Source of the DNA: Kineosporia mesophila
GTDB lineage: Bacteria; Actinomycetota; Actinomycetes; Actinomycetales; Kineosporiaceae
DNA: 64,000 nucleotides
NCBI RefSeq assembly: GCF_021129235.1
Contig: NZ_JAJOMA010000014.1
Span: 1 to 64,000, forward strand
Direction of reading: 5' to 3'
A model generated the notes under the pieces. That model was not told the origin of the DNA, did no database searches, and saw only the letters and a list, made by a program, of their open reading frames with translations. Within the stretch, counting starts at the first letter, position 1. Every line of letters begins with the position of its first letter. Of the stretch, positions 1 through 64,000 are shown in pieces. Both the position numbers and the translations under genes were made by a program.

Positions 1-1016
1 CGCAGAGCCAGACCGAGGTCATGAACGAGACCGGATGGCGGAACGCCTCCCGGCACCGGCCCCTGCTGCCGGTCGCCGGACGGTCGGAGGCTCTCGTCCG
101 GCCGGACCAGCCACGAGGCCCGCACCCCACCCAGCCGATGAGTGGTGAGGTGGGGGCCACCAGCGTCCTCCAGCAAGATCTGGGCCAGGTCGCGGGCAGT
201 CTCGGTGGCGGGTCCGGCGACCTCGTCGGCCAGCCCGATACCCGTCATGACCTGCCCGGTGGGCGAATCGGTCCACGTCGTGACGAAAATGCCCAGTGCA
301 ACCGGCCATTCCGATCCCGGGAAGCCACCTCCCGTCACCGGATCACCCCGGCGACCCACCCCGCCCGACCGAACCACCTCGTCCGTCAAGACCGCTCCGT
401 CCGTCAGGACCGCTCCGTCCGCCCGGACCCCACCGCCCCGACCCGCCCCGGCGCTTTCGCGCACCTCCCGCCGGACGGCCCGGATTCCCTCCTCCGGACC
501 GGCCACCCCGAGCACCGCCCCCGGCGCCGAGATCCACTGCCGGTGAACCACATCGAGAGATCCGGCCCGCACGTCGTCGAGAGCGGCCGGGTCACCGAGA
601 GTGCTGTGGGCCCAGCTGGTCCCCGTCCACCACGCCACCAGGAACCGCTGCTGCAACCGCCAGCCGGTGGACGCGTGCCGCTCCCGGGTCTCCTGCGCCA
701 CCACCGGTCTCTCCCGGGCCACGTCCACCTCACCGAGCACCGGGTACCGCACCGCGGTGAGCAGGCCCCGGACGGCCTGCGCGGCCTCGTCCGGGCTCAC
801 GGACATCTCGAAGACCGTCACGTCCCGCCCGGTCGCGGCCCGGACCCGATGACGGAAACGGGTGGGCACCGAGGCGACGACCAGGTGCTCGAGCAGATGG
901 ACGAGTCCCTCGGCCTGCGGATCCTCGGATCCGCTGCCGACCGGCAGCCTCAGGTTCAGGGCCACCGGGCCGGGCCGCGCGCGCCCCTGGGCCAGCAGAA
1001 GCTCAGCCGGGCACAT
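1..1016 (-). CDS. M16-family zinc peptidase, 3' part beyond left edge
   Basis: The reading frame is open from an ATG at 1016 to the window edge (about 338 residues), so the C-terminus is missing. Residues 40-44 read HLLEH, the inverted zinc motif HxxEH of M16 (insulinase/pitrilysin/processing-peptidase) enzymes. A segment ERPVVAQE follows at 102-109, like the Glu-containing ERxxVxxE stretch in which M16 proteins place their third metal ligand. The start overlaps the stop of the preceding gene by 14 bases, so it belongs to the same operon as the azoline-forming enzymes. M16 proteins act as leader or follower peptidases in other modified-peptide pathways (AlbE/AlbF of subtilosin A, PqqF-like proteins). 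I infer leader removal or product maturation. The segment after residue 190 is rich in G, R and T and may be a linker. Confidence 0.75.
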   Translation of the reverse strand, partial: MCPAELLLAQGRARPGPVALNLRLPVGSGSEDPQAEGLVHLLEHLVVASVPTRFRHRVRAATGRDVTVFEMSVSPDEAAQAVRGLLTAVRYPVLGEVDVARERPVVAQETRERHASTGWRLQQRFLVAWWTGTSWAHSTLGDPAALDDVRAGSLDVVHRQWISAPGAVLGVAGPEEGIRAVRREVRESAGAGRGGGVRADGAVLTDGAVLTDEVVRSGGVGRRGDPVTGGGFPGSEWPVALGIFVTTWTDSPTGQVMTGIGLADEVAGPATETARDLAQILLEDAGGPHLTTHRLGGVRASWLVRPDESLRPSGDRQQGPVPGGVPPSGLVHDLGLAL

Positions 1017-1776
1017 GAGAGGCCGCCGGGCTCATCACGAACAGGGCCTGGGTGATGAAACCCTCGTTCTCGTCGACCGCGATGAGCACCCAGTCGCCGG
1101 TGGCCAGCGGACCGTCCGGCCCGAGCGACACCCCGACCACCACCTGGGTCTGCCCGGCGGGGAGCGCGACCGGGTAGCGCAGGATCAGGCCCATCGACTC
1201 CCAGAGCACGGTGATCTCCCGGTCACGCTCCTGAGGTTCCGTGTCGAGCGTGAAACGGGCCTGAGGCGAATCGGTTCCGGAGGTCACGACGCTGGTGTCG
1301 GCGCAGACCGCACGGATGTCGGAGACCAGGGCGGAGCGGAACGGGTACCGGGTGTGGTGACCCTGCCGATCGTAGACCACGGCCTGCACAGCCAGCAGCC
1401 GGTCGTGCGAGTCGTGCACCGCGGCGTGGAAGTAGTCCCGGTCCACCCCGTCGGGCAGCAGCACCAGCAGTTCGGTCTCGGCCTCGGGGTGTTCCGCCGA
1501 GACCTGGTGCAGGCGGGTGCGGATCTCCTCGCGGTCGATGAAGTAGAAGCGGTGGCTGATCGTGGCCTCGCCGACCAGACCCTGGGTGATGCTGCGGACG
1601 AACACCTTCAGGCCGCTGTCACCGATCACCTCGGCCCGGAAATCGATCTCGGTGGTGGTGCCGGCCAGCAGCTCGCTGGTCACGTTACGGGCGAAGGCCT
1701 CGGACAGGTCGTCGGTGTCGTCGAACTCCCGGCCGAACACGGTGTCCACCACCTGCCGGGGCGCAAGATAGGTCAT
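1003..1776 (-). CDS. Unrecognised TOMM-operon protein, 257 aa
   Basis: A soluble, acidic protein without signal peptide, membrane segment or motif that I recognise. It lies between the YcaO gene (15 bases upstream) and the M16 peptidase gene (overlapping its end), so it is almost certainly co-transcribed with the azole-forming enzymes. The N-terminus is rich in Asp and Thr (DDTDD at about 19-23). The body alternates charged and beta-type segments, reminiscent of a binding or scaffold protein rather than a classical enzyme, but that is only an impression. It is too long for an ordinary precursor peptide. It could be a pathway-specific accessory or immunity protein. Confidence 0.6.
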   Translation of the reverse strand: MTYLAPRQVVDTVFGREFDDTDDLSEAFARNVTSELLAGTTTEIDFRAEVIGDSGLKVFVRSITQGLVGEATISHRFYFIDREEIRTRLHQVSAEHPEAETELLVLLPDGVDRDYFHAAVHDSHDRLLAVQAVVYDRQGHHTRYPFRSALVSDIRAVCADTSVVTSGTDSPQARFTLDTEPQERDREITVLWESMGLILRYPVALPAGQTQVVVGVSLGPDGPLATGDWVLIAVDENEGFITQALFVMSPAASHVPG

Positions 1777-1791
1777 GGTTCCTCCAGATGA

Positions 1792-3936
1792 TCACGGTAG
1801 GGGGTGGGGAAAGGAGTTGTCCGGTCGGCTGCTCCACGACTCGTGTCCCTCGGAACGGGCCAGCCGCAGCGGCATCTCGTTCAGCCGGCGACCACCGAGG
1901 AAGCGCAGGGCGTGACTGCCGGACAGGTGCTGCAGGCCCGGCACGAGCACCCGCACCACGCGCACGCCCAGCGCCGCCACGTCGGGGGTGGTCAGGTCCA
2001 CCACGTAGACCTCGTGCCCGGCCCCGGCCAGCTGCCGCACGGCCGAGTCCAGCAGTGCCTCGTCGCCCTCCGGCGCCGGGACGGAAAGACGCGCGGGGCG
2101 GCGGGTGATCGGCCCGTGCAACAGGTACCCGGCCCGCTCCCGCAGGTGCGGGTACCGGGTGTAGAGGATGGCGTGCTTGTTGAACTCGTCGACGTCGGAG
2201 AAGTCCGGGGCCGCCTCCCAGTCCGCGAAGGTGCGCAGCAGCCGCCGCACGTAGGTGAGCCCCTGCGCCGCCTCCAGGAACGCCTTCTCCACGGCCCCGG
2301 TCAGGTCGCCACGGCAGGCGCTGCCGAACGACAGCACATCCTCCCGGTCACGCCGGTACCGCATCACCGCGGCCACCACCGGCAGGTCGAGATCCAGGGA
2401 CAGGTCGTGGAAGTCGACCGTCCACGAGGTGCCCAGGGCCAGCTGCTCGGCGACCCGGGGCGAGGCGGCCACGACCTCGGGCGACACCGGCCGGGGCGGT
2501 AACCGGTGCAGCCAGGAGATGGCCAGGGCGTCGCGCTCGATCACCTCCTGAAGACCGGACAGCACTGCCGCGATGTGCCCGGGGCCCGCGGCCAGGCCGG
2601 TGGAGATCGACGGCGCGAACTCGTCCTCCTCGCGCACCCGCCGGTAGGGCAGGTACACGGTCGAGGCCGGCACCCAGACCTCCGCCCCGTCGCGCAGCCG
2701 GTGCGCCCGCGTCCAGCGCACCACGTCCGACGCGGTGAAGGGCCGGTAGGGAAAGGCCGGGTCGGCGTACTGTTCCGGCGAGTACAGCGCGAACTCGCCC
2801 GGGTGCACGGCCGGCCCGTCCAGATCGTCGTACCGGGCGACCACCAGGTCTTCCCGGCGCCAGATCCCGGCCGCGTACCGTTCCACGCTCTCCCCGGCCG
2901 TGGACAGCAGGGCGGCGCTGCGGGTGAAGCCGGCGCCCCCGTTGAGCGTGACCCGCAGCGAGGGCCGCACCAGGCTGTTGTCCGCCGCCACGCTGCCGCC
3001 CAGGTGCACCCGCGGCCCGGACTCGGCCAGGCGCACCGTGGCCGAGTGCACGATGCCGGCCACGTCGTCCACCGCCGCGAGCAGCCCGCCCGGCTCGACC
3101 CGTTCCCGCCCTGTCTGCTGCTGATCACACCAGGAACAGGTGGGGACGGGCAGCACCGGCCGGTGCCCGGCGCTCAGGTCGTCACCGATCCAGATCAGGT
3201 CGTCCTGCGGACCGTCGGCATCGTTCAGCCAGGCCGCCGCCCGCACCCCGGCGAGCACCGCGGCCACCCCGAGGGCGCCGGCCACGCCGACCGGACCCCG
3301 CCCCGAGCTCACGCCGCCCCGGGACAGGCTCTGCTGGTACTCCCAGCGGGTGCGCCCGGTCGGCGCGTTCGCGTGCAGGCGGGTGCGCACACACTCGTAG
3401 CAGGCCAGCCGCTCGCCCGGCCGCCATACCGGGGTGACGAACGCCCCGCGCCCCGGATCCGCCCCGGCCACCAGGAACGCGCTGCCCCGCCGCACACAGT
3501 CCCGGGCCAGCGCCTCGGCCCGCGCGTCGTACAGCGAGTCGGCGATCACCAGCAACAGATCGGCCCCGTCGGCACTCACCCGGGCGTGCGCGGGCAGGGC
3601 CACCCGGGCGCAGGCGGTGAGGGTCTCGTCGCCGCACAGCTGCACCGTGGTGCCGGCCACGGGCCGGCCGGGGCGCACCAGCCCGGCCTCCAGCAGGTCC
3701 GACAGCCAGGTCAGGGCCTGGTCGCGGGACAGGTCGCGCACCCCGTCGAGCACGTCCCCGACCCGTCGCGGCACGGTCAGCGCGCCGAGTACCTCGCTGA
3801 CGGCCGCCCCCAGGCGCTCCCCCTGGATCCGCCGTACCCCGGCGGACTCCTCCAGGAAACCGCTGTCGTCGTCCACCGCGTGGACGTGGGTCCCCGGGGA
3901 GAGCACGATCTCGTCTTCCAGAGCGGGTTTCGCCAT
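1792..3936 (-). CDS. Fused ThiF-like/YcaO cyclodehydratase (TOMM)
   Basis: 714 residues. The first 280 or so are an E1/ThiF-like domain with two zinc-type CxxC pairs (CYEC at 179-182, CSWC at 267-270). The rest is a YcaO domain with the ATP-site signatures STAGESVERY (346-355, Glu349 and Glu352), SISTGLAAG (443-451) and LQEVIERDA (462-470). The C-terminus ends in a Pro-rich tail (FPHPLP), as is common for azoline-forming YcaO proteins. The family uses ATP to cyclise Cys, Ser or Thr of a precursor peptide to azolines in the cytoplasm. The ATG at 3936 follows a good AAGGAG site and starts two bases after the dehydrogenase stop. A separate ThiF-like protein in the same operon suggests the F-protein-dependent type seen in heterocycloanthracin, thiopeptide and goadsporin pathways. 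Confidence 0.9.
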   Translation of the reverse strand: MAKPALEDEIVLSPGTHVHAVDDDSGFLEESAGVRRIQGERLGAAVSEVLGALTVPRRVGDVLDGVRDLSRDQALTWLSDLLEAGLVRPGRPVAGTTVQLCGDETLTACARVALPAHARVSADGADLLLVIADSLYDARAEALARDCVRRGSAFLVAGADPGRGAFVTPVWRPGERLACYECVRTRLHANAPTGRTRWEYQQSLSRGGVSSGRGPVGVAGALGVAAVLAGVRAAAWLNDADGPQDDLIWIGDDLSAGHRPVLPVPTCSWCDQQQTGRERVEPGGLLAAVDDVAGIVHSATVRLAESGPRVHLGGSVAADNSLVRPSLRVTLNGGAGFTRSAALLSTAGESVERYAAGIWRREDLVVARYDDLDGPAVHPGEFALYSPEQYADPAFPYRPFTASDVVRWTRAHRLRDGAEVWVPASTVYLPYRRVREEDEFAPSISTGLAAGPGHIAAVLSGLQEVIERDALAISWLHRLPPRPVSPEVVAASPRVAEQLALGTSWTVDFHDLSLDLDLPVVAAVMRYRRDREDVLSFGSACRGDLTGAVEKAFLEAAQGLTYVRRLLRTFADWEAAPDFSDVDEFNKHAILYTRYPHLRERAGYLLHGPITRRPARLSVPAPEGDEALLDSAVRQLAGAGHEVYVVDLTTPDVAALGVRVVRVLVPGLQHLSGSHALRFLGGRRLNEMPLRLARSEGHESWSSRPDNSFPHPLP

Positions 3937-3938
3937 GG

Positions 3939-5558
3939 TCACTCCTTCGGCCGGGGGTTGCCGGCCCGCGCGGGCCCGAGCAGGGTCAGATGGATGACGG
4001 CCTCGTCCTGGCCGTTGACGCCGGTGAGACGGTCGAAGTAGTCGTCGGTGAAGGCGATCATCGGGTGGGCCACCAGATCCATCGCACCGGCCACCAGGAT
4101 CACGTTCTGGGCCAGGTGCCCGCAGTCGAGATGAACCATCCGGTAGGCCCTTTCCCAGTACTTCCACTGCAGGCGGCGGAACGAGGCGGCGAACACCAGC
4201 ACCGCGGCCGCCTGCCGGGCCCGGGCCGGGTAGCCGATGTTCTCCAGCACCTCCTGGTCGTCGCAGTCGGCCCGCACGTGGTGCAGGCTGTGCCGGATCG
4301 GCTCGTAGTAGTGCACCCCGGGCGCCAGACCCTCGATCCGGCGGGCATAGACGTACACGTCGGTGGAGAACAGCCCGCCGGAGGCCGGGAACGCGCGCAT
4401 CGGCATCCGGACCGTCGAGTCCGGCAGGCCCGAGCTCCCGGTCACGCCGATCGCGCTGTCCAGCAGATGCCCCAGATCGTCGAGCGTCATGGATGCCTCG
4501 TCCATCCCGGCCCACGACCGGCGACTGCGCAACGCCAGGTCGAGACTTTTCTGCGGGCGCTGCCGGTCGCGCCGGGGCAGTCGCACCTCGGGGGTGCCGG
4601 GCGCGACCACCCGGGCGGCCTGCGCCACCACGGTCTGCAGAGCGGGCGTGACGGTGGCCAGGTCGACCGGTGGCAGGTCGCGGAAGTTCCTCTGCAGCTT
4701 GGAGTTCTCGTGGTAGAGCCGGGAGAGCCGGACCCGTTCGTCCGGGACAGCCAGATTCAGCTGGTTCGGCGCCGGGGCCGACCAGGGTTTGCGGGGCACC
4801 GGTCTTCTCAGCCGGGTCTGCACGACCACCAGCCCGTCCCCCTGATGCACGACCCGCCAGGAGACCCCGCGTCCGTTCTCCCGCAGGAAGTCCCGGATCG
4901 GCAGACGACCACCGGCCACCTCGATCGGTCTCACCTGCCACCGTCCCGCGAGCACACCCACCAGATGCCGGACCGACCGCTCGGCAGCCTCTTCCAAGGA
5001 CCGCCCCCACCCGCTGCCCGCGGTCCCGTCCGCACGGGCCGCCACCACCTGGAACAGATCAGCACCGGCCCGCCCGGCCGAGAAGGTCACGGCCCCCAGA
5101 TGCTTGAGGACGCGCACCACCACCGATCGCAGTCCGTCCGGCTCCCAGGGGTGGCGGGGAACGGCGAACACCTCCAGAGCCCGCAGCAGCGACCGGAGCA
5201 CCGCCTCGTCCTCGTCCGCCGCCGCCCCGGTGAAAGCCGTTTCCTGAGGGGTGGACAGACGGACAGCGAATCCGGCTTCCAGCGAAAGAAGCTCGGCCTC
5301 GGCTTGATCCGGGGCGACGACCAGGTCGCGCAGCGGTACCGGCCCCGCCCGCAGAGCATTGCCCTCCCCCGCGAGACGCCGGTCCACCAGGGCGAGCACG
5401 TGCGCGGGCATCGGCCAGGGCGGCGGCAGAACCCGGGCGGCGAGGCCGAGACCCGCCAGGACCGCGTCGTGGTCGACGGCCAGGGCACCGGCACCCGCAC
5501 CGGTACTGGCACTGGCACTGGCACTGGCACTGGCACCGGCACTCGCACCGGCGGTCAC
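3939..5558 (-). CDS. SagB-type FMN azoline dehydrogenase
   Basis: 539 residues from the GTG at 5558, which overlaps the stop of the F-protein gene as GTGA. The C-terminal half is a nitroreductase-fold SagB domain. It has an RRSW segment typical of the FMN-binding start, FPASGGLFSTDVYVY, HYYEP and the HLDCGHLAQNVILVA helix. The N-terminal 200 or so residues are a second, more divergent domain. The enzyme oxidises azolines to aromatic thiazoles or oxazoles after the YcaO step. The extreme N-terminus is an Ala-Ser/Gly tract encoded by a hexanucleotide repeat, so the true start might lie further inside; no better ribosome site was found. The frame stays open further upstream, but that stretch overlaps the F-protein gene and is not read as coding here. 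Confidence 0.85.
   Translation of the reverse strand: MTAGASAGASASASASASTGAGAGALAVDHDAVLAGLGLAARVLPPPWPMPAHVLALVDRRLAGEGNALRAGPVPLRDLVVAPDQAEAELLSLEAGFAVRLSTPQETAFTGAAADEDEAVLRSLLRALEVFAVPRHPWEPDGLRSVVVRVLKHLGAVTFSAGRAGADLFQVVAARADGTAGSGWGRSLEEAAERSVRHLVGVLAGRWQVRPIEVAGGRLPIRDFLRENGRGVSWRVVHQGDGLVVVQTRLRRPVPRKPWSAPAPNQLNLAVPDERVRLSRLYHENSKLQRNFRDLPPVDLATVTPALQTVVAQAARVVAPGTPEVRLPRRDRQRPQKSLDLALRSRRSWAGMDEASMTLDDLGHLLDSAIGVTGSSGLPDSTVRMPMRAFPASGGLFSTDVYVYARRIEGLAPGVHYYEPIRHSLHHVRADCDDQEVLENIGYPARARQAAAVLVFAASFRRLQWKYWERAYRMVHLDCGHLAQNVILVAGAMDLVAHPMIAFTDDYFDRLTGVNGQDEAVIHLTLLGPARAGNPRPKE
5487..5552. repeat. Hexanucleotide tandem repeat (ACTGGC-type, 11 units)
   Basis: Eleven consecutive 6-bp units, of which five (5505-5534) are identical ACTGGC and the others are ACCGGC, ACCGGT, ACCCGC or ACTCGC variants. 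On the minus strand they encode the Ala/Ser/Gly tract at the N-terminus of the SagB-type dehydrogenase. Unit gain or loss keeps the frame. Confidence 0.9.
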
Positions 5559-6535
5559 AGGTCCCGCCAGGCCGGGGTGCGCAGGCCGGTGACACCGCAG
5601 TCGGGGCAGGCCGGGTCGCGCCACACCCGCACCGACTCCTGCCGCATCCGGTCCGCGTCGAGCGTGAAAACGCTGCCCCACGGGTGGTTCGGCCCGGTCG
5701 GGGCGGCGATCCGCAGCAGCAGGTGCGCCAGCACTCCTCCGGTCCAGTGCAGCATCGCCGCCTGGGTGGTGGCCCACGCCGACCAGGCCGCCCCCACCGA
5801 CGAAGAACCCACCACCGCCGGCGATCCGGAATTCGTTGTCCCACCTCGTTCCAGGCAGGTGGGACAGGCCGACTCCCCGGGTGCCGTCCACGGTCCCAGC
5901 CGCACGTCCGCCGGCGTGACGAGCACCGGTGCCCACAGACGTCCACTGTTCTGATGGGCCTGGTTGACCGCCCGCCAGTCGGCCACCGACGCACCCGCCT
6001 GCATCGCCACCATCACGGTGACGCCGTTCTCACCCGGCGCCGGCTGCGGGAGCGGATCACCCGGGCGCCAGTCCTGACCGACCTGGACCGCCAGCCCCTG
6101 CTCGGCGACGATGCGCCCGAGCCGCCGCACGTAGGCGGTCGGCCCGTGCAGCACGACGCTGCGGTCGAGAACCGCCAGGAAGTGCTCGTCCGGCTCACTG
6201 CTGTGCCGGGCCAGGTACCGGTAGAGCCCGCTGTGCGCCGGGGAGACCATGCGCTCCAGCACCTCCGACCGCGGGGTGCGCACCAGGTCGAGGCGCTCGA
6301 TCAGCTCGCGGTACTTGTCGTAGAGCTCCAGGTCGCCGGGATCGAGCTCACCCGGCGCGGCGGGGAAGGCGAAGAGCGGCAGCACCTGGTCGATCAGGCG
6401 GTGCAGCTCGGCGGCCACCTCGTCGTCCGCCCGGACCTCGAGCGTGCGGGCGGCGCTGCCGAGGGTGACCAGGCCCGGGCCGACCCGGGTCAGGCAGGCG
6501 TCTCCGGTCCCGATCACCGGGGCGGTCGTGGTCAT
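5555..6535 (-). CDS. TOMM leader-binding F protein (ocin-ThiF-like)
   Basis: 326 residues, from the ATG at 6535 behind a GGAGG site. Two CxxC pairs, CPTC (224-227) and CPDC (310-313), match the zinc-binding cysteines of E1-like partner proteins of YcaO cyclodehydratases. No adenylation motif is evident. In F-dependent systems such a protein binds the precursor leader and presents it to the fused YcaO enzyme. It is the first gene of the minus-strand TOMM operon and its stop overlaps the GTG of the dehydrogenase gene. The frame stays open upstream to 6739, but that stretch has no good ribosome site and crosses the divergent promoter region. Confidence 0.75.
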   Translation of the reverse strand: MTTTAPVIGTGDACLTRVGPGLVTLGSAARTLEVRADDEVAAELHRLIDQVLPLFAFPAAPGELDPGDLELYDKYRELIERLDLVRTPRSEVLERMVSPAHSGLYRYLARHSSEPDEHFLAVLDRSVVLHGPTAYVRRLGRIVAEQGLAVQVGQDWRPGDPLPQPAPGENGVTVMVAMQAGASVADWRAVNQAHQNSGRLWAPVLVTPADVRLGPWTAPGESACPTCLERGGTTNSGSPAVVGSSSVGAAWSAWATTQAAMLHWTGGVLAHLLLRIAAPTGPNHPWGSVFTLDADRMRQESVRVWRDPACPDCGVTGLRTPAWRDL

Positions 6536-6730
6536 CTGGCCTCCAGGGCGGTCGGAGCCGGAAACAGTGGACGTGCTGGTCGCCCCGGCAGTCGTTTTCG
6601 CCTGCGGTGCGTGGATTTCCAGGCTAGGTGGGACCGGATCGGCCCGGCGCCAGCACCAGCCGTTGTTCTTTCCCACGGAAAACCCGGGGCCGCCCCTCAC
6701 CCTTTCGGACGGCCCGTTGGACACCCTCGT

Positions 6731-6754
6731 TACATACATGCAAGACTGTATGTA
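6731..6754. promoter_or_regulatory. AcrR-type TetR operator
   Basis: A 24-bp inverted repeat with perfect 8-bp arms, TACATACA and TGTATGTA, around an 8-bp centre. From memory it has the same arms and length as the E. coli AcrR operator. It ends at the A of the tetR start codon and lies between the divergent TOMM operon and the tetR-MFS-MMPL genes, so one protein could control both directions. Confidence 0.8.
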
Positions 6755-7371
6755 TGCGGAACACGGCGGAGGAAGCTGCTCGCACCCGGGAGAAGATCCT
6801 GCGTGCGGCCCTGCAGCGTTTCGCCTCCGAGGGGTGGAACGGCACGTCGTTCGTCGGCGTCGCCGAGCAGGCCGGGGTCACCCGGGGGGCGGTGCACCAC
6901 CACTTCACCGACAAGACCGCTCTGCTCCACGCCGCCCTGTCCCAGGCCTGGCAAGACCATCCCGCCCCGGCGTTCGCGCAGTTGCAGGCCGAGGGCACCG
7001 ATCCGCGCGAGCGCCTGGTGGCGTTCGTCGCCGGCTATCTCGACGCGCTCCGGGAAGATCCGCAGTTCCGCACGCTGGCCGTGGTCTCGACCATCGTGGC
7101 TCCCCAGTCCACCGGGGAGGCCGGTGAGCAGGGGGGCCTGCCGGAGAAGCAGGTGGCCCTGTCCGGCTGGTCGGAGCAGATCCGGCACGTCCTCAAAGAA
7201 CTGAGCGCCCAGGAACCCCTGGCCCTCGATCTCGACACGGCGGTGTTCCTCATCGCCAGCACCACCTACGGGGTGACCGTCAGCGCCGCTCTCGGCGAGA
7301 CGCCCCTGCCCGACAGCGCCCAGTCCCGGGCCCTGGCCGAGCGTCTGCTCAGAACGGTCACCGCCGCATAA
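6754..7371 (+). CDS. TetR/AcrR-family repressor
   Basis: 205 residues. The N-terminal helix-turn-helix spans about 10-55 (TREKILRAALQRFASEG, then TSFVGVAEQAGVTRGAVHHHF), and the C-terminus is a helical ligand domain of TetR type. The ATG at 6754 has no Shine-Dalgarno sequence but touches the operator, so translation may be leaderless. The next genes on the strand encode an MFS pump and an MMPL transporter, which are typical targets of such a repressor. I infer that it senses the exported compound, perhaps the TOMM product. Confidence 0.85.
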   Translation: MRNTAEEAARTREKILRAALQRFASEGWNGTSFVGVAEQAGVTRGAVHHHFTDKTALLHAALSQAWQDHPAPAFAQLQAEGTDPRERLVAFVAGYLDALREDPQFRTLAVVSTIVAPQSTGEAGEQGGLPEKQVALSGWSEQIRHVLKELSAQEPLALDLDTAVFLIASTTYGVTVSAALGETPLPDSAQSRALAERLLRTVTAA

Positions 7372-7441
7372 GCCCTCACCACCACTGCCTGCCCCCGTCC
7401 AGGGGGGACCTCTTCAGGGGCGGGCCGAAGGAGCGCGATCG

Positions 7442-8743
7442 ATGAACACCGACGGGGATCCGGCACGTACGGAAGAGGTGTCCGTTTCGCTGCACCACGC
7501 CGAGCAGCCGCCCGGCGGCACGGAACCACCGGTCACGGAACCAGATCCACACGCCCGGTACCGGGGCGCGGCCATCGCCGTGGTCTGTGTGGCCCTCTTC
7601 GTCGACATGCTGGTCTACGGCCTGGCCATCCCGGTCCTGCCGCTGCTGCCCGCCCTGAAAGACGCGGGGTCCACCGGCACCGGCATCCTGTTCGCCAGCT
7701 ACGCCGCCAGCCTGCTGCTCATCACCCCGTTCGCGGGGCGCCTGGTCGACCGGCACGGCCCCCGCACCCCGCTGCTGCTGGGGCTGATCGGCCTCGGCGC
7801 CGCCACCCTGCTGTTCGCCGTCGGCGGGCCGTACCCGCTGCTGCTGCTCGGGAGGCTCTTCCAGGGCGCCGCGGCGGGCCTGTCCTGGGTCGCCGGGCTC
7901 TCCCTCATCGCCCTGGTCACACCGCTGGCCGACCGTGCCCGCTGGATGGGCCTGGCCATGAGCATGGTCGCCCTGGGGGTGCTCGCCGGGCCGCCGCTGG
8001 GCGGATTCATCGCCACCCACTGGGGCACGCACGCACCGTTCGTGGTGGCCGCGGTCGTGGCCCTGCTCGACGCCGTGGCCCGGCTGATGCTCGTGCCCCG
8101 GCTGCCGCACCGGCAGAACGACGACCCGGCCGGCCCCACCGCCGTGCTGCGCGTGCCCGGCACCCTGGCCGTCGTCGGCCTGATCATCGTGCAGGCCGGG
8201 CTGATCGCGGCGCTGGAACCGGTCCTGCCCTTCCACCTGGCCGACACCATCGCCGCCGACAGCACCCGCATCGGCCTGCTCTTCGCCCTCACCGTGGTGG
8301 CCGGCGCCACTCTCAACCCGATCGTCGGGGGCCTGGTCGCCACCGTCGACAACCGGCTGCTGACCGGCATCGGCGTGCTGGCCGGAGCGGTGTCGATCTG
8401 GTGGGCCGGGGCCGCGGACAGCACCTGGTCGGTCGCCCTGGCCATGGCCCTGCTCGGTGCCGCCACGGCCTTCGTCGCGGCACCCGCCACCACCCTGATC
8501 GGTGTGCAGGGCGGCAAGGCCAGCCCACCGGCCCTCGGCGGCGCCTACGCCCTCTTCAACATCGCCTACGCCATCGGCCTGCTGATCGGGCCCCTGCTCT
8601 CCGGCCCCCTCACCGATGCTCTCGACCTGTCGGGAGCGCTCACGGCCATCGCCGTCCTGACCGTCGTGGGTGGTGGGGCCGCCGCCCTGGGCGCGCCCTC
8701 CATCGCCGGGCTGACCGGTGACGACTCGCAGAGACCGTCGTGA
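7442..8743 (+). CDS. MFS drug/metabolite exporter (DHA1-like)
   Basis: 433 residues with about twelve hydrophobic helices and a 35-residue polar N-terminus. The loop between helices 2 and 3 carries the MFS signature GRLVDRHGPRTPLLLG (about 99-114). The ATG at 7442 follows GAAGGAG. It acts in the cytoplasmic membrane as a proton-coupled exporter. It overlaps the MMPL gene by GTGA and is preceded by the TetR gene, so the three form a regulated export unit next to the TOMM enzymes. The substrate is not evident from sequence. Confidence 0.85.
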   Translation: MNTDGDPARTEEVSVSLHHAEQPPGGTEPPVTEPDPHARYRGAAIAVVCVALFVDMLVYGLAIPVLPLLPALKDAGSTGTGILFASYAASLLLITPFAGRLVDRHGPRTPLLLGLIGLGAATLLFAVGGPYPLLLLGRLFQGAAAGLSWVAGLSLIALVTPLADRARWMGLAMSMVALGVLAGPPLGGFIATHWGTHAPFVVAAVVALLDAVARLMLVPRLPHRQNDDPAGPTAVLRVPGTLAVVGLIIVQAGLIAALEPVLPFHLADTIAADSTRIGLLFALTVVAGATLNPIVGGLVATVDNRLLTGIGVLAGAVSIWWAGAADSTWSVALAMALLGAATAFVAAPATTLIGVQGGKASPPALGGAYALFNIAYAIGLLIGPLLSGPLTDALDLSGALTAIAVLTVVGGGAAALGAPSIAGLTGDDSQRPS

Positions 8744-11217
8744 CCAGCCTCCTGCACCGCCGGCACGCGCCCGTCCACGCACCTCGCCATCAGGCGTCCG
8801 TCCCGCTCAGCCGGGACGGCGCCACCCGGGAACGAGGACCGATGCGGCACGGGTCGCACGGACACCGGGGATTTCGGGGCGGCGACGACGACCAGCGCCT
8901 GTCCCTGCTCAACCGCTGGGGCGCGCTGGTGGCCCGGCACGGCTGGATCGCCGTCGGTATCTGGGCCGTGATCCTGACCGTGGCCGGGTGCCTCTACCCG
9001 ATGCTGCAACGGGAACTGTCCACCCCCAGCTACACGATTGCCGGTTCCCAGTCCGACCAGGCCCAGGAGCTGCTCGGCGAGCACTTCCCGGCCCTGGGCA
9101 ACGAGCAGGGGGTACTGGTGTTCACGGCGGCGGGCACCGGCGCCCGTTCCACCGCCTACCGGGCCGCGGTCGCCGGGGTGCTGGAGAAGGTCCGGGCCCT
9201 TCCCGGCATCACCGGTGTGGTCGATCCGTACACCGAGGGCGGCATCAGCCGCATCGGTGACGACGGGCGCACCGCGGTCGCCCTGATCGGCATGCGCGGC
9301 GACGCGAGCGAGCGGGCCGACCTCAGTGACGACATCAGTACGGCGGCGACCGCCGCCGCCTCGGGAACCGGTGTGGAGGCGCTGTACTCGGGCTCCACCC
9401 CGTTGAACAAAGACCTGTCCGAGGTCGAGCTGCACGACCAGGAACGCGCCGAGATGATCGGCATCCCGGTGGCCCTGGCGGTGCTGCTGCTGGCCTCGGG
9501 TGCCCTGGTGGCGGCCCTGCTGCCGGTCGTCACCGCCCTGCTCGGCGTGCTGCTGTGCATGGGCGTGCTGGCCCTGGTGGCCCCGGTCTTCGGGCTCGAC
9601 CAGTTCGTCACGGTGATCGCCAGCATGATCGGCGTCGGCGTGGGCATCGACTACGGGCTCTTCGTGGTCAGCCGGTTCCGCGAGGAACTGGCCCACCGCA
9701 TCCCCGAGGCCTCGACCCGCAGGGAGCGCAAGTGCATCGTCAGCGGCGCGGTCGGCCAGGCCCTGCACACCTCCGGCCGCACCGTCCTGGCCTCCGGCAT
9801 CATCGTGATGGTCGCCCTCTGCTCGATGGTCGTCATCCGCGGGCACGTGTTCCAGCAGATCGCCCTGGGCACGGGCATCGTCGTGACCTGTTCCCTGCTG
9901 GTCAGTCTCACCCTGCTGCCGGCGATCCTGGGGCTGCTGGGCACCCGGGTGGAGAAGCTGGCCCTGCCGCGGCGGATGCGCCCGCAAGACACGGTCGGCG
10001 GGGGCGGCGGCGACCCGATGACCACGTTCTGGGGGCGCTGGGCCCGCATGGTGATGCGCCGGCCCTGGCTGTGCGCGGGCGCCAGCATCGTGCTGCTCGT
10101 GGTGATGGCCCTGCCGCTGGGCGGGATCAAGCTGGGCCTCGACCTCGGCCTCAATGCCCTGGGCAAGACCGAGTCCGGCCGGGCGCAGCAGATCGTAGCC
10201 GGCACCTTCACCCCGGGCGCCGTCGCCCCGGTGCAGATCGTGATCGACGCCGGGGCGGGGGGCATCACCACGGCCGACCTGAACGCCGTGGCCGCCCTGG
10301 GCGACTCACTGCGCGCGAATTCCTCGGTGGCGGAGATTGTCTCGCCGACCGAGGCACTCGACCAGGCAGCGGGCCGTCACGACGCCCCCGCCCTGCGCGC
10401 CGCCGCCCGGGACGCCGCCCTCCGAACCGACCTGGGCCAGCTCGTCGACCTGGATACCGGGGGCCGCCATCTGCTGCTCACCGTGGTGGCCGACGTGCCG
10501 ATCGACTCGGTCGGCGCTATGCAGCTGGTGCGCGACCTGCGGAACGACATCCTCCCGGGGGCCCTGGCCGGCACCGGCGCCACGTTCCTGGTGGGTGGGC
10601 TGACCGCGCAGTACGTCGACCTCAGCGACGAGACCACCGCCAAGCTCCCCCTGGTGATCTCGATCGTGCTCGGGCTGTCGTTCCTCTACCTGCTCGTGGT
10701 GTTCCGCAGCATCCTGCTCCCGCTCAAGGCCGCGGTGATGAACCTGCTGGCCACCTGCGCGGCCCTGGGCCTGACCGTGTTCGTGTTCCAGGAGGGCCAC
10801 GGCGAGTCGCTGCTCGGGTTCAGCAACGTGGGCACCCTGCAGGCCTACCTGCCGGTCACGCTCTTCGCCCTGCTCTTCGGGCTCTCGATGGACTACGAGG
10901 TCTTCCTGGTCGGGCGCATGAAGGAGGAGTGGGACCGCTCGCACGACCACGTGGTCACGGTCGCCACCGCCCTCAGTCACACCGGCCGCCAGATCACCGC
11001 CGCCGCCGCGATCATGATGGTGGTCTTCGGCAGTTTCCTGGTGGCCGACGTGCTGGAGCTCAAGCAGATGGGCTTCGCCCTCGCCGTCGCCGTGACCCTC
11101 GACGCCACCGTGATCCGGATGGTGCTCGTACCCGCCGTGATGACACTGGCCGGCAAGTGGAACTGGTGGCTGCCGGGACCCCTGGAAAGAGCCATTCCGA
11201 AGGTGCACCTGGAATAG
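8740..11217 (+). CDS. MMPL/RND-family membrane transporter
   Basis: 825 residues with two MMPL repeats, each made of a large extracytoplasmic loop followed by a bundle of transmembrane helices. The fourth-helix motifs VGIDYGLFVVSRFREEL and LSMDYEVFLVGRMKEEWD carry the family's conserved Asp-Tyr pair used for proton coupling. The GTG at 8740 overlaps the MFS stop. An in-frame ATG at 8842 with a GAGGA site is an alternative start that would remove a 34-residue polar leader. Actinobacterial MMPL proteins export lipids and hydrophobic natural products or give resistance to them. Here it is probably controlled by the adjacent TetR protein. Confidence 0.85.
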   Translation: MTSLLHRRHAPVHAPRHQASVPLSRDGATRERGPMRHGSHGHRGFRGGDDDQRLSLLNRWGALVARHGWIAVGIWAVILTVAGCLYPMLQRELSTPSYTIAGSQSDQAQELLGEHFPALGNEQGVLVFTAAGTGARSTAYRAAVAGVLEKVRALPGITGVVDPYTEGGISRIGDDGRTAVALIGMRGDASERADLSDDISTAATAAASGTGVEALYSGSTPLNKDLSEVELHDQERAEMIGIPVALAVLLLASGALVAALLPVVTALLGVLLCMGVLALVAPVFGLDQFVTVIASMIGVGVGIDYGLFVVSRFREELAHRIPEASTRRERKCIVSGAVGQALHTSGRTVLASGIIVMVALCSMVVIRGHVFQQIALGTGIVVTCSLLVSLTLLPAILGLLGTRVEKLALPRRMRPQDTVGGGGGDPMTTFWGRWARMVMRRPWLCAGASIVLLVVMALPLGGIKLGLDLGLNALGKTESGRAQQIVAGTFTPGAVAPVQIVIDAGAGGITTADLNAVAALGDSLRANSSVAEIVSPTEALDQAAGRHDAPALRAAARDAALRTDLGQLVDLDTGGRHLLLTVVADVPIDSVGAMQLVRDLRNDILPGALAGTGATFLVGGLTAQYVDLSDETTAKLPLVISIVLGLSFLYLLVVFRSILLPLKAAVMNLLATCAALGLTVFVFQEGHGESLLGFSNVGTLQAYLPVTLFALLFGLSMDYEVFLVGRMKEEWDRSHDHVVTVATALSHTGRQITAAAAIMMVVFGSFLVADVLELKQMGFALAVAVTLDATVIRMVLVPAVMTLAGKWNWWLPGPLERAIPKVHLE

Positions 11218-11231
11218 CAGAAGGCCCGGAA

Positions 11232-11939
11232 CTAAATCAGCCCGAGCACGGCGGCCTGACGACAGGCCTCCATGCGATTACGCACCCCGAGCTTCTGAAG
11301 AATGTGCCGGATGTGATACTCGACGGTATTCTCGCTGATATGCAGAAAGCCTGCGATCTCGCTGTTCCGGTGACCATGATCGAGTAATTGCAGAACGTCT
11401 CTCTCACGTCTCGTGAGCCCCACCCGGGGCAGGGAGAGACCGGCGTGCTGACCCTCGTGGAAGATCGAGTCGATGACCCGCACCCGTAACCGGCTCACCA
11501 GGTCCATCGCCTCGATCACCCGTCTCGGGCTGGTCTCCAGCTCGAGGTAGACGGCGCACCCCCGGCGGATCCAGCGTTCGGCCCGCCGACGGTCGTGACG
11601 GGCTCCGAGCAGGCCGATCTCGATGTCGCTGCGCGCCGTCCGGGCCCGCCACAGGGTCTGCTCGATGTGATGGTCGTCCAGGTCGGCGGCGAACAGCAAC
11701 CACCCCATGTCGGGGTCGGCCATCAGCGCCGGGAACTCGCTCATGTCGGCGCAGGGCACGATCTCCACCCCGCCCTGGCGCATGGCCCCGTGCGTTCCGG
11801 TCGGCCACCACGACCCTAGAAGAATGGCGTTGCCACATCCTTTTTGCTGACGTACTGATGAGTCCAAGGCTGCGTCCCCCCGCTCATGCCAAAGGCCCTC
11901 GTCCGTAAGTGCACGTACGGCGCTGATCGGATTATCCAA
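11232..11939 (-). CDS. LuxR-type transcription regulator
   Basis: The C-terminal 65 residues form a clear LuxR/NarL helix-turn-helix (LTRRERDVLQLLDHG, then ENTVEYHIRHILQKLGV). The N-terminal part resembles a degenerate receiver-like domain (MGWLLFAADLDD, IEIGLLGARHD) without a recognisable phospho-acceptor Asp pocket. The start is uncertain: the longest frame begins with TTG at 11939, while an ATG at 11783 would give about 183 residues and still cover both domains. It is convergent with the MMPL gene, 14 bases away, and its promoter lies in the AT-rich gap 11940-12022. It could regulate the neighbouring lipid-type operon or the TOMM genes. Confidence 0.75.
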   Translation of the reverse strand: MDNPISAVRALTDEGLWHERGDAALDSSVRQQKGCGNAILLGSWWPTGTHGAMRQGGVEIVPCADMSEFPALMADPDMGWLLFAADLDDHHIEQTLWRARTARSDIEIGLLGARHDRRRAERWIRRGCAVYLELETSPRRVIEAMDLVSRLRVRVIDSIFHEGQHAGLSLPRVGLTRRERDVLQLLDHGHRNSEIAGFLHISENTVEYHIRHILQKLGVRNRMEACRQAAVLGLI

Positions 11940-12022
11940 CTGATCCTAACCAGATCGGACGGATATTTAACCCCCGCGCCCCGATCAATCCCGAATGGGC
12001 GACGAAAAACCAATCGGTAATA

Positions 12023-12961
12023 TCAGAATCGGCCGATCACATTGTTGACCAGGAAGTGCCGGGCGGGCTTCGTCGGCTGCTCGACCGGGCTGAAGGTGAG
12101 CCGGTGCAGGTAGAACCAGCCCGAGGCGAAGGCCCGCACCGCCGCCGTCATGGTCTGCTTGAAGTCCTGCGTCTTCTTCAGGCCGACCAGGTCCACCGAA
12201 TGCTCCCAGTCCGCGTCCAGGTTGCGCACCCAGGCCGCCGCGGTGCGCGAGTAGTCGGCGAAGTCGTTGCGGGCGGCGACCAGGTCGAACAGACCGTCGG
12301 ACGCGGCGACGACCTCGCTGAGGAACGCCGGGTTGCACTCGGGGTAGTTCTTCGCCGCCATCGACAGGTCGCTCAGCCAGCGGCGTTCCAGCGGGAAGCG
12401 GTGCCCCCAGGTGATGGTCTGCACCACCAGCCGGCCCTGCGGCGCGATCATCGAGCGGCACTGCTCGAAGAAGGCCCGGTATCCGGCGATCTTGCGCCGC
12501 TGCGACATCCCCGGCCGGGCGAAGTGCTCGAACGCCTCGAACGAGATGATCGCGTCGTAGGGCCGCACCGGCCGGTGGTCGGCCCAGTTCTCGACCCGCA
12601 CCTCCAGCCCCGGGATCTTCCGGGCCGCCAGCCAGTCGGCCCCGGTCTGGCTCAGGGTGATCCCGACGGCCTCGGAGATCCCCTCCTTCTCCAGGAGCCG
12701 CTTCACCTCCGTGCCGTACCCGCACCCGACGTCGAGAACCCGCTGCCCGGGCTCGATCCGGGCCTGCTCGGCGAGATAGTCCATCTTGCGGTCCTGGGCC
12801 TGCTCAAGCGTGTCGCCGGGCTGCCAGAGGGCCGCGGAGTAGGCCAGGCTGGGGCCCAGCCAGATCCGGAAGAAGTCGTCAGGCAGGTCGTAGTGCTTGC
12901 GTGCGGCCTCGACCGAGACACCTCGGTAGCGGCCCTTGACCGGGTTCTGGAGCAGTGCCAT
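12023..12961 (-). CDS. Cyclopropane-fatty-acid-synthase-like methyltransferase
   Basis: 312 residues from the ATG at 12961 behind a GAGGAG site. The SAM-binding motif is VLDVGCGYGTEVKRLL (about 76-91). An N-terminal CFA-synthase signature (KHYDLPDDFFRIWLG...SAALW) precedes it, and DAIISFEAFEHF follows. Enzymes of this family methylate or cyclopropanate acyl chains, or methylate small lipid-like metabolites, in the cytoplasm. It is the last gene of the six-gene operon, one base after the epimerase stop. I infer late tailoring of the lipid-like product. Length is shorter than classical CFA synthases (about 380-430), so a small-molecule or mycolate-type methyltransferase role is equally possible. 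Confidence 0.8.
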   Translation of the reverse strand: MALLQNPVKGRYRGVSVEAARKHYDLPDDFFRIWLGPSLAYSAALWQPGDTLEQAQDRKMDYLAEQARIEPGQRVLDVGCGYGTEVKRLLEKEGISEAVGITLSQTGADWLAARKIPGLEVRVENWADHRPVRPYDAIISFEAFEHFARPGMSQRRKIAGYRAFFEQCRSMIAPQGRLVVQTITWGHRFPLERRWLSDLSMAAKNYPECNPAFLSEVVAASDGLFDLVAARNDFADYSRTAAAWVRNLDADWEHSVDLVGLKKTQDFKQTMTAAVRAFASGWFYLHRLTFSPVEQPTKPARHFLVNNVIGRF

Positions 12962-12962
12962 G

Positions 12963-14003
12963 TCAGATCTCCTCAGAAACATCAGGGATATCGGGGACGG
13001 GGGTGGTCTCGATCCGGTGACCGGACAGGGAGGCCCTCAGGCGTTCCAGTCCCCGGGCGGTACTGACCAGGGGGGCATAGCCCAGGTCGCGCCGGGCCGC
13101 GCCGATGTCGAACCAGTGCTCGGTGGTGAGGTGCTCGAGCAGGAACCGGGTCAGGGGCGGTGCCCCCGGCAGAGAGCCCAGGCGCCAGGCGGTCTCACCG
13201 GCGGCGGCGATCACCCGGGCGGTCCCCACGCCGATCCGCCGGTGCTCCGGCGGCAGTCCGGCCGCCCCGAGCCACATATTGATCGTGGCCGCGACCGGCC
13301 GCGGGTCGTCCTGGGTGATGAAGTAGGTTCGCCCGGCCGGGGCCGATCCCGGCTCCAGCCGCCCGAGCGCGAGAACGTGTGCGTGGGCGGCATTGTCCAC
13401 GTACACCGTGTCGATGAGCCGATCGCCGGGCCCGACCTGGCGCAGCCGCCCCCGCCGGGCGGCCTCGGCGAGGCGGGGCACGAAGTGCGGGTCGCCCGGC
13501 CCCCAGACCAGGTGCGGGCGCAGGGCGCAGGTGGCCAGGCGGGAGCCGTTCGCGGCCAGTACCAGCTGCTCCGCGATCGCCTTGGTGCGCGGGTAGTGAC
13601 AGGTGAAACGCGTCGCGTAGGGCACGCTCTCATCGACGCCGGACAGGTCCCGGCCACCGTGCACCACGCTCGGGCTGGACGTCAGCACCAGCCGGTCCAC
13701 ACCGTGCCGGCGACAGGCCGCGAGCACGTGCTCGGTGCCGCGCACGTTGGTCTCGAAGAAGTCCTCGGACGGCCCCCAGAAGCCGGTGCGGGCCGCGCAG
13801 TGCACCACCGCGTCGCTGCCCGCCACCGCCCGGGCCACGTCCCGTGCGTCCCGCAGGTCGCCGCGCACCACGTCGACCGGCTCGTCGGCCGGCGACGGCA
13901 GTGCGCGCCGGCTCAGCACCCGCACCTGGTGACCGGCTGCGCGTAGCTGCACCAGGATCGCCCGCCCGAGGAAACCACCTCCCCCGGTGAGCAGCACCCT
14001 CAC
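12963..14003 (-). CDS. NAD-dependent epimerase/3-beta-HSD-like reductase
   Basis: 346 residues from the GTG at 14003, which overlaps the amidohydrolase stop. It is a short-chain dehydrogenase of the extended type: the Rossmann motif LLTGGGGFLG begins at residue 4, and the active-site residues are the Ser stretch near LTSSPSVVHGG and YPRTK (the YxxxK motif). Families of this type reduce 3-keto or beta-keto groups (3-beta-hydroxysteroid dehydrogenase, OleD-like) or act on sugars. With a KAS III-like enzyme and an ACP in the same operon, reduction of a beta-keto acyl product is the most economical reading. Sugar epimerisation is less likely because no sugar genes are nearby. Confidence 0.8.
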   Translation of the reverse strand: MRVLLTGGGGFLGRAILVQLRAAGHQVRVLSRRALPSPADEPVDVVRGDLRDARDVARAVAGSDAVVHCAARTGFWGPSEDFFETNVRGTEHVLAACRRHGVDRLVLTSSPSVVHGGRDLSGVDESVPYATRFTCHYPRTKAIAEQLVLAANGSRLATCALRPHLVWGPGDPHFVPRLAEAARRGRLRQVGPGDRLIDTVYVDNAAHAHVLALGRLEPGSAPAGRTYFITQDDPRPVAATINMWLGAAGLPPEHRRIGVGTARVIAAAGETAWRLGSLPGAPPLTRFLLEHLTTEHWFDIGAARRDLGYAPLVSTARGLERLRASLSGHRIETTPVPDIPDVSEEI

Positions 14004-15739
14004 GAGCCGACCCGCGTCCTCAGATAGCGCCCTGCCGCGACCGGCGACGCCACCCCCGACCGGAAGACCACCTGCCCGCCCACACACACCGCGGGAACCG
14101 CGCGGTCGTTGCGGTTGACCATGCGCCGCAGCCCGCCGAAGACGTCCATCGGCGCCTCGTGGTAGGCGTTCACCTCCTGGTCGAGCCCTTCCGGGTCGAT
14201 CACGGTGACGTCGGCCCGCGCTCCCACCTCCAGGCGGCCCGCGTCCAGGCCCAGCCAGGCCGCCAGCTCACCGGTGAGCCGGTGCACGGCCGCCTCGGTG
14301 GTCATGAACGGCTGCCCGGCGCGCTGGGCCTCCCGCACTCTCCACAGCAGGCGCAGCGGGAAGTTGTAGAAGGCCATGTTGCGCAGATGGGCACCGGAGT
14401 CGGCGAAACCGATCTGTACCCCGGTGTCGACGGCCAACCGGTCGAGCACGTCGGGCCGGTGGTTGGCGATCGTGGTGCGCCAGCGCAGTTTCTGCCCGTG
14501 CAGCACCATCAGCTCGCAGAACGCGTCCACCGGGTGGATGTCCCGGCGGTCCGCGGCCTCGCCGAAACTCAGGCCGATGAGCGAGTCGTCGGGACAGTCG
14601 ACGATCTGCGCGTCGTACAGGTCCCGGTGCCAGGCCTTCACCGGGAACCGGCGGGTGTACTCGGCGCGGAACCAGTCCCGGTACCCCTGATCGGCCATCA
14701 GTTCCCGCCGCTCGACCTCGTCGCGCAGGTGCAGGGCCGCCGCGGTGGCGCCGAACTCCTCGAAGATCACCAGGTCGATGCCGTCGGCGTAGAGCTCGAA
14801 CGGCAGGGGCAGGTGCTGCCAGCGCACGTCGGCGCGGCCGAACCGGTTCGCCGTGCGGGCGCTGAAGCCGGGCACCCGGAAGAAGAACGGCGCGGCCTTG
14901 GGGTCGATCGCCGTCAGCAGGGTGGTGCGCAGGGCCGGGCGCACGCCGAAACCGGAGCTGCTCAGCAGGAAGAGCACGGTGTTGAGCGGCCGGGTGGTGT
15001 TCGGGGCGCTCTGCAGCACGGCCCCGTGCGAACGCAGAACGGCGTGCAGGCGGCGGAACTCGTGCCAGGTGGCGTAGGTCGAGGGCAGCCGGGCCGAGCG
15101 GTAGCGGTCACCGTCCAGCCGGGCGAAAGGGCTCGTCATCGACGACATCCCGAGCATGCCGGCCTTGACCGCCTCCTCGAGCAGGGCCTCCATCCGGGCC
15201 ATCTCGGCGCGGCTGGGCCGGGCCCGGGGGTCGACCGAGCGGCCCAGGCCGAGCACGTGGGCCCGCAGGTCGGAGTGGCCGAGGAAACCGGCGACGTTGG
15301 GGCCCAGCGGCAGCGCGTCGATGGTGTCGATGTAGTCGGCCGGACCGGACCAGGAGCGTTTGTCCCGCAACGTCTTCAGCACCTGGTCGCGGGGCACGGC
15401 CTCGACCCGGCTGAACAGGTCGGCGCAGTCCACCGGGTCGGAGAAGACCGTGGACAGGGAGCAGTTGCCCATCACGACCGTGGTGACGCCGTGGCGCAGC
15501 GACTCGGGCAGGCCCGGGTTCACCAGGATCTCGGCGTCGTAGTGCGTGTGGACGTCGATGAAGCCCGGGGTGACCCAGGCACCGTCGGCGTCGATCACCT
15601 CGGGGCAGCCGTCCACCGGGAGCGGCGGGCCGGAGATCTCGGCGATCACCCCGTCCCGGATCCCGACATCGGCCAGGACGGACGGGGCTCCCGTGCCGTC
15701 GAAGACCCGTCCGCGGCGGATGATCAGGTCGAAGGTCAC
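14000..15739 (-). CDS. D-aminoacylase-like amidohydrolase
   Basis: 579 residues from the GTG at 15739, with GGGAGG upstream and a GTGA overlap with the ACP gene. It is an amidohydrolase-superfamily metal enzyme: PGFIDVHTHYDAEI gives the HxH metal pair, and FADSGAHLRN near the end carries the catalytic Asp. The overall layout matches N-acyl-D-amino-acid deacylases. Such enzymes remove acyl groups from N-acylated amino acids or amines. In an operon with an aminotransferase, an ACP and a KAS III-like synthase it could hydrolyse, or in reverse transfer, an N-acyl group on an amino-lipid. That role is inferred from context only. Confidence 0.8.
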   Translation of the reverse strand: MTFDLIIRRGRVFDGTGAPSVLADVGIRDGVIAEISGPPLPVDGCPEVIDADGAWVTPGFIDVHTHYDAEILVNPGLPESLRHGVTTVVMGNCSLSTVFSDPVDCADLFSRVEAVPRDQVLKTLRDKRSWSGPADYIDTIDALPLGPNVAGFLGHSDLRAHVLGLGRSVDPRARPSRAEMARMEALLEEAVKAGMLGMSSMTSPFARLDGDRYRSARLPSTYATWHEFRRLHAVLRSHGAVLQSAPNTTRPLNTVLFLLSSSGFGVRPALRTTLLTAIDPKAAPFFFRVPGFSARTANRFGRADVRWQHLPLPFELYADGIDLVIFEEFGATAAALHLRDEVERRELMADQGYRDWFRAEYTRRFPVKAWHRDLYDAQIVDCPDDSLIGLSFGEAADRRDIHPVDAFCELMVLHGQKLRWRTTIANHRPDVLDRLAVDTGVQIGFADSGAHLRNMAFYNFPLRLLWRVREAQRAGQPFMTTEAAVHRLTGELAAWLGLDAGRLEVGARADVTVIDPEGLDQEVNAYHEAPMDVFGGLRRMVNRNDRAVPAVCVGGQVVFRSGVASPVAAGRYLRTRVGS

Positions 15740-15996
15740 GACGCCTCCCGGGCGCCGAGCTTGCGCTCGACCAGGTCCACGACGTCGAGGGCGCTCCCGG
15801 CGCGCAGCCCGTCGCCGTCGCTGATCCGGATGCCGAAATGGTCTTCCAGCTGGGTGAACAGCTGGAGCAGGCCGATCGAGCTGAGCCCGTGCACGCTGAG
15901 CGGGGTGTCGTCCAGGGCGATGGCCTGCCCGGACACCTGGTCGCCCACCGCGGTGGCGAACTCGACGACGGTGGCGAAGATCTGGTTCCTGGTCAC
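15736..15996 (-). CDS. Acyl carrier protein with Ser-Ser site
   Basis: 86 residues, from a GTG at 15996 behind an excellent AGGAGGA site. Small, acidic and helical, with VHGLSSIGLLQLFTQLEDHFG at the position of helix II. The phosphopantetheine serine should be Ser40 in GLSSI; the usual Asp before it (DSL) is replaced by Ser39. This is within the range of pathway-specific carrier proteins. It lies between the KAS III-like gene and the amidohydrolase gene, overlapping the latter. It presumably carries the acyl intermediate made by the synthase. Confidence 0.8.
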   Translation of the reverse strand: MTRNQIFATVVEFATAVGDQVSGQAIALDDTPLSVHGLSSIGLLQLFTQLEDHFGIRISDGDGLRAGSALDVVDLVERKLGAREAS

Positions 15997-16021
15997 GGTT
16001 CCTCCTGATCGACGGCTTGTT

Positions 16022-17071
16022 TCAGGATCGGTAGACGAACTTGGTGAGCGCGGTGGCGACACCGGACGAGGCCACGAGCAGCACCACCCGGTCGCCGTCC
16101 ACCAGCTGTCCCCGCCCGATCGCCCGGGACATCGCCACCGGCACCGAGGCCGACACCGTGTTCGCGGTCTCGTGGTGACCCAGGCGGAAGCGGTCGGGGT
16201 CCAGGCCGCAGCGGGTGGCCAGCAGGCGGGACATGCCGTCGCTCGCCGAGTGCCCGAAGATCACGTCGGGCTTGAACTGCTCGTACTCCGGGCGCTCCCG
16301 GTAGTGCTCGACCAGGCGGGCGAGGGCGAACTCCATCAGCCGCAGGCCGTGCGAGACGAAGCGCATGGGCTCGGCCGCGGCCGCCTCCGGGGCGTGGTGA
16401 CCGAACCAGTCGCCGGCGTTGGCCAGCGGCACGTAACACAGTTGCCAGCGGTCGCCGTAGGTGCGGAAACTGGACTCGTAGTGGTCGTTCTCGTCGTCGT
16501 CGGAGACGATCGTGGCGGTCGCGGCCTCGCCCACGGTCAGGCCCGGGTGCCAGCTCGGGAAGTCTTCCAGCGAGCGCAGCTCGTAGTGGTGGCTCTGCCG
16601 CGATCCGAACTCGGCGTTGAGGATCATGATGCGCCGGTAGGCACCGGTGGCCAGGAGGTTGCGGGCCAGGTCGAGGGAGCGCACCCAGCTCGCGCAGGCG
16701 TCGGAGACGTCGAAGGCGGTGGCGTTGCGCAGGCCCAGACCGGCCTGCAGGGCCGTGGCGGCGGCCGGTTCGACCACGGCCCGGGCGACGCCGGTGTAGA
16801 TCAGCAGGTCGATCTCGTCCCGGTCGGTCCCGGCGGTGGCCAGCGCCTGTTCCCCGGCCCGCAGGGCGAGCTCGTGCGGCAGCTCCCCGGCGCCGCAGTG
16901 GTAGCGCACGGTGGTGCCGCAGGAGTCGAAGCTGCTGCGCAGCAGGCGCTCCACCACGTCCAGGTCGCAGGCCGGCAGGTGCCGGGCGCTGGCGTGCCGG
17001 ACCGCGCCGATCACCTCGGCGTTGGTGACCGGCCGCGAGGGGAGCACGTGCTCGATGGCCAGGAATCTCAC
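16022..17071 (-). CDS. Beta-ketoacyl-ACP synthase III-like enzyme
   Basis: 349 residues, GTG start at 17071 behind GAGGAG, overlapping the stop of the fusion gene. The thiolase fold and KAS III catalytic triad are visible: Cys126 in FDVSDACASWV, His274 in IFGHSASDG and Asn304 in ETANTVSASVPVAM. KAS III and OleA-type enzymes condense acyl-CoA with malonyl-ACP or a second acyl chain. The partner ACP gene is next in the operon. The sequence is divergent enough that the substrate cannot be predicted; a housekeeping FabH is unlikely given the neighbours. Confidence 0.85.
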   Translation of the reverse strand: MRFLAIEHVLPSRPVTNAEVIGAVRHASARHLPACDLDVVERLLRSSFDSCGTTVRYHCGAGELPHELALRAGEQALATAGTDRDEIDLLIYTGVARAVVEPAAATALQAGLGLRNATAFDVSDACASWVRSLDLARNLLATGAYRRIMILNAEFGSRQSHHYELRSLEDFPSWHPGLTVGEAATATIVSDDDENDHYESSFRTYGDRWQLCYVPLANAGDWFGHHAPEAAAAEPMRFVSHGLRLMEFALARLVEHYRERPEYEQFKPDVIFGHSASDGMSRLLATRCGLDPDRFRLGHHETANTVSASVPVAMSRAIGRGQLVDGDRVVLLVASSGVATALTKFVYRS

Positions 17072-19785
17072 GGGGCGCTCCTCGCGGGGACCGGTGGGGT
17101 GGACTCGAAGCTGAAGAACCCGGCCTGCGTCATCTCCGCGAGCGACTGCGCGAAGGCCCGGCCGACGAGTTCGAGGTCGGCGTCGGTGTGCGCGTCGCCG
17201 ATCATCAGGGTGTGCAGTTCCGGCAGGTACACGCCGTGCTTGCGCATGTAGCAGGCCAGGGCGATGTTGGCCTTGGTGTGGGAGCCCGCCAGCCGGTCAC
17301 GGATCAGCTTGGGGCGGGCGTAGTCGAAGGTGATGCCGAGCAGCGAGCGCTGCCCGGAGATCTCGCAGGACAGACCCAGGGCGGCCACGTGCGAGCGCAG
17401 TTCGCCGACCAGCCAGGCGGTCTTCCTCTCCAGCCCGGTGTAGATGCCCGGGTGGTCGCGCAGGTGGCCCAGCACGGCGGCGCCGGCGGCCGCGGTGATC
17501 GAGTTGCCGCTCATGGTGCCACCGACGAAGGCGCGGCTGTGCACGTCGAGGAAGGGGTCGCCGCTGCTGCGGGCGACGCCCACGACGTCGGGGCGCCCGA
17601 CCACGGCGCCGCAGGGCAGGCCGCCGCCGATGATCTTGCCCAGGCAGGTGAGGTCGGGGGTCACGCCGGCCAGGTGCTGCACTCCCCCGTAGGTGACCCG
17701 GAAGCCGGTGACGACCTCGTCGAACACCAGCAGCACGCCGTGGGCGCGGCAGGTCGCGGCCAGGCGGCGCAGGAAGCCGGCGTCGAAGCCCCCGGTGACC
17801 GAGGGCATCGGCTCGACGATCACGCAGGCCAGGTCGCCGGCGGCGTCGGTGATGCGGTGCAGGCTCTCGTCCAGGCCGTACTGCAGCACCAGGGTCTGGT
17901 CGACGACGCTGTGCTGCGCGCCGGCCGAGTTGGCCACCGGTGACGGTGCGTTCGCCTCGCCGCGGTAGCGGAACCAGGAGCTGACCATGCCCTGATCGGA
18001 GAAGCCGTGGTAGTGGCCCTCGAACTTGGCCACGCGCTGGCGGCCGGTGTGGGCGCGGGCCATCCGGACGGCCATCTGCACCGCCTCGGTACCGGAGTTG
18101 GCCAGCACGGCCAGGGTTGCGGGGAAGGCCGCGGTCAGGGTGCGGGCCAGGGTGAGTTCGGCCGGGCTGCCCAGGGCGTTGACCCCACCGGAGTCGACGG
18201 CGCGTCGGATCGCCGCGGCCGGTACCGGGTGGCCGTAGCCGAGCAGGTGGGGGCCGAATCCGCCCGACAGGTCCACGTACTCGTTGCCGTCCAGGTCGGT
18301 GAGCCGGGAACCGGAGGCCTTCGCGACGACGATCGGGTAGGCGGCGGGCAACACGAACCGGTCGAAGTGGGTGGGGGCGACCAGGTACCGGGCGGCGTCG
18401 CGGCGGGCGGCGCCGGTGATCGGGGTGCGGTCGCGCAGCTCCCGTTCGAAGGTGTCGCGCAGGTCGTCGCTCAGGTACGGGGAGAAACGGTCGGTGAACT
18501 TGCGCCCGTTGCGCCAGATGTCGAGCTGCGGGTCGACCTGGCTGAGGAATCCCTCACCGGTCAGGGTGCTGAGGGCCAGCAGGGAGAAGCGGGTGGAGAT
18601 CAGGCTGCCGTGCCGCCGGAGCAGGCGGGAGGCCTCGTCGAGGAACGACATGGTCGACCAGTGGCCGGTCTCGGTGGTGAAGTGGCGGCGCAGGATGCCG
18701 GTGAGCTCGGCGTGGTACTCCCCCGACCCCCGGGCTCGGTCGGGGTGCTGCGCGAAGGTCGTGGTGAACCGGTCGGCGGCCCGTTCCCACTCCTGGCGCA
18801 CGCAGGCGAAGTAGAACGACGACAGGTTCCACTTGTCGTCCTCGGACAGGCGCCCCACCAGACCGAAGTCGAGCAGCACGATGCGCCCGCCGGGCTCGAA
18901 CAGGAAGTTGCCCGGGTGCGGGTCGACGTGGAAGAGGCCGTGGAAGTAGACCATCGTGTTGAAGGCGTCGAGCAGGCGGGCGGCCAGGTCCTCGCGGCGG
19001 TGGCCGGCGCGGCCCGGGTCCTGGCCGGGCACGCCCCGCACGTACTCCATCACCAGCAGGTCCTCCCGGCACGCGGCCGGGATCGTGCGCGGCACCCGCA
19101 CGTAGGGGTGGTTACGGAAGTTCTCGGCCACGGCCTCCTGCCGGGCCTGCTCGGCCAGCAGGTCGCACTGCCCGGTGAGCAGCGGGCGCAGGGCGGCGAA
19201 GTGCCCGGCCAGGTCGTAGTGCCGCACGGCGGGTACCAGCAGGCCGGCGCCCCGGATCAGGGCATCGAGGATCAGCGACGCCGCGGCGAGGCGTTCGCGC
19301 ACCCCGGTCTTGACCACCTTGACAGCCACCCGGCGGCCGTCCACCAGCCGGGCCGTGTGTACCTGGGCGACCGACCCGACGGCGATGGGCTCCTCGTCGA
19401 AGTCGGCGAAAAGCCCTTCTCCCGAGCGTTTCAGCGTGGCGCGCAGCTGGTCGCGGCGCATCGGGGGCAGGTCAGAGAAGAAGGAGCGGAACTGCTCGAC
19501 CGTGTCACCCGCCAGCACTCCTGACTGGGTACCGAGCACCTGGCCCGCCTTGACGTACAGCGGCCCCAGGCGCAACAGGTAGCCGCGCAGCAGCTCGGCA
19601 TCGCCCGGCCCGCCGGGCAGCGCCCGGCGCAGGCCGAAAACACAGCTCCAGCCGACGATCCTGGCCCCCTCGGAGACCAGGTGCGGTAGAAGACGCCAGG
19701 AATCGCGCATGAATCCCCCGGTCCGGAAAATGATTTCGTGCGGCACCGTCGAAGTTCCCCCTTTGAGACTAGGGACGACATCCAC
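17068..19785 (-). CDS. ABC1/UbiB kinase-class III aminotransferase fusion
   Basis: 905 residues in one frame. Residues about 30-450 are an ABC1/AarF/UbiB atypical kinase-like domain: KAGQ (79-82), AVGSVAQVH loop, invariant-type Lys in VAVKVV, MEYVRG, HVDPHPGN (286-293) and DFG (306-308). Residues about 465-890 are a class III PLP aminotransferase of the glutamate-1-semialdehyde aminomutase type: ANSGTEAV, FDEVVTGFR (688-696) and the PLP lysine Lys717 in LGKIIGGGLP. UbiB proteins act on quinone or lipid biosynthesis at membranes, and the aminotransferase aminates or isomerises a carbonyl substrate. This is the first gene of a six-gene operon. Start uncertain: ATG 19785, GTG 19746 (AAAGGGGG ten bases upstream) or ATG 19710. 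Confidence 0.85.
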   Translation of the reverse strand: MDVVPSLKGGTSTVPHEIIFRTGGFMRDSWRLLPHLVSEGARIVGWSCVFGLRRALPGGPGDAELLRGYLLRLGPLYVKAGQVLGTQSGVLAGDTVEQFRSFFSDLPPMRRDQLRATLKRSGEGLFADFDEEPIAVGSVAQVHTARLVDGRRVAVKVVKTGVRERLAAASLILDALIRGAGLLVPAVRHYDLAGHFAALRPLLTGQCDLLAEQARQEAVAENFRNHPYVRVPRTIPAACREDLLVMEYVRGVPGQDPGRAGHRREDLAARLLDAFNTMVYFHGLFHVDPHPGNFLFEPGGRIVLLDFGLVGRLSEDDKWNLSSFYFACVRQEWERAADRFTTTFAQHPDRARGSGEYHAELTGILRRHFTTETGHWSTMSFLDEASRLLRRHGSLISTRFSLLALSTLTGEGFLSQVDPQLDIWRNGRKFTDRFSPYLSDDLRDTFERELRDRTPITGAARRDAARYLVAPTHFDRFVLPAAYPIVVAKASGSRLTDLDGNEYVDLSGGFGPHLLGYGHPVPAAAIRRAVDSGGVNALGSPAELTLARTLTAAFPATLAVLANSGTEAVQMAVRMARAHTGRQRVAKFEGHYHGFSDQGMVSSWFRYRGEANAPSPVANSAGAQHSVVDQTLVLQYGLDESLHRITDAAGDLACVIVEPMPSVTGGFDAGFLRRLAATCRAHGVLLVFDEVVTGFRVTYGGVQHLAGVTPDLTCLGKIIGGGLPCGAVVGRPDVVGVARSSGDPFLDVHSRAFVGGTMSGNSITAAAGAAVLGHLRDHPGIYTGLERKTAWLVGELRSHVAALGLSCEISGQRSLLGITFDYARPKLIRDRLAGSHTKANIALACYMRKHGVYLPELHTLMIGDAHTDADLELVGRAFAQSLAEMTQAGFFSFESTPPVPARSAP

Positions 19786-19981
19786 CGGTCGGCATCCCGG
19801 GAATCCGTGGGCGCCCCCGTTTTCCCGGACCCCCGCGTTATGGCTGCGCAGAAACGAATTTCACCCACCCACCGACCGGGCCGCAGACGTCAGTCATTCG
19901 AACCATGACTTTGTAGACATTTCGCCGTGTAAAGTTGTTTTATGGGGTGCGGCGCAGCTCACTGCCGAGAGGGGAGCGTCC
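19786..19981. other. Intergenic promoter region
   Basis: The upstream region of the minus-strand lipid-type operon. It becomes AT-richer around 19895-19945 than its surroundings. No convincing gene, repeat or operator is visible. The operon promoter is expected here. Confidence 0.4.
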
Positions 19982-20255
19982 TGGTCGCATCGATGCCTGC
20001 GCGCCGTGGCCGCCGGGTTCCTGCTGGTGCCGGCCCTTGGTCTGGCCGGCTGCGGACAGGAGGCGCCCACCAGCAGCGCCTCCGGCTTTCCGTCGACCGG
20101 GCAGCTCCAGCTGGTCGCCCCGGCCGCGCCGGGCGGCGGCCGGGACGGCACCGCCCGGGCCCTCGGCTCCGACCTGGTGAGGAACCCAGGTCATCAACAT
20201 CGAGGGGCCCGGAGGCACGATCGGCCGTCCTGGCCGTCGTGATCATCTCCCCCTG
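19982..20255 (+). pseudogene. Broken TctC/Bug-type solute-binding lipoprotein
   Basis: In one frame, from about 19982, there is a lipoprotein signal (AAGFLLVPALGLAGCG, lipobox Cys) followed by LQLVAPAAPGGGRDGTARALGSDL, the start of a tripartite tricarboxylate transporter binding protein. After about 20175 the match moves to another frame as QVINIEGPGGTIG, the next conserved stretch of the same family (NxxGAGGTIG). Everything after that is missing. So the gene has a frameshift or small deletion and has lost about 250 C-terminal residues. The adjacent UspA gene often accompanies such transporters, which supports a decayed TctCBA locus. Confidence 0.7.
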
Positions 20256-20302
20256 ATCCTGCGCGTGATCCGCAGGTCCCCCACTCCCGACGAGGTGAAC
20301 CG

Positions 20303-20701
20303 GTGACCGTCGTACTCGCCCACACCCCCCACGCCTCCGCCGGGGCCGCCTTCGGGTCCGCCCTGGAACAGGCCGTCTTCCGCGACACCGACCTGGTCCT
20401 CGTCAACGCCGCGAAGGGCGAGGCCCTGGTCGACCCGAAGTACGCGACGGACGCGGCCCTCACCGAGTTCTCGCAGCGCGCCTCGGGTCGCGGGGTCGGC
20501 CTGACGATCGAGCGTCCCGTCGACGCCGACATCGCCGCCGCCGTCCTGACCGTCGCCGGCCGGTACGACACCGACCTGATCGTGCTGGGCGTGCGCCACC
20601 GCTCGACCGTGGGCAAGTTCCTGCTCGGAAGCGTCGCCCAGCGCATCATCCTGGACGCCGACTGCCCCGTCCTCGCGGTCAAGTCACCTCCGGCGGGGTA
20701 G
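20303..20701 (+). CDS. Universal stress protein (UspA family)
   Basis: 132 residues, GTG start. A single Usp domain: TVVLAHTPHASAG at the start, an alpha/beta body and the C-terminal nucleotide-site motif GVRHRSTVGKFLLGSVAQRII (compare GxRGxxxxxxxxxGS). It ends in ILDADCPVLAVK, the typical last strand. It is cytoplasmic and probably ATP-binding. It directly follows the decayed TctC gene; small Usp proteins often sit in tripartite tricarboxylate transporter loci, so this may be the surviving member of that cluster. Confidence 0.85.
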   Translation: MTVVLAHTPHASAGAAFGSALEQAVFRDTDLVLVNAAKGEALVDPKYATDAALTEFSQRASGRGVGLTIERPVDADIAAAVLTVAGRYDTDLIVLGVRHRSTVGKFLLGSVAQRIILDADCPVLAVKSPPAG

Positions 20702-21052
20702 GGGATCGGGTCCAGAACCCCCGGCCCGTAGCAGCAAACCCGTCCGGGGCACCAGAAGCCGCTCGGACCGAGCCAGATCCAGTTCTCTTCCCCGGGAGTT
20801 ACTCTCGCCTGCCCGCTCCACGGCACGGCACAGCCACGTCGTAGCGGTGGCACCGGGCAATCCACACATCCACCGGGCGATCATCATGGCGCATCAGCCG
20901 GCGTTCTCCCCCTACGGCCCGTCGGCCACCCCAGGACGGAACGAGGACAAGCGGCATCCGGCCGCCGGTCGGGGCACTCGGAGTCTCCCCTCCTGGACAT
21001 ATGCTAGAACCTGACACTGACGTGAAGATCGCCAGAACCCCGGGAGAGCGTG
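20702..21052. other. Intergenic region before MerR gene
   Basis: About 350 bp without a supported gene. The last 55 bases hold CCTGACACTGACGTGAAG (about 21011-21028), which could be part of a MerR-type promoter/operator because such sites are interrupted repeats between the -35 and -10 boxes. I see no other repeat, terminator or RNA motif. Confidence 0.35.
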
Positions 21053-21436
21053 ATGCGGATCGGTGAGCTGGCGGAGCGCACCGGCGTGAGTGTGCGCTCG
21101 CTGCGGTACTACGAGGAGCAGGGGCTGCTCAGCAGTGAGCGCAGCGCCGGGGGCCATCGGCACTACACCGAGCAGGAGATCGACCGGGTCGAGTACCTGC
21201 AGCGGCTCTACTCGGCGGGGCTGTCCAGCCAGACCATTCTGCGGGTGCTGCCCTGCCTGGAGTCACCGAACGGGGAGACCAGCGACGCCGCGTTCGCCCA
21301 TCTGGTGACCGAACGCGACAAGCTGCGCGAGCACATCGGGGGCCTGACCCGCACGCTGGAGTCGCTCGACGAGCTGATCACGCTCAACCGCGCGCGCCGC
21401 GACCGGCTCGACGAGGCGACTCCCGACGTCACCTGA
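21053..21436 (+). CDS. MerR-family regulator
   Basis: 127 residues from the ATG at 21053 with GGGAGAG upstream (a GTG at 21050 is the alternative). The N-terminal winged helix is canonical: MRIGELAERTGVSVRSLRYYEEQGLL, with a GHRHYTEQEIDRVEYLQ wing. A helical coiled-coil dimerisation segment spans about 75-115. It lacks the Cys pattern of metal sensors, so it probably senses an organic or redox signal. It is convergent with the FAD monooxygenase gene and overlaps its end by 8 bases. Its target may be its own promoter or the convergent operon. Confidence 0.85.
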   Translation: MRIGELAERTGVSVRSLRYYEEQGLLSSERSAGGHRHYTEQEIDRVEYLQRLYSAGLSSQTILRVLPCLESPNGETSDAAFAHLVTERDKLREHIGGLTRTLESLDELITLNRARRDRLDEATPDVT

Positions 21437-23144
21437 GGTTCCCGCCCAGTACCCGGGTGAGCACGGCCTCGGCTCCGCCCGTGGGCAGTGCGTCGCCCCG
21501 CCAGGCCACGTGCTGGTCCGGCCGCACCAGGAAGTACAGGGCGTCGCGGTACGGGCTCCCGGCCGGCACGTCCTTCACGTGCACCACCGCGAGGAGAATC
21601 CCCCGCCGGGCCGCCGCCTCGGTGAAAGAGGTTTCCAGGGAACGGTCCTCACCGATCGACAGCAGCGCGAAGCCGGATCCGATCCGGTCGTGCAGGGTGC
21701 CGCCGTAGGTGTCGACGAGACCGTTCGGGGCGCGGTGGCCCGGCCGTGGATCGTCCTCGTAAATTTCTGGCTCCCAAGGTGTCTCGTCCCTCACCGGACT
21801 GGATTCGTACCAGATCGCCCGGGACTGGTCGTACCGCTCGTCGAACGTGACGCCCGGCGCCACCACCGACTCCGCGGCCAATCGGGCCCGGATCTTCTCG
21901 CGGCGCTCGAGCGCCCACCCGCTCGTGTCCTGATCGGCCGGGATGCCCTCGTCCCGCAGCTCGGCCAGGGTCGCGCGCGCACGCCGTGAGCGTTCCAGCG
22001 CGTGGTCGGCAACCCTCCAATTGTGCCGCCGGCGTTCCTCGTCGTAGGAGTCGAGCAACTCCGTCGGCGCCTGGTCCCGCAGGACGGCCGCCAGCTTCCA
22101 GCCGAGATTGACCACGTCACCGAACCCTTCGCCCAGGTTGCCGCCCGGGGTGCGTACGTGGGCGGCATCTCCCACCAGGAGCACCCGGCCCTGCCGGAAC
22201 GTCCGCGCGATCCGGGTCGAGTCGTAGTACGGGGTGGCCGAGACCAGTTCCAGGTCCAGATCGAAACCGAAGGACGCGCGGGCGGTGTCGAGCAGTTCGC
22301 GCTCGGTCGGCCGGTGGTCGAGCGGGAAGGGGCCGGCGTACACGCGCCACTCGCGATGGCTGACCGCCGCCAGGAATCCCGAGGACTTCTCGTTGAACAC
22401 GATGTTCACGCCGCTGGGGGCGGGCCCCACCCGGTCGCTGATGTCGGGGGTGCGCACGATCAGCCGGAAACGCTGTTCCCGGGCCCGTTCCCCGTCGCGT
22501 TCGATGCCGGCCAGGGTGCGGACCGTGCTGCGGTTCCCGTCCGCACCGATGACGTAGCGGGCCCGCACCAGGCGCGCCTCACCGTCGGAGATCACCCGGG
22601 CCTCGACCCCGTCGGCATCCTCCTCCAGGGCGCGCAGTTCCCAGCCGCCGGAGACCGGCACGCGCAGTTCGCCCAGGCGCTCGATGAACACCTTCTGCAG
22701 GGCCGATTGCGGACGCCTCAGGGCTTCTTCGGGGCTGGCCCGCCTTTTCGGGACGGCCGGCCCGGTAGGGCCGAGATCATGCCCCACCAGCGAGGTGATG
22801 AGGCGGATGCCCCGGTTCCACTCCGGGGGGAAGGTCCACTCGTCGCGGATGCGCTGCAACAGACCCCAGCGCCGGAAATGCTCGACCACGCGCGGGGTGT
22901 GGCCCATCGCCCCGGCCCGTACCAGAGTGGCCTCGGTGGCCTTGTCGACCACGGCCACGCTGACACCGCGCCCCGCGAGCTCGATCGCGGCGGAGAGCCC
23001 GACCGGTCCGGCCCCCACGACCAGCACGTCCACGGCATCGGGCAGGGCATCACGCGGGAAGACCACCGTATGGACGTCGCGCCCACCGGTGAGGGAAAGA
23101 TCCGGCCGGTACGCCTCGTCCCTCAATTCTTCGTTCGTGATCAT
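21429..23144 (-). CDS. FAD-dependent aromatic-ring monooxygenase
   Basis: 571 residues of the class A flavoprotein hydroxylase (PheA/TfdB/MhpA-like) type. The dinucleotide fold is VLVVGAGPVGLSAAIELAGRG (about 40-60), and GADGNRS and VLLVGDAAHVRTPGGNLGEGFGDVVNLGWKLA follow. The C-terminal domain resembles the thioredoxin-like domain of phenol hydroxylases. It would hydroxylate an aromatic substrate with NAD(P)H and O2 in the cytoplasm. It is the last gene of the 31.1-21.4 kb operon. Its ATG, first codons and GGGGAGGA ribosome site all lie inside a 48-bp palindrome shared with the end of the preceding monooxygenase gene (ATGA overlap). Confidence 0.85.
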   Translation of the reverse strand: MITNEELRDEAYRPDLSLTGGRDVHTVVFPRDALPDAVDVLVVGAGPVGLSAAIELAGRGVSVAVVDKATEATLVRAGAMGHTPRVVEHFRRWGLLQRIRDEWTFPPEWNRGIRLITSLVGHDLGPTGPAVPKRRASPEEALRRPQSALQKVFIERLGELRVPVSGGWELRALEEDADGVEARVISDGEARLVRARYVIGADGNRSTVRTLAGIERDGERAREQRFRLIVRTPDISDRVGPAPSGVNIVFNEKSSGFLAAVSHREWRVYAGPFPLDHRPTERELLDTARASFGFDLDLELVSATPYYDSTRIARTFRQGRVLLVGDAAHVRTPGGNLGEGFGDVVNLGWKLAAVLRDQAPTELLDSYDEERRRHNWRVADHALERSRRARATLAELRDEGIPADQDTSGWALERREKIRARLAAESVVAPGVTFDERYDQSRAIWYESSPVRDETPWEPEIYEDDPRPGHRAPNGLVDTYGGTLHDRIGSGFALLSIGEDRSLETSFTEAAARRGILLAVVHVKDVPAGSPYRDALYFLVRPDQHVAWRGDALPTGGAEAVLTRVLGGNLR

Positions 23145-23181
23145 GCAAATCCTCCCCGGGGAAAGTCTTCCTGATCACGAA
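23134..23181. repeat. 48-bp junction palindrome, copy A
   Basis: It begins TTCGTGATCA and ends TGATCACGAA around a CCCCGGGG centre. On the minus strand it encodes the last residues of the upstream LLM (RDQEDFPRGGFA), its TGA stop, a GGGGAGGA ribosome site and the ATG plus first codons of the FAD monooxygenase gene. About 80% identical to copy C. Confidence 0.85.
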
Positions 23182-24496
23182 CAGAGTGGCGGTTCTCCGG
23201 GATCGGGAGGCCCAGATGGCCTCGCAGGGTGTCGTGTTCGTAAGCGGTCCGGAACAGACCTCGCTTCTGCAGCAGCGGCACCACGTCACCGGCGAAGCGC
23301 TCCAGATCCTCCAGGGCCCGGAAGCGCAGGTTCAGGCCGTCGGCGGCACCGGCGGTGAACCATTCCTCGATCGCGTCCGCGACGGTGTCCGGCGCCCCGG
23401 TGAACGGTGAGGGCCGGTACTCGGTGAGGGTCTCCACCACCTGCCGCAGGGTGAGGCCCTGCGAGGCCGCGCGGTCGACGATCGCCTGCCCCGCCGTGCG
23501 TCCCCCCTTCTCGGCCAGGTGGGCGACATCCGGGAACGGCGCGTCCAGATCGTGCTGCGCGAAGTCGTACGCCCCGAAACTACGGCCCAGGAAGCCCAAT
23601 TTGCGGTCGAAGTCGTTGTCCTGGTCGTAGATCTCGCGGGACCGGCGATGCGCCTGCGCGTCGCTCGACCCGACCACCGGCGATGCCCCGGTGAAGATCA
23701 ACACGTGGTCGGGGTCGCGCCCGGCCGCGGTGGCCCGCTGCTTGATGTCGCTGAAGTAGGCCTGGGCCTGCGCCCGGGTGCCGCCGGGCGCGTAGATGCC
23801 CTCGGCCACCTGCGCGGCCAGGTTCCGCCCCTCCTCGGAGACCCCGGCCTGGAAGATCACCGGCTGTCCCTGCGGCGAGCGGGAGACGTTCAGCGGCCCG
23901 GCGACCGAGAAGTGCTCGCCGACATGGTTCAGCGCGTGCAGTTTCGAGGGGTCGAGGAACTGGTTGTCGTCCAGGGAGGCGGGGAAGGCGTCGTCCTCGT
24001 AGGAGTCCCACAGCCCGCGCACGACCTGCACGGCCTCCAGGGCCCGCCCGTAGCGGGTGGCGTAGTCGAGGTGCTCCTCCAGGCCGTAGTTGCGCGAGGT
24101 CCCGGTGTCGAAGCTGGTGACCACGTTCCACGCCGCCCGGCCGCCGCTGATCAGGTCGAGCGAGGCGAAGCGCCGGGCCAGGTTGAACGGCGAGTTGTAG
24201 GTCGAGCTCGCCGTGGCGACCAGGCCGATGTGTGTAGTGTGCGTGGCCACCGCCGAGAGGAGGGTCAGCGGTTCGAGGCGGTTCAGGTAGTGCGAGGGGT
24301 AGTCGGGGGTGATGAACTGGCTGTCGACGATGAAAAAGGCGTCGAACAGGGCGGCCTGCGCGATCTGAGCCTGCCGGATGTAGTACTGGATGTCGATGCT
24401 GGCGTTCTTCGGCACCCGCGGGTCTTTCCACAGCCCGTGCTGGCCCGGGCCACCCACCCCGTAGGCGGCGACCGCCAGGTGAAGTCTGCGCGTCAT
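23141..24496 (-). CDS. NtaA/DszA-type flavin monooxygenase (LLM)
   Basis: 451 residues of the luciferase-like monooxygenase (LLM) superfamily, NtaA/SnaA/DszA branch. Signatures are FDAFFIVDSQFITP near the N-terminus, LEPLTLLSAVATHTTHIGLVATAS, GGRAAWNVVTSFD, YGRALEAVQVVRGLWDSYEDDAF and SPQGQPVIFQAGVSEEGRNLAA. The family uses FMNH2 from a separate reductase to oxidise amines, sulfones or thioethers. It overlaps the ATPase gene upstream (ATGA at 24493-24496). The last dozen residues (RDQEDFPRGGFA) come from the junction palindrome and look added to the normal end. It is probably part of uptake-linked catabolism of an organosulfur or amine compound brought in by the adjoining ABC importer. Confidence 0.88.
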   Translation of the reverse strand: MTRRLHLAVAAYGVGGPGQHGLWKDPRVPKNASIDIQYYIRQAQIAQAALFDAFFIVDSQFITPDYPSHYLNRLEPLTLLSAVATHTTHIGLVATASSTYNSPFNLARRFASLDLISGGRAAWNVVTSFDTGTSRNYGLEEHLDYATRYGRALEAVQVVRGLWDSYEDDAFPASLDDNQFLDPSKLHALNHVGEHFSVAGPLNVSRSPQGQPVIFQAGVSEEGRNLAAQVAEGIYAPGGTRAQAQAYFSDIKQRATAAGRDPDHVLIFTGASPVVGSSDAQAHRRSREIYDQDNDFDRKLGFLGRSFGAYDFAQHDLDAPFPDVAHLAEKGGRTAGQAIVDRAASQGLTLRQVVETLTEYRPSPFTGAPDTVADAIEEWFTAGAADGLNLRFRALEDLERFAGDVVPLLQKRGLFRTAYEHDTLRGHLGLPIPENRHSVRDQEDFPRGGFA

Positions 24497-25335
24497 ACCG
24501 GTTCTCCGTTCAGCTGAGCTCGTAGTGCCTGACGTTCGGCCCGGGTGGCGGGCGGCGCGTGCAGCGTGGGCACCGAACCCAGCAGCAGCCGGGTGTAGGC
24601 GTGCTGCGGCGTCCGGAGAACTTCTGCGGTGGAACCGGACTCGACCAGCTCACCCTGGTACAGCACCGCGATCCGGTCGGCGACACCGGCCACCGAGCCG
24701 AGGTCGTGCGAGATGAAGACCAGGGCGGTGCCGGCGTCGCGCAGGTTCTTGATGATCTGCAGGATCTGTACCCGGTTGGCGGCGTCCAGGGCGGACACCG
24801 GCTCGTCGAGGATGATCAGCGCGGGCTCGACGACCAGGGCCCGGGCCACCGCGACCCGCTGCCGCTGGCCGCCCGACAGCTCGGCCGGGCGGCGCGGCAG
24901 CAGGTGCTCGTCGAGGTTCACCCGGGCGAACTGCTCCCGCACCGCTTCGAGGGCGGACGCGCGCGGGTCGCCGCGCAGCAGAAGGGGTTCGAGCAGCGAC
25001 TCCTGAACGGTCAGGTCCGGGTCGAGGCTGCGCAGCGGGTCCTGGAACACGTACTGCACCACGCCGCGCCGGCGGAAGGACCGCCACTGCCGCTGCGAGT
25101 ACCCGGTGACGTCCTCGCCGCCGATCCGGACCCGGCCGCCGGAGGCCCGCACCAGCCCCAGCACCGTGCGGGCCAGCGTGGACTTGCCCGAGCCGGTCTC
25201 CCCGATCAGGCCGAGCGTCTCCCCGGACCGCACCTGGAGCGACACACCGGACAGCGCGCGATGTCGGCGCCGACCCACCCCGTAGTGGACATCGAGGTCG
25301 GAGACCTCGAGCACCTCGTCCTCAATGCCCGGCAC
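24493..25335 (-). CDS. ABC importer ATPase (DppF/OppF-like)
   Basis: 280 residues: Walker A GETGSGKST (about 39-47), signature [15 protein letters not shown], Walker [14 protein letters not shown], and the H-loop FISHDLGSV. The C-terminal extension with HAYTRLLLGSVP is typical of the oligopeptide/nickel importer family. It is the second of two ATPases, with its start overlapping the first by 14 bases, and it powers the importer encoded upstream. Confidence 0.92.
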   Translation of the reverse strand: MPGIEDEVLEVSDLDVHYGVGRRRHRALSGVSLQVRSGETLGLIGETGSGKSTLARTVLGLVRASGGRVRIGGEDVTGYSQRQWRSFRRRGVVQYVFQDPLRSLDPDLTVQESLLEPLLLRGDPRASALEAVREQFARVNLDEHLLPRRPAELSGGQRQRVAVARALVVEPALIILDEPVSALDAANRVQILQIIKNLRDAGTALVFISHDLGSVAGVADRIAVLYQGELVESGSTAEVLRTPQHAYTRLLLGSVPTLHAPPATRAERQALRAQLNGEPV

Positions 25336-26161
25336 CGGCAGTCTCCTTCAGGTCGGGTCGGTCGAGATAACGTTCCAGCCCGTACTGCTCGTGCTCGGTG
25401 ATCAGGAGCCGGGTGTACTCGTGCTGCGGGTCGTGCAGCACCGAGGCGGTCGGGCCCTGTTCGACCACCACCCCGTCGCGCATCACCAGCACCTGCTCGC
25501 AGAGCTGGGCGACCACGGCCAGGTCGTGCGACACCACCACCAGGGCCAGGCCGGTGCTCTCCCGCAGATCCGTGAGCAGATCGAGGATCTCGGCCTGCAC
25601 GGTGACGTCCAGGGCCGTGGTCGCCTCGTCCGCGATCAGGATCTTCGGGCGCAGCGAGATGGCCGCCGCGATGAGCACCCGCTGCTGCATACCCCCGGAC
25701 AGCTCGTGCGGGTACCGGTCGTAGACCCGGTGCGGGTCCCTCAGGTGTACCTCGGCGAGCAGTTCCAGGGCCCGCTGCCGGGCCGCCCGGCGGCCCAGAC
25801 CGGCCTTGACCCGAAGGGCCTCGGCGATCTGCGAGCCCACGGTGAGCGAGGGGTTCAGGTACGAGGCCGGGTCCTGGAACACCGCGCCGATCGTCGAGCC
25901 CCGCAGGCCGGTCCACTGTCGCGCGGTGAGGCCGGAGATGTCCTGCCCGTCGATCGCGATCGAGCCGTGCGACAGCCGTAGCCCCGGTGGCAGGATGCCC
26001 AGCGCCGACCGGCAGGTGAGCGTCTTGCCGCTGCCCGACTCCCCGACGATCCCGACCACCCCACCGGGCTCCAGGTCGAACGAGACCCCGTGCACGAGTT
26101 CCCTCGATCCGTGGGCAATCCGGACGTCCTGAAGCGCGAGCACCTTCTTCTCCGCGGTCAT
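25322..26161 (-). CDS. ABC importer ATPase (DppD/OppD-like)
   Basis: 279 residues: Walker A GESGSGKTL, signature LSGGMQQRVLIAAAI, Walker B ILIADEATTALD, H-loop VVVSHDLAVV, and the C-terminal HEYTRLLI stretch of OppD-type proteins. The ATG at 26161 overlaps the permease stop as ATGA within palindrome copy C, whose CCCCGGGGCGG sequence lies at the ribosome-site position. Acts at the cytoplasmic face with the two permeases encoded upstream. Confidence 0.92.
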   Translation of the reverse strand: MTAEKKVLALQDVRIAHGSRELVHGVSFDLEPGGVVGIVGESGSGKTLTCRSALGILPPGLRLSHGSIAIDGQDISGLTARQWTGLRGSTIGAVFQDPASYLNPSLTVGSQIAEALRVKAGLGRRAARQRALELLAEVHLRDPHRVYDRYPHELSGGMQQRVLIAAAISLRPKILIADEATTALDVTVQAEILDLLTDLRESTGLALVVVSHDLAVVAQLCEQVLVMRDGVVVEQGPTASVLHDPQHEYTRLLITEHEQYGLERYLDRPDLKETAGAGH

Positions 26162-26198
26162 GCAAGACCGCCCCGGGGAGGTTCTGCCTGATCAAGAA
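26151..26198. repeat. 48-bp junction palindrome, copy C (diverged)
   Basis: A diverged copy with the CCCCGGGG centre and TGATCAAGAA end. On the minus strand it encodes the permease tail (LDQAEPPRGGLA), the TGA stop, and the ATG of the ATPase gene, exactly the layout of copy A. About 35 of 44 aligned bases match copy A. Confidence 0.7.
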
Positions 26199-27036
26199 CG
26201 GTTCTGGGGTCGGTCACGGACTTCACCTCTCGTACGGTCTGGACGTCCCGCAGGGCGTCGGCCAGCAGGTTGCAGCCCGACACCGTGCCCATGATCAGCA
26301 GGGCCGGCACCGCGGGCGCCCACGGCTGGTAGTCCAGGTAGCCCAGGTCCGAGGCCAGCAGACCGCCCCAGGTCGGGGCCGGGGGCTGCACCCCGACGCC
26401 GAGGAAGGTCAGGCTGGACACCACCACGAATCCGATGCCGATCGTCTGGGCCAGGGCGACGCCGATCGCCGGCAGCACCTTGGCCCAGACGTGACGGCGC
26501 ACGATCTGGCCGAACGAGGCGCCGGAGATCAGCGCGGCCTCGACGTACTGCGACCGGGCCACGGCCAGCGTCGCGGCCCGCGAGACCCGGAAGAACAACG
26601 GCGACACCAGCACCCCGACCACGAACATCGCCTGGGTGATGCCGTTCCCGAGGAGGGCGGTGACGGCCACGGCGAAGACCAGGAACGGCAGGGAGATCAG
26701 CGTGTCGGTCAGGCGCAGCACGCTCCACTCGAAGACCCGGCCGAGGTAGACCGAGGCAATGCCCGGGACGGCGCCGGCGAACAGCGCCACCAGCGCCACC
26801 TCGAGCGACCCGACGATGCTCGTGCGGGATCCGTCGAGCAGGCGGCTGAGCACGTCGCGGCCCAGGTAGTCGGTGCCCAGCCAGTGTCCCCCGGAGGGCC
26901 CGGCCAGGGTGGTGGTGCTGCCCGCGAGCGGGTCGTGCGGGGCCAGCAGCGGCCCGAACACGGCCAGGACCGCGACCAGCGCCAGGATGGCGAACGCGAC
27001 CTTCCCGGTGGGGAGGGCCCAGATCCGGCGGGTCAT
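26158..27036 (-). CDS. ABC importer permease (DppC/OppC-like)
   Basis: 292 residues with about six transmembrane helices. An N-terminal helix is followed by the periplasmic segment GPSGGHWLGTDYLGRDVLSRLLDG typical of DppC/OppC. The EAA-type loop is EAALISGASFGQIVRRHVWAKVLPAI. It starts with an ATG one base after the DppB-like permease. Its C-terminal tail comes from palindrome copy C, as in the LLM gene at 23.1 kb. It forms the translocation channel with its partner. Confidence 0.9.
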   Translation of the reverse strand: MTRRIWALPTGKVAFAILALVAVLAVFGPLLAPHDPLAGSTTTLAGPSGGHWLGTDYLGRDVLSRLLDGSRTSIVGSLEVALVALFAGAVPGIASVYLGRVFEWSVLRLTDTLISLPFLVFAVAVTALLGNGITQAMFVVGVLVSPLFFRVSRAATLAVARSQYVEAALISGASFGQIVRRHVWAKVLPAIGVALAQTIGIGFVVVSSLTFLGVGVQPPAPTWGGLLASDLGYLDYQPWAPAVPALLIMGTVSGCNLLADALRDVQTVREVKSVTDPRTVLDQAEPPRGGLA

Positions 27037-27037
27037 G

Positions 27038-28066
27038 TCACACCCCTCGCTGTGAGGCCGGGGTGAGCCGGCCGAGGACGACGTTGACGATCAGGTTGAA
27101 CAGGACGACCAGCACGATCGACACGACCAGCACGCCCTGCACCGCCGGCACGTCCCCGGCCTGCGCCGAGTCGTTGGCGAACCGGCCGAAACCCTGGAGC
27201 CCGAAGATCCATTCGGTGACGACCGCACCGCCGATCAGCGCCGGGAACTTCAGCCCGAGCACCGCCAGCGTGGGGCCCGTGCCGTTGCGCAGCACGTGCC
27301 GCCAGAAGATCCGCCGCGGGCTGATTCCCCGCACCAGGGCCCCGGTGACGTAGTTCTCCCGGTAGGCCCCGATCAGGCCCGAGCGCAGCTGCCGGGCCAC
27401 GTCGGCGACGGTGTCGAAGCTGAGCGCCAGCGCCGGCAGCAGGATGTGCGAGAGCCAGGGCCACAGGCCCAGTTCCAGCGGCACGTAGCCGGAGGCGGGG
27501 AACCAGCCGAACCCCACGGCGAAGACCGTGACCAGCACGATGCCGACCACGAAGGCGGGCATCACCGAGATCACCGTCATCACCGCGGTGATCGCCCGGT
27601 CGATCCAGGTGGTGTGCCTCAGCGCGGCCAGGGCCCCGAACGCGAACCCCAGCGTGATGCCGATCGTCAGGGCCAGCGCCGCGACCGACAGGCTGACGCC
27701 GAGCCCCATGCCGATCAGGTCGGCCACCCCGACCCCGTTGGACCAGCTGTTGCCCAGGTTCCCGTGCAGCATGTCGGTCAGCCAGGTCCCGTACTGGGCC
27801 AGGAAGGGCCGGTCCAGGCCCCATTCCGCCTCGATCCGGGCGATCGCCTCCGGTGTGGCCTGCTCGCCCAGCTGCATCCGGGCCGGGCTCAGCCCGCTGA
27901 TCGCCCGCAGCGCGAACGTCACGAAGGTGGCGACCAGGAACACCGGCACGAAGATCGCGACCGACTGGGCCAGGGTGAGCAGGATCCGGCCCAGCACCCG
28001 GCGGGCGGCCGGGAACGCACCGGGGATCCCGGGCGGGGCAAGGGTACTCGCGGTCATCTGCACCAA
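27038..28066 (-). CDS. ABC importer permease (DppB/OppB-like)
   Basis: 342 residues. DppB/OppB features: an N-terminal helix, the DRPFLAQYGTWLTDMLHGNLGNSW segment, several transmembrane helices and the cytoplasmic loop YVTGALVRGISPRRIFWRHVLRNG. The start is 28066 (GTG) or 28057 (ATG). It follows the binding-protein gene by three bases and is the first of the two permeases. Confidence 0.9.
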   Translation of the reverse strand: MVQMTASTLAPPGIPGAFPAARRVLGRILLTLAQSVAIFVPVFLVATFVTFALRAISGLSPARMQLGEQATPEAIARIEAEWGLDRPFLAQYGTWLTDMLHGNLGNSWSNGVGVADLIGMGLGVSLSVAALALTIGITLGFAFGALAALRHTTWIDRAITAVMTVISVMPAFVVGIVLVTVFAVGFGWFPASGYVPLELGLWPWLSHILLPALALSFDTVADVARQLRSGLIGAYRENYVTGALVRGISPRRIFWRHVLRNGTGPTLAVLGLKFPALIGGAVVTEWIFGLQGFGRFANDSAQAGDVPAVQGVLVVSIVLVVLFNLIVNVVLGRLTPASQRGV

Positions 28067-28069
28067 CCC

Positions 28070-29605
28070 CTAGGAGATCTTCACGCCGGTCCAGTTGATG
28101 TGCCCCGGATTGGCCGGCAGACCCGAGATCGAGGGGTCCTTGGCGTAGACGCTGGGCTGGGAGTAGGTGAAGACCAGCGCCTCGCTGACCAGGCCGGCCC
28201 GGGTGGCGGCCTGCAGGTTCGCCTCGTAGTCACCGTCTTCCAGCGGGGTCTGGCGCACCTTCGCCACCGCCTTCTCGAAACCGTCCGGCTCGTAGGGGGT
28301 ACTGAGGTTCAGCGGGCCGTTCGGGCCGAAGTGCGCGGTGAGGGTCTGCAACGGTGAGTCGCGGCCGGTCGTGCCGTACAGCGAGGCGACGAGGTCCTTG
28401 GCGAAGAACGGGGTGGCCCAGTTCTTGTCGATCTTGATGTTGACCGTGATGCCGATCGCCGCCAGCTGCGACTGCACCACCTCGGCCGCGGGGTCCTCGG
28501 CCGGGATCACCAGGTCGATCGTCAGGTCGTCACCGGAGTACTTCGACTCGGCCAGAGCGGCTTTGGCCTTCGCCACGTCATGCGGCCAGAGGTCGGCCGA
28601 CTGCGGGTCGTAGGCGATGTACTCCTTCGGGAACGGCTGGGTGGCGACCGTGCCGTAGCCGAAGGTCAGCTTGTCCACGAACTCCTGCCGGTCGATGCCG
28701 TACCGCACGGCCTCGACCACCTTCGGGTCGTCGAACGGCTTCTTGTTGACGTTCAGGCTGAGGTTCGAGGCGTTGTAGCCGGGCTGCACGAACACGTCGA
28801 GCCCGGCCTTCTCGGCGGCCTGCGCCTGCGCCGCGGCCACGTCGGCGAAGTTGTACACCCCGGTCTGCAGACCCGAGACCACGGTGGAGGCGTCGGGGGC
28901 GGAGACCAGTTCGACCTTGTCGATGTGGATGTTCGCGGCGTCCCAGTAGTCCGGGTTCTTCTCCAGCACGGCCTTGGTGCCCGGGATGAGCTGCGTGATC
29001 ACGAAGGGCCCGTGCCCGACCGGCTTCTGGTCGAGCGCCTTCGGGTCGGCGGCAGCTTGTGGGCTGGCCACCTGGAGCACGCGCTCACCGAACAGCAGCG
29101 GGATCTGGTAGTCCACCTGGGTCAGGTCCACGACCACGTCCAGGTCACCGTCGGCCGTGACCTTGTCGATCGAGGTGAGGTCACCGAAAAGGGCCGAGTC
29201 CTCCTGGGTCTTGGCCCGCTCGACGGCCTTCTTCACGGCGTCCGCGTTCACCGGGGTGCCGTCGCTGAACGTCAGGCCCTCGCGCAGGTGGAACGTGACC
29301 TGATCGCCCTTGTCGTTGTAGTCCCAGCTCTCGGCCAGGTCGGGCACCGCCTCGCCCTTCTCGTTCACCCGGGTCACCGAGGCGTAGACCAGTGACAGGT
29401 GCCGGAACTGGGCACCGCTGCCGCCCACCACCGGGTCCCAGTGGGTCGGGAAGAAGGACGACGCCCATTTCAGGGTGGCGGCGCCGGCCGCGGCGCTGGA
29501 TCCGCCGTCACCGCAGGCCGCGAGTACCGCCCCGAGCGCGGGAACGGCGAGCAGGCCGCCGAGGAAGGACCGCCGGCCGAGGCCGGGCGAGGAGTCAAGG
29601 GTCAT
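28070..29605 (-). CDS. ABC importer solute-binding lipoprotein (SBP_bac_5)
   Basis: 511 residues. The N-terminus has a twin-arginine signal (RRSFLGGLLAVPALGAVLAAC) ending in a lipobox Cys at about 31, so it is probably Tat-exported and lipid-anchored. The body is a family 5 (dipeptide/oligopeptide/nickel) binding protein: VPDLAESWDYNDKGDQVTFHLREGLTFSDGTPV, VEAVRYGIDRQEFVDKL. The four following genes encode the matching importer. Between two NtaA-type monooxygenases, the likely cargo is an organosulfur or amino compound rather than a peptide, an inference from context. Confidence 0.9.
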   Translation of the reverse strand: MTLDSSPGLGRRSFLGGLLAVPALGAVLAACGDGGSSAAAGAATLKWASSFFPTHWDPVVGGSGAQFRHLSLVYASVTRVNEKGEAVPDLAESWDYNDKGDQVTFHLREGLTFSDGTPVNADAVKKAVERAKTQEDSALFGDLTSIDKVTADGDLDVVVDLTQVDYQIPLLFGERVLQVASPQAAADPKALDQKPVGHGPFVITQLIPGTKAVLEKNPDYWDAANIHIDKVELVSAPDASTVVSGLQTGVYNFADVAAAQAQAAEKAGLDVFVQPGYNASNLSLNVNKKPFDDPKVVEAVRYGIDRQEFVDKLTFGYGTVATQPFPKEYIAYDPQSADLWPHDVAKAKAALAESKYSGDDLTIDLVIPAEDPAAEVVQSQLAAIGITVNIKIDKNWATPFFAKDLVASLYGTTGRDSPLQTLTAHFGPNGPLNLSTPYEPDGFEKAVAKVRQTPLEDGDYEANLQAATRAGLVSEALVFTYSQPSVYAKDPSISGLPANPGHINWTGVKIS

Positions 29606-29637
29606 GGGAGGGCTTTCCTTCGCTGATCTCTCTTTCG

Positions 29638-29685
29638 TTCGTGATCAGGCAAAGTCTCCCCGGGGAAACTTTGCCTGATCACGAA
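29638..29685. repeat. 48-bp junction palindrome, copy B (near perfect)
   Basis: Perfect 18-bp arms (TTCGTGATCAGGCAAAGT and its complement) around a CTCCCCGGGGAA centre. A single non-complementary pair separates the arms from the TCCCCGGGGA core. It lies in the gap between the LLM gene at 29.75 kb and the start of the binding-protein gene, so it would form a strong hairpin in the mRNA. Read on the minus strand it still spells an RDQAKFPRGDFA-stop tail like that of copy A. Confidence 0.92.
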
Positions 29686-29751
29686 CGAGTTGGAATGGGG
29701 GACGATCGCCACGGCGCCCGCGGGCTGGTCGCGGTTGCGCGGGTGGGTCGG

Positions 29752-31119
29752 TCAGGGGACGAGGGACGCGGCTTTCGCTTCTTCGGGACGGGCCGCGGTG
29801 TAACGGTTCTCCGGCACGGGCAGACCGAGGTTGCCGCGCAAGGTGGTCGATTCGTAGTCGCTGCGCACGACGCCGCGCTCGCGCAGGATGGGCAGCACCT
29901 GGTCGGTGAAGCGGGCGAAGTCGCCGGGGGCGTTGACGGTGATGTTGACGCCGTCGAAACCCCCGGCCTCGAACCAGCGCTGGATCTCGTCGGCCACGGT
30001 GAGCGGCGACCCGACGAACGGCGAGCGCCCGGCGTCGAGCTGGTGCTGCACGACCTGCCGCAGGGTCCAGCCCTTCTCGATGGCCAGGCGGGTGATGCCC
30101 TCGGCCTGGGTGCGGAAGCTCAGGGCGCCGGCCGCGGCGACCGAGGGGAACGGGGCGTCCAGGTCGTACTGGCTGAAGTCGTGCCAGCCGAAGGGCCTTC
30201 CGAGTTCGGCGAGCGCCTTCTCGAAGCTCCTGGCGCCCAGGGCCGCGTCCTGCCGGGCCCGGGCCTCCTCGTCGGTTTCGGCGATGATCGGGTGAATCCC
30301 CGGAACGATCAGCACGTTCTGCGGGTCACGGCCCTTGGCCGCGGCGCGCTCGCGCAGTTCGGTGCGGAACGCGACGGCCTGCTCGAGGGTCTGGGCGTGG
30401 GTGAAGATCGCGTCGGCGATCGCGGCACCCAGGTCGCGGCCCTCCTCGGAGTCACCGGCCTGGAAGATCACCGGCTGCCCCTGCGGCGTGCGCTCCAGGT
30501 TGAGCGGGCCGACGACCCGGAAGTGCTCGCCGGTGTGGTGCAGAGCATGGAGTTTCGTGGGGTCGAGGAACTCCCGGCGCTCGCGGTCGCGGGGCAGGGC
30601 GTCGGCCTCGTACGAGTCCCACAGGCCCTGCGCGACCCGGACGTGCTCCAGGGCCCGGCCGTAGCGGGTGGCGTAGTCGAAGTGCGCGTCGCGGCTGTAG
30701 TTCCCGGCCGTTCCGGCGTCTCCGCTGGTGACCACGTTCCAGCCGGCCCGCCCGCCGCTGATGTGGTCCAGCGACGCCAGCCGCCGGGCCACGTTGAACG
30801 GCTCGTTGTACGAGGTGGTGAGCGTGCCGACCAGGCCGATGTGCTCGGTGTGCACGGCGATGGCCGACAGCAGGGTGAGCGGTTCCAGGCGGCTGAGGTA
30901 GTGGTTCGGGGAGTCGGGGGTGATGAACTGGCTGTCGACGATGAAGACGTGGTCGAACTTCGCCGCCTCGGCCTCCTGGGCCCGGGCGATGTACCAGCGC
31001 ACGTCCACGCTGGCGTCGGTGGGGATCTGCGGGTCCAGCCAGGTGTGATGCTGGCCCGGTCCACCGACGCCGAGCAGGACGGCGCCGAGTTTGAGGGTGC
31101 GACGGGGTGATTCGGGCAT
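29752..31119 (-). CDS. NtaA/DszA-type flavin monooxygenase (LLM)
   Basis: 455 residues, close paralogue of the LLM at 23.1 kb and first gene of the operon running to 21.4 kb. Signatures: FDHVFIVDSQFITPDSPNHYLSRLEPLTLL, GGRAGWNVVTSGD, GRALEHVRVAQGLWDSYE, TPQGQPVIFQAGDSEEGRDLGA. Uses free FMNH2, so a flavin reductase elsewhere is needed. It is divergent to the LysR gene with a LysR-type operator between them, which suggests induction by a sulfur-metabolism effector. A palindrome separates it from the binding-protein gene. Confidence 0.88.
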   Translation of the reverse strand: MPESPRRTLKLGAVLLGVGGPGQHHTWLDPQIPTDASVDVRWYIARAQEAEAAKFDHVFIVDSQFITPDSPNHYLSRLEPLTLLSAIAVHTEHIGLVGTLTTSYNEPFNVARRLASLDHISGGRAGWNVVTSGDAGTAGNYSRDAHFDYATRYGRALEHVRVAQGLWDSYEADALPRDRERREFLDPTKLHALHHTGEHFRVVGPLNLERTPQGQPVIFQAGDSEEGRDLGAAIADAIFTHAQTLEQAVAFRTELRERAAAKGRDPQNVLIVPGIHPIIAETDEEARARQDAALGARSFEKALAELGRPFGWHDFSQYDLDAPFPSVAAAGALSFRTQAEGITRLAIEKGWTLRQVVQHQLDAGRSPFVGSPLTVADEIQRWFEAGGFDGVNITVNAPGDFARFTDQVLPILRERGVVRSDYESTTLRGNLGLPVPENRYTAARPEEAKAASLVP

Positions 31120-31240
31120 GACGAGACCCTCCGGCCATTGACGGGGAGAAAAAATGGGGGACGACGCCCAGGGTTGCCGAACTGAGTCAGCGACAGCCGG
31201 TGAGGGTCACAGTGGCTGTTCGGGTCATGGGTCGAGCATG
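31120..31240 (-). promoter_or_regulatory. Structured 5' leader of the LLM-ABC operon
   Basis: On the minus strand the leader can pair CCGAAC with GTTCGG around an internal AGCC/GGCT hairpin. It then has a short TGGG/CCCA stem followed by six T residues about 35 bases before the start codon. This resembles an attenuator. I could not match it to a known riboswitch. A short frame ending in LTGCR-stop overlaps it. Confidence 0.35.
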
Positions 31241-31270
31241 CGTGACCAGGAGATTTCTGTCTAACGATGC

Positions 31271-31295
31271 TTTGTGATGAACACCCATCACGAAA
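31271..31295. promoter_or_regulatory. LysR-type operator in divergent promoter
   Basis: An imperfect dyad, TTTGTGATG and CATCACGAAA separated by a short AACACC centre. It lies between the divergent LLM and LysR genes, about 30 bases upstream of the lysR start. It fits the T-N11-A style of LysR activator sites. Confidence 0.6.
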
Positions 31296-31324
31296 ACGAA
31301 TCATTCTCTAGTATTCTGGTAGAC

Positions 31325-32233
31325 ATGAGTCAGATTCTGGACATCGCCCCTCTCCGCAGCTTCGTCGCGGTCGCGGACACCGGCGGTTTCCAGCGGGCTG
31401 CCACGTCGCTGCACCTGAGCCAGGCGGCCGTGAGTCAGCACGTGCGGAAGCTGGAGAGCGCCACCGGACGGCCCCTGGTCGAGCGGCACGGCCGTGGATC
31501 CCGTCTGACCGCCGACGGCGAGCGCCTGTTGTCGCAGGCCAGGCGCATTCTGGCGCTGCACGACGAGACCCTGCGTGGCTTCGGGCGGCGCACCGTCGAG
31601 ACCGTGGTGATCGGCTCGACCGAGCACGCGGCCGCGCAGTTGCTGCCGTCCCTGTCCACCCAGCTGGCGAGCAGTCTGCCCGACCACCGTTTCCGGTTCC
31701 GTCTCGACCGGGGTACCCGGCTGCGGGAGGGCCTGACCGAGGGTCGCGTCGACCTGGCCCTGTTGCTCGGCCCGTCCGACGACCCGCGGGCCACACCGGT
31801 CGGCGACCTGAAGCTGACCTGGTACGCCGCCCCCACCTGGCGACGGCCCCCGGCGCCCGCCCCGATTCCGGTGGTGGCATTCGACCAGCCCTGCGCCTTG
31901 CGCACCCGGGCTCTGGAAACCCTTGCGGAAAACAGCATCCCGGCTATGGTTAACGCCGAGGCGATCCAGCTGGCCGGAGTTCAGGCAGCGGTCGGCGCCG
32001 GCCTCGGCGTCGCCCTGATGGCCACGCTCGGCCAGACCCCCGAGGGCCTGGCCGCCCGCCACGACCTGCCGGCGCCCCGGCCCCTGCCGCTCGCGGTCTG
32101 GTCGCGGCAGGGTCTGCCCTCCCACACGTCCACCGCCGTCGCGCAGGCACTGCGCGGGTTGCTCACCGAGCCGGGCCGCCTGGCGACCCGCGGATCGTCC
32201 TACGCCGAAGTCGAGTTCGCCCAGGGAGCCTGA
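31325..32233 (+). CDS. LysR-family regulator
   Basis: 302 residues from the ATG at 31325. The N-terminal helix-turn-helix is classical (LRSFVAVADTGGFQRAATSLHLSQAAVSQHVRKLESATGRPLVERHGRGSRLT), and the C-terminal half is a periplasmic-binding-protein-like effector domain. It is divergent to the LLM-ABC operon and followed one base later by a cupin gene. LysR proteins often control sulfur or aromatic catabolism; the effector here is unknown. A frame extension back to 31274 would run through the operator and is not used. Confidence 0.9.
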   Translation: MSQILDIAPLRSFVAVADTGGFQRAATSLHLSQAAVSQHVRKLESATGRPLVERHGRGSRLTADGERLLSQARRILALHDETLRGFGRRTVETVVIGSTEHAAAQLLPSLSTQLASSLPDHRFRFRLDRGTRLREGLTEGRVDLALLLGPSDDPRATPVGDLKLTWYAAPTWRRPPAPAPIPVVAFDQPCALRTRALETLAENSIPAMVNAEAIQLAGVQAAVGAGLGVALMATLGQTPEGLAARHDLPAPRPLPLAVWSRQGLPSHTSTAVAQALRGLLTEPGRLATRGSSYAEVEFAQGA

Positions 32234-32234
32234 C

Positions 32235-32756
32235 ATGCCCGCCATCCACCTGACCCCCGACGAGCACGGCGACGAGCCGGTCCGCACCCCCAGCGGCGTG
32301 CTGCTGCCGCCCGGCATCGACCCGTTCCACACCCGCCTGCACCAGATCGCCCCCGCGAGCCTGGTCGGGCAGACCACGCAGACCTCCGGCATGAAGCGAC
32401 TGGAGGCCGTGAGCGGCAAGACCGTGGGTGCCCAGCACCTGTGGATGGGCCAGACCCACGTGCCCGCCCTGACCAACTCCGGCAATCACCACCACGGGGC
32501 CTCCGAGACCGCCATCTACGTGGTCGCGGGGCACCCGGTGTTCGTGTTCGCCGACCTGGACGGCGACGAGCCGGTCGAGCGGCGTATCGAGACCTCGCCC
32601 GGCGACTACGTGTTCGTGCCCCCGTGGGTCCCCCACCGCGAGGAGAACCCCGACCCCGACGACGAGGCCCTGGTGGTCATAGCCCGCACCACCCAGGAGG
32701 CCGTCGTGGTCAACCTCGGCCAGCTCGACTGGTCCGAGGTGAACACGAGTTCGTAG
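32235..32756 (+). CDS. Cupin-domain protein
   Basis: 173 residues. A single cupin barrel with the metal-binding pattern NHHHGASETAIYVVAGHP (motif 1: His, His and Glu) and GDYVFVPPWVPHREENP (motif 2: His). Enzymes and regulators of this shape bind Fe, Mn or Ni; related small cupins include dioxygenases and acireductone-type or sulfur-metabolism proteins. It starts one base after the lysR stop, so it is co-expressed with the regulator. No precise function can be given. Confidence 0.8.
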   Translation: MPAIHLTPDEHGDEPVRTPSGVLLPPGIDPFHTRLHQIAPASLVGQTTQTSGMKRLEAVSGKTVGAQHLWMGQTHVPALTNSGNHHHGASETAIYVVAGHPVFVFADLDGDEPVERRIETSPGDYVFVPPWVPHREENPDPDDEALVVIARTTQEAVVVNLGQLDWSEVNTSS

Positions 32757-32757
32757 C

Positions 32758-32823
32758 CACCGGGGAATGTCTGCCGGATCACGAACGAGGCGGTGCTTCC
32801 TCCGTGATCCGGCCAAGTTTCCC
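32758..32823. repeat. Junction palindrome, copy E (halves inverted)
   Basis: The second half of the element (CCGGGGAATGTCTGCCGGATCACGAA in outline) is followed by a first-half-like stretch (CGTGATCCGGCCAAGTTTCCC in outline). The 11-bp arms GCCGGATCACG (32773-32783) and CGTGATCCGGC (32803-32813) pair perfectly. Located between the cupin stop and the deleted glycosyltransferase gene, it may act as a terminator, though it has no T-run. Confidence 0.65.
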
Positions 32824-32835
32824 TGCCCACAACGC

Positions 32836-33222
32836 TCACACCGCGCCCAGCCGCCCCGCCGCCACCGACGTCCCCTGTTGGCTCACCGACCCGGCCACCT
32901 CGCGAGCCCGCCTGGCCACCTCGGGTGACAACACCGTCCGCAAAGCAGTGGTCAGTGACTCGAGCGTGGGCACACTGCCCTCGTGCGCGACGCCGATGCC
33001 GAGTTCGGCCACCCGGCCGGCGAAATAGGGCTGGTCGACCACCTGCGGCACGATCACCTGGGGCACGCCGGCGCCGGCGGCCGTGGTGGTCGTGCCCGCA
33101 CCGCCGTGGTGCACGAGCGCGGCGCACCGCGCGAGCAGCGTCTGCTGGTTGGCCTCCCCGACGGCCAGGGCCAGTGGTTCCAGGTCTCCACGCGACCCGT
33201 AGGTCGACAGAACGACACGCAC
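32836..33222 (-). pseudogene. Internally deleted MGT-type glycosyltransferase
   Basis: A 128-residue frame joins the extreme N-terminus of a UGT/MGT glycosyltransferase (MRVVLSTYGSRGDLEPLALAVG) directly to its C-terminal nucleotide-sugar domain (NQQTLLARCAALVHHGGAG, TTTTAAGAGVPQVIVPQ, DQPYFAGRVAELGIG). About 270 residues of a normal 400-residue enzyme are missing, yet the frame is kept. The acceptor domain is gone, so activity is not expected. A rifamycin-associated-element-like palindrome lies upstream, so the ancestor may have been a rifamycin glycosyltransferase. The GTG at 33222 has a G-rich ribosome site. Confidence 0.75.
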
Positions 33223-33274
33223 TGCTCATCCCCCCCAAGGCTTTTGACGTCCAAGCCAGTGATTCTGGGGCAGG

Positions 33275-33301
33275 CCCGGGGCCTTGCCGCAAGGCCCCGG
33301 G
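33275..33301. promoter_or_regulatory. Rifamycin-associated-element-like palindrome
   Basis: A perfect 12-bp-arm palindrome (CCCGGGGCCTTG, CCG, CAAGGCCCCGGG). On the minus strand, facing the glycosyltransferase remnant, it contains GGGGCCTTGCGGCAAGGCC, which equals the remembered 19-bp rifamycin-associated element apart from one inserted C. That element precedes rifamycin-inactivating genes in actinobacteria, including glycosyltransferases. Confidence 0.6.
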
Positions 33302-33320
33302 TGCGCTGTACCTTAGGAGT

Positions 33321-33345
33321 GGAGAGGGAAACCCTCTCCTTTTTT
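33321..33345 (+). terminator. Rho-independent terminator-like hairpin
   Basis: Perfect 8-bp stem GGAGAGGG/CCCTCTCC with a 3-base loop, followed by six T residues on the plus strand. It would stop plus-strand transcription running toward the convergent LLM gene. It sits just upstream of the palindrome that faces the glycosyltransferase remnant. Confidence 0.75.
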
Positions 33346-34697
33346 CATGCCTGAGGGTCCCCCGGGTATTTCAGCCCGAGGTGGTCGCGCAGCGTCGTTC
33401 CCTCGTAGTCCGTGCGGAACACCCCCCGCTCCTGCAGCAGGGGCACCACCGTGTCGACGAAGGGCCCCAGGCCGTCGGGCGTGATGTGGGGAACCAGGAT
33501 GAAACCATCCGAAACATCTTCCTGCACGAACTGATTGATTGTCTCGGCGATGGTGCTCGCCGACCCGACGAAGGTCTGGCGGCCGGTGACCTCGATGACC
33601 AGGTCGCGGGCCGAGAGCTTCTCCACCTCGGCCTTGTCCCGCCACTCGTTCGCCAGCGCGATCGGGTCTTTCGCCAGCTGCCGGACGCTGGCCCGGCCCT
33701 TGGCGATCGCCTCGCCCTCCACCACCGGGTCGAACGAGGGCAGCGGGCCGTCCACGTCGAAGCCGGACAGGTCGGTGTTCCAGAGCTGCTCGATGAAGTT
33801 GATCGCGGTCTGCGGCGAGACCTGGGCCCGGCGCACCTGGTGGGCCAGCTCTTCGGCCTCGGCATCGGTGTCGCCCAGCACGAAGCTCGCGGCCGGCAGG
33901 ATCAGCAGGTCGTCGCGCTCGCGCCCGTACTTCGGCAGGCGGCCCTTCACGTCGTCGTAGAACGCCTTGCCCTCTTTCCGGGTGGCGTATCGGGAGAAGA
34001 TCGCGTCGGCGCCCGAGGCGGCGAACTCGCGGCCCTCCTCGGAGTCACCGGCCTGGAAGATCACCGGCCGGCCCTGTGGGCTGCGGGGCACGTTGAACTG
34101 GCCCTCGATGTCGAAGAACCGGTCCTGGTGCCTGAACGTGCCCGGCCGGTCGGTGTCGAGGAACCGGCCCTGCTCCTGGTCGGCGAGGATCTCCACCCCG
34201 TTCCAGGAGTCGAACAGCTCGGTCGTGGTGCGCAGGAACGTGCGGGCCCGCTCGTACCGGTCGCCCTGGGCGAGATAGCCACCCCGGCGGAAGTTCTCGC
34301 CGGTGAACTGGTCCCAGCTGGTCACCACGTTCCACGCGGCGCGCCCCTCGGAGAGGTGGTCGAGGCTGGCGAACTGACGCGCCACCTCGTAGGGCTCGTT
34401 GAACGTGGAGTTGATCGTGCCGGTCAGGCCGAGCCGCTGCGTGACACCGGCCAGGGCCGCCAGCACGGTGAACGTGTCGGGGCGGCCGACCACGTCCAGA
34501 TCGTAGATCTGGCCCTTCTGCTCGCGCAGCCGCAGGCCCTCGGCCAGGAACAGGAAGTCGAACTTGCCGCGCTCGGCGATCTGGGCGAACCGTCGGAACG
34601 AGTCGAACTCGACGTGGCTGCCCGCCGCCGGGTCGCTCCAGACGGTGGTGTTGTTGACGCCCGGGAAATGGGCGGCGAGGTGGATCTGCTTGGTCAT
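33345..34697 (-). CDS. NtaA/DmoA-type flavin monooxygenase (LLM)
   Basis: 450 residues. Typical features: GKFDFLFLAEGLRL, TVLAALAGVTQRLGLTGTINSTFNEPYEVARQFASLDHLSEGRAAWNVVTSWDQF, FLRTTTELFDSWNG, SPQGRPVIFQAGDSEEGREFAA. It ends the operon that begins with the Cys leader peptide at 41.9 kb. Three bases separate it from the LLM gene before it. Its likely role is desulfurisation or N/S-oxidation of a compound imported by the ABC system of the same operon. Confidence 0.88.
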   Translation of the reverse strand: MTKQIHLAAHFPGVNNTTVWSDPAAGSHVEFDSFRRFAQIAERGKFDFLFLAEGLRLREQKGQIYDLDVVGRPDTFTVLAALAGVTQRLGLTGTINSTFNEPYEVARQFASLDHLSEGRAAWNVVTSWDQFTGENFRRGGYLAQGDRYERARTFLRTTTELFDSWNGVEILADQEQGRFLDTDRPGTFRHQDRFFDIEGQFNVPRSPQGRPVIFQAGDSEEGREFAASGADAIFSRYATRKEGKAFYDDVKGRLPKYGRERDDLLILPAASFVLGDTDAEAEELAHQVRRAQVSPQTAINFIEQLWNTDLSGFDVDGPLPSFDPVVEGEAIAKGRASVRQLAKDPIALANEWRDKAEVEKLSARDLVIEVTGRQTFVGSASTIAETINQFVQEDVSDGFILVPHITPDGLGPFVDTVVPLLQERGVFRTDYEGTTLRDHLGLKYPGDPQA

Positions 34698-34700
34698 CGC

Positions 34701-35906
34701 TCAGGCCCTCACGTAGCGGTTGGCAGGACGGTCCAGCTCGAGCAGCCCCCGCAGTGTGCCGCTCTGCGGGTACTCCGTGCGGAACAGGCCGCGCCGCTGC
34801 AACTCCGGAACCAGGCCACGGGTGATCCGTTGCAGGTCGTGGGGCAGGGTGGCCGGGCGCAGGCGATAACCGCTGAGCCCCTGCGCCTGCCACTGGACCA
34901 GCAGGTCGGCCAGCTGGGCGGGCGTGCCGGTGAAGATCTTGGCATCGCTCGTGTACTCGGTCCCGGCCAGCTCGTCCAGCGCGGCCAGGCGGTCGCGCGC
35001 GGCCTGCTCGGTGTCGTCGAGCACCACCACGAGATCGGCCCAGACGTGGATCTTCTCGTCCTGCCGCCCGGCCGTGTGGCGCTGCTCGTCGATGCGGGCG
35101 ACCAGGTCGGCGGCCTGCTCGGCGTCGTGGGGCGTGACGAACCCGAGGTCGGCCGCGCGCCCGATCAGCCGGTAGGGGATGTCCGCGTGGCCGAGCGCCG
35201 CCACCAGCGGCTGGCCCTGCGGCGGGCGGGGCGTGATCGAGGGACCCTTGACCGAGAACCAGCGACCGTCGAAGTCGATGTAGTGCAGCTTGTCGCGGTC
35301 GACGAAGCGGCCGGTGGCAACATCCCGGATCTCGGCGTCGTCCTCCCAGCTGTCCCAGAGCCGGCGCAGCACCTGCACGTAGTCGGCGGCCTCGTCGAAG
35401 TGGTCGGCCACCAGCTGCTGCACCTCGGGCTCGTTGATGCGGGCCAGGTCGATCGGCGGGAACTCCCGCCGCCCGAAGTGCTTCGCCGTGTCGTTGCGCG
35501 CGGCCACCTGTACCCGCACCCCGGCCCGGCCGGTCGCGGCGTAGTCGAGGGTCGCGATCGCCTTGGAGATGTGGAAGGGCTCGGTGTGGGTCGCGATCAC
35601 CGTCGGCACCAGGCCGATGTGCCGGGTCAGCGGCGCCACCCGGGCGGCGATCAACACCGCGTCGAGCCGGCCCCGCACCCGATCGGCCCGCGCGTCCTGC
35701 TCGGCGAACTCGTCCGACTGCAGGTTCAATGCGTCTTCGATGGTGACGAGGTCGAGGAGCCCGGCCTCCGCCTCGGTCACCAGATCGGCCCAGTAGCGAG
35801 GGGAGAAGAGCTCTTTCGGCCGGGCATCGGCCTGCCGCCAGGCGGCGGGATGCCATCCGGCACCGTCGAGGGCCACGCCCAGATGAAGCGGGGTGTTGCC
35901 GGTCAC
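34701..35906 (-). CDS. LLM-class flavin monooxygenase
   Basis: 401 residues from a GTG at 35906 behind GAAGGAG. LLM fold with variations: LLDLVTIEDALNLQSDEF near the N-terminus, HIGLVPTVIATHTEPFHISKAIATLDYAATGRAGVRVQVA instead of the usual NVVTS, and PRPPQGQPLVAALGHADIPYRLIGRAAD in place of the usual VIFQAGxSxxG segment. It is thus a more divergent, possibly bicyclic-sulfur or small-sulfone type. It is co-transcribed with the NtaA-type LLM downstream and DUF1684 upstream. The pair could act sequentially on one substrate. Confidence 0.85.
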   Translation of the reverse strand: MTGNTPLHLGVALDGAGWHPAAWRQADARPKELFSPRYWADLVTEAEAGLLDLVTIEDALNLQSDEFAEQDARADRVRGRLDAVLIAARVAPLTRHIGLVPTVIATHTEPFHISKAIATLDYAATGRAGVRVQVAARNDTAKHFGRREFPPIDLARINEPEVQQLVADHFDEAADYVQVLRRLWDSWEDDAEIRDVATGRFVDRDKLHYIDFDGRWFSVKGPSITPRPPQGQPLVAALGHADIPYRLIGRAADLGFVTPHDAEQAADLVARIDEQRHTAGRQDEKIHVWADLVVVLDDTEQAARDRLAALDELAGTEYTSDAKIFTGTPAQLADLLVQWQAQGLSGYRLRPATLPHDLQRITRGLVPELQRRGLFRTEYPQSGTLRGLLELDRPANRYVRA

Positions 35907-35935
35907 GTGATCTCCTTCAAGAATATCGGCGCTGA

Positions 35936-36742
35936 TCAGGGCTTTTCGTGGGGAATCTTCTCGCCGGCCTCGATCGCCACGCTCAGGCGGTTCTCCGGGG
36001 GCGGCAGCGGGCAGGTGGCCAGGGCCGTGTAGGCGCAGGGCAGGTTGGCGGCCCGGTTGAAGTCGAGCACCACGTGCCCGTCCGCGTCCGGCGCCGGCAC
36101 CTGGATCGCCCGGTTCGCCGCGTACGTGGTGACGCCCGAGGTGGCGTCGGTGAACAGCACCATCAGCGCGCCCGGCCGGTAGCTCGGGAAGGCCGTGAGG
36201 CTCAGCGCCTGGCCGTCGATCTCGAACTCCAGCTGCCCGGTGGCGTCGTAGACGTGCTCCAGGCCCTCCACCGCGGCACCGACCGTGACCGGGCGCGGCA
36301 CCTCGAACGGCTTGTAGGTGGCGGCCACCGCCCAGCGCGGGTCGGGGGCGTACGCGGGTGTGCCGTGGAAACCCTTGCGCAGCTCGGTGTCCGGGTGGCG
36401 GGGACGGACGATGTGGTAACCACCGCGCCTGGCCACCTCGATCACCGCGTCACCCCAGACCGCGTTCACCCCGCCGCGCTCCGGGATCGGGTCGAACCGG
36501 TAGCTGCCGGTGTGTTTCTGGCCGTCCACCACGATCTCCTCGCCGGGCCCGAGCTCCACCGTGACCCGGTCGTCCACCGACGTCCACTCACCCGGCGCGT
36601 CGCGGAACCGCTCCGCCTCCTCGGTCAGGAAGTGCAGGCTGGTGATCGCCAGGAAGCCGTGCGGATCGGCGAGCCGCGCCTCCTGGGCCTGGTGCCACTC
36701 CTGCCAGTCGGCAGCGAATTCGGTGGTCGTGGAGGTGGTCAT
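35936..36742 (-). CDS. DUF1684 protein
   Basis: 268 residues. Ends with the family's characteristic block DFNRAANLPCAYTALATCPLPPPENRLSVAIEAGEK and begins with the W-rich DWQEWHQAQEARLADPHGFLAITSLHFL. Function unknown; such proteins are soluble and appear with luciferase-like monooxygenase genes. Here it overlaps the ATPase stop (ATGA) and precedes two LLM genes, which suggests a role in handling the imported or oxidised compound. No signal peptide. Confidence 0.85.
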   Translation of the reverse strand: MTTSTTTEFAADWQEWHQAQEARLADPHGFLAITSLHFLTEEAERFRDAPGEWTSVDDRVTVELGPGEEIVVDGQKHTGSYRFDPIPERGGVNAVWGDAVIEVARRGGYHIVRPRHPDTELRKGFHGTPAYAPDPRWAVAATYKPFEVPRPVTVGAAVEGLEHVYDATGQLEFEIDGQALSLTAFPSYRPGALMVLFTDATSGVTTYAANRAIQVPAPDADGHVVLDFNRAANLPCAYTALATCPLPPPENRLSVAIEAGEKIPHEKP

Positions 36743-38343
36743 GACGGTGCTCCTTCGGAGATGATCCGGCCCGGGATCGCGGCCAGGAGTTCCCGGGTGT
36801 AGTCGTGTTGCGGATTCGTGAACAGGTCTGCGGTGAAACCGGTCTCGACAATGCGCCCGTGACGCATCACAGCGACCCGGTGCGCGAGCTGCCGGACCAC
36901 GGCGAGGTCATGGGAGATGAACAGATAGGCCACACCGGTTTCTTCCTGAAGCTGCACCAGGAGTTCCAGCACCTGCGCCTGGACCGAGACGTCCAGCGCC
37001 GAGACCGGCTCGTCGCACACCACCAGGTCGGGTGACAGGGCCAGGGCCCGGGCGATCGCGACGCGCTGGCGCTGCCCGCCGGACAGCTCCGCCGGCCGCC
37101 GCGTCAGCAGGGTCTGCGGCAGGGCCACCCGATCGAGCAGGCCGCGCACGGTGACGCCCCGGGAGGCCCGGTCGCCGATCCGGAACACCCGCAACGGTTC
37201 CTCGATCGCCTGGGCCACGGTGAAACGCGGATCCAGCGAGGCGTAAGGGTTCTGGTAGATCAGCTGGGCCCGGCGACGCAGGGCCCGGGTGGCCGGGGGC
37301 CGCGACCGGGTGATGTCGGCCCCGTCGAAGGTGACCGTGCCCGAGCCGACATCCGCCAGCCGCAGCACCAGCCGCCCGGTGGTCGACTTTCCCGACCCGG
37401 ACTCCCCCACCAGGGCCAGGGTCTCGCCCCGGTCCAGATGGAAGCTCACGCCGTCCACCGCCCGCCGGGGCGCCGCGCCGGGCAGCGGGAACTCCTTCAC
37501 CAGGTCTCGGGCCTCCAGCAGCCGCTTCCCCGTGGCCTTCGCCGGGGGCGCGGCGGCGAGGGTCAGACCAGGCGCGCTGGCCAGGAGCTTCTTCGTGTAC
37601 TCGTGCTGCGGGTCGTTCATCACCGCGGCGGTCGGGCCGGTCTCGACTATGCGGCCCTGCGACATCACCACGATCCGGTCGGCCCGGTCCGAGGCCACGG
37701 CCAGGTCGTGGGTGACCAGCAGCACCGCCGCCCCGGACTGCGCGACCAGGTGCTGCAGGTGGTCGAGGATGACCTTCTGCACGGTGACGTCGAGGGCGCT
37801 GGTCGGCTCGTCGGCGATGATCAGCCGGGGGTCGGCGGCGATGGCGATCGCGATGAGCACCCGCTGCCGCATCCCGCCGGAGAGCTCGTGCGGGTACTGC
37901 CGGGCGCGCCCCTCGGGCTCGGGAAGCCCGGCCCGGTCGAGGATCTCGACGGCCTTCAGTGCTGCGTTGCGGCGATCGGCCAGCCCGTGCAGCCGCAGCA
38001 CCTCGGCCACCTGCTCGCCGATGCGCTTGACCGGGTTCAGCGAGACTGCCGGATCCTGCGGCACCAGGCCGATCCGGGCGCCGCGCACGGTCCGCAGCGA
38101 GCGTTCCGGGACGTGCGCCAGATCCGCGCCCTCGAATTGGATACTGCCCGATTCGATCTGCGCGTTCCCGGCCAGCAGCCGCACCACGGCGTGGGCCGTG
38201 GTGCTCTTGCCCGACCCGGACTCCCCCACCACCGCGACGATCTCGCCGGGAGCCACCGAGAGCGACACCCCGTCAACCGCTCTCACCGGCGCCGACCGGG
38301 TGCGGTACGAAACCACCAGGTCGCGGATCTCCAGCAGGTTCAC
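36739..38343 (-). CDS. Dual-domain ABC importer ATPase (OppD-OppF fusion)
   Basis: 534 residues with two complete nucleotide-binding domains. Domain 1: [46 protein letters not shown]. Domain 2: [46 protein letters not shown]. This is a fusion of the two ATPases that are separate in the other importer of the window. The GTG at 38343 overlaps the permease stop. It powers the two permeases upstream. Confidence 0.92.
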
Positions 38344-39227
38344 CACTGCCTCAGCTCCCCGTCGAGTGCCCGGGCGATCCGGTTGGTCGCCAGCACGGTC
38401 GCGGCAATGGTCAGGCCGGGCAGCGTGGTCAGCCACCAGGCGTTGGCCAGGTAGTTGCGCCCGTCCGAGATCAGCGTGCCCCATTCCGGGGCCGGCGGCG
38501 GAGCGCCGTACCCGAGGAAACTCAGCGACGACACCGCCAGGATCGAGGTCCCGAACTCCAGCGTCGCCAGCACCAGCACCGGGCCGATGCTGTTGGGCAG
38601 CACGTGCCGGCCCAGCACGCTCCACCACCGCGCGCCGATCCCGCGGGATGCCTCCACGTACAGGGCCAGGCGCACCCGCAGCACCTCCGAGCGCATTACC
38701 CGGGCGAACCCGGCCACATTCGCGAAGCCCACCGCGACGGCGACTTTCGTGGTGCCGTAGCCGAGCGCGGTGACCACGGCCAGCGACAGGAACAGGGTGG
38801 GGATCGACAGCACCACGTCGACCAGCCGCATGAGCACGTCGTCCACCCACCGGCCGACGAAACCCGCGACCAGGCCGATGGTCCCGCCGACCACGAAGGC
38901 GAACGCCACCGCGATCAGCGTGGCCCGCAACGACAGCTGGGCACCGTGCACGACCCGGGTGAACAGGTCACGGCCCAGGCTGTCGGTACCGAACCAGTGC
39001 GCCGCGCCGGGAGCCCGGAAGTTCTCCGCCGGCACCCCCGCGGTGGGGTCCTGACTGCTGAAGACATCCGGCGCGAAGGCCGAGACGCCCACCAGGAAGA
39101 CCACCACGACCGAAACCAGCAACCCCGGGCGGTGACCGAAGAAACTCAGCGTCCGCCGCAGACGTCCGTCATGCATGCGCGCGGGCCGCTCCAGAACCGG
39201 TGCCACCGGGGCGATTAGTTCACTCAT
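38340..39227 (-). CDS. ABC importer permease (DppC-like)
   Basis: 295 residues, ATG 39227 overlapping the previous stop (ATGA). N-terminal cytoplasmic segment, one helix, then GAAHWFGTDSLGRDLFTRVVHGAQLSL (DppC-type) and five further helices. EAA loop: YVEASRGIGARWWSVLGRHVLPNSIGP. Pairs with the DppB-like permease encoded just upstream. Confidence 0.9.
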   Translation of the reverse strand: MSELIAPVAPVLERPARMHDGRLRRTLSFFGHRPGLLVSVVVVFLVGVSAFAPDVFSSQDPTAGVPAENFRAPGAAHWFGTDSLGRDLFTRVVHGAQLSLRATLIAVAFAFVVGGTIGLVAGFVGRWVDDVLMRLVDVVLSIPTLFLSLAVVTALGYGTTKVAVAVGFANVAGFARVMRSEVLRVRLALYVEASRGIGARWWSVLGRHVLPNSIGPVLVLATLEFGTSILAVSSLSFLGYGAPPPAPEWGTLISDGRNYLANAWWLTTLPGLTIAATVLATNRIARALDGELRQW

Positions 39228-40186
39228 ACGGCAGCCACCACAGGACGCCTCGGGGCGAGCACGATGCGCGGGTCCAGTACCGGGTAGACCAGGTCGACGA
39301 GCAGATTGACCACCACGAAGACCAGCGCCCCGTAGACCACCACCCCCTGCACGACCGGAATGTCCTGCGTGCTCACGGCGGACTGGGTCACCCGCCCCAG
39401 ACCGTTGCGGGAGAACACCGTCTCGATCACCACGGCGTTGGCCATCAGCTGACCCACGAGCAGACCGGCCACGGTGAGGGCGGGTAACGAGGCGTTGCGC
39501 AGAGCGTGCCGCAGGTGCACGTGTCTCCTTCCGGCGCCCTTGGCCCGGGCGGTGCCGATGTACGGCTCGTCGAGGGTCGTGATCAGGCTCTTGGCGAGCA
39601 CCAGGGCGATCTGTGCCCCGGTCGGCACCGCCAGCGTGACGGCCGGCAGCACCAGGCCTTTCAGACCGTCGTTGCCGAAGGCGGGGAACCACTGGTTCCG
39701 GAACGAGAAGAACTGCACCAGCATCAGCCCGATCCAGAACGTCGGCACCGAGACCCCCAGCGGCGGCAGCGAGAGCAGCACCTGCCGCACCCCGGGACGC
39801 GCGCTGAAGGTCGCGGCCAGCGCCAGCCCGCCGCCGAGCACGAACGCCAGGGTCAGGGCGCTCGCGGTCAGCAGCAGGGTCTGGGGCAGGGCCTGGGTGA
39901 TCAGCTGCGTGACCGGGCGGCCGGTGGCCACCGAGTCACCCAGGTCACCGATCAGCGCGTGCCCCAGGTGGTTCAGGTACTGCAGAGGCACGGGCTGATC
40001 GAATCCGTACTCGTGACGCAGGGCCTCGAGCCGGGCGGGGTCGACCGGCGCGGAGTCCGCACCCGCGCCGGCCATGGCCGAGACCGGGTCACCCGGCAGC
40101 AGCACGAGGATGAAGAACGACAGCGTGTACGCCGCCCACAGCACCCCCACCGCCTGGACGAGACGCCGGATCACGTAGCGGGGCAT
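39224..40186 (-). CDS. ABC importer permease (DppB-like)
   Basis: 320 residues with six predicted helices. MPRYVIRRLVQAVGVLWAAYTLSFFILVLLPGDPVSA is a typical DppB start, and the EAA-type loop reads YIGTARAKGAGRRHVHLRHALRNASLPAL. Begins one base after the binding-protein stop. It forms the channel with the DppC-like permease. Confidence 0.9.
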   Translation of the reverse strand: MPRYVIRRLVQAVGVLWAAYTLSFFILVLLPGDPVSAMAGAGADSAPVDPARLEALRHEYGFDQPVPLQYLNHLGHALIGDLGDSVATGRPVTQLITQALPQTLLLTASALTLAFVLGGGLALAATFSARPGVRQVLLSLPPLGVSVPTFWIGLMLVQFFSFRNQWFPAFGNDGLKGLVLPAVTLAVPTGAQIALVLAKSLITTLDEPYIGTARAKGAGRRHVHLRHALRNASLPALTVAGLLVGQLMANAVVIETVFSRNGLGRVTQSAVSTQDIPVVQGVVVYGALVFVVVNLLVDLVYPVLDPRIVLAPRRPVVAAV

Positions 40187-40187
40187 C

Positions 40188-41801
40188 TCATTCGACCCAG
40201 GTGTCGTGCAGCTGAATCCGGCTCGAGGCCTCGAAGTTCAGGTCGTGCACCCGCTTCGCGACACCCAGCTTGGTCTGAAGCTCCACCACCGGCACCGTGT
40301 AGGCGTTCTCCACCAGGTCTTCCTGGGCCCGGGCGACGAGCTTCTCCCGGGCCGCCTCGTCGACGGTGCCCGCCTGCTGCGTCAGCGTCTTCTCCAGGCC
40401 TGTCTCCGGCACCTGGTAGAAGTTGGCCAGCGCGGTGGAGAACTGGGTGCGCAGGATGTCCGGGTCGGCGCGGGTCACGTTGCCCCAGGCCAGCTCGAAG
40501 TCACCGGTCTGCAGAATGGTGGCGAACTGCGAGATCTCGTTCTGCTTGAGCTCCACGGCGATGCCGGCCTGCTTGAGCTGCTGCTGGATCAGCTCCAGCG
40601 AGGGCTGGTTGGTGGGCGAGTTCGCGAACCAGGTGATGGCGAGCGAGAGCTTCTTGCCGTCCTTCTCGCGGATCCCGTCGGCACCCGCGCTCCAGCCGTC
40701 GCCCTCCAGCAGGCTCTTGGCCTTGTCGAGGTCGAAGGTGAGCTGCCCGGAGAGGTCCTCGTAGCCGGGCGTGGTGTGGGCGAGCACGCTGGTGGCCGGT
40801 TCGGTGCCGGTGTTGAACACCGTGTCGGCGATCTGCTGCCGGTCGATGGCGTAGCCGATGGCCTGCCGCACCGCGGCGTCCTTGAGGATCGGGTGCGCGT
40901 TGTTCGGCGAGAGCCCGAACACCACGCCCGGGTTGGCGCGGGCCTCCAGGGTGACCCCGGCCGACTCCAGCGCACTCTCGTCGGCCCGCCCGACGTTACC
41001 GATCGCGTCCACCTGTCCCGACTGCAGGCTCCCCGTACGCACCCCGGCCTCGGGCAGCACCTTGAAGACCACCTGGTCGAGATAGGCCTCACCCGGCTTC
41101 TTCCACAGCGAGGAACCCCAGGCGTAACCGGTGCGCTTCTTCAGCGTGGTCGACTGGTTCGCCGCGTACCCGGCCAGGGTGAACGGGCCGGACCCGATGA
41201 TGCCCTTCGTGCAGCGGTCCGGCGCCGGCAGTTTTGACGAGGCGAGTGACACGATGCCCAGCGAGTGGGTCGAAGTGGCCTGCAGGAACTGGGCGTTCGG
41301 CTGGGCGAAGGTCACCGTCACGGTCTGGGCGTCGTCGGCGGTGATCTTCTCGACCCCGGCCAGGTAGCCGGTGGCCAGACCGGCCAGGGCCCCCAGGTCG
41401 GGCACGGCCTCGAAGTCGGCCTTCACCGCCTCGGCATCCAGCGGGGTGCCGTCGCTGAACGTCACACCCTCGCGCAGGTGAAAGGTGAAGGTGGTGGCGT
41501 CCTTACTGATGTCCCAGCTCTCGGCCAGCCAGGGCACGATCTTGCCGGTCTGCGGGTCCTGGTCGGTGAGGGAGTCGACCAGCTGGCGCACGGAGTAGAT
41601 CGAGTCGTTACTGGCCACCTGCTGCGGATCGGTGCAGCCGGTGTCGGAGCCGACCGCGAAGGTCAGTGTGCCGCCGCTTTTCGGTGTCGAGCTACTGCCC
41701 GCCCCCGATCCGGCGCTGTCACCGCCGCCACAACCGGTCAGGACGACCAGTCCGGCAACCAGTCCCACGTTCAGCCAGGCATGCTTCAGCGTTCTACCCA
41801 C
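40188..41801 (-). CDS. ABC importer solute-binding lipoprotein (SBP_bac_5)
   Basis: 537 residues from the GTG at 41801, with GAGGAG ten bases upstream. The lipoprotein signal is HAWLNVGLVAGLVVLTGCGGG. Family 5 binding-protein blocks: GKIVPWLAESWDISKDATTFTFHLREGVTFSDGTPL and AVRQAIGYAIDRQQIADTVF. It is the first large gene after the Cys leader peptide and defines the importer of this operon. Its cargo is probably an organosulfur compound, given the two LLM genes at the operon end. Confidence 0.9.
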   Translation of the reverse strand: MGRTLKHAWLNVGLVAGLVVLTGCGGGDSAGSGAGSSSTPKSGGTLTFAVGSDTGCTDPQQVASNDSIYSVRQLVDSLTDQDPQTGKIVPWLAESWDISKDATTFTFHLREGVTFSDGTPLDAEAVKADFEAVPDLGALAGLATGYLAGVEKITADDAQTVTVTFAQPNAQFLQATSTHSLGIVSLASSKLPAPDRCTKGIIGSGPFTLAGYAANQSTTLKKRTGYAWGSSLWKKPGEAYLDQVVFKVLPEAGVRTGSLQSGQVDAIGNVGRADESALESAGVTLEARANPGVVFGLSPNNAHPILKDAAVRQAIGYAIDRQQIADTVFNTGTEPATSVLAHTTPGYEDLSGQLTFDLDKAKSLLEGDGWSAGADGIREKDGKKLSLAITWFANSPTNQPSLELIQQQLKQAGIAVELKQNEISQFATILQTGDFELAWGNVTRADPDILRTQFSTALANFYQVPETGLEKTLTQQAGTVDEAAREKLVARAQEDLVENAYTVPVVELQTKLGVAKRVHDLNFEASSRIQLHDTWVE

Positions 41802-41897
41802 GTCAGGGGTTCTCCTCGTCACGAGGCGTCCGGGCACACGGGTGCCGGCGGACGTTCCGATGGATGTGCGGCGAAAGAACTGGTGTCGCGCTCTCGG

Positions 41898-41981
41898 TCA
41901 GCGCGTGGGGATCTGACAGAGATCGGCGCAGACGCGCAGCAGATCGATGTGACGGCGCCGGGAGAACAGACCGCTGTTCAC
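41898..41981 (-). CDS. Cys-containing attenuator leader peptide, 27 aa
   Basis: A short frame with a strong AGGAGGGA ribosome site five to six bases before its GTG. It encodes a 27-residue peptide with the core RRRHIDLLRVCADLC. The pattern (R)RHxDLxRVxxxxC matches the actinobacterial putative regulatory leader peptides that precede sulfur-uptake genes. Two cysteine codons (TGC and TGT) fall close to its end. It lies about 100 bases before the binding-protein gene of the 41.8-33.3 kb operon. I infer that ribosome stalling at Cys codons under cysteine shortage raises expression of the operon. Confidence 0.8.
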   Translation of the reverse strand: MNSGLFSRRRHIDLLRVCADLCQIPTR

Positions 41982-42018
41982 ATTCCCTCCTCAGCACCGC
42001 ACCAGCCGACTTCACACC

Positions 42019-42047
42019 ACGCTAAGCCGCGACTGCATTCAGGTCAA
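42019..42047 (-). promoter_or_regulatory. Promoter of the leader-SBP-LLM operon
   Basis: TTGACC (42042-42047) and TAGCGT (42019-42024) separated by 17 bases, reading toward the leader peptide start about 38 bases away. Just upstream on the same strand are two direct TTGTCTAT copies (about 42049-42069) that may bind an activator. Confidence 0.55.
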
Positions 42048-42177
42048 TGCATATAGACAAGATAGACAATGTCGCCTCCATCTCGTGGCGCTATGGGCGG
42101 TTACGTGCATGTTCTCGACACCGTCCGCGCGCCCGGACGTTGATCGGCAGCCCGGTGAAGCGCCGGTGAAAGTGACT

Positions 42178-42213
42178 GCATACCTCTCGCCTTGATCGCA
42201 TACGGCTGCATAC
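42178..42213. promoter_or_regulatory. Triple GCATAC repeat, GntR operator candidate
   Basis: GCATAC occurs at 42178, 42198 and 42208, that is, with 20- and 10-bp spacing, so all copies lie on the same face of the helix just before the gntR start. Suggests autoregulation or control of the divergent operon. Confidence 0.55.
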
Positions 42214-42223
42214 AGTCGTAATC

Positions 42224-42961
42224 ATGAGCGCCGACGAGGCCCGGGTGAGCGCCCGGGACACCATCTACTCGGCCCTGCGGCGCCGGCTGATGTCCGGTCA
42301 CTACCGGGACGCCGGCGCCCTGGTACCGAACGCCCTGAGCGAGGAGTTCGGGGTCTCCCGCACCCCCGTGCGGGAGGCCCTGGCCCTGCTCGAGCGCGAC
42401 GGGCTGCTGGTCGCCGGCACCCGCGGGTTCTCGGTCCGCCGGCGCAGCATCGAGGAGACGCTGGAGATCTTCGAGGTCCGCGCGATCCTCGAGTCGTCGG
42501 CGGCCTCGGCCGCGGCGATGCGGCGCAGCACCATCGACCTGGCCAAGCTGGAGGAACTGCACCGCCGGGCCGTGGCCCACACCGGCCCCGACGGCACGGC
42601 CGCCGACGAGACCTCCCACCAGGCCGTGCGGGACCTGTACAACCAGTGGCACGCGGGCATCCGCGCGGCCGCCCACAACCACACCATCCTGGGCCTCGTC
42701 CACACCCTCGACGCCCAGGTGAAGTCCAGTGCCCCGTGGAGCCCGGAGGCGACGCAGGCGTCGTTCGCCGACAGCCACGCCGAGCACGCGCTCATCCTCG
42801 ACGCGATCCGCCGCAGCGACGCGGAGACCGCCCGCACCACCATGCTCGAGCACCTCGCCCGCGACCGCGATATCCGCATCCGTCAACTGGTCTCGCAGTC
42901 GTTGGGTCTACCGGAGGACGACGTGGTCACCAAGGACTGTCCGGCCCCCCACGCCCCCTGA
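42224..42961 (+). CDS. GntR-family regulator (FCD type)
   Basis: 245 residues. Winged helix at about 10-75 (IYSALRRRLMSGHYRDAGALVPNALSEEFGVSRTPVREALALLERDGLL) and a helical FCD ligand domain with ALILDAIRRSDAETARTTMLEHL at the end. It lies between two sulfur-type operons and precedes the LLM-ThiM-ABC operon. A GAAACCCC/GGGGTTTC hairpin right after its stop separates it from that operon. Its ligand is probably an organic acid or the LLM substrate. Confidence 0.88.
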   Translation: MSADEARVSARDTIYSALRRRLMSGHYRDAGALVPNALSEEFGVSRTPVREALALLERDGLLVAGTRGFSVRRRSIEETLEIFEVRAILESSAASAAAMRRSTIDLAKLEELHRRAVAHTGPDGTAADETSHQAVRDLYNQWHAGIRAAAHNHTILGLVHTLDAQVKSSAPWSPEATQASFADSHAEHALILDAIRRSDAETARTTMLEHLARDRDIRIRQLVSQSLGLPEDDVVTKDCPAPHAP

Positions 42962-42992
42962 AACCCCTCGCCCTTGTTCACGGCGGGGTTTC
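42960..42992 (+). terminator. Hairpin after gntR
   Basis: GAAACCCC and GGGGTTTC pair over a 17-base loop immediately at the gntR stop codon. No T-run follows, so it may only attenuate read-through into the LLM operon. Confidence 0.45.
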
Positions 42993-43054
42993 CTCCTTCA
43001 TCACGGTGGCCACGTGTCCATCGTCTTTGCCTGGAACCACCTGGAGATTCATCC

Positions 43055-44422
43055 ATGCCCGAAAAACACATTCATCTGGCTGCTTTCATGAATGCCGGGC
43101 CGATGGCCACCGTCGGGTGGCGGCACGCCGCGGCCCGGGACGACTTCCTCGACGCGGCCTACTACACCGACACCGCACGGCTGCTCGAAGAGGCCTTGTT
43201 CGACCTGATTTTCGTGCCGGACTCACTGGCCGTGCCGCGTAGTCTGGGTGGGCGCTTCGACCCGGCCGTACGGTACGGGGCCGGGTCACCGCGCCTCGAC
43301 CCGATCCCGGCGATCTCGCTGATGGCCGGGGCCACCCGTCACATCGGGCTGGCCGCCACCACGTCGACGGGTTACAACGAGCCGTACAACGTGGCCCGCT
43401 CGTACGCCACGCTCGACCATCTCACCGGGGGGCGCGCGGGGTGGAACGTGGTCACCAGCTTCCAGGACGCCGAGGCGCAGAACTTCGGGTTCGAGGCGCT
43501 GCCGCCCCGGGAACAACGCTACGCCCGGGCCGAGGAGTTCCTCGAGGCGACGGCCAGGTTGTGGGACAGCTGGTCGGACGCCGCGGTCGTGCACGACAAG
43601 GTCTCCGGGCAGTACGGACGTCCGGACGAGGTGCGCGCCGTGGACTTCCAGGGTGAGTACGTGAAGGTGCAGGGTCCGCTGGGGGTTCCGCGCCCGCCGC
43701 AGGGCTACCCGGTAATCGTGCAGGCCGGCGCCTCGCCCAGCGGCCGGGACTTCGCGGCGCGCTGGGCCGACGTGATCTTCTGCTCGCACGAGTCGATCGA
43801 GTCGGCCATCGAGTTCTACTCCGACGTCAAGGCTCTCGCGGCGAAGTACGGACGCGACCCGGACCACCTGAAGATCCTCCCGGCGGCCGCCGTGGTGGTG
43901 GGTGACTCGAAGGAGGACGCGCAGGCCCGGCACCACGCGTTCGAGGACCTGGTCGAGCCGGAGGCCGGGCTGTCCCGCCTGGCGTACCACATCAACGTCG
44001 ACCTGACGAAGTTCGACCTGGACGGCCCGCTTCCGGAGATGGAGGTGGCCGGCGTGATGGGCCACTACCGCGAGGTGCTGGAGTACGCGCGGACGAGGAA
44101 CCTGACCATCCGGGAGCTCGGCCAGTGGTACGGCGCGCGTACCGAGGGCTACCTGGTGGGCTCGGCCTCCGACATCGCCGACGGGATGGAGGAGTGGATC
44201 GACCGCGGGGCCGCCGACGGCTTCATGGTCGTCGCCACCCACGTGCCCGCCGCGTTCGCCGACTTCGCGAGCCAGGTCGTACCGGAACTGCAGCGCCGGG
44301 GCCGGTTCCGCACCGAGTACACCGGAAAGACCCTGCGCGACCACCTGGGCCTGCCCCGCCCGGAGCGCGAGGAGTGGAAGAACCGCGCAGCCAGCACCCT
44401 CAGGAAAGCGACGCAGCCATGA
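43055..44422 (+). CDS. NtaA-type flavin monooxygenase (LLM)
   Basis: 455 residues from the ATG at 43055 with GGAG nine bases upstream. Signatures: LFDLIFVPDSLAVPRS, HIGLAATTSTGYNEPYNVARSYATLDHLTGGRAGWNVVTSFQDAEAQNFG, PPQGYPVIVQAGASPSGRDFAARWAD. It overlaps the ThiM gene as ATGA and leads a five-gene operon with ThiM and an SsuABC-type importer. This context points to oxidation of a heterocyclic sulfur compound such as a thiazole, an inference that is not visible in the enzyme itself. Confidence 0.88.
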   Translation: MPEKHIHLAAFMNAGPMATVGWRHAAARDDFLDAAYYTDTARLLEEALFDLIFVPDSLAVPRSLGGRFDPAVRYGAGSPRLDPIPAISLMAGATRHIGLAATTSTGYNEPYNVARSYATLDHLTGGRAGWNVVTSFQDAEAQNFGFEALPPREQRYARAEEFLEATARLWDSWSDAAVVHDKVSGQYGRPDEVRAVDFQGEYVKVQGPLGVPRPPQGYPVIVQAGASPSGRDFAARWADVIFCSHESIESAIEFYSDVKALAAKYGRDPDHLKILPAAAVVVGDSKEDAQARHHAFEDLVEPEAGLSRLAYHINVDLTKFDLDGPLPEMEVAGVMGHYREVLEYARTRNLTIRELGQWYGARTEGYLVGSASDIADGMEEWIDRGAADGFMVVATHVPAAFADFASQVVPELQRRGRFRTEYTGKTLRDHLGLPRPEREEWKNRAASTLRKATQP

Positions 44423-45210
44423 CCACGCAGATCCGCTGGCCCGACCCCTACGTCACCGGGCCCCTCCGGGCCGTCGTCGAGGCGTCCCCCCTGGTGTTCG
44501 GGCTGACCAACTACATCACCGCCGGACTGAACGCCAACATGGTTCTGGCCGTGGGTGGTTCACCGGCGATCGGCGGCAACCCGGCGGCCGTCGAACCCTT
44601 GGCCACCGCTGCTTCCGGCGTCTGGATCAACCTCGCGGCGATGGTGACCGACACCCCCGAGCTGCTCCTGACCGCCGCCCGGACCGCCCACGACGCGGGC
44701 ACCCGCTGGGTGCTCGACCCGGTGACAGTGGGAGCGGGCATCCCGGTGAGCGACGATCTGGCCGCCGGGCTGATCACGACGGTGCCACCGACCGCTGTGC
44801 GCGGCAACGCCTCCGAGGTCATCGCCCTGGCCGGTGGCACCGCGACCAGCCGGGGCGTGGACGCCACGGCAACGCCCGAGGACGCCGTCCCCTACGCCAA
44901 GGACCTGGCCCGGAGGACGGGTGCGGTCATCGCCATCAGCGGACCGACCGATTACGTCACCGACGGCTCCGAGGTGATCGCCGTACCGGGCGGCCACCGC
45001 TGGCTGACCAAGGTGACAGGCGCGGGGTGCAGTCTGGGCGCGCTGGTCGCGACCTTCCTGGCCCCGGGCACCGATCCCCTGCGCGCCACGGTCGCGGCGC
45101 ACGCCGCCCTGGCGGTGGCGGCTGAACGCGCCGTGGAGCACGCCCGGGGAACCGGTACTTTCGCGGCCGCGGTACTCGATGAACTCACCGTCCTGGCCGA
45201 GGGATCGTGA
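44419..45210 (+). CDS. thiM: Hydroxyethylthiazole kinase
   Basis: 263 residues. ThiM landmarks: LVFGLTNYITAGLNANMVLAVGGSPAIGGNP, TRWVLDPVTVGAG, RGNASEVIALAG, VIAISGPTDYVTDG and the C-terminal TKVTGAGCSLGALVATFL with the catalytic Cys of the ribokinase-like GAGC motif. It phosphorylates 4-methyl-5-hydroxyethylthiazole for thiamine salvage. Start 44419 overlaps the LLM stop and its own end overlaps the permease start. The operon has no thiamine biosynthesis partner (ThiE, ThiD), so the kinase may serve thiazole salvage or catabolism together with the LLM. Confidence 0.9.
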   Translation: MTTQIRWPDPYVTGPLRAVVEASPLVFGLTNYITAGLNANMVLAVGGSPAIGGNPAAVEPLATAASGVWINLAAMVTDTPELLLTAARTAHDAGTRWVLDPVTVGAGIPVSDDLAAGLITTVPPTAVRGNASEVIALAGGTATSRGVDATATPEDAVPYAKDLARRTGAVIAISGPTDYVTDGSEVIAVPGGHRWLTKVTGAGCSLGALVATFLAPGTDPLRATVAAHAALAVAAERAVEHARGTGTFAAAVLDELTVLAEGS

Positions 45211-46043
45211 CGACGCCGACCACCCCGAGAACCCACCACCGACCCCCCGGGGCGACATCGACGTCCTCAATTCCGTTCAGTCGCCTGGGCCATGCCCTCC
45301 TACCCTGGCTGAGCCCCCTGGCCATCCTCGGTCTGTGGGCCCTGGCCTCGGACCGGGGCTGGCTGAGCGACCGCACCTTCCCCGCCCCGGCCCGGGTCTT
45401 CACCGCGGCCGTCGACCTGACGAAAGACGGCACGCTGCCGCAGGCCCTCGGCACCAGCCTCACCCGGGTGGCGCTGGGAACCGTGCTGGGCGTGACGTTC
45501 GGCCTGCTGATGGGCGTGGTCTCGGGCTACTCGCGCCTGGGTGAGCTCACCGTCGACCGGCCGCTGCAGATGCTGCGGGCGATCCCGTTCAACGCACTGC
45601 TGCCGCTGTTCATCATCGCCTTCGGGGTGGGCGAGTCGATGAAGGTTCTCCTAATCGCCGAAGGTGTGCTGATACCGGTGTATCTCAACACCTACGCGGG
45701 CATCCGCAACGTCGACGTGAAACTCGTCGAGGTGGCGGTGGTGTACAAGTTCTCGCGGCGCCTGGTCGCCGTGAAGATCCTCCTGCTCGGCGCTCTGCCG
45801 AGTATTCTGACCGGACTGCGCTTCTCGCTGGCCATCGCGTGGATCGCCCTGGTCACCAGCGAGACCGTGAACACCACCTCGGGCATCGGGTTCATCCTGA
45901 TCAACGCCCAGCGCTTCGTGCGCCCCGAACAGGTGGTGCTCTGCATCGTCATCTACGCCCTGCTCGGCGTACTCACCGACTGGCTCGTGCGGCTGCTGGA
46001 AGCCCGGCTGCTGCGCTGGCGCAAGGGTTTCAGCGGACGCTGA
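45207..46043 (+). CDS. SsuC/TauC-type ABC permease
   Basis: 278 residues, GTG overlapping the thiM stop. A 35-residue polar leader, then six helices with the BPD_transp_1 pattern. The EAA-type stretch reads VEVAVVYKFSRRLVAVKILLLGALPSILTGLRFSLAIAWIALVTSE. It is the single permease of a sulfonate/nitrate/taurine/thiamine-precursor importer and would function as a dimer. Confidence 0.9.
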   Translation: MTTPTTPRTHHRPPGATSTSSIPFSRLGHALLPWLSPLAILGLWALASDRGWLSDRTFPAPARVFTAAVDLTKDGTLPQALGTSLTRVALGTVLGVTFGLLMGVVSGYSRLGELTVDRPLQMLRAIPFNALLPLFIIAFGVGESMKVLLIAEGVLIPVYLNTYAGIRNVDVKLVEVAVVYKFSRRLVAVKILLLGALPSILTGLRFSLAIAWIALVTSETVNTTSGIGFILINAQRFVRPEQVVLCIVIYALLGVLTDWLVRLLEARLLRWRKGFSGR

Positions 46044-46070
46044 GCCCCTCCCGACCATCAAGGAACCAAA

Positions 46071-47030
46071 ATGCGCTACAAGCTCCCCGCCCTCGTCGTC
46101 GCTTCCCTGCTCGCCCTCTCCGCCTGCGGCTCGTCCAGCAGCGGGGCCGCCGGGGCCGGCAGCACCGAGTTCCGCGTCGCCTACCTGCCCACCGCCAACT
46201 ACCTGACCACGGTGAAGGAGTCGGGTTACCTGGAGGAGGAGGGCAAGAAGGTCGGTACCACGGTCAAGTGGATCGGCCCCCTCGACCCGGTGACCGCCTA
46301 CGACACCGTGACCGCCGGCGAGGCCGACGTCTCGTCCACCGGCACCGGGTACTTCGTGAACCTGGCCGGCACCGGCGACGACTGGATGGCCTTCGCGCTG
46401 GAGAAGTACTCCGGCAAGAGCCAGGGCATCGTCGCGAACGAGCAGAGCGGCGTCACCGACCTGAAGGGCCTGTACGGCAAGAAGGTCGGCATCGACTCCC
46501 CCGGCGGCACCGGCGACTACCTGCTGAACCTGGCGTTCAAGGAGGCCGGGCTCGACGTCGGCAAGGTCGAGAAGGTCACGCTGGACACCTCGACGTTCGC
46601 CACCGCGTTCGCCAGCGGTCAGGTCGACGCGATCGCCTCGTACGACCAGAACCTGGCCGCCGCGATGGCCACCGAGGGCTCGAAGGTGCTGATCACCGGC
46701 GCCGACATGAACTCGTACAACTGGTCGATCCACATCGTCAGCCGCGAGTGGGCGGAGGCTCACCCGAAGGAGCTGAAGGCGATGTACGACGGCCTGGTGC
46801 GCGAGGCCGCGCGGGCCAAGGCCGACCCGAGCGTCATCACCGACACCTACAAGGAGTTCGGCGCCACCGACGAGCTGGTCCAGCAGATCGCCACGTTCGA
46901 CGTGCCCACCATCGAGCCGATGGACTCCACCGTCGTCGCCGATCTGGAGAAGCTCGGTCAGCAGTACGTCGACTTCGGCTTCCTGAAGTCGGTGCCGGAC
47001 ATCAAGACCGCCGTGGTCGACGAGTCGTGA
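46071..47030 (+). CDS. SsuA/NMT1-type solute-binding lipoprotein
   Basis: 319 residues. Lipoprotein signal YKLPALVVASLLALSACGSSS. Body of the SsuA/TauA/THI5 type: FRVAYLPTANYLTTVKESGYLEEEGKKVG, GEADVSSTGTGYFVNL, GKKVGIDSPGGTGDYLLNLAFKEAGLDV. It sits between the permease and ATPase genes of the same importer. The cargo may be a sulfonate or thiazole-like compound. Confidence 0.9.
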   Translation: MRYKLPALVVASLLALSACGSSSSGAAGAGSTEFRVAYLPTANYLTTVKESGYLEEEGKKVGTTVKWIGPLDPVTAYDTVTAGEADVSSTGTGYFVNLAGTGDDWMAFALEKYSGKSQGIVANEQSGVTDLKGLYGKKVGIDSPGGTGDYLLNLAFKEAGLDVGKVEKVTLDTSTFATAFASGQVDAIASYDQNLAAAMATEGSKVLITGADMNSYNWSIHIVSREWAEAHPKELKAMYDGLVREAARAKADPSVITDTYKEFGATDELVQQIATFDVPTIEPMDSTVVADLEKLGQQYVDFGFLKSVPDIKTAVVDES

Positions 47031-47704
47031 TCACCTTCTCCGGCGTCTCCAAGCGTTTCGGCGGGACGGTCGTGCTCGACGGGCTCGACCTGACCGTGGC
47101 CGAGGGTGAGTTCGTGGCCGTGATCGGGCGTTCCGGCACCGGGAAGTCCACGCTGCTGCGGATCGTCGCCGGGCTGGAGCAGCCCGACGACGGCACGGTG
47201 GAGTCCCCGGACGAGGTGGCCGTCGCCTTCCAGGAGCCCCGGCTGATGCCGTGGCTGAAGGTCGGCGACAACGTGGCCCTGGGCCTGCGCGACCAGGCCC
47301 GGGCCGTCCAGGCCCTGGCCGAGGTGGGGCTGGAGGACAAGGCCGGTGCCTGGCCGCTGCAGCTGTCCGGCGGCCAGGCCCAGCGCGCGAGCCTGGCCCG
47401 GGCCCTGGCCCGCCGGCCCCGGGTGTTGTTGCTGGACGAGCCGTTCGGGGCCCTCGACGCCCTGACCAAGCTCGAGATGCAGTCGCTGGTCGGCGGGCTG
47501 TGGCGCGATCACGGCTGGACGGTCGTGATGGTGACGCACGACGTGGACGAGGCCGTGCGCCTGGCCGACCGGGTGATCGTGCTCGGGGACGGGTCGATCA
47601 AGCTCGAGCTCACCGTCCCCGGGCGCGGCCCCCGCCGGCCGGACGACCCGGCCCTGGCCGGTCTCGGTCAGGAACTGCTGGCGGCGCTCGGCGTCAGCGT
47701 CTGA
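47027..47704 (+). CDS. SsuB-type ABC ATPase
   Basis: 225 residues, GTG overlapping the previous stop. Walker A GRSGTGKST, Q-loop FQEPRLMPW, signature LSGGQAQRASLARAL, Walker B VLLLDEPFGALD, H-loop VTHDVDEAV. The QEPRLMPW stretch is typical of SsuB/TauB. Its 3' end overlaps the convergent MFS gene by 37 bases. Confidence 0.92.
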   Translation: MITFSGVSKRFGGTVVLDGLDLTVAEGEFVAVIGRSGTGKSTLLRIVAGLEQPDDGTVESPDEVAVAFQEPRLMPWLKVGDNVALGLRDQARAVQALAEVGLEDKAGAWPLQLSGGQAQRASLARALARRPRVLLLDEPFGALDALTKLEMQSLVGGLWRDHGWTVVMVTHDVDEAVRLADRVIVLGDGSIKLELTVPGRGPRRPDDPALAGLGQELLAALGVSV

Positions 47705-49107
47705 TCCTCCGGAGGGCGGGCGGCACGGCGTTCGGCCGGGATGAGCCACAACAGCGGCAGGCCACTGCCCGCCGAGATGGCCACCACCCACCAGAACGCC
47801 GTGCCGAACCCGTCGGCGACCGCCTGAGAACTGGTCGCCGACTCGAGCTGGTGCTGCAGGATCACCGCGAAGGCGGCCGTCGCGGCCGAGCCGCCCAGAC
47901 GCTGCAACACGTTGTTCTGCACCGTGGCATCGGGGATCCGGGACGCGTCGATGGCCCGGAACGCCGCGGCCGACACCGCGACCGCGCAGAACCCGACCCC
48001 GAGACCCCGCACCACCATCAGGCTGTCCAGGAGCACGTACGAGGTGCCGACCCCGATGGCGGTGAACGGCAGGGTGGCGACCAGGCTGAGGAGCGAGCCC
48101 GACACCCCGGTCCAGCCACTGCCGATCCGGTCGGTCAGCCCGGCGCCGACGATCATGCCCAGCGCCACCCCGGCACCCTGCGGCATGAGCAGCAGACCGG
48201 TCGCCACCGCGTCCTCGCCCCGCACCAGCTGGAAGTACAGCGGCAGCAGGATGATCGCGCCGAAGATGGCCGCCCCCAGGCAGAAGTTGGCCAGCGACGC
48301 CACGGCGTACCGGGGGTTGCGGAAGAGCCGCAGGTCGAGCAGGGGTTTCGGAACGATCAGCTGGTGTGCCACGAAGGCCACGAGCATTACCGCACCGATC
48401 GTCAGGGCCCCGACGCTGCGGGCGTGCAGCCCTCCCGCGGAACCGATCTCGGCCAGTCCGTAGGTGAGACCGACGGTGCCGCCGATGATCAGCACCAGAC
48501 CGGCCAGGTCGGGCGGGCCGGCCTCGCCCCGCGCGTCGAAGGCCAGCAGACGAACCGCCAGGATCAGCGTGAGCAGACCGATCGGCAGGTTGAGGAAGAA
48601 GATCCACTCCCAGCCGGCGTGCTCGATGATCAGCCCGCCGACGGTGGGCCCGAACACCGGCGCCATCACGGTGGGTACACCGGCGACGCCCATCACCCGG
48701 GCGATCTGGCCCGGGCCGGTGGCCCGCAGCATCATCATCGAGCCGACCGGCATCAGCAGGCCGCCCGCGAGCCCCTGCAGCACCCGGCCCGCGACCAGCA
48801 TCTCGACCGAGCCGGCCAGGCCGCAGATCAGGGACGCGACGGTGAAGGCCGCCAGGGCCACGACGTAGGTCTGCACGGCGCCGAACCGGGTCGAGACCCA
48901 GCCCGAGACCGGGATCACCGCGGCCATGGCCAGCAGGTACCCGGTCAGCACCCACTGGATGGTGGCCAGGTCGGCGTGCAGGTCGACCGTCAGCGACTCC
49001 AGCGCCACGTTGACGATCGTGGAGTCGAGGAACGCCATGAACGACCCCAGGGTGGTCACCAGGATGAGGCGTTTCAGGGCAGGCGAAAAGGGTTCGGGCG
49101 GGCTCAT
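47668..49107 (-). CDS. EmrB/QacA-type MFS exporter (DHA2)
   Basis: 479 residues from the ATG at 49107. Fourteen-helix DHA2 pattern: LGSFMAFLDSTIVNVALESL (motif D1), QWVLTGYLLAMAAVIPVSGW, GRVLQGLAGGLLMPVGSMMML, and MAPVFGPTVGGLIIEHAGWEWIFFLNLPIG (motif C). Proton-driven drug or metabolite efflux. Divergent to a TetR gene with two operator-like dyads in the 92-bp gap, the standard repressor/pump pairing. Not obviously related to sulfur uptake. Confidence 0.9.
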   Translation of the reverse strand: MSPPEPFSPALKRLILVTTLGSFMAFLDSTIVNVALESLTVDLHADLATIQWVLTGYLLAMAAVIPVSGWVSTRFGAVQTYVVALAAFTVASLICGLAGSVEMLVAGRVLQGLAGGLLMPVGSMMMLRATGPGQIARVMGVAGVPTVMAPVFGPTVGGLIIEHAGWEWIFFLNLPIGLLTLILAVRLLAFDARGEAGPPDLAGLVLIIGGTVGLTYGLAEIGSAGGLHARSVGALTIGAVMLVAFVAHQLIVPKPLLDLRLFRNPRYAVASLANFCLGAAIFGAIILLPLYFQLVRGEDAVATGLLLMPQGAGVALGMIVGAGLTDRIGSGWTGVSGSLLSLVATLPFTAIGVGTSYVLLDSLMVVRGLGVGFCAVAVSAAAFRAIDASRIPDATVQNNVLQRLGGSAATAAFAVILQHQLESATSSQAVADGFGTAFWWVVAISAGSGLPLLWLIPAERRAARPPEDQTLTPSAASSS

Positions 49108-49138
49108 AAAGGTTCCCTCGCTCAGCGCGGTAATATGT

Positions 49139-49176
49139 GGAGCACTGCTCCGCCGAATGATAGGGAGCGGTGCTCC
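49139..49176. promoter_or_regulatory. Paired TetR operators
   Basis: Two 13-bp dyads, GGAGCACTGCTCC (49139-49151) and GGAGCGGTGCTCC (49164-49176), 25 bp apart centre to centre, between the divergent MFS and tetR genes. Probable binding sites of the TetR protein. Confidence 0.75.
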
Positions 49177-49199
49177 GATTGAGCAAGGGAGTTTTACGC

Positions 49200-49772
49200 A
49201 TGGCGCGGAAGGCGGACGGGGACCTGCGGGAGGACGCGCGGCGCAACCGCGCCGCTCTGGTCGCGGTGGCACGCGAGGTCTTCGCGGAGGAGGGCACGGA
49301 CGCGTCGCTGCGCGACGTGGCCCGGCGGGCCGGGGTGGGCATCGGCACCCTGTACCGGCACTTCCCGAACCGGGTGGCGCTGCTGCAGGCGGTGCTCGGC
49401 GACGGGATCGACAGCCTGCGTGAACTGGCCGAGAACTCGCTGAGCGCCGACGATCCCGCGCACGAGCTGGAGGCCTGGACGGCGCGGTTCGCGCAGAGGT
49501 GCGGCGCCCAGCGAGGCCTGCCGTCCGACGTGATGGCGGCGCTGCAGGACAAGGACTCCGAGCTGCACCGTTCCTGCCTGGCCATGATGGCGGCGGTGCA
49601 GCACCTGCTGGAGAAGGCTCAGGCGCAGGGGGCGGTCAGCGCCGATCTGGACGCGACCGACGTGGTGACGATGGGCGCGGCCGCGGGCTGGGTGCAGTAC
49701 TTCAGCGGTGAGGAGCGCTCACGGCGCATGCTGCGCGTACTGACGAACGGCCTGCAGACCGGCCGTTCGTGA
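49200..49772 (+). CDS. TetR-family repressor of the MFS pump
   Basis: 190 residues from the ATG at 49200 with GGGAG upstream. Helix-turn-helix: RRNRAALVAVAREVFAEEGTDASLRDVARRAGVGIGTLYRHFPNRVALL. The C-terminal domain is of the SbtR/TetR_C type (EAWTARFAQRCGAQRGLPSDVMAAL). Divergent to the EmrB-like pump, with two matching dyads in the gap. Likely controls the pump and itself. Confidence 0.88.
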   Translation: MARKADGDLREDARRNRAALVAVAREVFAEEGTDASLRDVARRAGVGIGTLYRHFPNRVALLQAVLGDGIDSLRELAENSLSADDPAHELEAWTARFAQRCGAQRGLPSDVMAALQDKDSELHRSCLAMMAAVQHLLEKAQAQGAVSADLDATDVVTMGAAAGWVQYFSGEERSRRMLRVLTNGLQTGRS

Positions 49773-49786
49773 GTACCCGCAGCCCG

Positions 49787-50908
49787 TCAGCGGCCCGACC
49801 ACTCCTGCGCGAGCAGCTCGAACGAGCGCACCCGGTCGGCGTGGTCGTGGGTGATCGTGGTGACGAGCAGCTCGTCGGCCCCGGTCGCGTCGCGCAGGAT
49901 CTCCAGCTGGTCGGCCACCTGCACCGGTGACCCGACGAACTGGGTGTCGACCCGGTCCTGCACCAGGGCCCGGTCGGCATCGCTCCAGACCCGCTGCCGG
50001 GCCTCGTCCGGCGTGGGGAACTGGATGGCGCCCTCGGCCGTGCGGATGCTGCGCACCCAGGCCCCGTAACCGGCCGCGTGCGAGCGGGCGGTGGCCTCGT
50101 CGTCGGCCACCACCACGTCGGCCGAGACCGTCACGTAGGGCCGGTCGAGATCGGCCGACGGCTTGAACGCGGCCCGGTAGGCGTCCACGGCCTCCAGCAC
50201 ACTGGAGGGGGCGACGTGGTAGTTGGCCCCGAACCGCAGACCGCGCTCGCCCGCCACCTCGGCGCTCTCGCCGCCGCTGCTGCCGAGCACCCAGATCTGC
50301 ACGGCCGCACCCTCTCCCGGGATCACGTGCGCCTCCTCGCCCTCCGGCGAGGTGTAGGTACCGGCGATCAGGGCGAGCACGTCGCCGAGCAGCTCGTCGT
50401 AGTCCTGCGGCTGGGCCCCGGGCTGGGCCAGGAGCTTCTTCTGCAGGGCGAAGCGCGGTGAGCCGAGCAGGGGGCGGAAGTCGAACTTCGGCGGGATCAG
50501 CAGGCCGCCCGGGGCCTTGCCGTCGACCACCGGGGACGCCTTCGGCACCTGCCGCGGCTCACGCGGCACCCCGCCGGAACGCCCCAGCCCGAGGTCGAAC
50601 CGGCCCGGGTGCACGGCGTCGAGCAGACCGAACTCCTCGACCACGGAAAGCCCCGTGCGGTGGCCCATCTGGACCGCGCCCGAGCCCAGCCGGATGTGCC
50701 CGGTGGCGGCCGCGGCCAGGGCCAGCAGCAGCGAGGGGGTGGTGCCGGCCACACCCGGGTTCAGGTGGTGCTCGGCGAACCAGTACCGCGCGTAGCCCAG
50801 CCGCTCGGCGTGCTGCGCCAGGTCGATGCTGTTGCGGATCGCCTCAGAGGCGTTCGAGCCGGTCGAGACCGGAACCAGGTCAAGAACACCGAGCGGGGTG
50901 GTGGTCAC
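49787..50908 (-). CDS. LLM-class oxidoreductase (MsnO8-like)
   Basis: 373 residues from the GTG at 50908, overlapping the previous stop. Features of the MsnO8/alkanal-monooxygenase-like branch: LGVLDLVPVSTGSNASEAIRNSIDLAQHAERLGYARYWFAEHHLNPGVAGTTP, HIRLGSGAVQMGHRTGLSVVEEFGLLDAVHPGRFDLGLGRS. FMN or F420 is possible as cofactor. It is the last gene of the 54.0-49.8 kb operon headed by a Cys leader peptide. Confidence 0.85.
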   Translation of the reverse strand: MTTTPLGVLDLVPVSTGSNASEAIRNSIDLAQHAERLGYARYWFAEHHLNPGVAGTTPSLLLALAAAATGHIRLGSGAVQMGHRTGLSVVEEFGLLDAVHPGRFDLGLGRSGGVPREPRQVPKASPVVDGKAPGGLLIPPKFDFRPLLGSPRFALQKKLLAQPGAQPQDYDELLGDVLALIAGTYTSPEGEEAHVIPGEGAAVQIWVLGSSGGESAEVAGERGLRFGANYHVAPSSVLEAVDAYRAAFKPSADLDRPYVTVSADVVVADDEATARSHAAGYGAWVRSIRTAEGAIQFPTPDEARQRVWSDADRALVQDRVDTQFVGSPVQVADQLEILRDATGADELLVTTITHDHADRVRSFELLAQEWSGR

Positions 50909-52059
50909 GGTACGAGCTCCTGTTCGGTGGGCTTTTCGGGGGCGAGCACAGGGGCTTCGGGGGCAAGTGCAGGGGCTTCGGAGGCAAGTGCAGGGGCTTC
51001 GGGGGCTAGTGCAGGGGCCCAGGGCCACGGCGGATCGGGTAGATCCCGGCGCAGCACAGGAGCGATCTGCGACTGGAACAGCTCCAGGCTCGCCCGCTGC
51101 TCGTCGTCGGGCACGCCGAGCGGGTCGGCGAGGATGTTGACCACGCTGTGCCCGAACGCCTCGTGGTAGCGGTGCACCTTCTCGATCACCTGCTGCGGGC
51201 TGCCGATCAGCGCCGAGCTGCGCTCCACGTAATCTTCCAGGGTGGGGAAGACCGGTGCGGTGCCGAGGCGGTTCTGCATCGCCAGGTACCCGGCGTAGGC
51301 GGGTTCCCAGGCTTTCACCGCATCCTGGGAGTTGGGACGCGCGTGGTAGCCGGCGGTACCGGACCCGACCGCGAGCCGGGCCGGGTCGTGACCGTAGTGG
51401 GCCCAGCGTTCGCGGTAGTAGCGGATCAGCTCGGCGTACGGCTCGATCGCGTGGGTGACGTTGGCCGAGAACAGCGGGTCGCCGTAGCGGGCCGCCAGGT
51501 CGACCGACGCCTGGCTGGTGGCGCTGCCGTGCCAGACCCGTACCGGCTGCTGCAGCGGGCGCGGCCAGACCTCGGCATCCCGCAACGGGGGCCTGAACCT
51601 GGTGTCGACGGTGACCTTGTCCTGCCGCCAGATCGTGCGGAACACCTCGTAGGACTCGGCGTTACGGTCCCACTGGTCTTCGGGCGTGACGTCGAACAGC
51701 TCGCGCTGCGCCGAGCCGTTGCCCTTGCCGATGATCAGCTCCAGCCGGCCGCCGGAGAGGTGGTCGAGCGTGGCGTAGTCCTCGTAGGCGCGTACCGGAT
51801 CGAGCAGACTCAGCGTGGTCACGGTGGTGAACAGCCGGATCGTACGGGTCAGGGCGGCCAGGTGACTGAGCACGACGGTCGGGGACGAGGAGATGAACGG
51901 CCTTTCGTGCCGTTCCCCCACCCCGAACCCGTCGAAACCCAGTTCTTCGGCCAGGAGCGCTTTCTCGACGACCTGCGCGAAGCGCCGCGAGGTGCTCGTG
52001 ACCTCACCGGTGATCGGGTGGGGAGCATGGACGATCAGCGTGCTCAGAAGGAATTTCAT
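50905..52059 (-). CDS. LLM-class oxidoreductase with heptad-repeat tail
   Basis: 384 residues. LLM core: MKFLLSTLIVHAPHP, LAEELGFDGFGVGERHERPFISSSPTVVLSHLAALT, YEDYATLDHLSGGRLELIIGKGN. The final 35 residues are four near-identical APALAPE heptapeptides followed by KPTEQELVP, unlike other family members; they come from a 21-bp tandem repeat. The tail is probably a flexible, extended, non-catalytic segment. Overlaps the next LLM gene. Confidence 0.85.
   Translation of the reverse strand: MKFLLSTLIVHAPHPITGEVTSTSRRFAQVVEKALLAEELGFDGFGVGERHERPFISSSPTVVLSHLAALTRTIRLFTTVTTLSLLDPVRAYEDYATLDHLSGGRLELIIGKGNGSAQRELFDVTPEDQWDRNAESYEVFRTIWRQDKVTVDTRFRPPLRDAEVWPRPLQQPVRVWHGSATSQASVDLAARYGDPLFSANVTHAIEPYAELIRYYRERWAHYGHDPARLAVGSGTAGYHARPNSQDAVKAWEPAYAGYLAMQNRLGTAPVFPTLEDYVERSSALIGSPQQVIEKVHRYHEAFGHSVVNILADPLGVPDDEQRASLELFQSQIAPVLRRDLPDPPWPWAPALAPEAPALASEAPALAPEAPVLAPEKPTEQELVP
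50935..51018. repeat. 21-bp minisatellite (four units)
   Basis: Four 21-bp units, on the plus strand of form GCTTCGGGGGCAAGTGCAGGG with few differences, encoding the APALAPE-type heptads at the C-terminus of the LLM. Unit changes keep the frame, so length may vary between strains. Confidence 0.9.
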
Positions 52060-52156
52060 CCGGCGGCCACCGCTTTCGAACCCCCTTCGACGACGACTTC
52101 TCGTCAGGCTAACCCGGCTGACCAGCGGTGTCCATTCTCTACAGAAAAGGAAGAGA

Positions 52157-53050
52157 TCACACCGGGGCGGGGGCCGGGACGGGCAGGCCGAGAGCGGAGC
52201 GCAGGGTGTCGCCGCCGGACGGTTCCAGGCGCGGCACCACGGATCTGAGCACGCCGATCAGCTCGTCGCGCCCTCCGGTGGTCGCCAGTTCCAGGCCGTC
52301 CAGGGCGTGGTTCACGCTCCAGCGCGCGAGCTCGCCCGCGGTCACCCGGCCGTTCTCGCGCACGATGCCGGCCCGGGCCACCAGCGCCACCTCGTCGCGG
52401 CGCCGGCCGGAGCTCACCACCGCGTCGATCAGGCGGGTGTTGCCGCCGTCGACCAGCTCGATCCGCGGCACCACGAAGACGTCGGCCAGGCGGGCGGCAT
52501 CCACCCAGTCGAGATGATCACGCCCGTCCGCCAGTAGGACCGGGCGCCCCTGTTCCGACACCGGCCCGCCGAGCGAGCCGTTCACCCGGTAGAAGCGCCC
52601 CTCGTGATCCACCTCGCCGTCCCACAGCCCGGTCACGACGCGGGCGTACTCCTTCCACCGGAAGGGCCGCGCCGCTCCCCCGGTGTCAACCGGCAGGCCG
52701 GGTTTCGGCAGATCGAGCACCGCATCGGTGACCTCGTCGCCGTCCCCGGCCCGCAGGGCCAGCCCGGCCCGGCCGTGGGTGGCGCGGTCCAGCGAGAGGA
52801 CGCGCCGGGCCAGGTTGGCGGGGGCGTTGTGGGTGGTCGGGGCGTCGACGATCCAGTGCAGGCCCGGGTACAGCGCGCCCAGGTGCCCGGCCACACTGCT
52901 CGCGTCGAGCAGGGCGAGCTCACCGGGCGGCCCGTCGCTCACCCGGATCGCGGTCACGCCGACGTCACTCGCCACCTCGGCGACCTCGCGCGCCTGGTCG
53001 AGGCCGAGCCCGTCACCGACGGCCAGGTCGACGATCACCACGAGGCTCAT
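52157..53050 (-). CDS. Short LLM-like protein, 297 aa
   Basis: A reduced LLM: MSLVVIVDLAVGDGLGLDQAREVAEVASDVG, LARRVLSLDRATHGRAGLALRAGDGDEVTD, WKEYARVVTGLWDG and EQGRPVLLADGRDHLDW correspond to the usual NtaA blocks. Several insertion segments and the NVVTS and FQAG motifs are lost or altered. It overlaps the neighbouring short LLM gene (53047-53050) and may form a heterodimer with it, as LuxA with LuxB. A non-catalytic partner role is also possible. Confidence 0.7.
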   Translation of the reverse strand: MSLVVIVDLAVGDGLGLDQAREVAEVASDVGVTAIRVSDGPPGELALLDASSVAGHLGALYPGLHWIVDAPTTHNAPANLARRVLSLDRATHGRAGLALRAGDGDEVTDAVLDLPKPGLPVDTGGAARPFRWKEYARVVTGLWDGEVDHEGRFYRVNGSLGGPVSEQGRPVLLADGRDHLDWVDAARLADVFVVPRIELVDGGNTRLIDAVVSSGRRRDEVALVARAGIVRENGRVTAGELARWSVNHALDGLELATTGGRDELIGVLRSVVPRLEPSGGDTLRSALGLPVPAPAPV

Positions 53051-53994
53051 GCCGTCACCGGCCGGCGGGAACGCGCGACGAGGGACGCGGTGCGCACCTT
53101 GGGCGAGTCGGCTCCGGCCGGGATGGCCAGGCCGAGATGGCCGCGCAGGGTGCGGCTCTCGTAGCCGGAACGGAACAGGCCGCGCCGGCGCAGTTCGGGC
53201 AGCAACTGCTCGGTGAACGCGTCGAACCCCGAGGGCAGCACGTCGGGCAGCACGTTGAAGCCGTCGGCCAGACCGCGACGCAGCCGCTCCTGGAGCTCGT
53301 CGGCGACCCGGGCCGGCGTGCCGGCCACGACCGCGTGACCGCCGGTGTCGAGATCGCCCAGGGCGGGCGCCAGTTCCCGGGCCTCCGGCTCGGTGGCACT
53401 CAGCACCACGGCAATGTTCTGCAGCACGACCACCGAGTCGGGATCCCGGCCCTGCGCGCGCAGCGCCTCCCGCAGCCCCCGACGGTGATCATGGACTCCT
53501 CGGCCGTCGACCAGCACCACGTCGGCGTCGCCACTACCCCGCACGACCACCGGACGTCCTTGCGGTGAGCGCAGTTCCGTGCGCTCGTGCCAGCGGCGCA
53601 CCACCGAGTCGACGAACGCGCAGCGATCGGGAACACTCTGCGGACCGGCCCCGAAGATCCGCCGCGAAGGCTCGTTCTCCGCGACCCGCCAGCCGATTCG
53701 TCCATTGCTCAGGTAGTCGGTGTCGGCGACCCGGCGGGCCAGTTCCAGAGGGTCGTGGTGCCCGGCCGAGAGGGTGCCGATCAGACCGATGCGGTCGGTG
53801 ACCGCGGCGAGAGCGGCCAGCAGCGTGGTGGGTTCGTGCGCCGGGGAGTCGGGCAGGAACACCGCGTCCAGCGCGGCGGCCTCGGCCCGGCGGGCGGTCT
53901 CGGCGTAACTGTCGGCATCCGCGTCGAAGCTTCCCGCGCGGCCGAGGATCCCGGCCGCGGAGACGGCGAGCGTGAGGTGCAGGCGGCCGGTCAT
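53047..53994 (-). CDS. Short LLM-like protein, 315 aa
   Basis: 315 residues from the ATG at 53994. NtaA-type blocks in shortened form: ALDAVFLPDSPAHEPTTLLAALAAVTDRIGLIGTLSAGHHDPLELARRVADTDYLSNGRIGWRVAENE, and SPQGRPVVVRGSGDADVVLVDG. The C-terminus LLPELRRRGLFRSGYESRTLRGHLGL is the standard NtaA end. The middle is shortened by about 120 residues. It is the first LLM gene after the Cys leader peptide at 54.2 kb. A 14-codon frame (GTG near 54036) overlaps its start and may couple translation. Confidence 0.75.
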   Translation of the reverse strand: MTGRLHLTLAVSAAGILGRAGSFDADADSYAETARRAEAAALDAVFLPDSPAHEPTTLLAALAAVTDRIGLIGTLSAGHHDPLELARRVADTDYLSNGRIGWRVAENEPSRRIFGAGPQSVPDRCAFVDSVVRRWHERTELRSPQGRPVVVRGSGDADVVLVDGRGVHDHRRGLREALRAQGRDPDSVVVLQNIAVVLSATEPEARELAPALGDLDTGGHAVVAGTPARVADELQERLRRGLADGFNVLPDVLPSGFDAFTEQLLPELRRRGLFRSGYESRTLRGHLGLAIPAGADSPKVRTASLVARSRRPVTA

Positions 53995-54088
53995 GGCCGG
54001 GCCTGCGGAGGGAGGGCGCGCGAGTAACGGGTCACGGCGAAATCCTTCGTCAGCAAAAGAATGTGGCGGAAAGAGTGTGAAGATTTCG

Positions 54089-54160
54089 CCGGGCAGGGTT
54101 ACGGGATCGCGGCTCCGGGGCACTCCGCCGAAGAGCTGGAACCCATAAACCCTTGCCCGG
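54089..54160 (-). promoter_or_regulatory. Attenuator hairpin between leader and LLM gene
   Basis: CCGGGCAGGGTT (54089-54100) pairs with AACCCTTGCCCGG (54148-54160) with one bulged base, about 27 bases downstream of the leader-peptide stop on the transcribed strand. It is a candidate for the switch between termination and read-through. Confidence 0.55.
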
Positions 54161-54186
54161 TCTTAGCTCTCAGGCAAACGGAAAGT

Positions 54187-54258
54187 TCAACAACAGGTAC
54201 TGGAAACCCTCTGCAGGTCTACCCAGCGCGCGCTCGCCAGCAGCGGGCCTCGATTCAT
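54187..54258 (-). CDS. Cys-Cys attenuator leader peptide, 23 aa
   Basis: A 23-codon frame encoding a peptide that ends ARWVDLQRVSSTCC-stop, the same DLxRVxxxxC pattern as the leader at 41.9 kb but with two adjacent Cys codons before the stop. The ATG at 54258 follows the -10 box by seven bases, so the mRNA is probably leaderless. It precedes the hairpin and the four-LLM operon (53.99-49.79 kb). It looks like a cysteine-responsive attenuator. Confidence 0.8.
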   Translation of the reverse strand: MNRGPLLASARWVDLQRVSSTCC

Positions 54259-54265
54259 GAGCACA

Positions 54266-54294
54266 AGTGTCCAAGTCGTGACCAGCATTGTCAA
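54266..54294 (-). promoter_or_regulatory. Promoter of leader peptide and LLM operon
   Basis: TTGACA (54289-54294), 17-base spacer, GACACT (54266-54271); the leader ATG is seven bases further, so transcription may begin at its A. The -35 box overlaps that of the divergent ssuD promoter. Confidence 0.65.
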
Positions 54295-54316
54295 TCATTC
54301 CTGTCGAGAATATAGG
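54288..54316 (+). promoter_or_regulatory. Promoter of ssuD
   Basis: TTGTCA (54288-54293), 17-base spacer, TATAGG (54311-54316), about 30 bases before the ssuD start. The spacer carries the shared motif ATCATTCCTGTCGAGAAT found again at 59634-59651 with one change. Confidence 0.6.
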
Positions 54317-54345
54317 CTGAGGGCCATCGCTGATCGGAGACATCG

Positions 54346-55386
54346 ATGACACTGCTCTGGTACATCCCCAACACGATCGAGCCCGGGCACCGGGGTGACA
54401 CCGCCACCCAGGGCTGGGGCTCGCTGGAGCACTCCACCGAGCTGGCGCTGGCCGCCGAGCGCAGCGGCTGGTCAGGGGCCCTGATCGGCACCAGCTGGGG
54501 CCGTCCCGACACCTTCACCCTGGCCACCGCCCTGGCGGCGCGCACCACCACGTTCCGGCCCCTGGTCGCGGCCCGCCCCGGCTACTGGCAGCCGGCCCAG
54601 TTCGCCGCCGCGGCGGCCACGCTCGACCAGCTCAGCCGGGGCCGGCTGCTGGTGAACATCGTCAGCGGGGTGGACGAGCCCGCCGCCTACGGCGACCCGG
54701 TCGTCGCGGGCCCCGACCGCTACGCCCGCACCGAAGAGTTCATGCACGTGGTGCGGCGGCTGTGGACCGAGGAAGACGTCACCTTCACGGGGCGGTTCTT
54801 CACCGTCGAGAACGCGACCGTGGCCTCCCGCCCCTACGGCGCACCCCCGACCCTCTACTTCGGCGGGGCGTCGGAGGCGGCCGAGCGGGTCGCCGCCGCG
54901 GAGGCCGACGTGCAGCTCTTCTGGGGCGAGCCGCTGGAGGCCATCGCCGCCCGCATCGCCCGCCTGCGCCGGCTCAGTGACGAGGTCGGGCGGCGTCACG
55001 CGCCCCTGGAGTTCGGTCTGCGGGTCACCACGGTCGTGGGTGAGACAACCCCGGATGCGTGGGTCACCGCCCGCGCCCGGGTCGCCCGCCTGCGGGGTCA
55101 GGAGCCCGAGCCGTGGTGGCAGGGGAACCGTGACCACGCCGTAGGACAGCGCCGCCTCTACGACCTGGCCTCCCAGGGTGAGGTGCTCGACACCTGCCTG
55201 TACACCGCGCCGGGCTCGGCGGGGGCCGGCGGGGCCGGCTCGACCTGGCTCGTCGGCTCCCCCACCGACGTCGCCGGCGCGCTGCACCGCTACCGCGAGC
55301 TGGGCGTCACCCATTTCATCCTGTCCGACACCCCGTACCTGGAGCAGACGGCCCACCAGGGCCGCACCCTCCTCCCCCTTCTTTAG
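54346..55386 (+). CDS. ssuD: FMNH2-dependent alkanesulfonate monooxygenase (SsuD-type)
   Basis: 346 residues. SsuD-like blocks: YIPNTIEPGHRGD, RSGWSGALIGTSWGRPDTFTLATALAARTTTFRPLVAARPGYWQPAQFAAAAATLDQLSRGRLLVNIVSGVDE, YGDPVVAGPDRYARTEEFMHVVRRLW, YFGGASEAAERVAAAEADVQLFWGE. Converts an alkanesulfonate to aldehyde and sulfite with reduced FMN. Transcribed alone and divergently from the leader-LLM operon, convergent with the importer ATPase (4-base overlap). The partner reductase SsuE is not in the window. Confidence 0.85.
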   Translation: MTLLWYIPNTIEPGHRGDTATQGWGSLEHSTELALAAERSGWSGALIGTSWGRPDTFTLATALAARTTTFRPLVAARPGYWQPAQFAAAAATLDQLSRGRLLVNIVSGVDEPAAYGDPVVAGPDRYARTEEFMHVVRRLWTEEDVTFTGRFFTVENATVASRPYGAPPTLYFGGASEAAERVAAAEADVQLFWGEPLEAIAARIARLRRLSDEVGRRHAPLEFGLRVTTVVGETTPDAWVTARARVARLRGQEPEPWWQGNRDHAVGQRRLYDLASQGEVLDTCLYTAPGSAGAGGAGSTWLVGSPTDVAGALHRYRELGVTHFILSDTPYLEQTAHQGRTLLPLL

Positions 55387-56132
55387 GCCCGGGTCAGCTG
55401 CTGCAACAGCTCCGCCTCCAGCGCCGCGAAGCGCGGATCGGCGAAGAGGGCCTGGGTGCGGGGGCGGGGGAAGTCGACCACGATCTCCGCCGCCACCCGG
55501 GCCGGGCGGGGGCTGAACACGTAGACGCGGTCGGACAGGAACAGCGCCTCGCGCACGTCGTGGGTGATGAGAACGACCGTCCAGCGGTATTTCTCCCACA
55601 TGTTCTCGAGCCAGCCCTGCATCTGGGAACGGGTCAGGGCGTCGAGGGCCCCGAACGGCTCGTCGAGCAGCAGCAGGGGCTGCTCCTGGGCCACGGTGCG
55701 CAGCAGCGCCGCCCGCTGTCGCATGCCGCCGGACAGCTGCGCGGGGTAACGGTTCTCGAACCCCTCCAGGCCGAACGGTTCCAGCAGCGGACGCACCTTC
55801 TCCCGGGCGGCGGCGCGTTTCGTGCCGCGCACCTCCAGACCGAGGGTCAGGTTGTTCAGCACGGTGCGCCACGGCAGCAGCGCATCCCGCTGGGGCATGT
55901 AGGCGACCCGGGAGCGTCCGCCGTGCAGGGCGTCCCCGGTGATCCGCACGTCTCCCCGGTCGGCCGAGACCTCACCGGTGAGCACCCCGAAGGTGGTGCT
56001 CTTGCCGCTGCCGCTGGGGCCGAGGATCGAGACGAACTCCCCCGCTCTCGCGTGCAGGTCCAGGCCCCGCACCACCGGCAGCCCGCCGAGGGTGACGTCG
56101 AGATCCTTGATGCTCAGCGCCGGTTGGGTCAT
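55383..56132 (-). CDS. SsuB/ThiZ-type ABC ATPase
   Basis: 249 residues from the ATG at 56132 (ATGA overlap with the permease). Walker A GPSGSGKST, Q-loop MPQRDALLPW, signature [15 protein letters not shown], Walker B LLLLDEPFGALD, H-loop ITHDVREAL. Closest in style to ThiZ/SsuB. Last gene of the kinase-SBP-SBP-permease-ATPase operon. Confidence 0.92.
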   Translation of the reverse strand: MTQPALSIKDLDVTLGGLPVVRGLDLHARAGEFVSILGPSGSGKSTTFGVLTGEVSADRGDVRITGDALHGGRSRVAYMPQRDALLPWRTVLNNLTLGLEVRGTKRAAAREKVRPLLEPFGLEGFENRYPAQLSGGMRQRAALLRTVAQEQPLLLLDEPFGALDALTRSQMQGWLENMWEKYRWTVVLITHDVREALFLSDRVYVFSPRPARVAAEIVVDFPRPRTQALFADPRFAALEAELLQQLTRA

Positions 56133-56911
56133 GATGCCTCCCCGGCACGCACGAGGAACGCCCAGGGCAGGGCGATCCGCTCGATCAGGTAGCTGAGGGC
56201 GAAGAGGATCAGGGTGAGCGAGGCCGTGACGAACACGGCCGCCAGCACCAGGTCGGTGCGGAAGGTGTTCTTGGCGAACTGCATGTACACGCCCAGACCG
56301 GCCTCTGCCCCGGCGTATTCGGCGAAGATGGCCGAGACCACCGAGTAGGTGATGGCGATCCGCAGCCCGGCCATGAAGTACGGCAGGGCGGAGGGCAGGC
56401 GCACGGTGCGGAACACCCGCCACCGCCCGGCGCCCATCGAGCGCAGCAGGGCCACGCTGTCCGGGTCGGCCGAGCGGAACCCCTCGACGAAACTCAGGGT
56501 GGTGGAGAAGAAGTTGACGAACACGATGAGGAGGATCTTGGGGAACTGCCCGAACCCGAACCAGACGATGACCAGCGGGGCCAGCGCGACCAGGGGAAGG
56601 GTCTGGCTGACCACCAGCACCGGCAGCACGGCCCGCCGGGCCAGGCCGGAAAGGTCGACCAGCACGGCGAACCCGAAGCCGACCGCGACCGACAGGGCCA
56701 GGCCGATCACCGTGGCCCGCAGGGTGGGCCAGGTGTTCGCCAGCAGGTTCTCCCGGTCGGCCCAGCCCTGCTGCGCCACCCGCGAGGGGGTGGGCAGTAC
56801 GTCCGCGCCCGGGCCGATCGTGGCGGCGTAGATCTCCCAGATCGCCAGCAGCAGGGCCACGAGCACGAGGGGAGGCAGAACCACGCCGGGTCGGGGCATT
56901 TTCGTGATCAC
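56129..56911 (-). CDS. SsuC/ThiX-type ABC permease
   Basis: 260 residues from a GTG at 56911 that overlaps the previous stop (ATG 56899 is the alternative). Six helices; the EAA-type region reads DSVALLRSMGAGRWRVFRTVRLPSALPYFMAGLRIAITYSVVSAIFAEYAGAE. Single permease of the importer, works as a dimer with the adjacent ATPase. Confidence 0.9.
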   Translation of the reverse strand: MITKMPRPGVVLPPLVLVALLLAIWEIYAATIGPGADVLPTPSRVAQQGWADRENLLANTWPTLRATVIGLALSVAVGFGFAVLVDLSGLARRAVLPVLVVSQTLPLVALAPLVIVWFGFGQFPKILLIVFVNFFSTTLSFVEGFRSADPDSVALLRSMGAGRWRVFRTVRLPSALPYFMAGLRIAITYSVVSAIFAEYAGAEAGLGVYMQFAKNTFRTDLVLAAVFVTASLTLILFALSYLIERIALPWAFLVRAGEAS

Positions 56912-57822
56912 GAGACCGGGACCGCCAGGAAGTTGTTGCTGTAGGACCGTTCCCAGCCACCGGCCGACGGGAGCACTCCGTAGTCGGCGAGCCACTGCGC
57001 GTACGGCTGCATCAGCTCGTCGCGGACCTGACCCCAGCGTCCCTCGTGGAACCAGGTCGGGGTGATGAGATCCAGCGAGCGCCGCAGGATCTCGCGGGAG
57101 AAGTAGGGCACATACCGCTCGAAGGCGTCCGCGGCCAGGTCCGGTTCGTCGCGGGCGGCCCGGTAGCCGCGCTCGACGATCTCCAGCAGGGTGCGCACCA
57201 GCACCGGGTTGCGCTCGATCGTCGATTCCTGGGTGCCCAGGAGGTAGCTGTGGTACGGCGGGGCGCCGAGGGTGTCGACCGGCCAGACCACGCGGTCGGA
57301 CTCGGGCAGGTTGCCCAGCAGCGCGTCCCAGGCCCAGTAGTTGCCGAAGGTGGCGTCGACCTCGCCGGCCGCCACGTCGTCCGCCAGCAGTTCGCGGGTG
57401 CCGCTGTTCACCACCTGCACCCGGGAGAAGTCGCCGCCGTCGGCGGCGATCAGGTGCCTGACCATGGCCAGGCCCCGGGGTGTGGGGTTGAGGGCCAGGC
57501 GACGGCCCTCCAGGTCACGGGGGCGGGTGATACCGGTGGCGGTGGTGGTGAGGATGGTCTCCATCGCCCGGTGGTTGATGGCCGCGACCGCCTGCAGCGG
57601 TTCGTGGCGGGCCCGGCGCACGAGCAGCCGGTTGCTCGGGAAGACCGCGAAATCGGCCTCGAACCGGGAGAGGTAGGCCAGGGAGTCGCCCCGCGAGGGG
57701 TCGGCCACGGTCAGTTCGACATCCAGCCCGGCCTCGGCGAACCAGCCCTGCCGGCTGGCCACGAAGAATCCGGCCGAGTTGGTCCACGGGTGCAGGTATT
57801 CCAGGACGACGCGCACGCTCAT
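56908..57822 (-). CDS. NMT1/THI5-like protein without signal peptide
   Basis: 304 residues of the NMT1/THI5/SsuA fold: LEYLHPWTNSAGFFVASRQGWFAEAGLDVELTVADPS, RFEADFAVFPSNRLLVRR, DLEGRRLALNPTPRGLAMVRHLIAADGGDF and WERSYSNNFLA. There is no signal peptide or lipobox, and no cysteine in the entire sequence. Lacking both, it is probably not a secreted binding protein, a DszB-type desulfinase or a THI5 enzyme with catalytic cysteines. It lies between a genuine lipoprotein SBP and the permease. It may bind the same ligand inside the cell, or it may be exported by an unrecognised route. Confidence 0.8.
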   Translation of the reverse strand: MSVRVVLEYLHPWTNSAGFFVASRQGWFAEAGLDVELTVADPSRGDSLAYLSRFEADFAVFPSNRLLVRRARHEPLQAVAAINHRAMETILTTTATGITRPRDLEGRRLALNPTPRGLAMVRHLIAADGGDFSRVQVVNSGTRELLADDVAAGEVDATFGNYWAWDALLGNLPESDRVVWPVDTLGAPPYHSYLLGTQESTIERNPVLVRTLLEIVERGYRAARDEPDLAADAFERYVPYFSREILRRSLDLITPTWFHEGRWGQVRDELMQPYAQWLADYGVLPSAGGWERSYSNNFLAVPVS

Positions 57823-57826
57823 GTCG

Positions 57827-58888
57827 TCAGCTCCCCGAGGCGGTGAGGTAGGCGTTGGTGTAGTACTGCGTCCAGTCCGGCTCGGCCGTCAGCTTCTTGC
57901 CGTCCGCGTCGGTGAGGAGCCCGTTCTCGTAGAGGAACGAGCCGTAATTCTTCCAGAACGTCTCGTCCTGCACGCCGACGTGGCCTTCCTCGGTGTTCAG
58001 GTAGCCGTCGCCGGCCAGGAGCTTCTGGCTCGCGCGCACCAGGTCGGCGTCTTTCAGCTGCGTCGGGTTCGCCTGCACCAGCAGGTCGGCGGCCTTCTCC
58101 GGCTCGGCGGCGGAGTAGCTGTAGCCCTTCGCCGTGGCCGCCAGGAACTTCCTGGCCACGTCGGAGTTGGCCTTGAGGTACTTGTCGCTGGAGGCCAGCA
58201 GCACCGAGTACTGGTCGGGGAAGCCGTAATCGGTGGGGGCGAAGTTCTTCAGCGGCTTGCCCGAGCGCTCGGCCTCCACGCCCTCCCAGGTCACGACCGG
58301 GATGGTGAAGTCGGCCTTCTTGCTGTAGACCGCCTGGTACGCAGAGGTGTCCAGCGCGATGCTCCTGAAATCACCCTCGCCGCCGTCGTGCTGGATCACG
58401 TACTTCAGCAGCGGGCCCTCGTCCGGCGACCCGAACCCGGCGTAGGTCTTGCCGTCCAGGTCTTTCGGGCTCTGGATGTCGTCGCGGTCGGCGCTCACCG
58501 AGATCGCGTACGTGCCTTTCCTGTCGGGCGCGTACACGGCCACGACGTCCTGCCCGGCGGCCCGGGCGTAGGTCACGCCGGCCTGGTAGGAGAACCCGAA
58601 GTCGGCCTTGTCGTGCGCGACCAGCGTCTCCGGCGAGGTGGAGGAGTACGGGATCACCTTGAGGCTGATGCCCGCGTCCTTGTAGTAGCCGAGCTCGTCG
58701 GCCGCGAAGACGCCGGTGTAGTCGGTGTTCGGGGTCCAGCTCAGGGCCACGGTGACCTCGGTCAGATCACCGGAGGCCGCTTCCGTCCCGGACGAGGAGC
58801 CACCGCAGGCGGACGCCGCGAGCACGGTGGCGGAGAGGGTGGCGGCCAGCAGGCCACGGCGGGTGAGCGATGCAGATCGGTTCATCAC
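57827..58888 (-). CDS. ThiY/NMT1-type solute-binding lipoprotein
   Basis: 353 residues. Twin-arginine-like lipoprotein signal LTRRGLLAATLSATVLAASACGGSS. Body similar to ThiY: VALSWTPNTDYTGVFAADELGYYKDAGISLKVIPYSS, ADFGFSYQAGVTYARAAGQDVVAVYAP, DLDGKTYAGFGSPDEGPLLKYVI. This resembles binding proteins for thiamine pyrimidine precursors more than SsuA. It is the lipid-anchored receptor of the operon's importer. Confidence 0.88.
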   Translation of the reverse strand: MMNRSASLTRRGLLAATLSATVLAASACGGSSSGTEAASGDLTEVTVALSWTPNTDYTGVFAADELGYYKDAGISLKVIPYSSTSPETLVAHDKADFGFSYQAGVTYARAAGQDVVAVYAPDRKGTYAISVSADRDDIQSPKDLDGKTYAGFGSPDEGPLLKYVIQHDGGEGDFRSIALDTSAYQAVYSKKADFTIPVVTWEGVEAERSGKPLKNFAPTDYGFPDQYSVLLASSDKYLKANSDVARKFLAATAKGYSYSAAEPEKAADLLVQANPTQLKDADLVRASQKLLAGDGYLNTEEGHVGVQDETFWKNYGSFLYENGLLTDADGKKLTAEPDWTQYYTNAYLTASGS

Positions 58889-58945
58889 GGTATCCGTTAC
58901 GGGGTCGGGGTCATGGTCGAGCAGAGGACGAGGTGGTCAGGCTGG

Positions 58946-59542
58946 TCAGGTCACGATCAGGTGCGGGGGTTCGGGGTCGTTGTGCACGACGACATCGGCC
59001 CGGCCGGGGGTGTTCTCGCGGCGCAGGAGGGTCTCCTCCTGGCGAGCCCAGTCGGCGAAGTGATGCTGCCGGTAGCTGTCCCAGTCGGACCGGCTCCGCA
59101 GGCGTTCCCGCCGGGTGTCGTCGTCGGACTCCACCCAGATCAGCAGACTCAGACAGCCGGTGAGCGGCTCACTGCCGGAACCGCAACCCTCCAGCACCAC
59201 GACGGGAGAGGCGGGCACCTCCCGCCAGGCCTCGCGGGTGCCGGTGGCCCAGTCGTAGGGACGCCAGCGGGCGGTGCGGCCCTGCTCCAGGGGCTCGGCG
59301 ATCCATCCGTGCAGCAGCTCCCCGACACCGGCCAGACCCTGCCAGCCCTCGTAGAGGTCGTCGAGGTGGATCAGCGGGGCCCCCAGCCGTGCGGCCAGGT
59401 GCCGGGCGAGCGTGGTCTTGCCCGAGCCGGAGCGGCCGTCGACCGCGACGAGGCGGGTGGCTCCCACCGACGGAGGCCGCCGGAGCACGTGCCCCGCCAA
59501 CTCCTCGACCACCATGGGGGCGGTGCCGGTGCCTCGGTTCAC
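58946..59542 (-). CDS. P-loop kinase, uridine-kinase-like
   Basis: 198 residues from a GTG at 59542 with AGAAGG upstream. Walker A VDGRSGSGKTTLARHLA near the N-terminus, PLIHLDDLYEGW (the DDxY stretch of nucleoside kinase-like proteins), a VVVLEGCGSG strand, and an RRERLRSRSDWDSY LID-like segment. It phosphorylates an unknown small molecule in the cytoplasm. As first gene of the ThiY-like importer operon it may trap the imported compound. The 58889-58945 gap holds only the SBP ribosome site. Confidence 0.75.
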   Translation of the reverse strand: MNRGTGTAPMVVEELAGHVLRRPPSVGATRLVAVDGRSGSGKTTLARHLAARLGAPLIHLDDLYEGWQGLAGVGELLHGWIAEPLEQGRTARWRPYDWATGTREAWREVPASPVVVLEGCGSGSEPLTGCLSLLIWVESDDDTRRERLRSRSDWDSYRQHHFADWARQEETLLRRENTPGRADVVVHNDPEPPHLIVT

Positions 59543-59626
59543 GGTGCTGCCTTCTGTCTGCTGTCGAATCTTCTGTCGAATCGCTGTGACCTGCTGAGAC
59601 CCCTGGGAGTAAGGGCTCTGCGCTGA

Positions 59627-59656
59627 ATACTGGATCAGTCCTGTCGAGAATGTCAA
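59627..59656 (-). promoter_or_regulatory. Promoter of kinase-importer operon with shared motif
   Basis: TTGACA (59651-59656), 18-base spacer, CAGTAT (59627-59632), reading toward the kinase gene. The spacer holds ATCAGTCCTGTCGAGAAT on the plus strand, 17 of 18 bases equal to the ssuD promoter spacer. Confidence 0.55.
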
Positions 59657-59663
59657 CAAGTTC

Positions 59664-59689
59664 GCATGCCCATGTATACACAGGTATGC
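59664..59689. promoter_or_regulatory. GntR operator candidate
   Basis: Near-dyad GCATGCC and GGTATGC around CATGTATACACA, which itself contains TGTATACA. The ATG of gntR (59686) lies inside it, suggesting autoregulation and control of the divergent kinase-importer operon. Confidence 0.55.
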
Positions 59690-60393
59690 TCGCGCTCGTC
59701 CTCACGCTGATCATCCGCCGGGAGAACCCCTTGTCCCCACGCCCAGGCAGTACCGAGACCCCCACGACGGGCCCGGGCACCCTCTACGAGATCGTGCGGT
59801 CCGACATCCTGGCCGGTGAGTTCGGCGCCACCGCACTGTTGCAGGAACTACCGCTGGCCGAGCGATACGGCGTCTCCCGCACCCCCGTGCGCGAGGCCCT
59901 GGCCCGCCTGGAGCACGAGGGCCTGGTCGAGAAGGCCGGGCGCGGGCACCGGGTGCGTTCGGGCACCGCCGAAGACGTGCTCGAGGTCTACGAGGCGCGC
60001 ATCGTGCTGGAGGGTCAGGCCGCCGCCGGCGCCGCCGAACGCCGCGGCGAACTGGATCTGGCCCGGCTGCGGCACCTGCACGAGACCGTCCTGACCGGGG
60101 AGACCCGTAACGACGCCGAGCGCAGCGCCCACTCGGCCTGGCACGCGACCATCTGGCGGGCCTCGCACAACCGCACGATCGAGACCCTGCTGCACCGGCT
60201 CACCGCCCAGCTGCGCATCTACGACCGCGGCACCCAGGAGACCCCCCACGACCTGGAACAGACCCGCGCCGAGCACGAGAGCATCCTGGCTGCCATCACC
60301 GACCGCCACCCGGAAGCCGCGCGCGGCGCGATGATCGATCACCTGACCCGGGCCCGCGAGGTCCGCCTGCACCGGTTCGGGAGCGAGGCGTGA
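59686..60393 (+). CDS. GntR-family regulator (FCD type)
   Basis: 235 residues from the ATG at 59686. A TTG at 59731 with GGGAG seven bases upstream would give a more usual 220-residue protein and is a serious alternative. Winged helix: TLYEIVRSDILAGEFGATALLQELPLAERYGVSRTPVREALARLEHEGLV. FCD ligand domain with HSAWHATIWRASHNRTIETLL. Divergent to the kinase-SBP operon and overlapping the following LLM gene, so it probably regulates both. Confidence 0.85.
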   Translation: MLALVLTLIIRRENPLSPRPGSTETPTTGPGTLYEIVRSDILAGEFGATALLQELPLAERYGVSRTPVREALARLEHEGLVEKAGRGHRVRSGTAEDVLEVYEARIVLEGQAAAGAAERRGELDLARLRHLHETVLTGETRNDAERSAHSAWHATIWRASHNRTIETLLHRLTAQLRIYDRGTQETPHDLEQTRAEHESILAAITDRHPEAARGAMIDHLTRAREVRLHRFGSEA

Positions 60394-61436
60394 CCACCAC
60401 CGGACTGGTGCTCCCGGTACGCCACCGGCCGGTCAGCTACGGGTACGACGCGATCCTGCGCCTGGCCGAGTACGCCGACGCCCACGACGGCTGGGACACA
60501 CTGTGGGTCGCCGACTCGATCATGGCCCTGCCCTTCCTCGACTCCGGGGTGCTGCTGGCCGCGCTCGCCGCCCGCACCCGCCGCGCGCGGCTCGGGATCG
60601 GCTGCATGGCCTCGCTGGGTTTCCGGCACCCGGTCACGGTGGCCCGGCAGTGGGCCGACCTGGACGCGCTGTCCGGCGGCCGGATGCTGCTGGCCGCCTG
60701 CCCGGGCAACGGCACCGGCACCGCGGTCGAGAACGAGCTGCGCACGTTCGGCCTGGACTACCGCGAGAAGGTCGCCCGGTTCGAGGAGGCCGTAGCTTTC
60801 CTGCGGGAGGTCAGCACCGGTGCGACCTCGTTCCAGGGGCCCTTCACCCAGGTCGAGAACCTCGACCTGGGTGAAGGTTTCGTGCAGCGACCACTCCCGG
60901 TCTGGGTCGCGGCCAACCCCTCGCCGCGCGCCGGGCAGGCCACGGTCGACCGCCTGCTGGGCCGGGTGGCCCGTCTCGGCGACGGCTGGATGACCTTCAA
61001 CGTGACTCCCTCCCAACTGCGCACGCGCGTGGACCGTCTGTACGAACTGCGCGCCCAGGTGCGTCCCGAAGAGACCGGGCCGCTCGAGGTCTGCGTCTTC
61101 CTCAACACCAATGTCGGGCTCGATCCCGCCACGGTGCTTGAGGACGCGCGCGAGCGCTGGTTCCAGACCGCACCTCGCGGGGTGTCGGTGGAAGACCTGG
61201 ACGGCATCGCGGCCATCGGCTCGCCCGAGCAGGCGGCCGACCTGATCGGCCGCCTCTCCGAGGCCGGCGCCACCCACCTGGCCATCGAGCCGCTGAGCAC
61301 CGACGTCCCCGCCCAGGTCGAAGCCCTCACCGAGCTGTTACTCCCCCGCCTGCCCCGGGGAATGTCTGCAGGATCACGACCGGATGGCGCGGTCGCGCCC
61401 CCACCCCCTCGCCACCCCGCCCACCTACGTCCGTGA
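60390..61436 (+). CDS. LLM-class oxidoreductase
   Basis: 348 residues, GTG overlapping the gntR stop. LLM core: GWDTLWVADSIMALPFLDSGVLLAALAARTRRARLGIGCMASLGFRHPVTVARQWADLDALSGGRMLLAACPGNG, and LPVWVAANPSPRAG. The FMN or F420 preference cannot be told from sequence. The last 30 or so residues (PRGMSAGSRPDGAVAPPP and on) come from palindrome-element sequence plus a Pro-rich stretch and look added to the natural end at LLLPRL. Stop overlaps the rhodanese GTG. Confidence 0.85.
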   Translation: MTTTGLVLPVRHRPVSYGYDAILRLAEYADAHDGWDTLWVADSIMALPFLDSGVLLAALAARTRRARLGIGCMASLGFRHPVTVARQWADLDALSGGRMLLAACPGNGTGTAVENELRTFGLDYREKVARFEEAVAFLREVSTGATSFQGPFTQVENLDLGEGFVQRPLPVWVAANPSPRAGQATVDRLLGRVARLGDGWMTFNVTPSQLRTRVDRLYELRAQVRPEETGPLEVCVFLNTNVGLDPATVLEDARERWFQTAPRGVSVEDLDGIAAIGSPEQAADLIGRLSEAGATHLAIEPLSTDVPAQVEALTELLLPRLPRGMSAGSRPDGAVAPPPPRHPAHLRP

Positions 61437-61458
61437 TCATGCCCACCTTCCCCGAAAG
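61353..61458. repeat. Junction palindrome, copy F (split halves)
   Basis: Second half CCCCGGGGAATGTCTGCAGG...ATCACGA (61353-61379) and first half CCGTGATCATGCCC...CCCCGAAAG (61431-61458) separated by 51 bases. The first half contains the LLM stop (TGA) overlapping the rhodanese GTG, as in copies A and C. Confidence 0.6.
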
Positions 61459-62329
61459 GCACCGGCCCGTGTCGTCCTCCCTCCTTCCCCCGCTCGCCTC
61501 CGCGCCCGAGGTCCACGCCGTGCTGGGTGATCCCCGCCTGCGCATCGTCGACGCCACCGGTTACCTCGACCGGCCCGCGGGTGGCGGCCCCTACACCGTG
61601 CGGTCGGGGCGGCTTGGGTACGAGGAGGAGCACCTGCCGGGGGCGGGTTTCGCCGACATCGGCGGCGACCTCTCGGTCGCCGGGGCGCCGCGGCCGTTCA
61701 CCCTGCCCGAACCCGAAGCCCTGGCGGCCACGTTCGGGGCGATCGGACTGGGATCGGGGACGCACGTGGTGATCTACGCGCGGAACTCGCCGATGTGGGC
61801 GACCCGGCTGTGGTGGCTGCTGCACTATCTGGGCCACGACGACGTCTCGGTGCTGGACGGCGGTCTGCCCGGCTGGAAGGCCGCCGGGCTGCCGGTGGAG
61901 TCGGGGCCGGTACGGTTCCCCACCGCTGTGCTGGAACCGCGCCCGCGTCACGACCTGCTGGCCACGCAGACCCAGGTGCAGGAACTGTCGGAGAACGCCG
62001 GATGCCTGGTGAACGCCCTGACCCCGGCCGTCTTCCGGGGCGAGGGCGTGACCTCGTACAGCCGCCCGGGCCGGATCCCGGGCAGTGTGAACCTGCCCTG
62101 GACCGAGCTGGTCGACGGGCAGACGCTGGTGTGGCGCGATGCCCAGACCCGGGCGGCGGCGCTGGAACCGCATCAGGACCGGCCGGTCGTGGCCTACTGC
62201 GGCGGCGGGATCTCGGCCACGGTCGACGTGTTCGGCTGGTACCTGGCCGGCCGTGACGACGTGCGCCTGTACGACGGCTCGCTGGCCGAGTGGTCGGCGC
62301 AGCCCGACCTGCCCCTCCAGCTCGGCTGA
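61433..62329 (+). CDS. Tandem-rhodanese sulfurtransferase (SseA-like)
   Basis: 298 residues from a GTG at 61433 (GTGA overlap). A GTG at 61469 with AAAGG nine bases upstream would give 286. Two rhodanese domains: the inactive first one (VLGDPRLRIVDATGYL, GYEEEHLPGAGFADI) and the active second with the catalytic Cys in VVAYCGGGISAT. It moves sulfur from thiosulfate or 3-mercaptopyruvate to cyanide or thiol acceptors. Placed after an LLM gene, it could process sulfur released by the monooxygenases. Confidence 0.88.
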   Translation: MIMPTFPERHRPVSSSLLPPLASAPEVHAVLGDPRLRIVDATGYLDRPAGGGPYTVRSGRLGYEEEHLPGAGFADIGGDLSVAGAPRPFTLPEPEALAATFGAIGLGSGTHVVIYARNSPMWATRLWWLLHYLGHDDVSVLDGGLPGWKAAGLPVESGPVRFPTAVLEPRPRHDLLATQTQVQELSENAGCLVNALTPAVFRGEGVTSYSRPGRIPGSVNLPWTELVDGQTLVWRDAQTRAAALEPHQDRPVVAYCGGGISATVDVFGWYLAGRDDVRLYDGSLAEWSAQPDLPLQLG

Positions 62330-62335
62330 CTCCGG

Positions 62336-62746
62336 ATGCGTCTTCTCGATCCGGCCATGGCGACGCCGGTGCCGTGGCGCAACGGGGCGGGCATCACCCG
62401 CGAGCTGTGGAACGATGGCCCGATCCGGATCAGCGTCGCCGACCTGACCGCGGACGCCCCCTTCTCCGAGCTGCCCGGCATCGACCGGCTGTTCGTCCTG
62501 CTGTCCGGATCCATCACCCTGGACGGCCGGGAACTCGGCCCGGGCGAACAGCTGCGGTTCGCGGGTGAGCGGCCCGTGGCCGCCGTCGTCCGTCATCCCG
62601 GTCGTGCGCTCAACCTGATGATCCGCCGGGGCCATGGTTCCGGCGACATCACTCTCACGAGGAAGGCCCCGGATGAAGCCGATTTCGTCATCCGCCTCGG
62701 TGACGACCGGTTCGCCGGGATCAGGCTGACCCCGGCGAACCGATGA
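62336..62746 (+). CDS. HutD/Ves-family cupin-like protein
   Basis: 136 residues. The HutD signature TPVPWRNGAGITRELW lies near the N-terminus, followed by LPGIDRLFVLLSGSITLDG and ALNLMIRRG. It is shorter than the usual 180-190 residues, lacking part of the middle. HutD proteins are proposed to limit histidine-utilisation flux, but no hut genes are seen here. Starts six bases after the rhodanese stop. Confidence 0.8.
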   Translation: MRLLDPAMATPVPWRNGAGITRELWNDGPIRISVADLTADAPFSELPGIDRLFVLLSGSITLDGRELGPGEQLRFAGERPVAAVVRHPGRALNLMIRRGHGSGDITLTRKAPDEADFVIRLGDDRFAGIRLTPANR

Positions 62747-62747
62747 A

Positions 62748-64000
62748 TCAGCGCCGGTAGGCCGACGCCGGGTGGGTGTCGGCCACCCGGGGTGAACCCT
62801 TGCCGCGGAAGTACTCGCGCAGGGTGTCGCCCTCGTACTCGTCCCAGACCCGTCCCCGGCGGCGCAGTTCCGGCACCACCAGGTCGACGAACTCACGGTG
62901 CCCGGTCGGCGGGATCGGGTCGGCCAGGTTGAACCCGTCGATCTCCGCAGTCTCCATCCAGGCCTCCATCTCGTCGGCCACCCGACCGGGCGACCCGACG
63001 AACAGCGGCCCGCCGCCACCGACCCCGACGAACTCGGCCAGGGTGCGGGGCGTCCAGGTGCGGTCGGGGTCCATCGTGGTGAAAACGTCGACCAGCCCGC
63101 GGATTCCCTCGGTCTCGGAGTGCGCGAGCGGGGTGTCCGGGTCCAGCCCGGACAGGTCGATGTGCAGCAGCGCGCTCCAGCGGGCCAGACTGCCCTCCAG
63201 CGAGGTGTAGCTCTGCAGGTCGGCCAGGCGCTCGCGGGCGGCCTCGTCGGTGGCGCCGGTCACCACCGTGGCGATCGCGAAGATCTTCAGGTCGTGCGGA
63301 TCGCGCCCCTGGGCCTTCGCCTGCGCCCGGAAGCGGCGGGAGAGGTCCCGGGCCATCTCGGCCTTGTACGTGCTGACGAACACGCCCTCGGCGTGCTTGC
63401 CCGCAAAAGCGCTGCCCGACGGTGAGCTTCCGGCCTGGAAGATGACCGGTGTGCGCTGCACCGAGGGCTCGGACAGGGCGATGCCGGGAACGCTGAAGTA
63501 CTTTCCGCGGTGCTCGATCGGGTGCACCCTGGCCGGGTCGGCGAAGATCCCGGCGACGGCGTCGCGCACCACCGCGTCGTCCTCCCAGCTGCCCTCCCAC
63601 AGCTTGTAGACCACGTCCATGAACTCGTCCGCCATGAGATAGCGCTCGTCGTGCGGGATCTGCCGGTCCAGGCCGAGGTTGCGGGCCGCCGAGTCGAGGG
63701 CGGAGGTGACGACGTTCCAGCCGATCCGGCCGTCGGTCAGATGGTCGAGCGTGGTCATGGTGCGGGCCAGCGCGTAGGGCTGCTCGTACGTGGTCGACAC
63801 CGTCACCGCGAAGCCCAGCCGGCTCGTGGCGGCGGCCATCGCCGGGATCACCAGCAGCGGGTTGCCCGTGGGCGTCTGGATCCCGTCGCGCAGGGCGGCG
63901 TCGACGCGGCCCTGGTAGACCTCGAGCGGGCCGAGCGCGTCAGCGACGAAGAGGGAGTCGAACCCGCCGCACTCGAGGATCTGGGCGGTCTCCACCCAGT
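62748..64000 (-). CDS. NtaA-type flavin monooxygenase (LLM), 5' end beyond edge
   Basis: The frame runs through the right edge (about 417 residues visible); family members have about 30 more N-terminal residues, so the start lies outside. Signatures: VETAQILECGGFDSLFVADALGPLEVY, RLGFAVTVSTTYEQPYALARTMTTLDHLTDGRIGWNVVTSALDSAARNLG, QRTPVIFQAGSSPSGSAFAGKHAEGVF. Convergent with the HutD gene. Twelfth LLM of the island. Confidence 0.88.
   Translation of the reverse strand, partial: WVETAQILECGGFDSLFVADALGPLEVYQGRVDAALRDGIQTPTGNPLLVIPAMAAATSRLGFAVTVSTTYEQPYALARTMTTLDHLTDGRIGWNVVTSALDSAARNLGLDRQIPHDERYLMADEFMDVVYKLWEGSWEDDAVVRDAVAGIFADPARVHPIEHRGKYFSVPGIALSEPSVQRTPVIFQAGSSPSGSAFAGKHAEGVFVSTYKAEMARDLSRRFRAQAKAQGRDPHDLKIFAIATVVTGATDEAARERLADLQSYTSLEGSLARWSALLHIDLSGLDPDTPLAHSETEGIRGLVDVFTTMDPDRTWTPRTLAEFVGVGGGGPLFVGSPGRVADEMEAWMETAEIDGFNLADPIPPTGHREFVDLVVPELRRRGRVWDEYEGDTLREYFRGKGSPRVADTHPASAYRR

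Follow-up and report, generated by a model that had tools for sequence, protein, structure and literature searches.

Palindromic repeats on the flanks of a nuclease-like gene, recurring in several distant actinobacteria, suggest a new kind of self-spreading repeat system

Palindromes at gene ends in a monooxygenase island

The window, by which we mean the whole 64,000-nucleotide stretch of Kineosporia mesophila DNA that was analysed, carries five palindromic elements (A, B, C, E and F, none assigned a strand) in an island of monooxygenase and transporter genes, each of them present where the original prediction had placed it. Element A (23134..23181), a 48-bp palindrome, lies between two genes of the minus strand, containing the ATG and first residues of an FAD-dependent monooxygenase (PF01494; 21429..23144) and the last 12 residues of a luciferase-like monooxygenase (23141..24496; 451 residues, with the PF00296 match reaching residue 384). 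Element C (26151..26198), a decayed 48-bp palindrome, holds the start of an ABC transporter ATPase gene (PF00005; 25322..26161) and the tail of an ABC transporter permease (26158..27036; 292 residues, with the PF00528 match reaching residue 265), both on the minus strand. The near-perfect 48-bp palindrome of element B (29638..29685) occupies the gap between minus-strand genes at 28070-29605 and 29752-31119. The halves of the remaining two stand in the opposite order, as had been said of them: element E (32758..32823) follows immediately 3' of the stop of a cupin gene (32235-32756, plus strand), in a gap that is convergent by called gene directions, and element F (61353..61458) encodes the tail residues and the stop, a TGA within CGTGATC, of a second luciferase-like monooxygenase (60390..61436, plus strand; 348 residues, with the PF00296 match reaching residue 296).

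Translation confirmed the reading that A and C each supply the C-terminal tail of the upstream gene, its TGA, a G-rich ribosome site and the ATG of the next gene. Element A codes for RDQEDFPRGGFA and a stop, then MITNEEL, and element C for LDQAEPPRGGLA and a stop, then MTAEKKV; stop and start overlap as ATGA at both junctions. Against the half-site GTTCGTGATCAGGCAAAGTTTCCCCGGGG, the two halves match at 29 and 28 of 29 positions in B, 26 and 25 in A, 24 and 19 in C, 24 and 21 in E, and 23 and 20 in F. Since the best non-member in the window (at 28978) also scores 19, the weaker half of C is inseparable from background by sequence alone; the element is backed by a perfect 44-bp palindrome at the same place in a relative of the same genus, G005. 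Predicted hairpins are strong for A (-25.6 kcal/mol, z -4.0), B (the strongest, -45.5 kcal/mol, z -10.5), E and F, and decayed for C (z -0.1).

Comparison with relatives bears on how these junctions arose. Element A is present in G005, and the orthologous junction lacks it in G001, G002 and G003; G004, in which the left flank of the A junction was not found, was scored at the C junction only. In G005, element C encodes the tail LRDHAKPPRGGFA and a stop with the start MITDKK, and no C element is seen in G001-G004, which carry the island without A and C. The operon junctions of the relatives at both sites are 4-bp stop/start overlaps by called coordinates, and we read A and C as probable insertions common to the window's genome (G000) and G005, after which, by sequence, the -4 overlap appears to have been retained; this holds for these two junctions only. 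The remaining elements have fared differently in G005: B is reduced to a remnant, TGATCACGAACGAG, consistent with a deletion between TGATC repeats, one half is there at the E site, and one half only at the F site, where homology ends at 61351 in G003 and 61352 in G002 and restarts at 61481.

A wider comparison, covering the 14 of 40 G000 elements for which G005 sequence was included, scored nine as shared and five as absent. On inspection, one of the five (345960) is actually shared, one is the B remnant, one (316647) is a clear absence, one (330327) failed to align and one (315164) faces a longer, unread stretch of G005. In the reverse direction, 12 of 14 G005 elements are shared and two are absent, one of these two not being aligned. 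The clearest presence/absence site has a 3-bp CGC repeat and could have arisen in either direction, by an insertion that duplicated 3 bp or by a deletion across repeats of that length.

The original prediction had seen in these palindromes a REP/MITE-like element turned translational-coupling module. For A and C this stands, as far as comparison with relatives can indicate, but it is not the general role of the family: among 76 elements in 1.38 Mb of G000, a set that omits the degenerate C, the element spans contain three called gene starts and 12 gene ends, some of these ends lying at the edge of a cluster span, beside the palindrome rather than within it. In our best reading, coupling junctions are rare by-products of insertion. 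The palindrome would be tolerated at the two overlap junctions because one of its frames is open up to a terminal ATGA and includes a G-rich ribosome site; ribosomes completing the upstream gene could then unfold the hairpin and re-initiate at the ATG of the overlap. Taken with the empty sites in relatives, A and C indicate that a palindrome can rewrite protein ends and capture the stop/start junction of an operon. Although G005 shares A and C by descent, common descent of tails and junctions in a genome without other copies does not describe what was found, A being absent from G001-G003, C from G001-G004, and copies numbering in the hundreds.

A genome-wide family with fixed ends and variable arms

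The palindromes form a genome-wide REP-like family that is tied neither to this island nor to sulfur genes. The observation that no copies occur outside 21-62 kb is correct for the window and fails for the 7.8-Mb genome, in which the half-site pattern with up to three mismatches gives 247 + 271 = 518 matches and its reversed control none. The 12-mer core of the element is found 412 times in G000 and 437 times in G005, as against 2, 12, 13 and 6 times in G001-G004 of the same genus, and the reversed core is absent from 22 of 23 genomes and occurs once in G108. With genes called by a simple purpose-made caller, 29 of 74 placed elements in G000 lie in convergent, 41 in tandem and four in divergent gaps, a bias to the 3' ends of genes; only elements with a C-rich arm or a partner entered this count, which leaves out degenerate ones such as C. 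An earlier clustering (39 clusters) was dropped from the counts, having included chance sites within genes. In other genera the corresponding numbers (n=91) are 27 convergent, 45 tandem, two divergent, two inside genes and 15 at locus edges. A copy number above 100 and a mainly extragenic position 3' of genes, which mark a short palindrome as a REP (repetitive extragenic palindrome), both hold for the family, and terminal inverted repeats, which characterize a MITE, are present as well.

The repeating unit consists of a nearly fixed end, CGTGATCATGCA, and an inner arm that varies by genus, the outer end of the half-site being CGTGATCATGC. Two facing units make a palindrome of about 44-83 bp, and in E and F the units face outward. 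The inner arms pair at 0.84, against 0.67 (maximum 0.72) with shuffled partners (46 pairs), and outside the dominant subfamily at 0.78 against 0.59 (maximum 0.68; 33 pairs), neither set including the pair of halves that the nuclease gene described below separates. Recent copying of whole palindromes could also produce such pairing.

A strict palindrome pattern with genus-specific arms was found in 7 of 394 genomes of the class, G000 included, and in no viral contig. In GTDB contigs a looser palindrome pattern matches at least 83 stretches, including Planotetraspora, Actinomadura, Bailinhaonella and others; the exact dominant half-site has no match there, near relatives possibly being missing from the collection. 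An identity among Rfam families was considered for five loci and rejected, all 14 matches (miRNA families and one snoRNA) falling under the gathering score.

A nuclease-like gene between repeat units

The original prediction had named an associated RAYT-like (REP-associated tyrosine) transposase as supporting evidence. A search of 12 element-bearing genomes (G007 lay outside it) found no Y1/HUH transposase (PF01797) in G000 or in 10 of the 11 others, G174 being the one in which it is present; the core-poor G004 has one PF01797 gene. What accompanies the repeats instead is a gene for a two-part protein, with one AbiEi-like domain and one PD-(D/E)XK-like nuclease domain. Repeat units stand on both sides of this gene in nine of ten core-bearing genomes examined and on one side in the tenth, a comparison outside which G174, G108 and G007 fall. 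Three of the two-sided cases (G000, G034 and G016) had been picked because of their flanks, and among the seven loci fetched blind six are two-sided (G005, G013, G127, G420, G422 and G423), the element in G421 lying on one side only, within 436 bp. The G005 locus is shared with G000 by descent, and the frame is less tidy in G422 and G423, where both sides carry units in both orders. As a control, one of 277 called genes of 600-1500 bp in 800 kb of G000 has cores on both sides in the order seen at the nuclease gene. Two of four selected stretches of about 1 kb between inverted cores, among the matches listed, contain other genes, which we take to be asd-like and NERD-like. That the nuclease gene might be the mere passenger of one element was considered and dropped, the same gene lying between repeats in other genera.

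A nuclease match of at least 178 bits, a cut chosen after the counts were known, occurs in 11 of 13 genomes with at least 22 cores and in none of 10 with at most 13; once the three seed genomes are set aside, such a match is found in 8 of 10 core-bearing and in 0 of 10 core-poor genomes (Fisher p 0.0004, kinship ignored). The two exceptions are G007, with 142 cores and yet a best match of 76 bits, and G108, with 22 cores and a match of 107 bits. At least 48 of the 394 class genomes hold a relative of the nuclease, far above the seven with the strict palindrome. In two genomes where that palindrome was not found, G113 and G085, the gene is flanked by variant-core inverted repeats with exact matches of 26 and 21 bp (shuffles at most 13); in three other relatives without the palindrome, G041, G276 and G338, exact inverted matches reach 12, 11 and 14 bp against shuffle maxima of 13, 14 and 12, so that only G338 exceeds its shuffles. 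Phage and plasmid collections hold weaker relatives only (1 and 5 records, respectively).

The domain assignments differ in strength. PF13338 matches the G000 copy at 28.4 bits against a cut-off of 25 and does not match those of G016 and G034; the PADLOC AbiEi models match all three seeds, with a best E of 1e-17. PF18741 reaches 26.5, 18.8 and 21.1 bits in the three copies against a cut-off of 38.2. The nuclease region conserves the motifs YRLDLG and EYDG, which we presume to be active-site-like, and among solved structures no meaningful match to the nuclease was found. Among the open-access literature matches listed (on Streptomyces REPs, convergent palindromes, AbiEi, RAYT and DUF559), no such nuclease-REP system is described.

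Interpretation and comparison with known systems

We suggest, at a probability of roughly 0.68, that these repeats form a REP system whose partner is the AbiEi-like/PD-(D/E)XK-like nuclease, which may mobilise them. One high-scoring gene per genome, flanked by repeat units, would serve in place of a RAYT; its AbiEi-like region may bind the conserved ends, the nuclease may cut there, and repair would copy units to new sites. To the fuller proposal we give even odds. It holds that the repeats belong to a REP class not described before and distributed across several actinobacterial families; the fusion of AbiEi-like region and nuclease would recognise the fixed end and spread units with clade-specific arms or core by cutting and repair, and the palindrome would be an operon-safe cassette of stop, ribosome site and start whose insertions at overlaps keep downstream translation.

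Several alternatives have to be weighed against a nuclease-partnered REP system. The repeats beside the nuclease gene might be its own operators, the protein being a regulator or defence factor and no mobiliser, with gene conversion or another enzyme having spread the dispersed copies. Repression by AbiEi proteins works through inverted repeats. In favour of this reading, the N-terminal part of the protein resembles AbiEi, which in the part of PMC3985639 drawn on here binds inverted repeats at its own promoter; we nevertheless consider it unlikely, given that units not only precede the start of the gene but also follow its stop, as in a transposon, and that the dispersed copies sit near 3' ends rather than promoters.

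Were the elements bidirectional transcription terminators or hairpins at the 3' ends of mRNAs, copied from one terminator to another by gene conversion, this would account for the strong convergent and post-stop bias, the paired arms and the strong hairpins of four of the window's elements. This explanation overlaps with our preferred one, in that termination may be a secondary effect. It is an improbable one as the origin of the family: the convergent gaps shown in 100-kb samples of G001-G004 carry other hairpins and no over-represented core, the sequence outside each half is rich in pyrimidines, positions -8 to -1 being G-poor and mostly C, T and A, leaving no sense-strand U-run after the hairpin, and a terminator has no need of a fixed 12-bp end common to the families. 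Nor do sense-strand mismatches in tandem copies favour G-U (20, against 21 A-C), and by this measure selection at the RNA level was not seen.

Still less probable is that the elements are MITEs of a conventional transposon, its autonomous copy either lost or overlooked, despite the terminal inverted ends, patchy presence and variable interior. Interiors vary by genus and the ends stay constant, no consistent target duplication was seen at the G000/G005 sites compared, and a Y1 transposase, the only transposase family searched, is limited to G174 among the 12 element-bearing genomes.

It might also be that a host regulator, ArgR for example, binds the core, the dispersed palindromes being regulatory sites of the host. 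The 20-bp box CTCTCCGTGATCATGCACCC (SCO5864, 11.8 bits), which contains the core 11-mer, appears in the ARG box Table 1 of PMC5839063, inside a Streptomyces coelicolor fragment bound by ArgR in band-shift assays; in the portion of that paper cited it is one of 44 very different boxes under a 9.9-bit model. The copies here avoid divergent gaps, and same-genus relatives hold 2-13 cores against more than 400, all of which makes a host site very improbable; in the other open-access matches listed for the 11-mer, titles are unrelated to actinobacterial repeats. The earlier proposal of operators belonging to a sulfur or monooxygenase regulon, which the five copies within a single island of monooxygenase and transporter genes would favour, is hardly credible and is contradicted by the genome-wide copies, 72 of the 76 elements lying outside the window, by the rarity of divergent placements and by the island's presence without A and C in G001-G004.

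If the nuclease is the partner of these repeats, actinobacterial AbiEi/DUF559-like proteins would go from annotated unknowns to part of a repeat system, and such families would gain a bench-testable candidate mobiliser from a second enzyme class, one that is unrelated and lies time and again between its own repeats. The C-terminal similarity of the nuclease to DUF559 / REase_MTES_1575 proteins lies under curated cut-offs, and two distant members, from Nonomuraea (39% identity) and G003 (49 bits), differ in that no flanking inverted repeats were found beside them. The AbiEi antitoxin of type IV toxin-antitoxin systems, to which our protein is similar in sequence, is described in the cited part of PMC3985639 as a winged-helix protein that binds inverted repeats; it is unlike the partner here, which has an extra nuclease-like region and repeat units on both sides of its gene.

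REP/RAYT systems and REPtrons, as far as the parts of PMC2817692 and PMC3733652 used here describe them, share with the present family high-copy short palindromes, pairs in opposite orientation, placement mainly in convergent or co-directional gaps, and a partner gene that has an inverted unit to either side. REPs are defined in the relevant part of PMC3733652 by a GTAG or CGTC tag at one end; the half-site consensus has neither tag at its end, where CGTGATCATGCA stands instead. The partner differs as well, being the nuclease in place of the Y1/HUH transposase that 11 of 12 genomes lack.

Mycobacterial interspersed repetitive units (MIRUs) are direct repeats, and unlike them the family described here makes junctions as a rare outcome. 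Like A and C, a MIRU inserts at start codons and keeps a -4 translational coupling, and it brings its own ORF that becomes coupled, according to the sections of PMC12548453 consulted, whereas here the upstream gene reads into the palindrome. Rickettsia palindromic elements (RPEs), in the part of PMC10969869 cited, are likewise palindromes turned into in-frame coding sequence; they insert into ORFs, whereas A, C and F form the ends of genes, and A and C also their starts.

A genome-wide repeat family, mostly at gene ends

The positions originally given for the five copies in the window, namely the palindromic elements A (23134-23181), C (26151-26198) and B (29638-29685), as well as E (32758-32823) and F (61353-61458) with their halves in opposite order, were all correct, and the absence of copies outside 21-62 kb is true of the window but not of the genome, a matter beyond what the window could show. 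The halves of these copies match 19-29 positions of a 29-bp half-site, against which the best non-member in the window scores 19. Across the Kineosporia mesophila genome (7.78 Mb, 61 contigs, the window opening contig C6), the half-site pattern with at most 3 mismatches gave 247 + 271 matches and the reversed pattern 0, which makes the family a genome-wide one. A scan of 1.38 Mb (contig C1 up to 800 kb, contig C2, 120 kb from the start of both C5 and C10, and the window) detected 76 elements. The window contributes four, A, B, E and F, element C being too degenerate for the detection rule. Another local repeat is indicated by 11-mers over-represented in positions 1-100000 of contig C1, among them GAAGGCTCGAA (10 copies).

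Aligned half-sites from 46 inward pairs show a near-invariant core, CGTGATCAKGC, followed by a variable arm and then a C-run; beyond the core the sequence is G-poor and pairs no better than chance. The commonest arm, CAAAACCTC, occupies 30 of the 92 halves, followed by CAGAACCTC, CGAACCTTC, CAAACCTTC, CAATCCCCC and others. Arm pairing at inner positions reaches 0.84 versus 0.67 with arms re-dealt (maximum 0.72 of 2000), and 0.78 versus 0.59 (maximum 0.68 of 5000) for the 33 pairs outside the dominant subfamily, a pairing that could also come from copying of whole palindromes. Some copies are longer, with one or two AGTTCTAGAACT palindromes nested in the centre; the loop of C1:139823-139905, for instance, holds two, and the short spacer varies between the long copies seen.

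The ordinary part of the result is that this is a REP-like family, mostly located at gene ends. Among the 74 elements not inside called genes, 29 are convergent, 41 co-directional and 4 divergent, where uniform placement in gaps predicts 14.7, 52.4 and 32.9 percent (convergent excess p 2e-7; divergent deficit p 1e-8), and 27/29 convergent and 26/41 tandem elements have a called stop codon overlapping them or no more than 41 bp away. Elsewhere, 91 strict palindromes from 80 loci of other named actinobacteria comprise 27 convergent, 45 tandem and 2 divergent cases, with 2 inside genes and 15 at locus edges; the gaps 60 bp or longer that these loci contain are 65 convergent, 177 tandem and 97 divergent (p 4e-4 convergent, p 7e-9 divergent). 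Most copies in Planotetraspora (among loci L047-L125) lie more than 100 bp from both genes, with conserved 12-bp ends and a mostly non-complementary interior; the hairpins of other genera differ.

Core 12-mers number 412 in K. mesophila and 437 in its congener G005, versus 2, 12, 13 and 6 in the congeners G001-G004, so the family has expanded in, or survived only in, the lineage of the former two; gain there is the simpler reading of these counts. Orthologous elements of the two genomes often keep place and core and differ in their arms (e.g., C1:282274, C1:311545, C1:269947). A G003 sample (L195-L199) has a hairpin in one convergent gap, with arms CAGGCCTGATCAC/GTGATCAGGCCTG, like the outward-order form. 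G007, from another genus of the family, has 142 core 12-mers. Seven of the 394 genomes sampled from the class carry the strict palindrome, K. mesophila among them; they represent six genera, and further genera carry a looser palindrome among the matches listed in a broader search of GTDB contigs.

Elements at stop/start junctions

More surprising is that palindromes appear to have taken over operon junctions, with empty sites in relatives. The island is syntenic in G005 at 92 percent identity and in G001-G004 at about 79-88 percent. Junction C holds a perfect 44-bp palindrome in G005, with none in G001-G004; the element at junction A is common to G005 and absent from G001, G002 and G003 (the left flank was not found in G004). 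Wherever both junction genes were called, those of relatives overlap by 4 bp (A in G001, G002 and G003; C in G001-G004), and the ancestral junctions were therefore probably already stop/start overlaps, the element having substituted its own ATGA. Upstream proteins end differently and downstream proteins start differently in the relatives, and the element-encoded tails fall outside Pfam domains. At A and C the element is open in one frame up to the far ATGA, with GGGGAGG preceding the ATG; at A, the predicted fold buries ribosome site and start, which would fit coupling via ribosome passage.

Around F, homology with G003 and G002 ends at 61351 and 61352 and restarts at 61481; G005 has one half only of F, and it has lost B except for a remnant. 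Within the spans of the 76 elements lie 12 stops and 3 starts of called genes (the starts being A and the genes at C5:57061 and C10:46419), so coupling junctions are a minority outcome of the family.

A nuclease-like gene flanked by repeat units

No REP-associated (Y1) transposase was found in K. mesophila, nor in G005, G013, G016, G034, G108, G127 and the four genomes behind named loci; G174 has one. At C1:144962-146086 (L152) a 347-residue nuclease ORF splits a complete element, one half lying on each side, as at the same locus in G005. It has no match in K. mesophila at E 0.001 besides itself. From the matches listed, four stretches with inverted cores about 1 kb apart were chosen; two (G034, G016) encode this protein, with 45 and 46 percent identity to the K. 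mesophila copy, and the other two hold different genes. In G016 and G034, single genes other than the nuclease are likewise bracketed by inverted cores (L337, L338).

The protein combines an AbiEi-like N-terminal with a PD-(D/E)XK-like C-terminal part. A profile from the three seeds (K. mesophila, G034, G016), which adds one weak K. mesophila relative (46 bits), reached 178 bits or more in 11 of the 13 core-bearing genomes (at least 22 core 12-mers; G034, G016, K. mesophila, G005, G013, G127, G423, G422, G421, G420, G174), the exceptions being G108 (107 bits) and G007 (76 bits, 142 cores), and stayed at or below 75.4 bits in the 10 core-poor genomes (at most 13), a cut chosen once counts were known. 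With five candidates scored per genome, relatives at E 1e-40 or better occur in at least 48 of the 394 class genomes, which makes the protein family broader than the repeat family.

Given that the seeds were noticed via their flanks, they are no test of the association. Six further copies picked by score (G005, G013, G127, G420, G422, G423) all had units on both sides within about 400 bp, G005 sharing its locus with K. mesophila. G127 has four units left and three inverted units right; on the left G420 has two exact units plus additional one-off units, and on the right five inverted ones, about 53 bp apart; the left units in G013 are GGTGATCATGC, and each side in G422 and G423 holds units of both orders. 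In a seventh copy (G421), just one flank holds a full element. Five relatives were compared from genomes in which no strict palindrome was found. In G113 and G085, inverted repeats with variant cores (CGCTGATCATGCA, TTGATCATGCA) match exactly over 26 and 21 bp, against a shuffle maximum of 13; G338 has a 14-bp inverted match (shuffle maximum 12), while those of G041 and G276 (12 and 11 bp) are within shuffle range, with imperfect units legible by eye. Flanking repeats of this kind are missing around a low-scoring G003 relative and around a Nonomuraea relative. As a control, of the 277 called genes between 600 and 1500 bp long in an 800-kb stretch of K. mesophila, one had cores on both sides. 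The second surprising part is this association with an unrelated nuclease-like gene, seen across several actinobacterial families; no description of the pairing was found among the matches listed in the open-access literature searched.

Possible mechanism and known systems

AbiEi is described as a winged-helix protein binding inverted repeats at its own promoter (PMC3985639). The simplest joint reading, inferred at every step, is that the AbiEi-like part would bind paired ends, the nuclease part would cut, and repair would copy units into other sites, as proposed for RAYT/REP. That the core is instead an ArgR binding site carries low odds; in its favour, a Streptomyces coelicolor ARG box near SCO5864, listed in Table 1 of PMC5839063, contains the core 11-mer GTGATCATGCA and lies in an ArgR-bound DNA fragment. 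This leaves the odds of the other readings unchanged; since the rivals overlap, their odds need not sum to one.

The pair of repeat and nuclease would work like REP-RAYT, yet it is not one: the half-sites lack the REP tag (GTAG or CGTC), and the Y1 transposase is absent from 11 of the 12 element-bearing genomes searched. With MIRU, the family has in common the use of stop/start overlaps.
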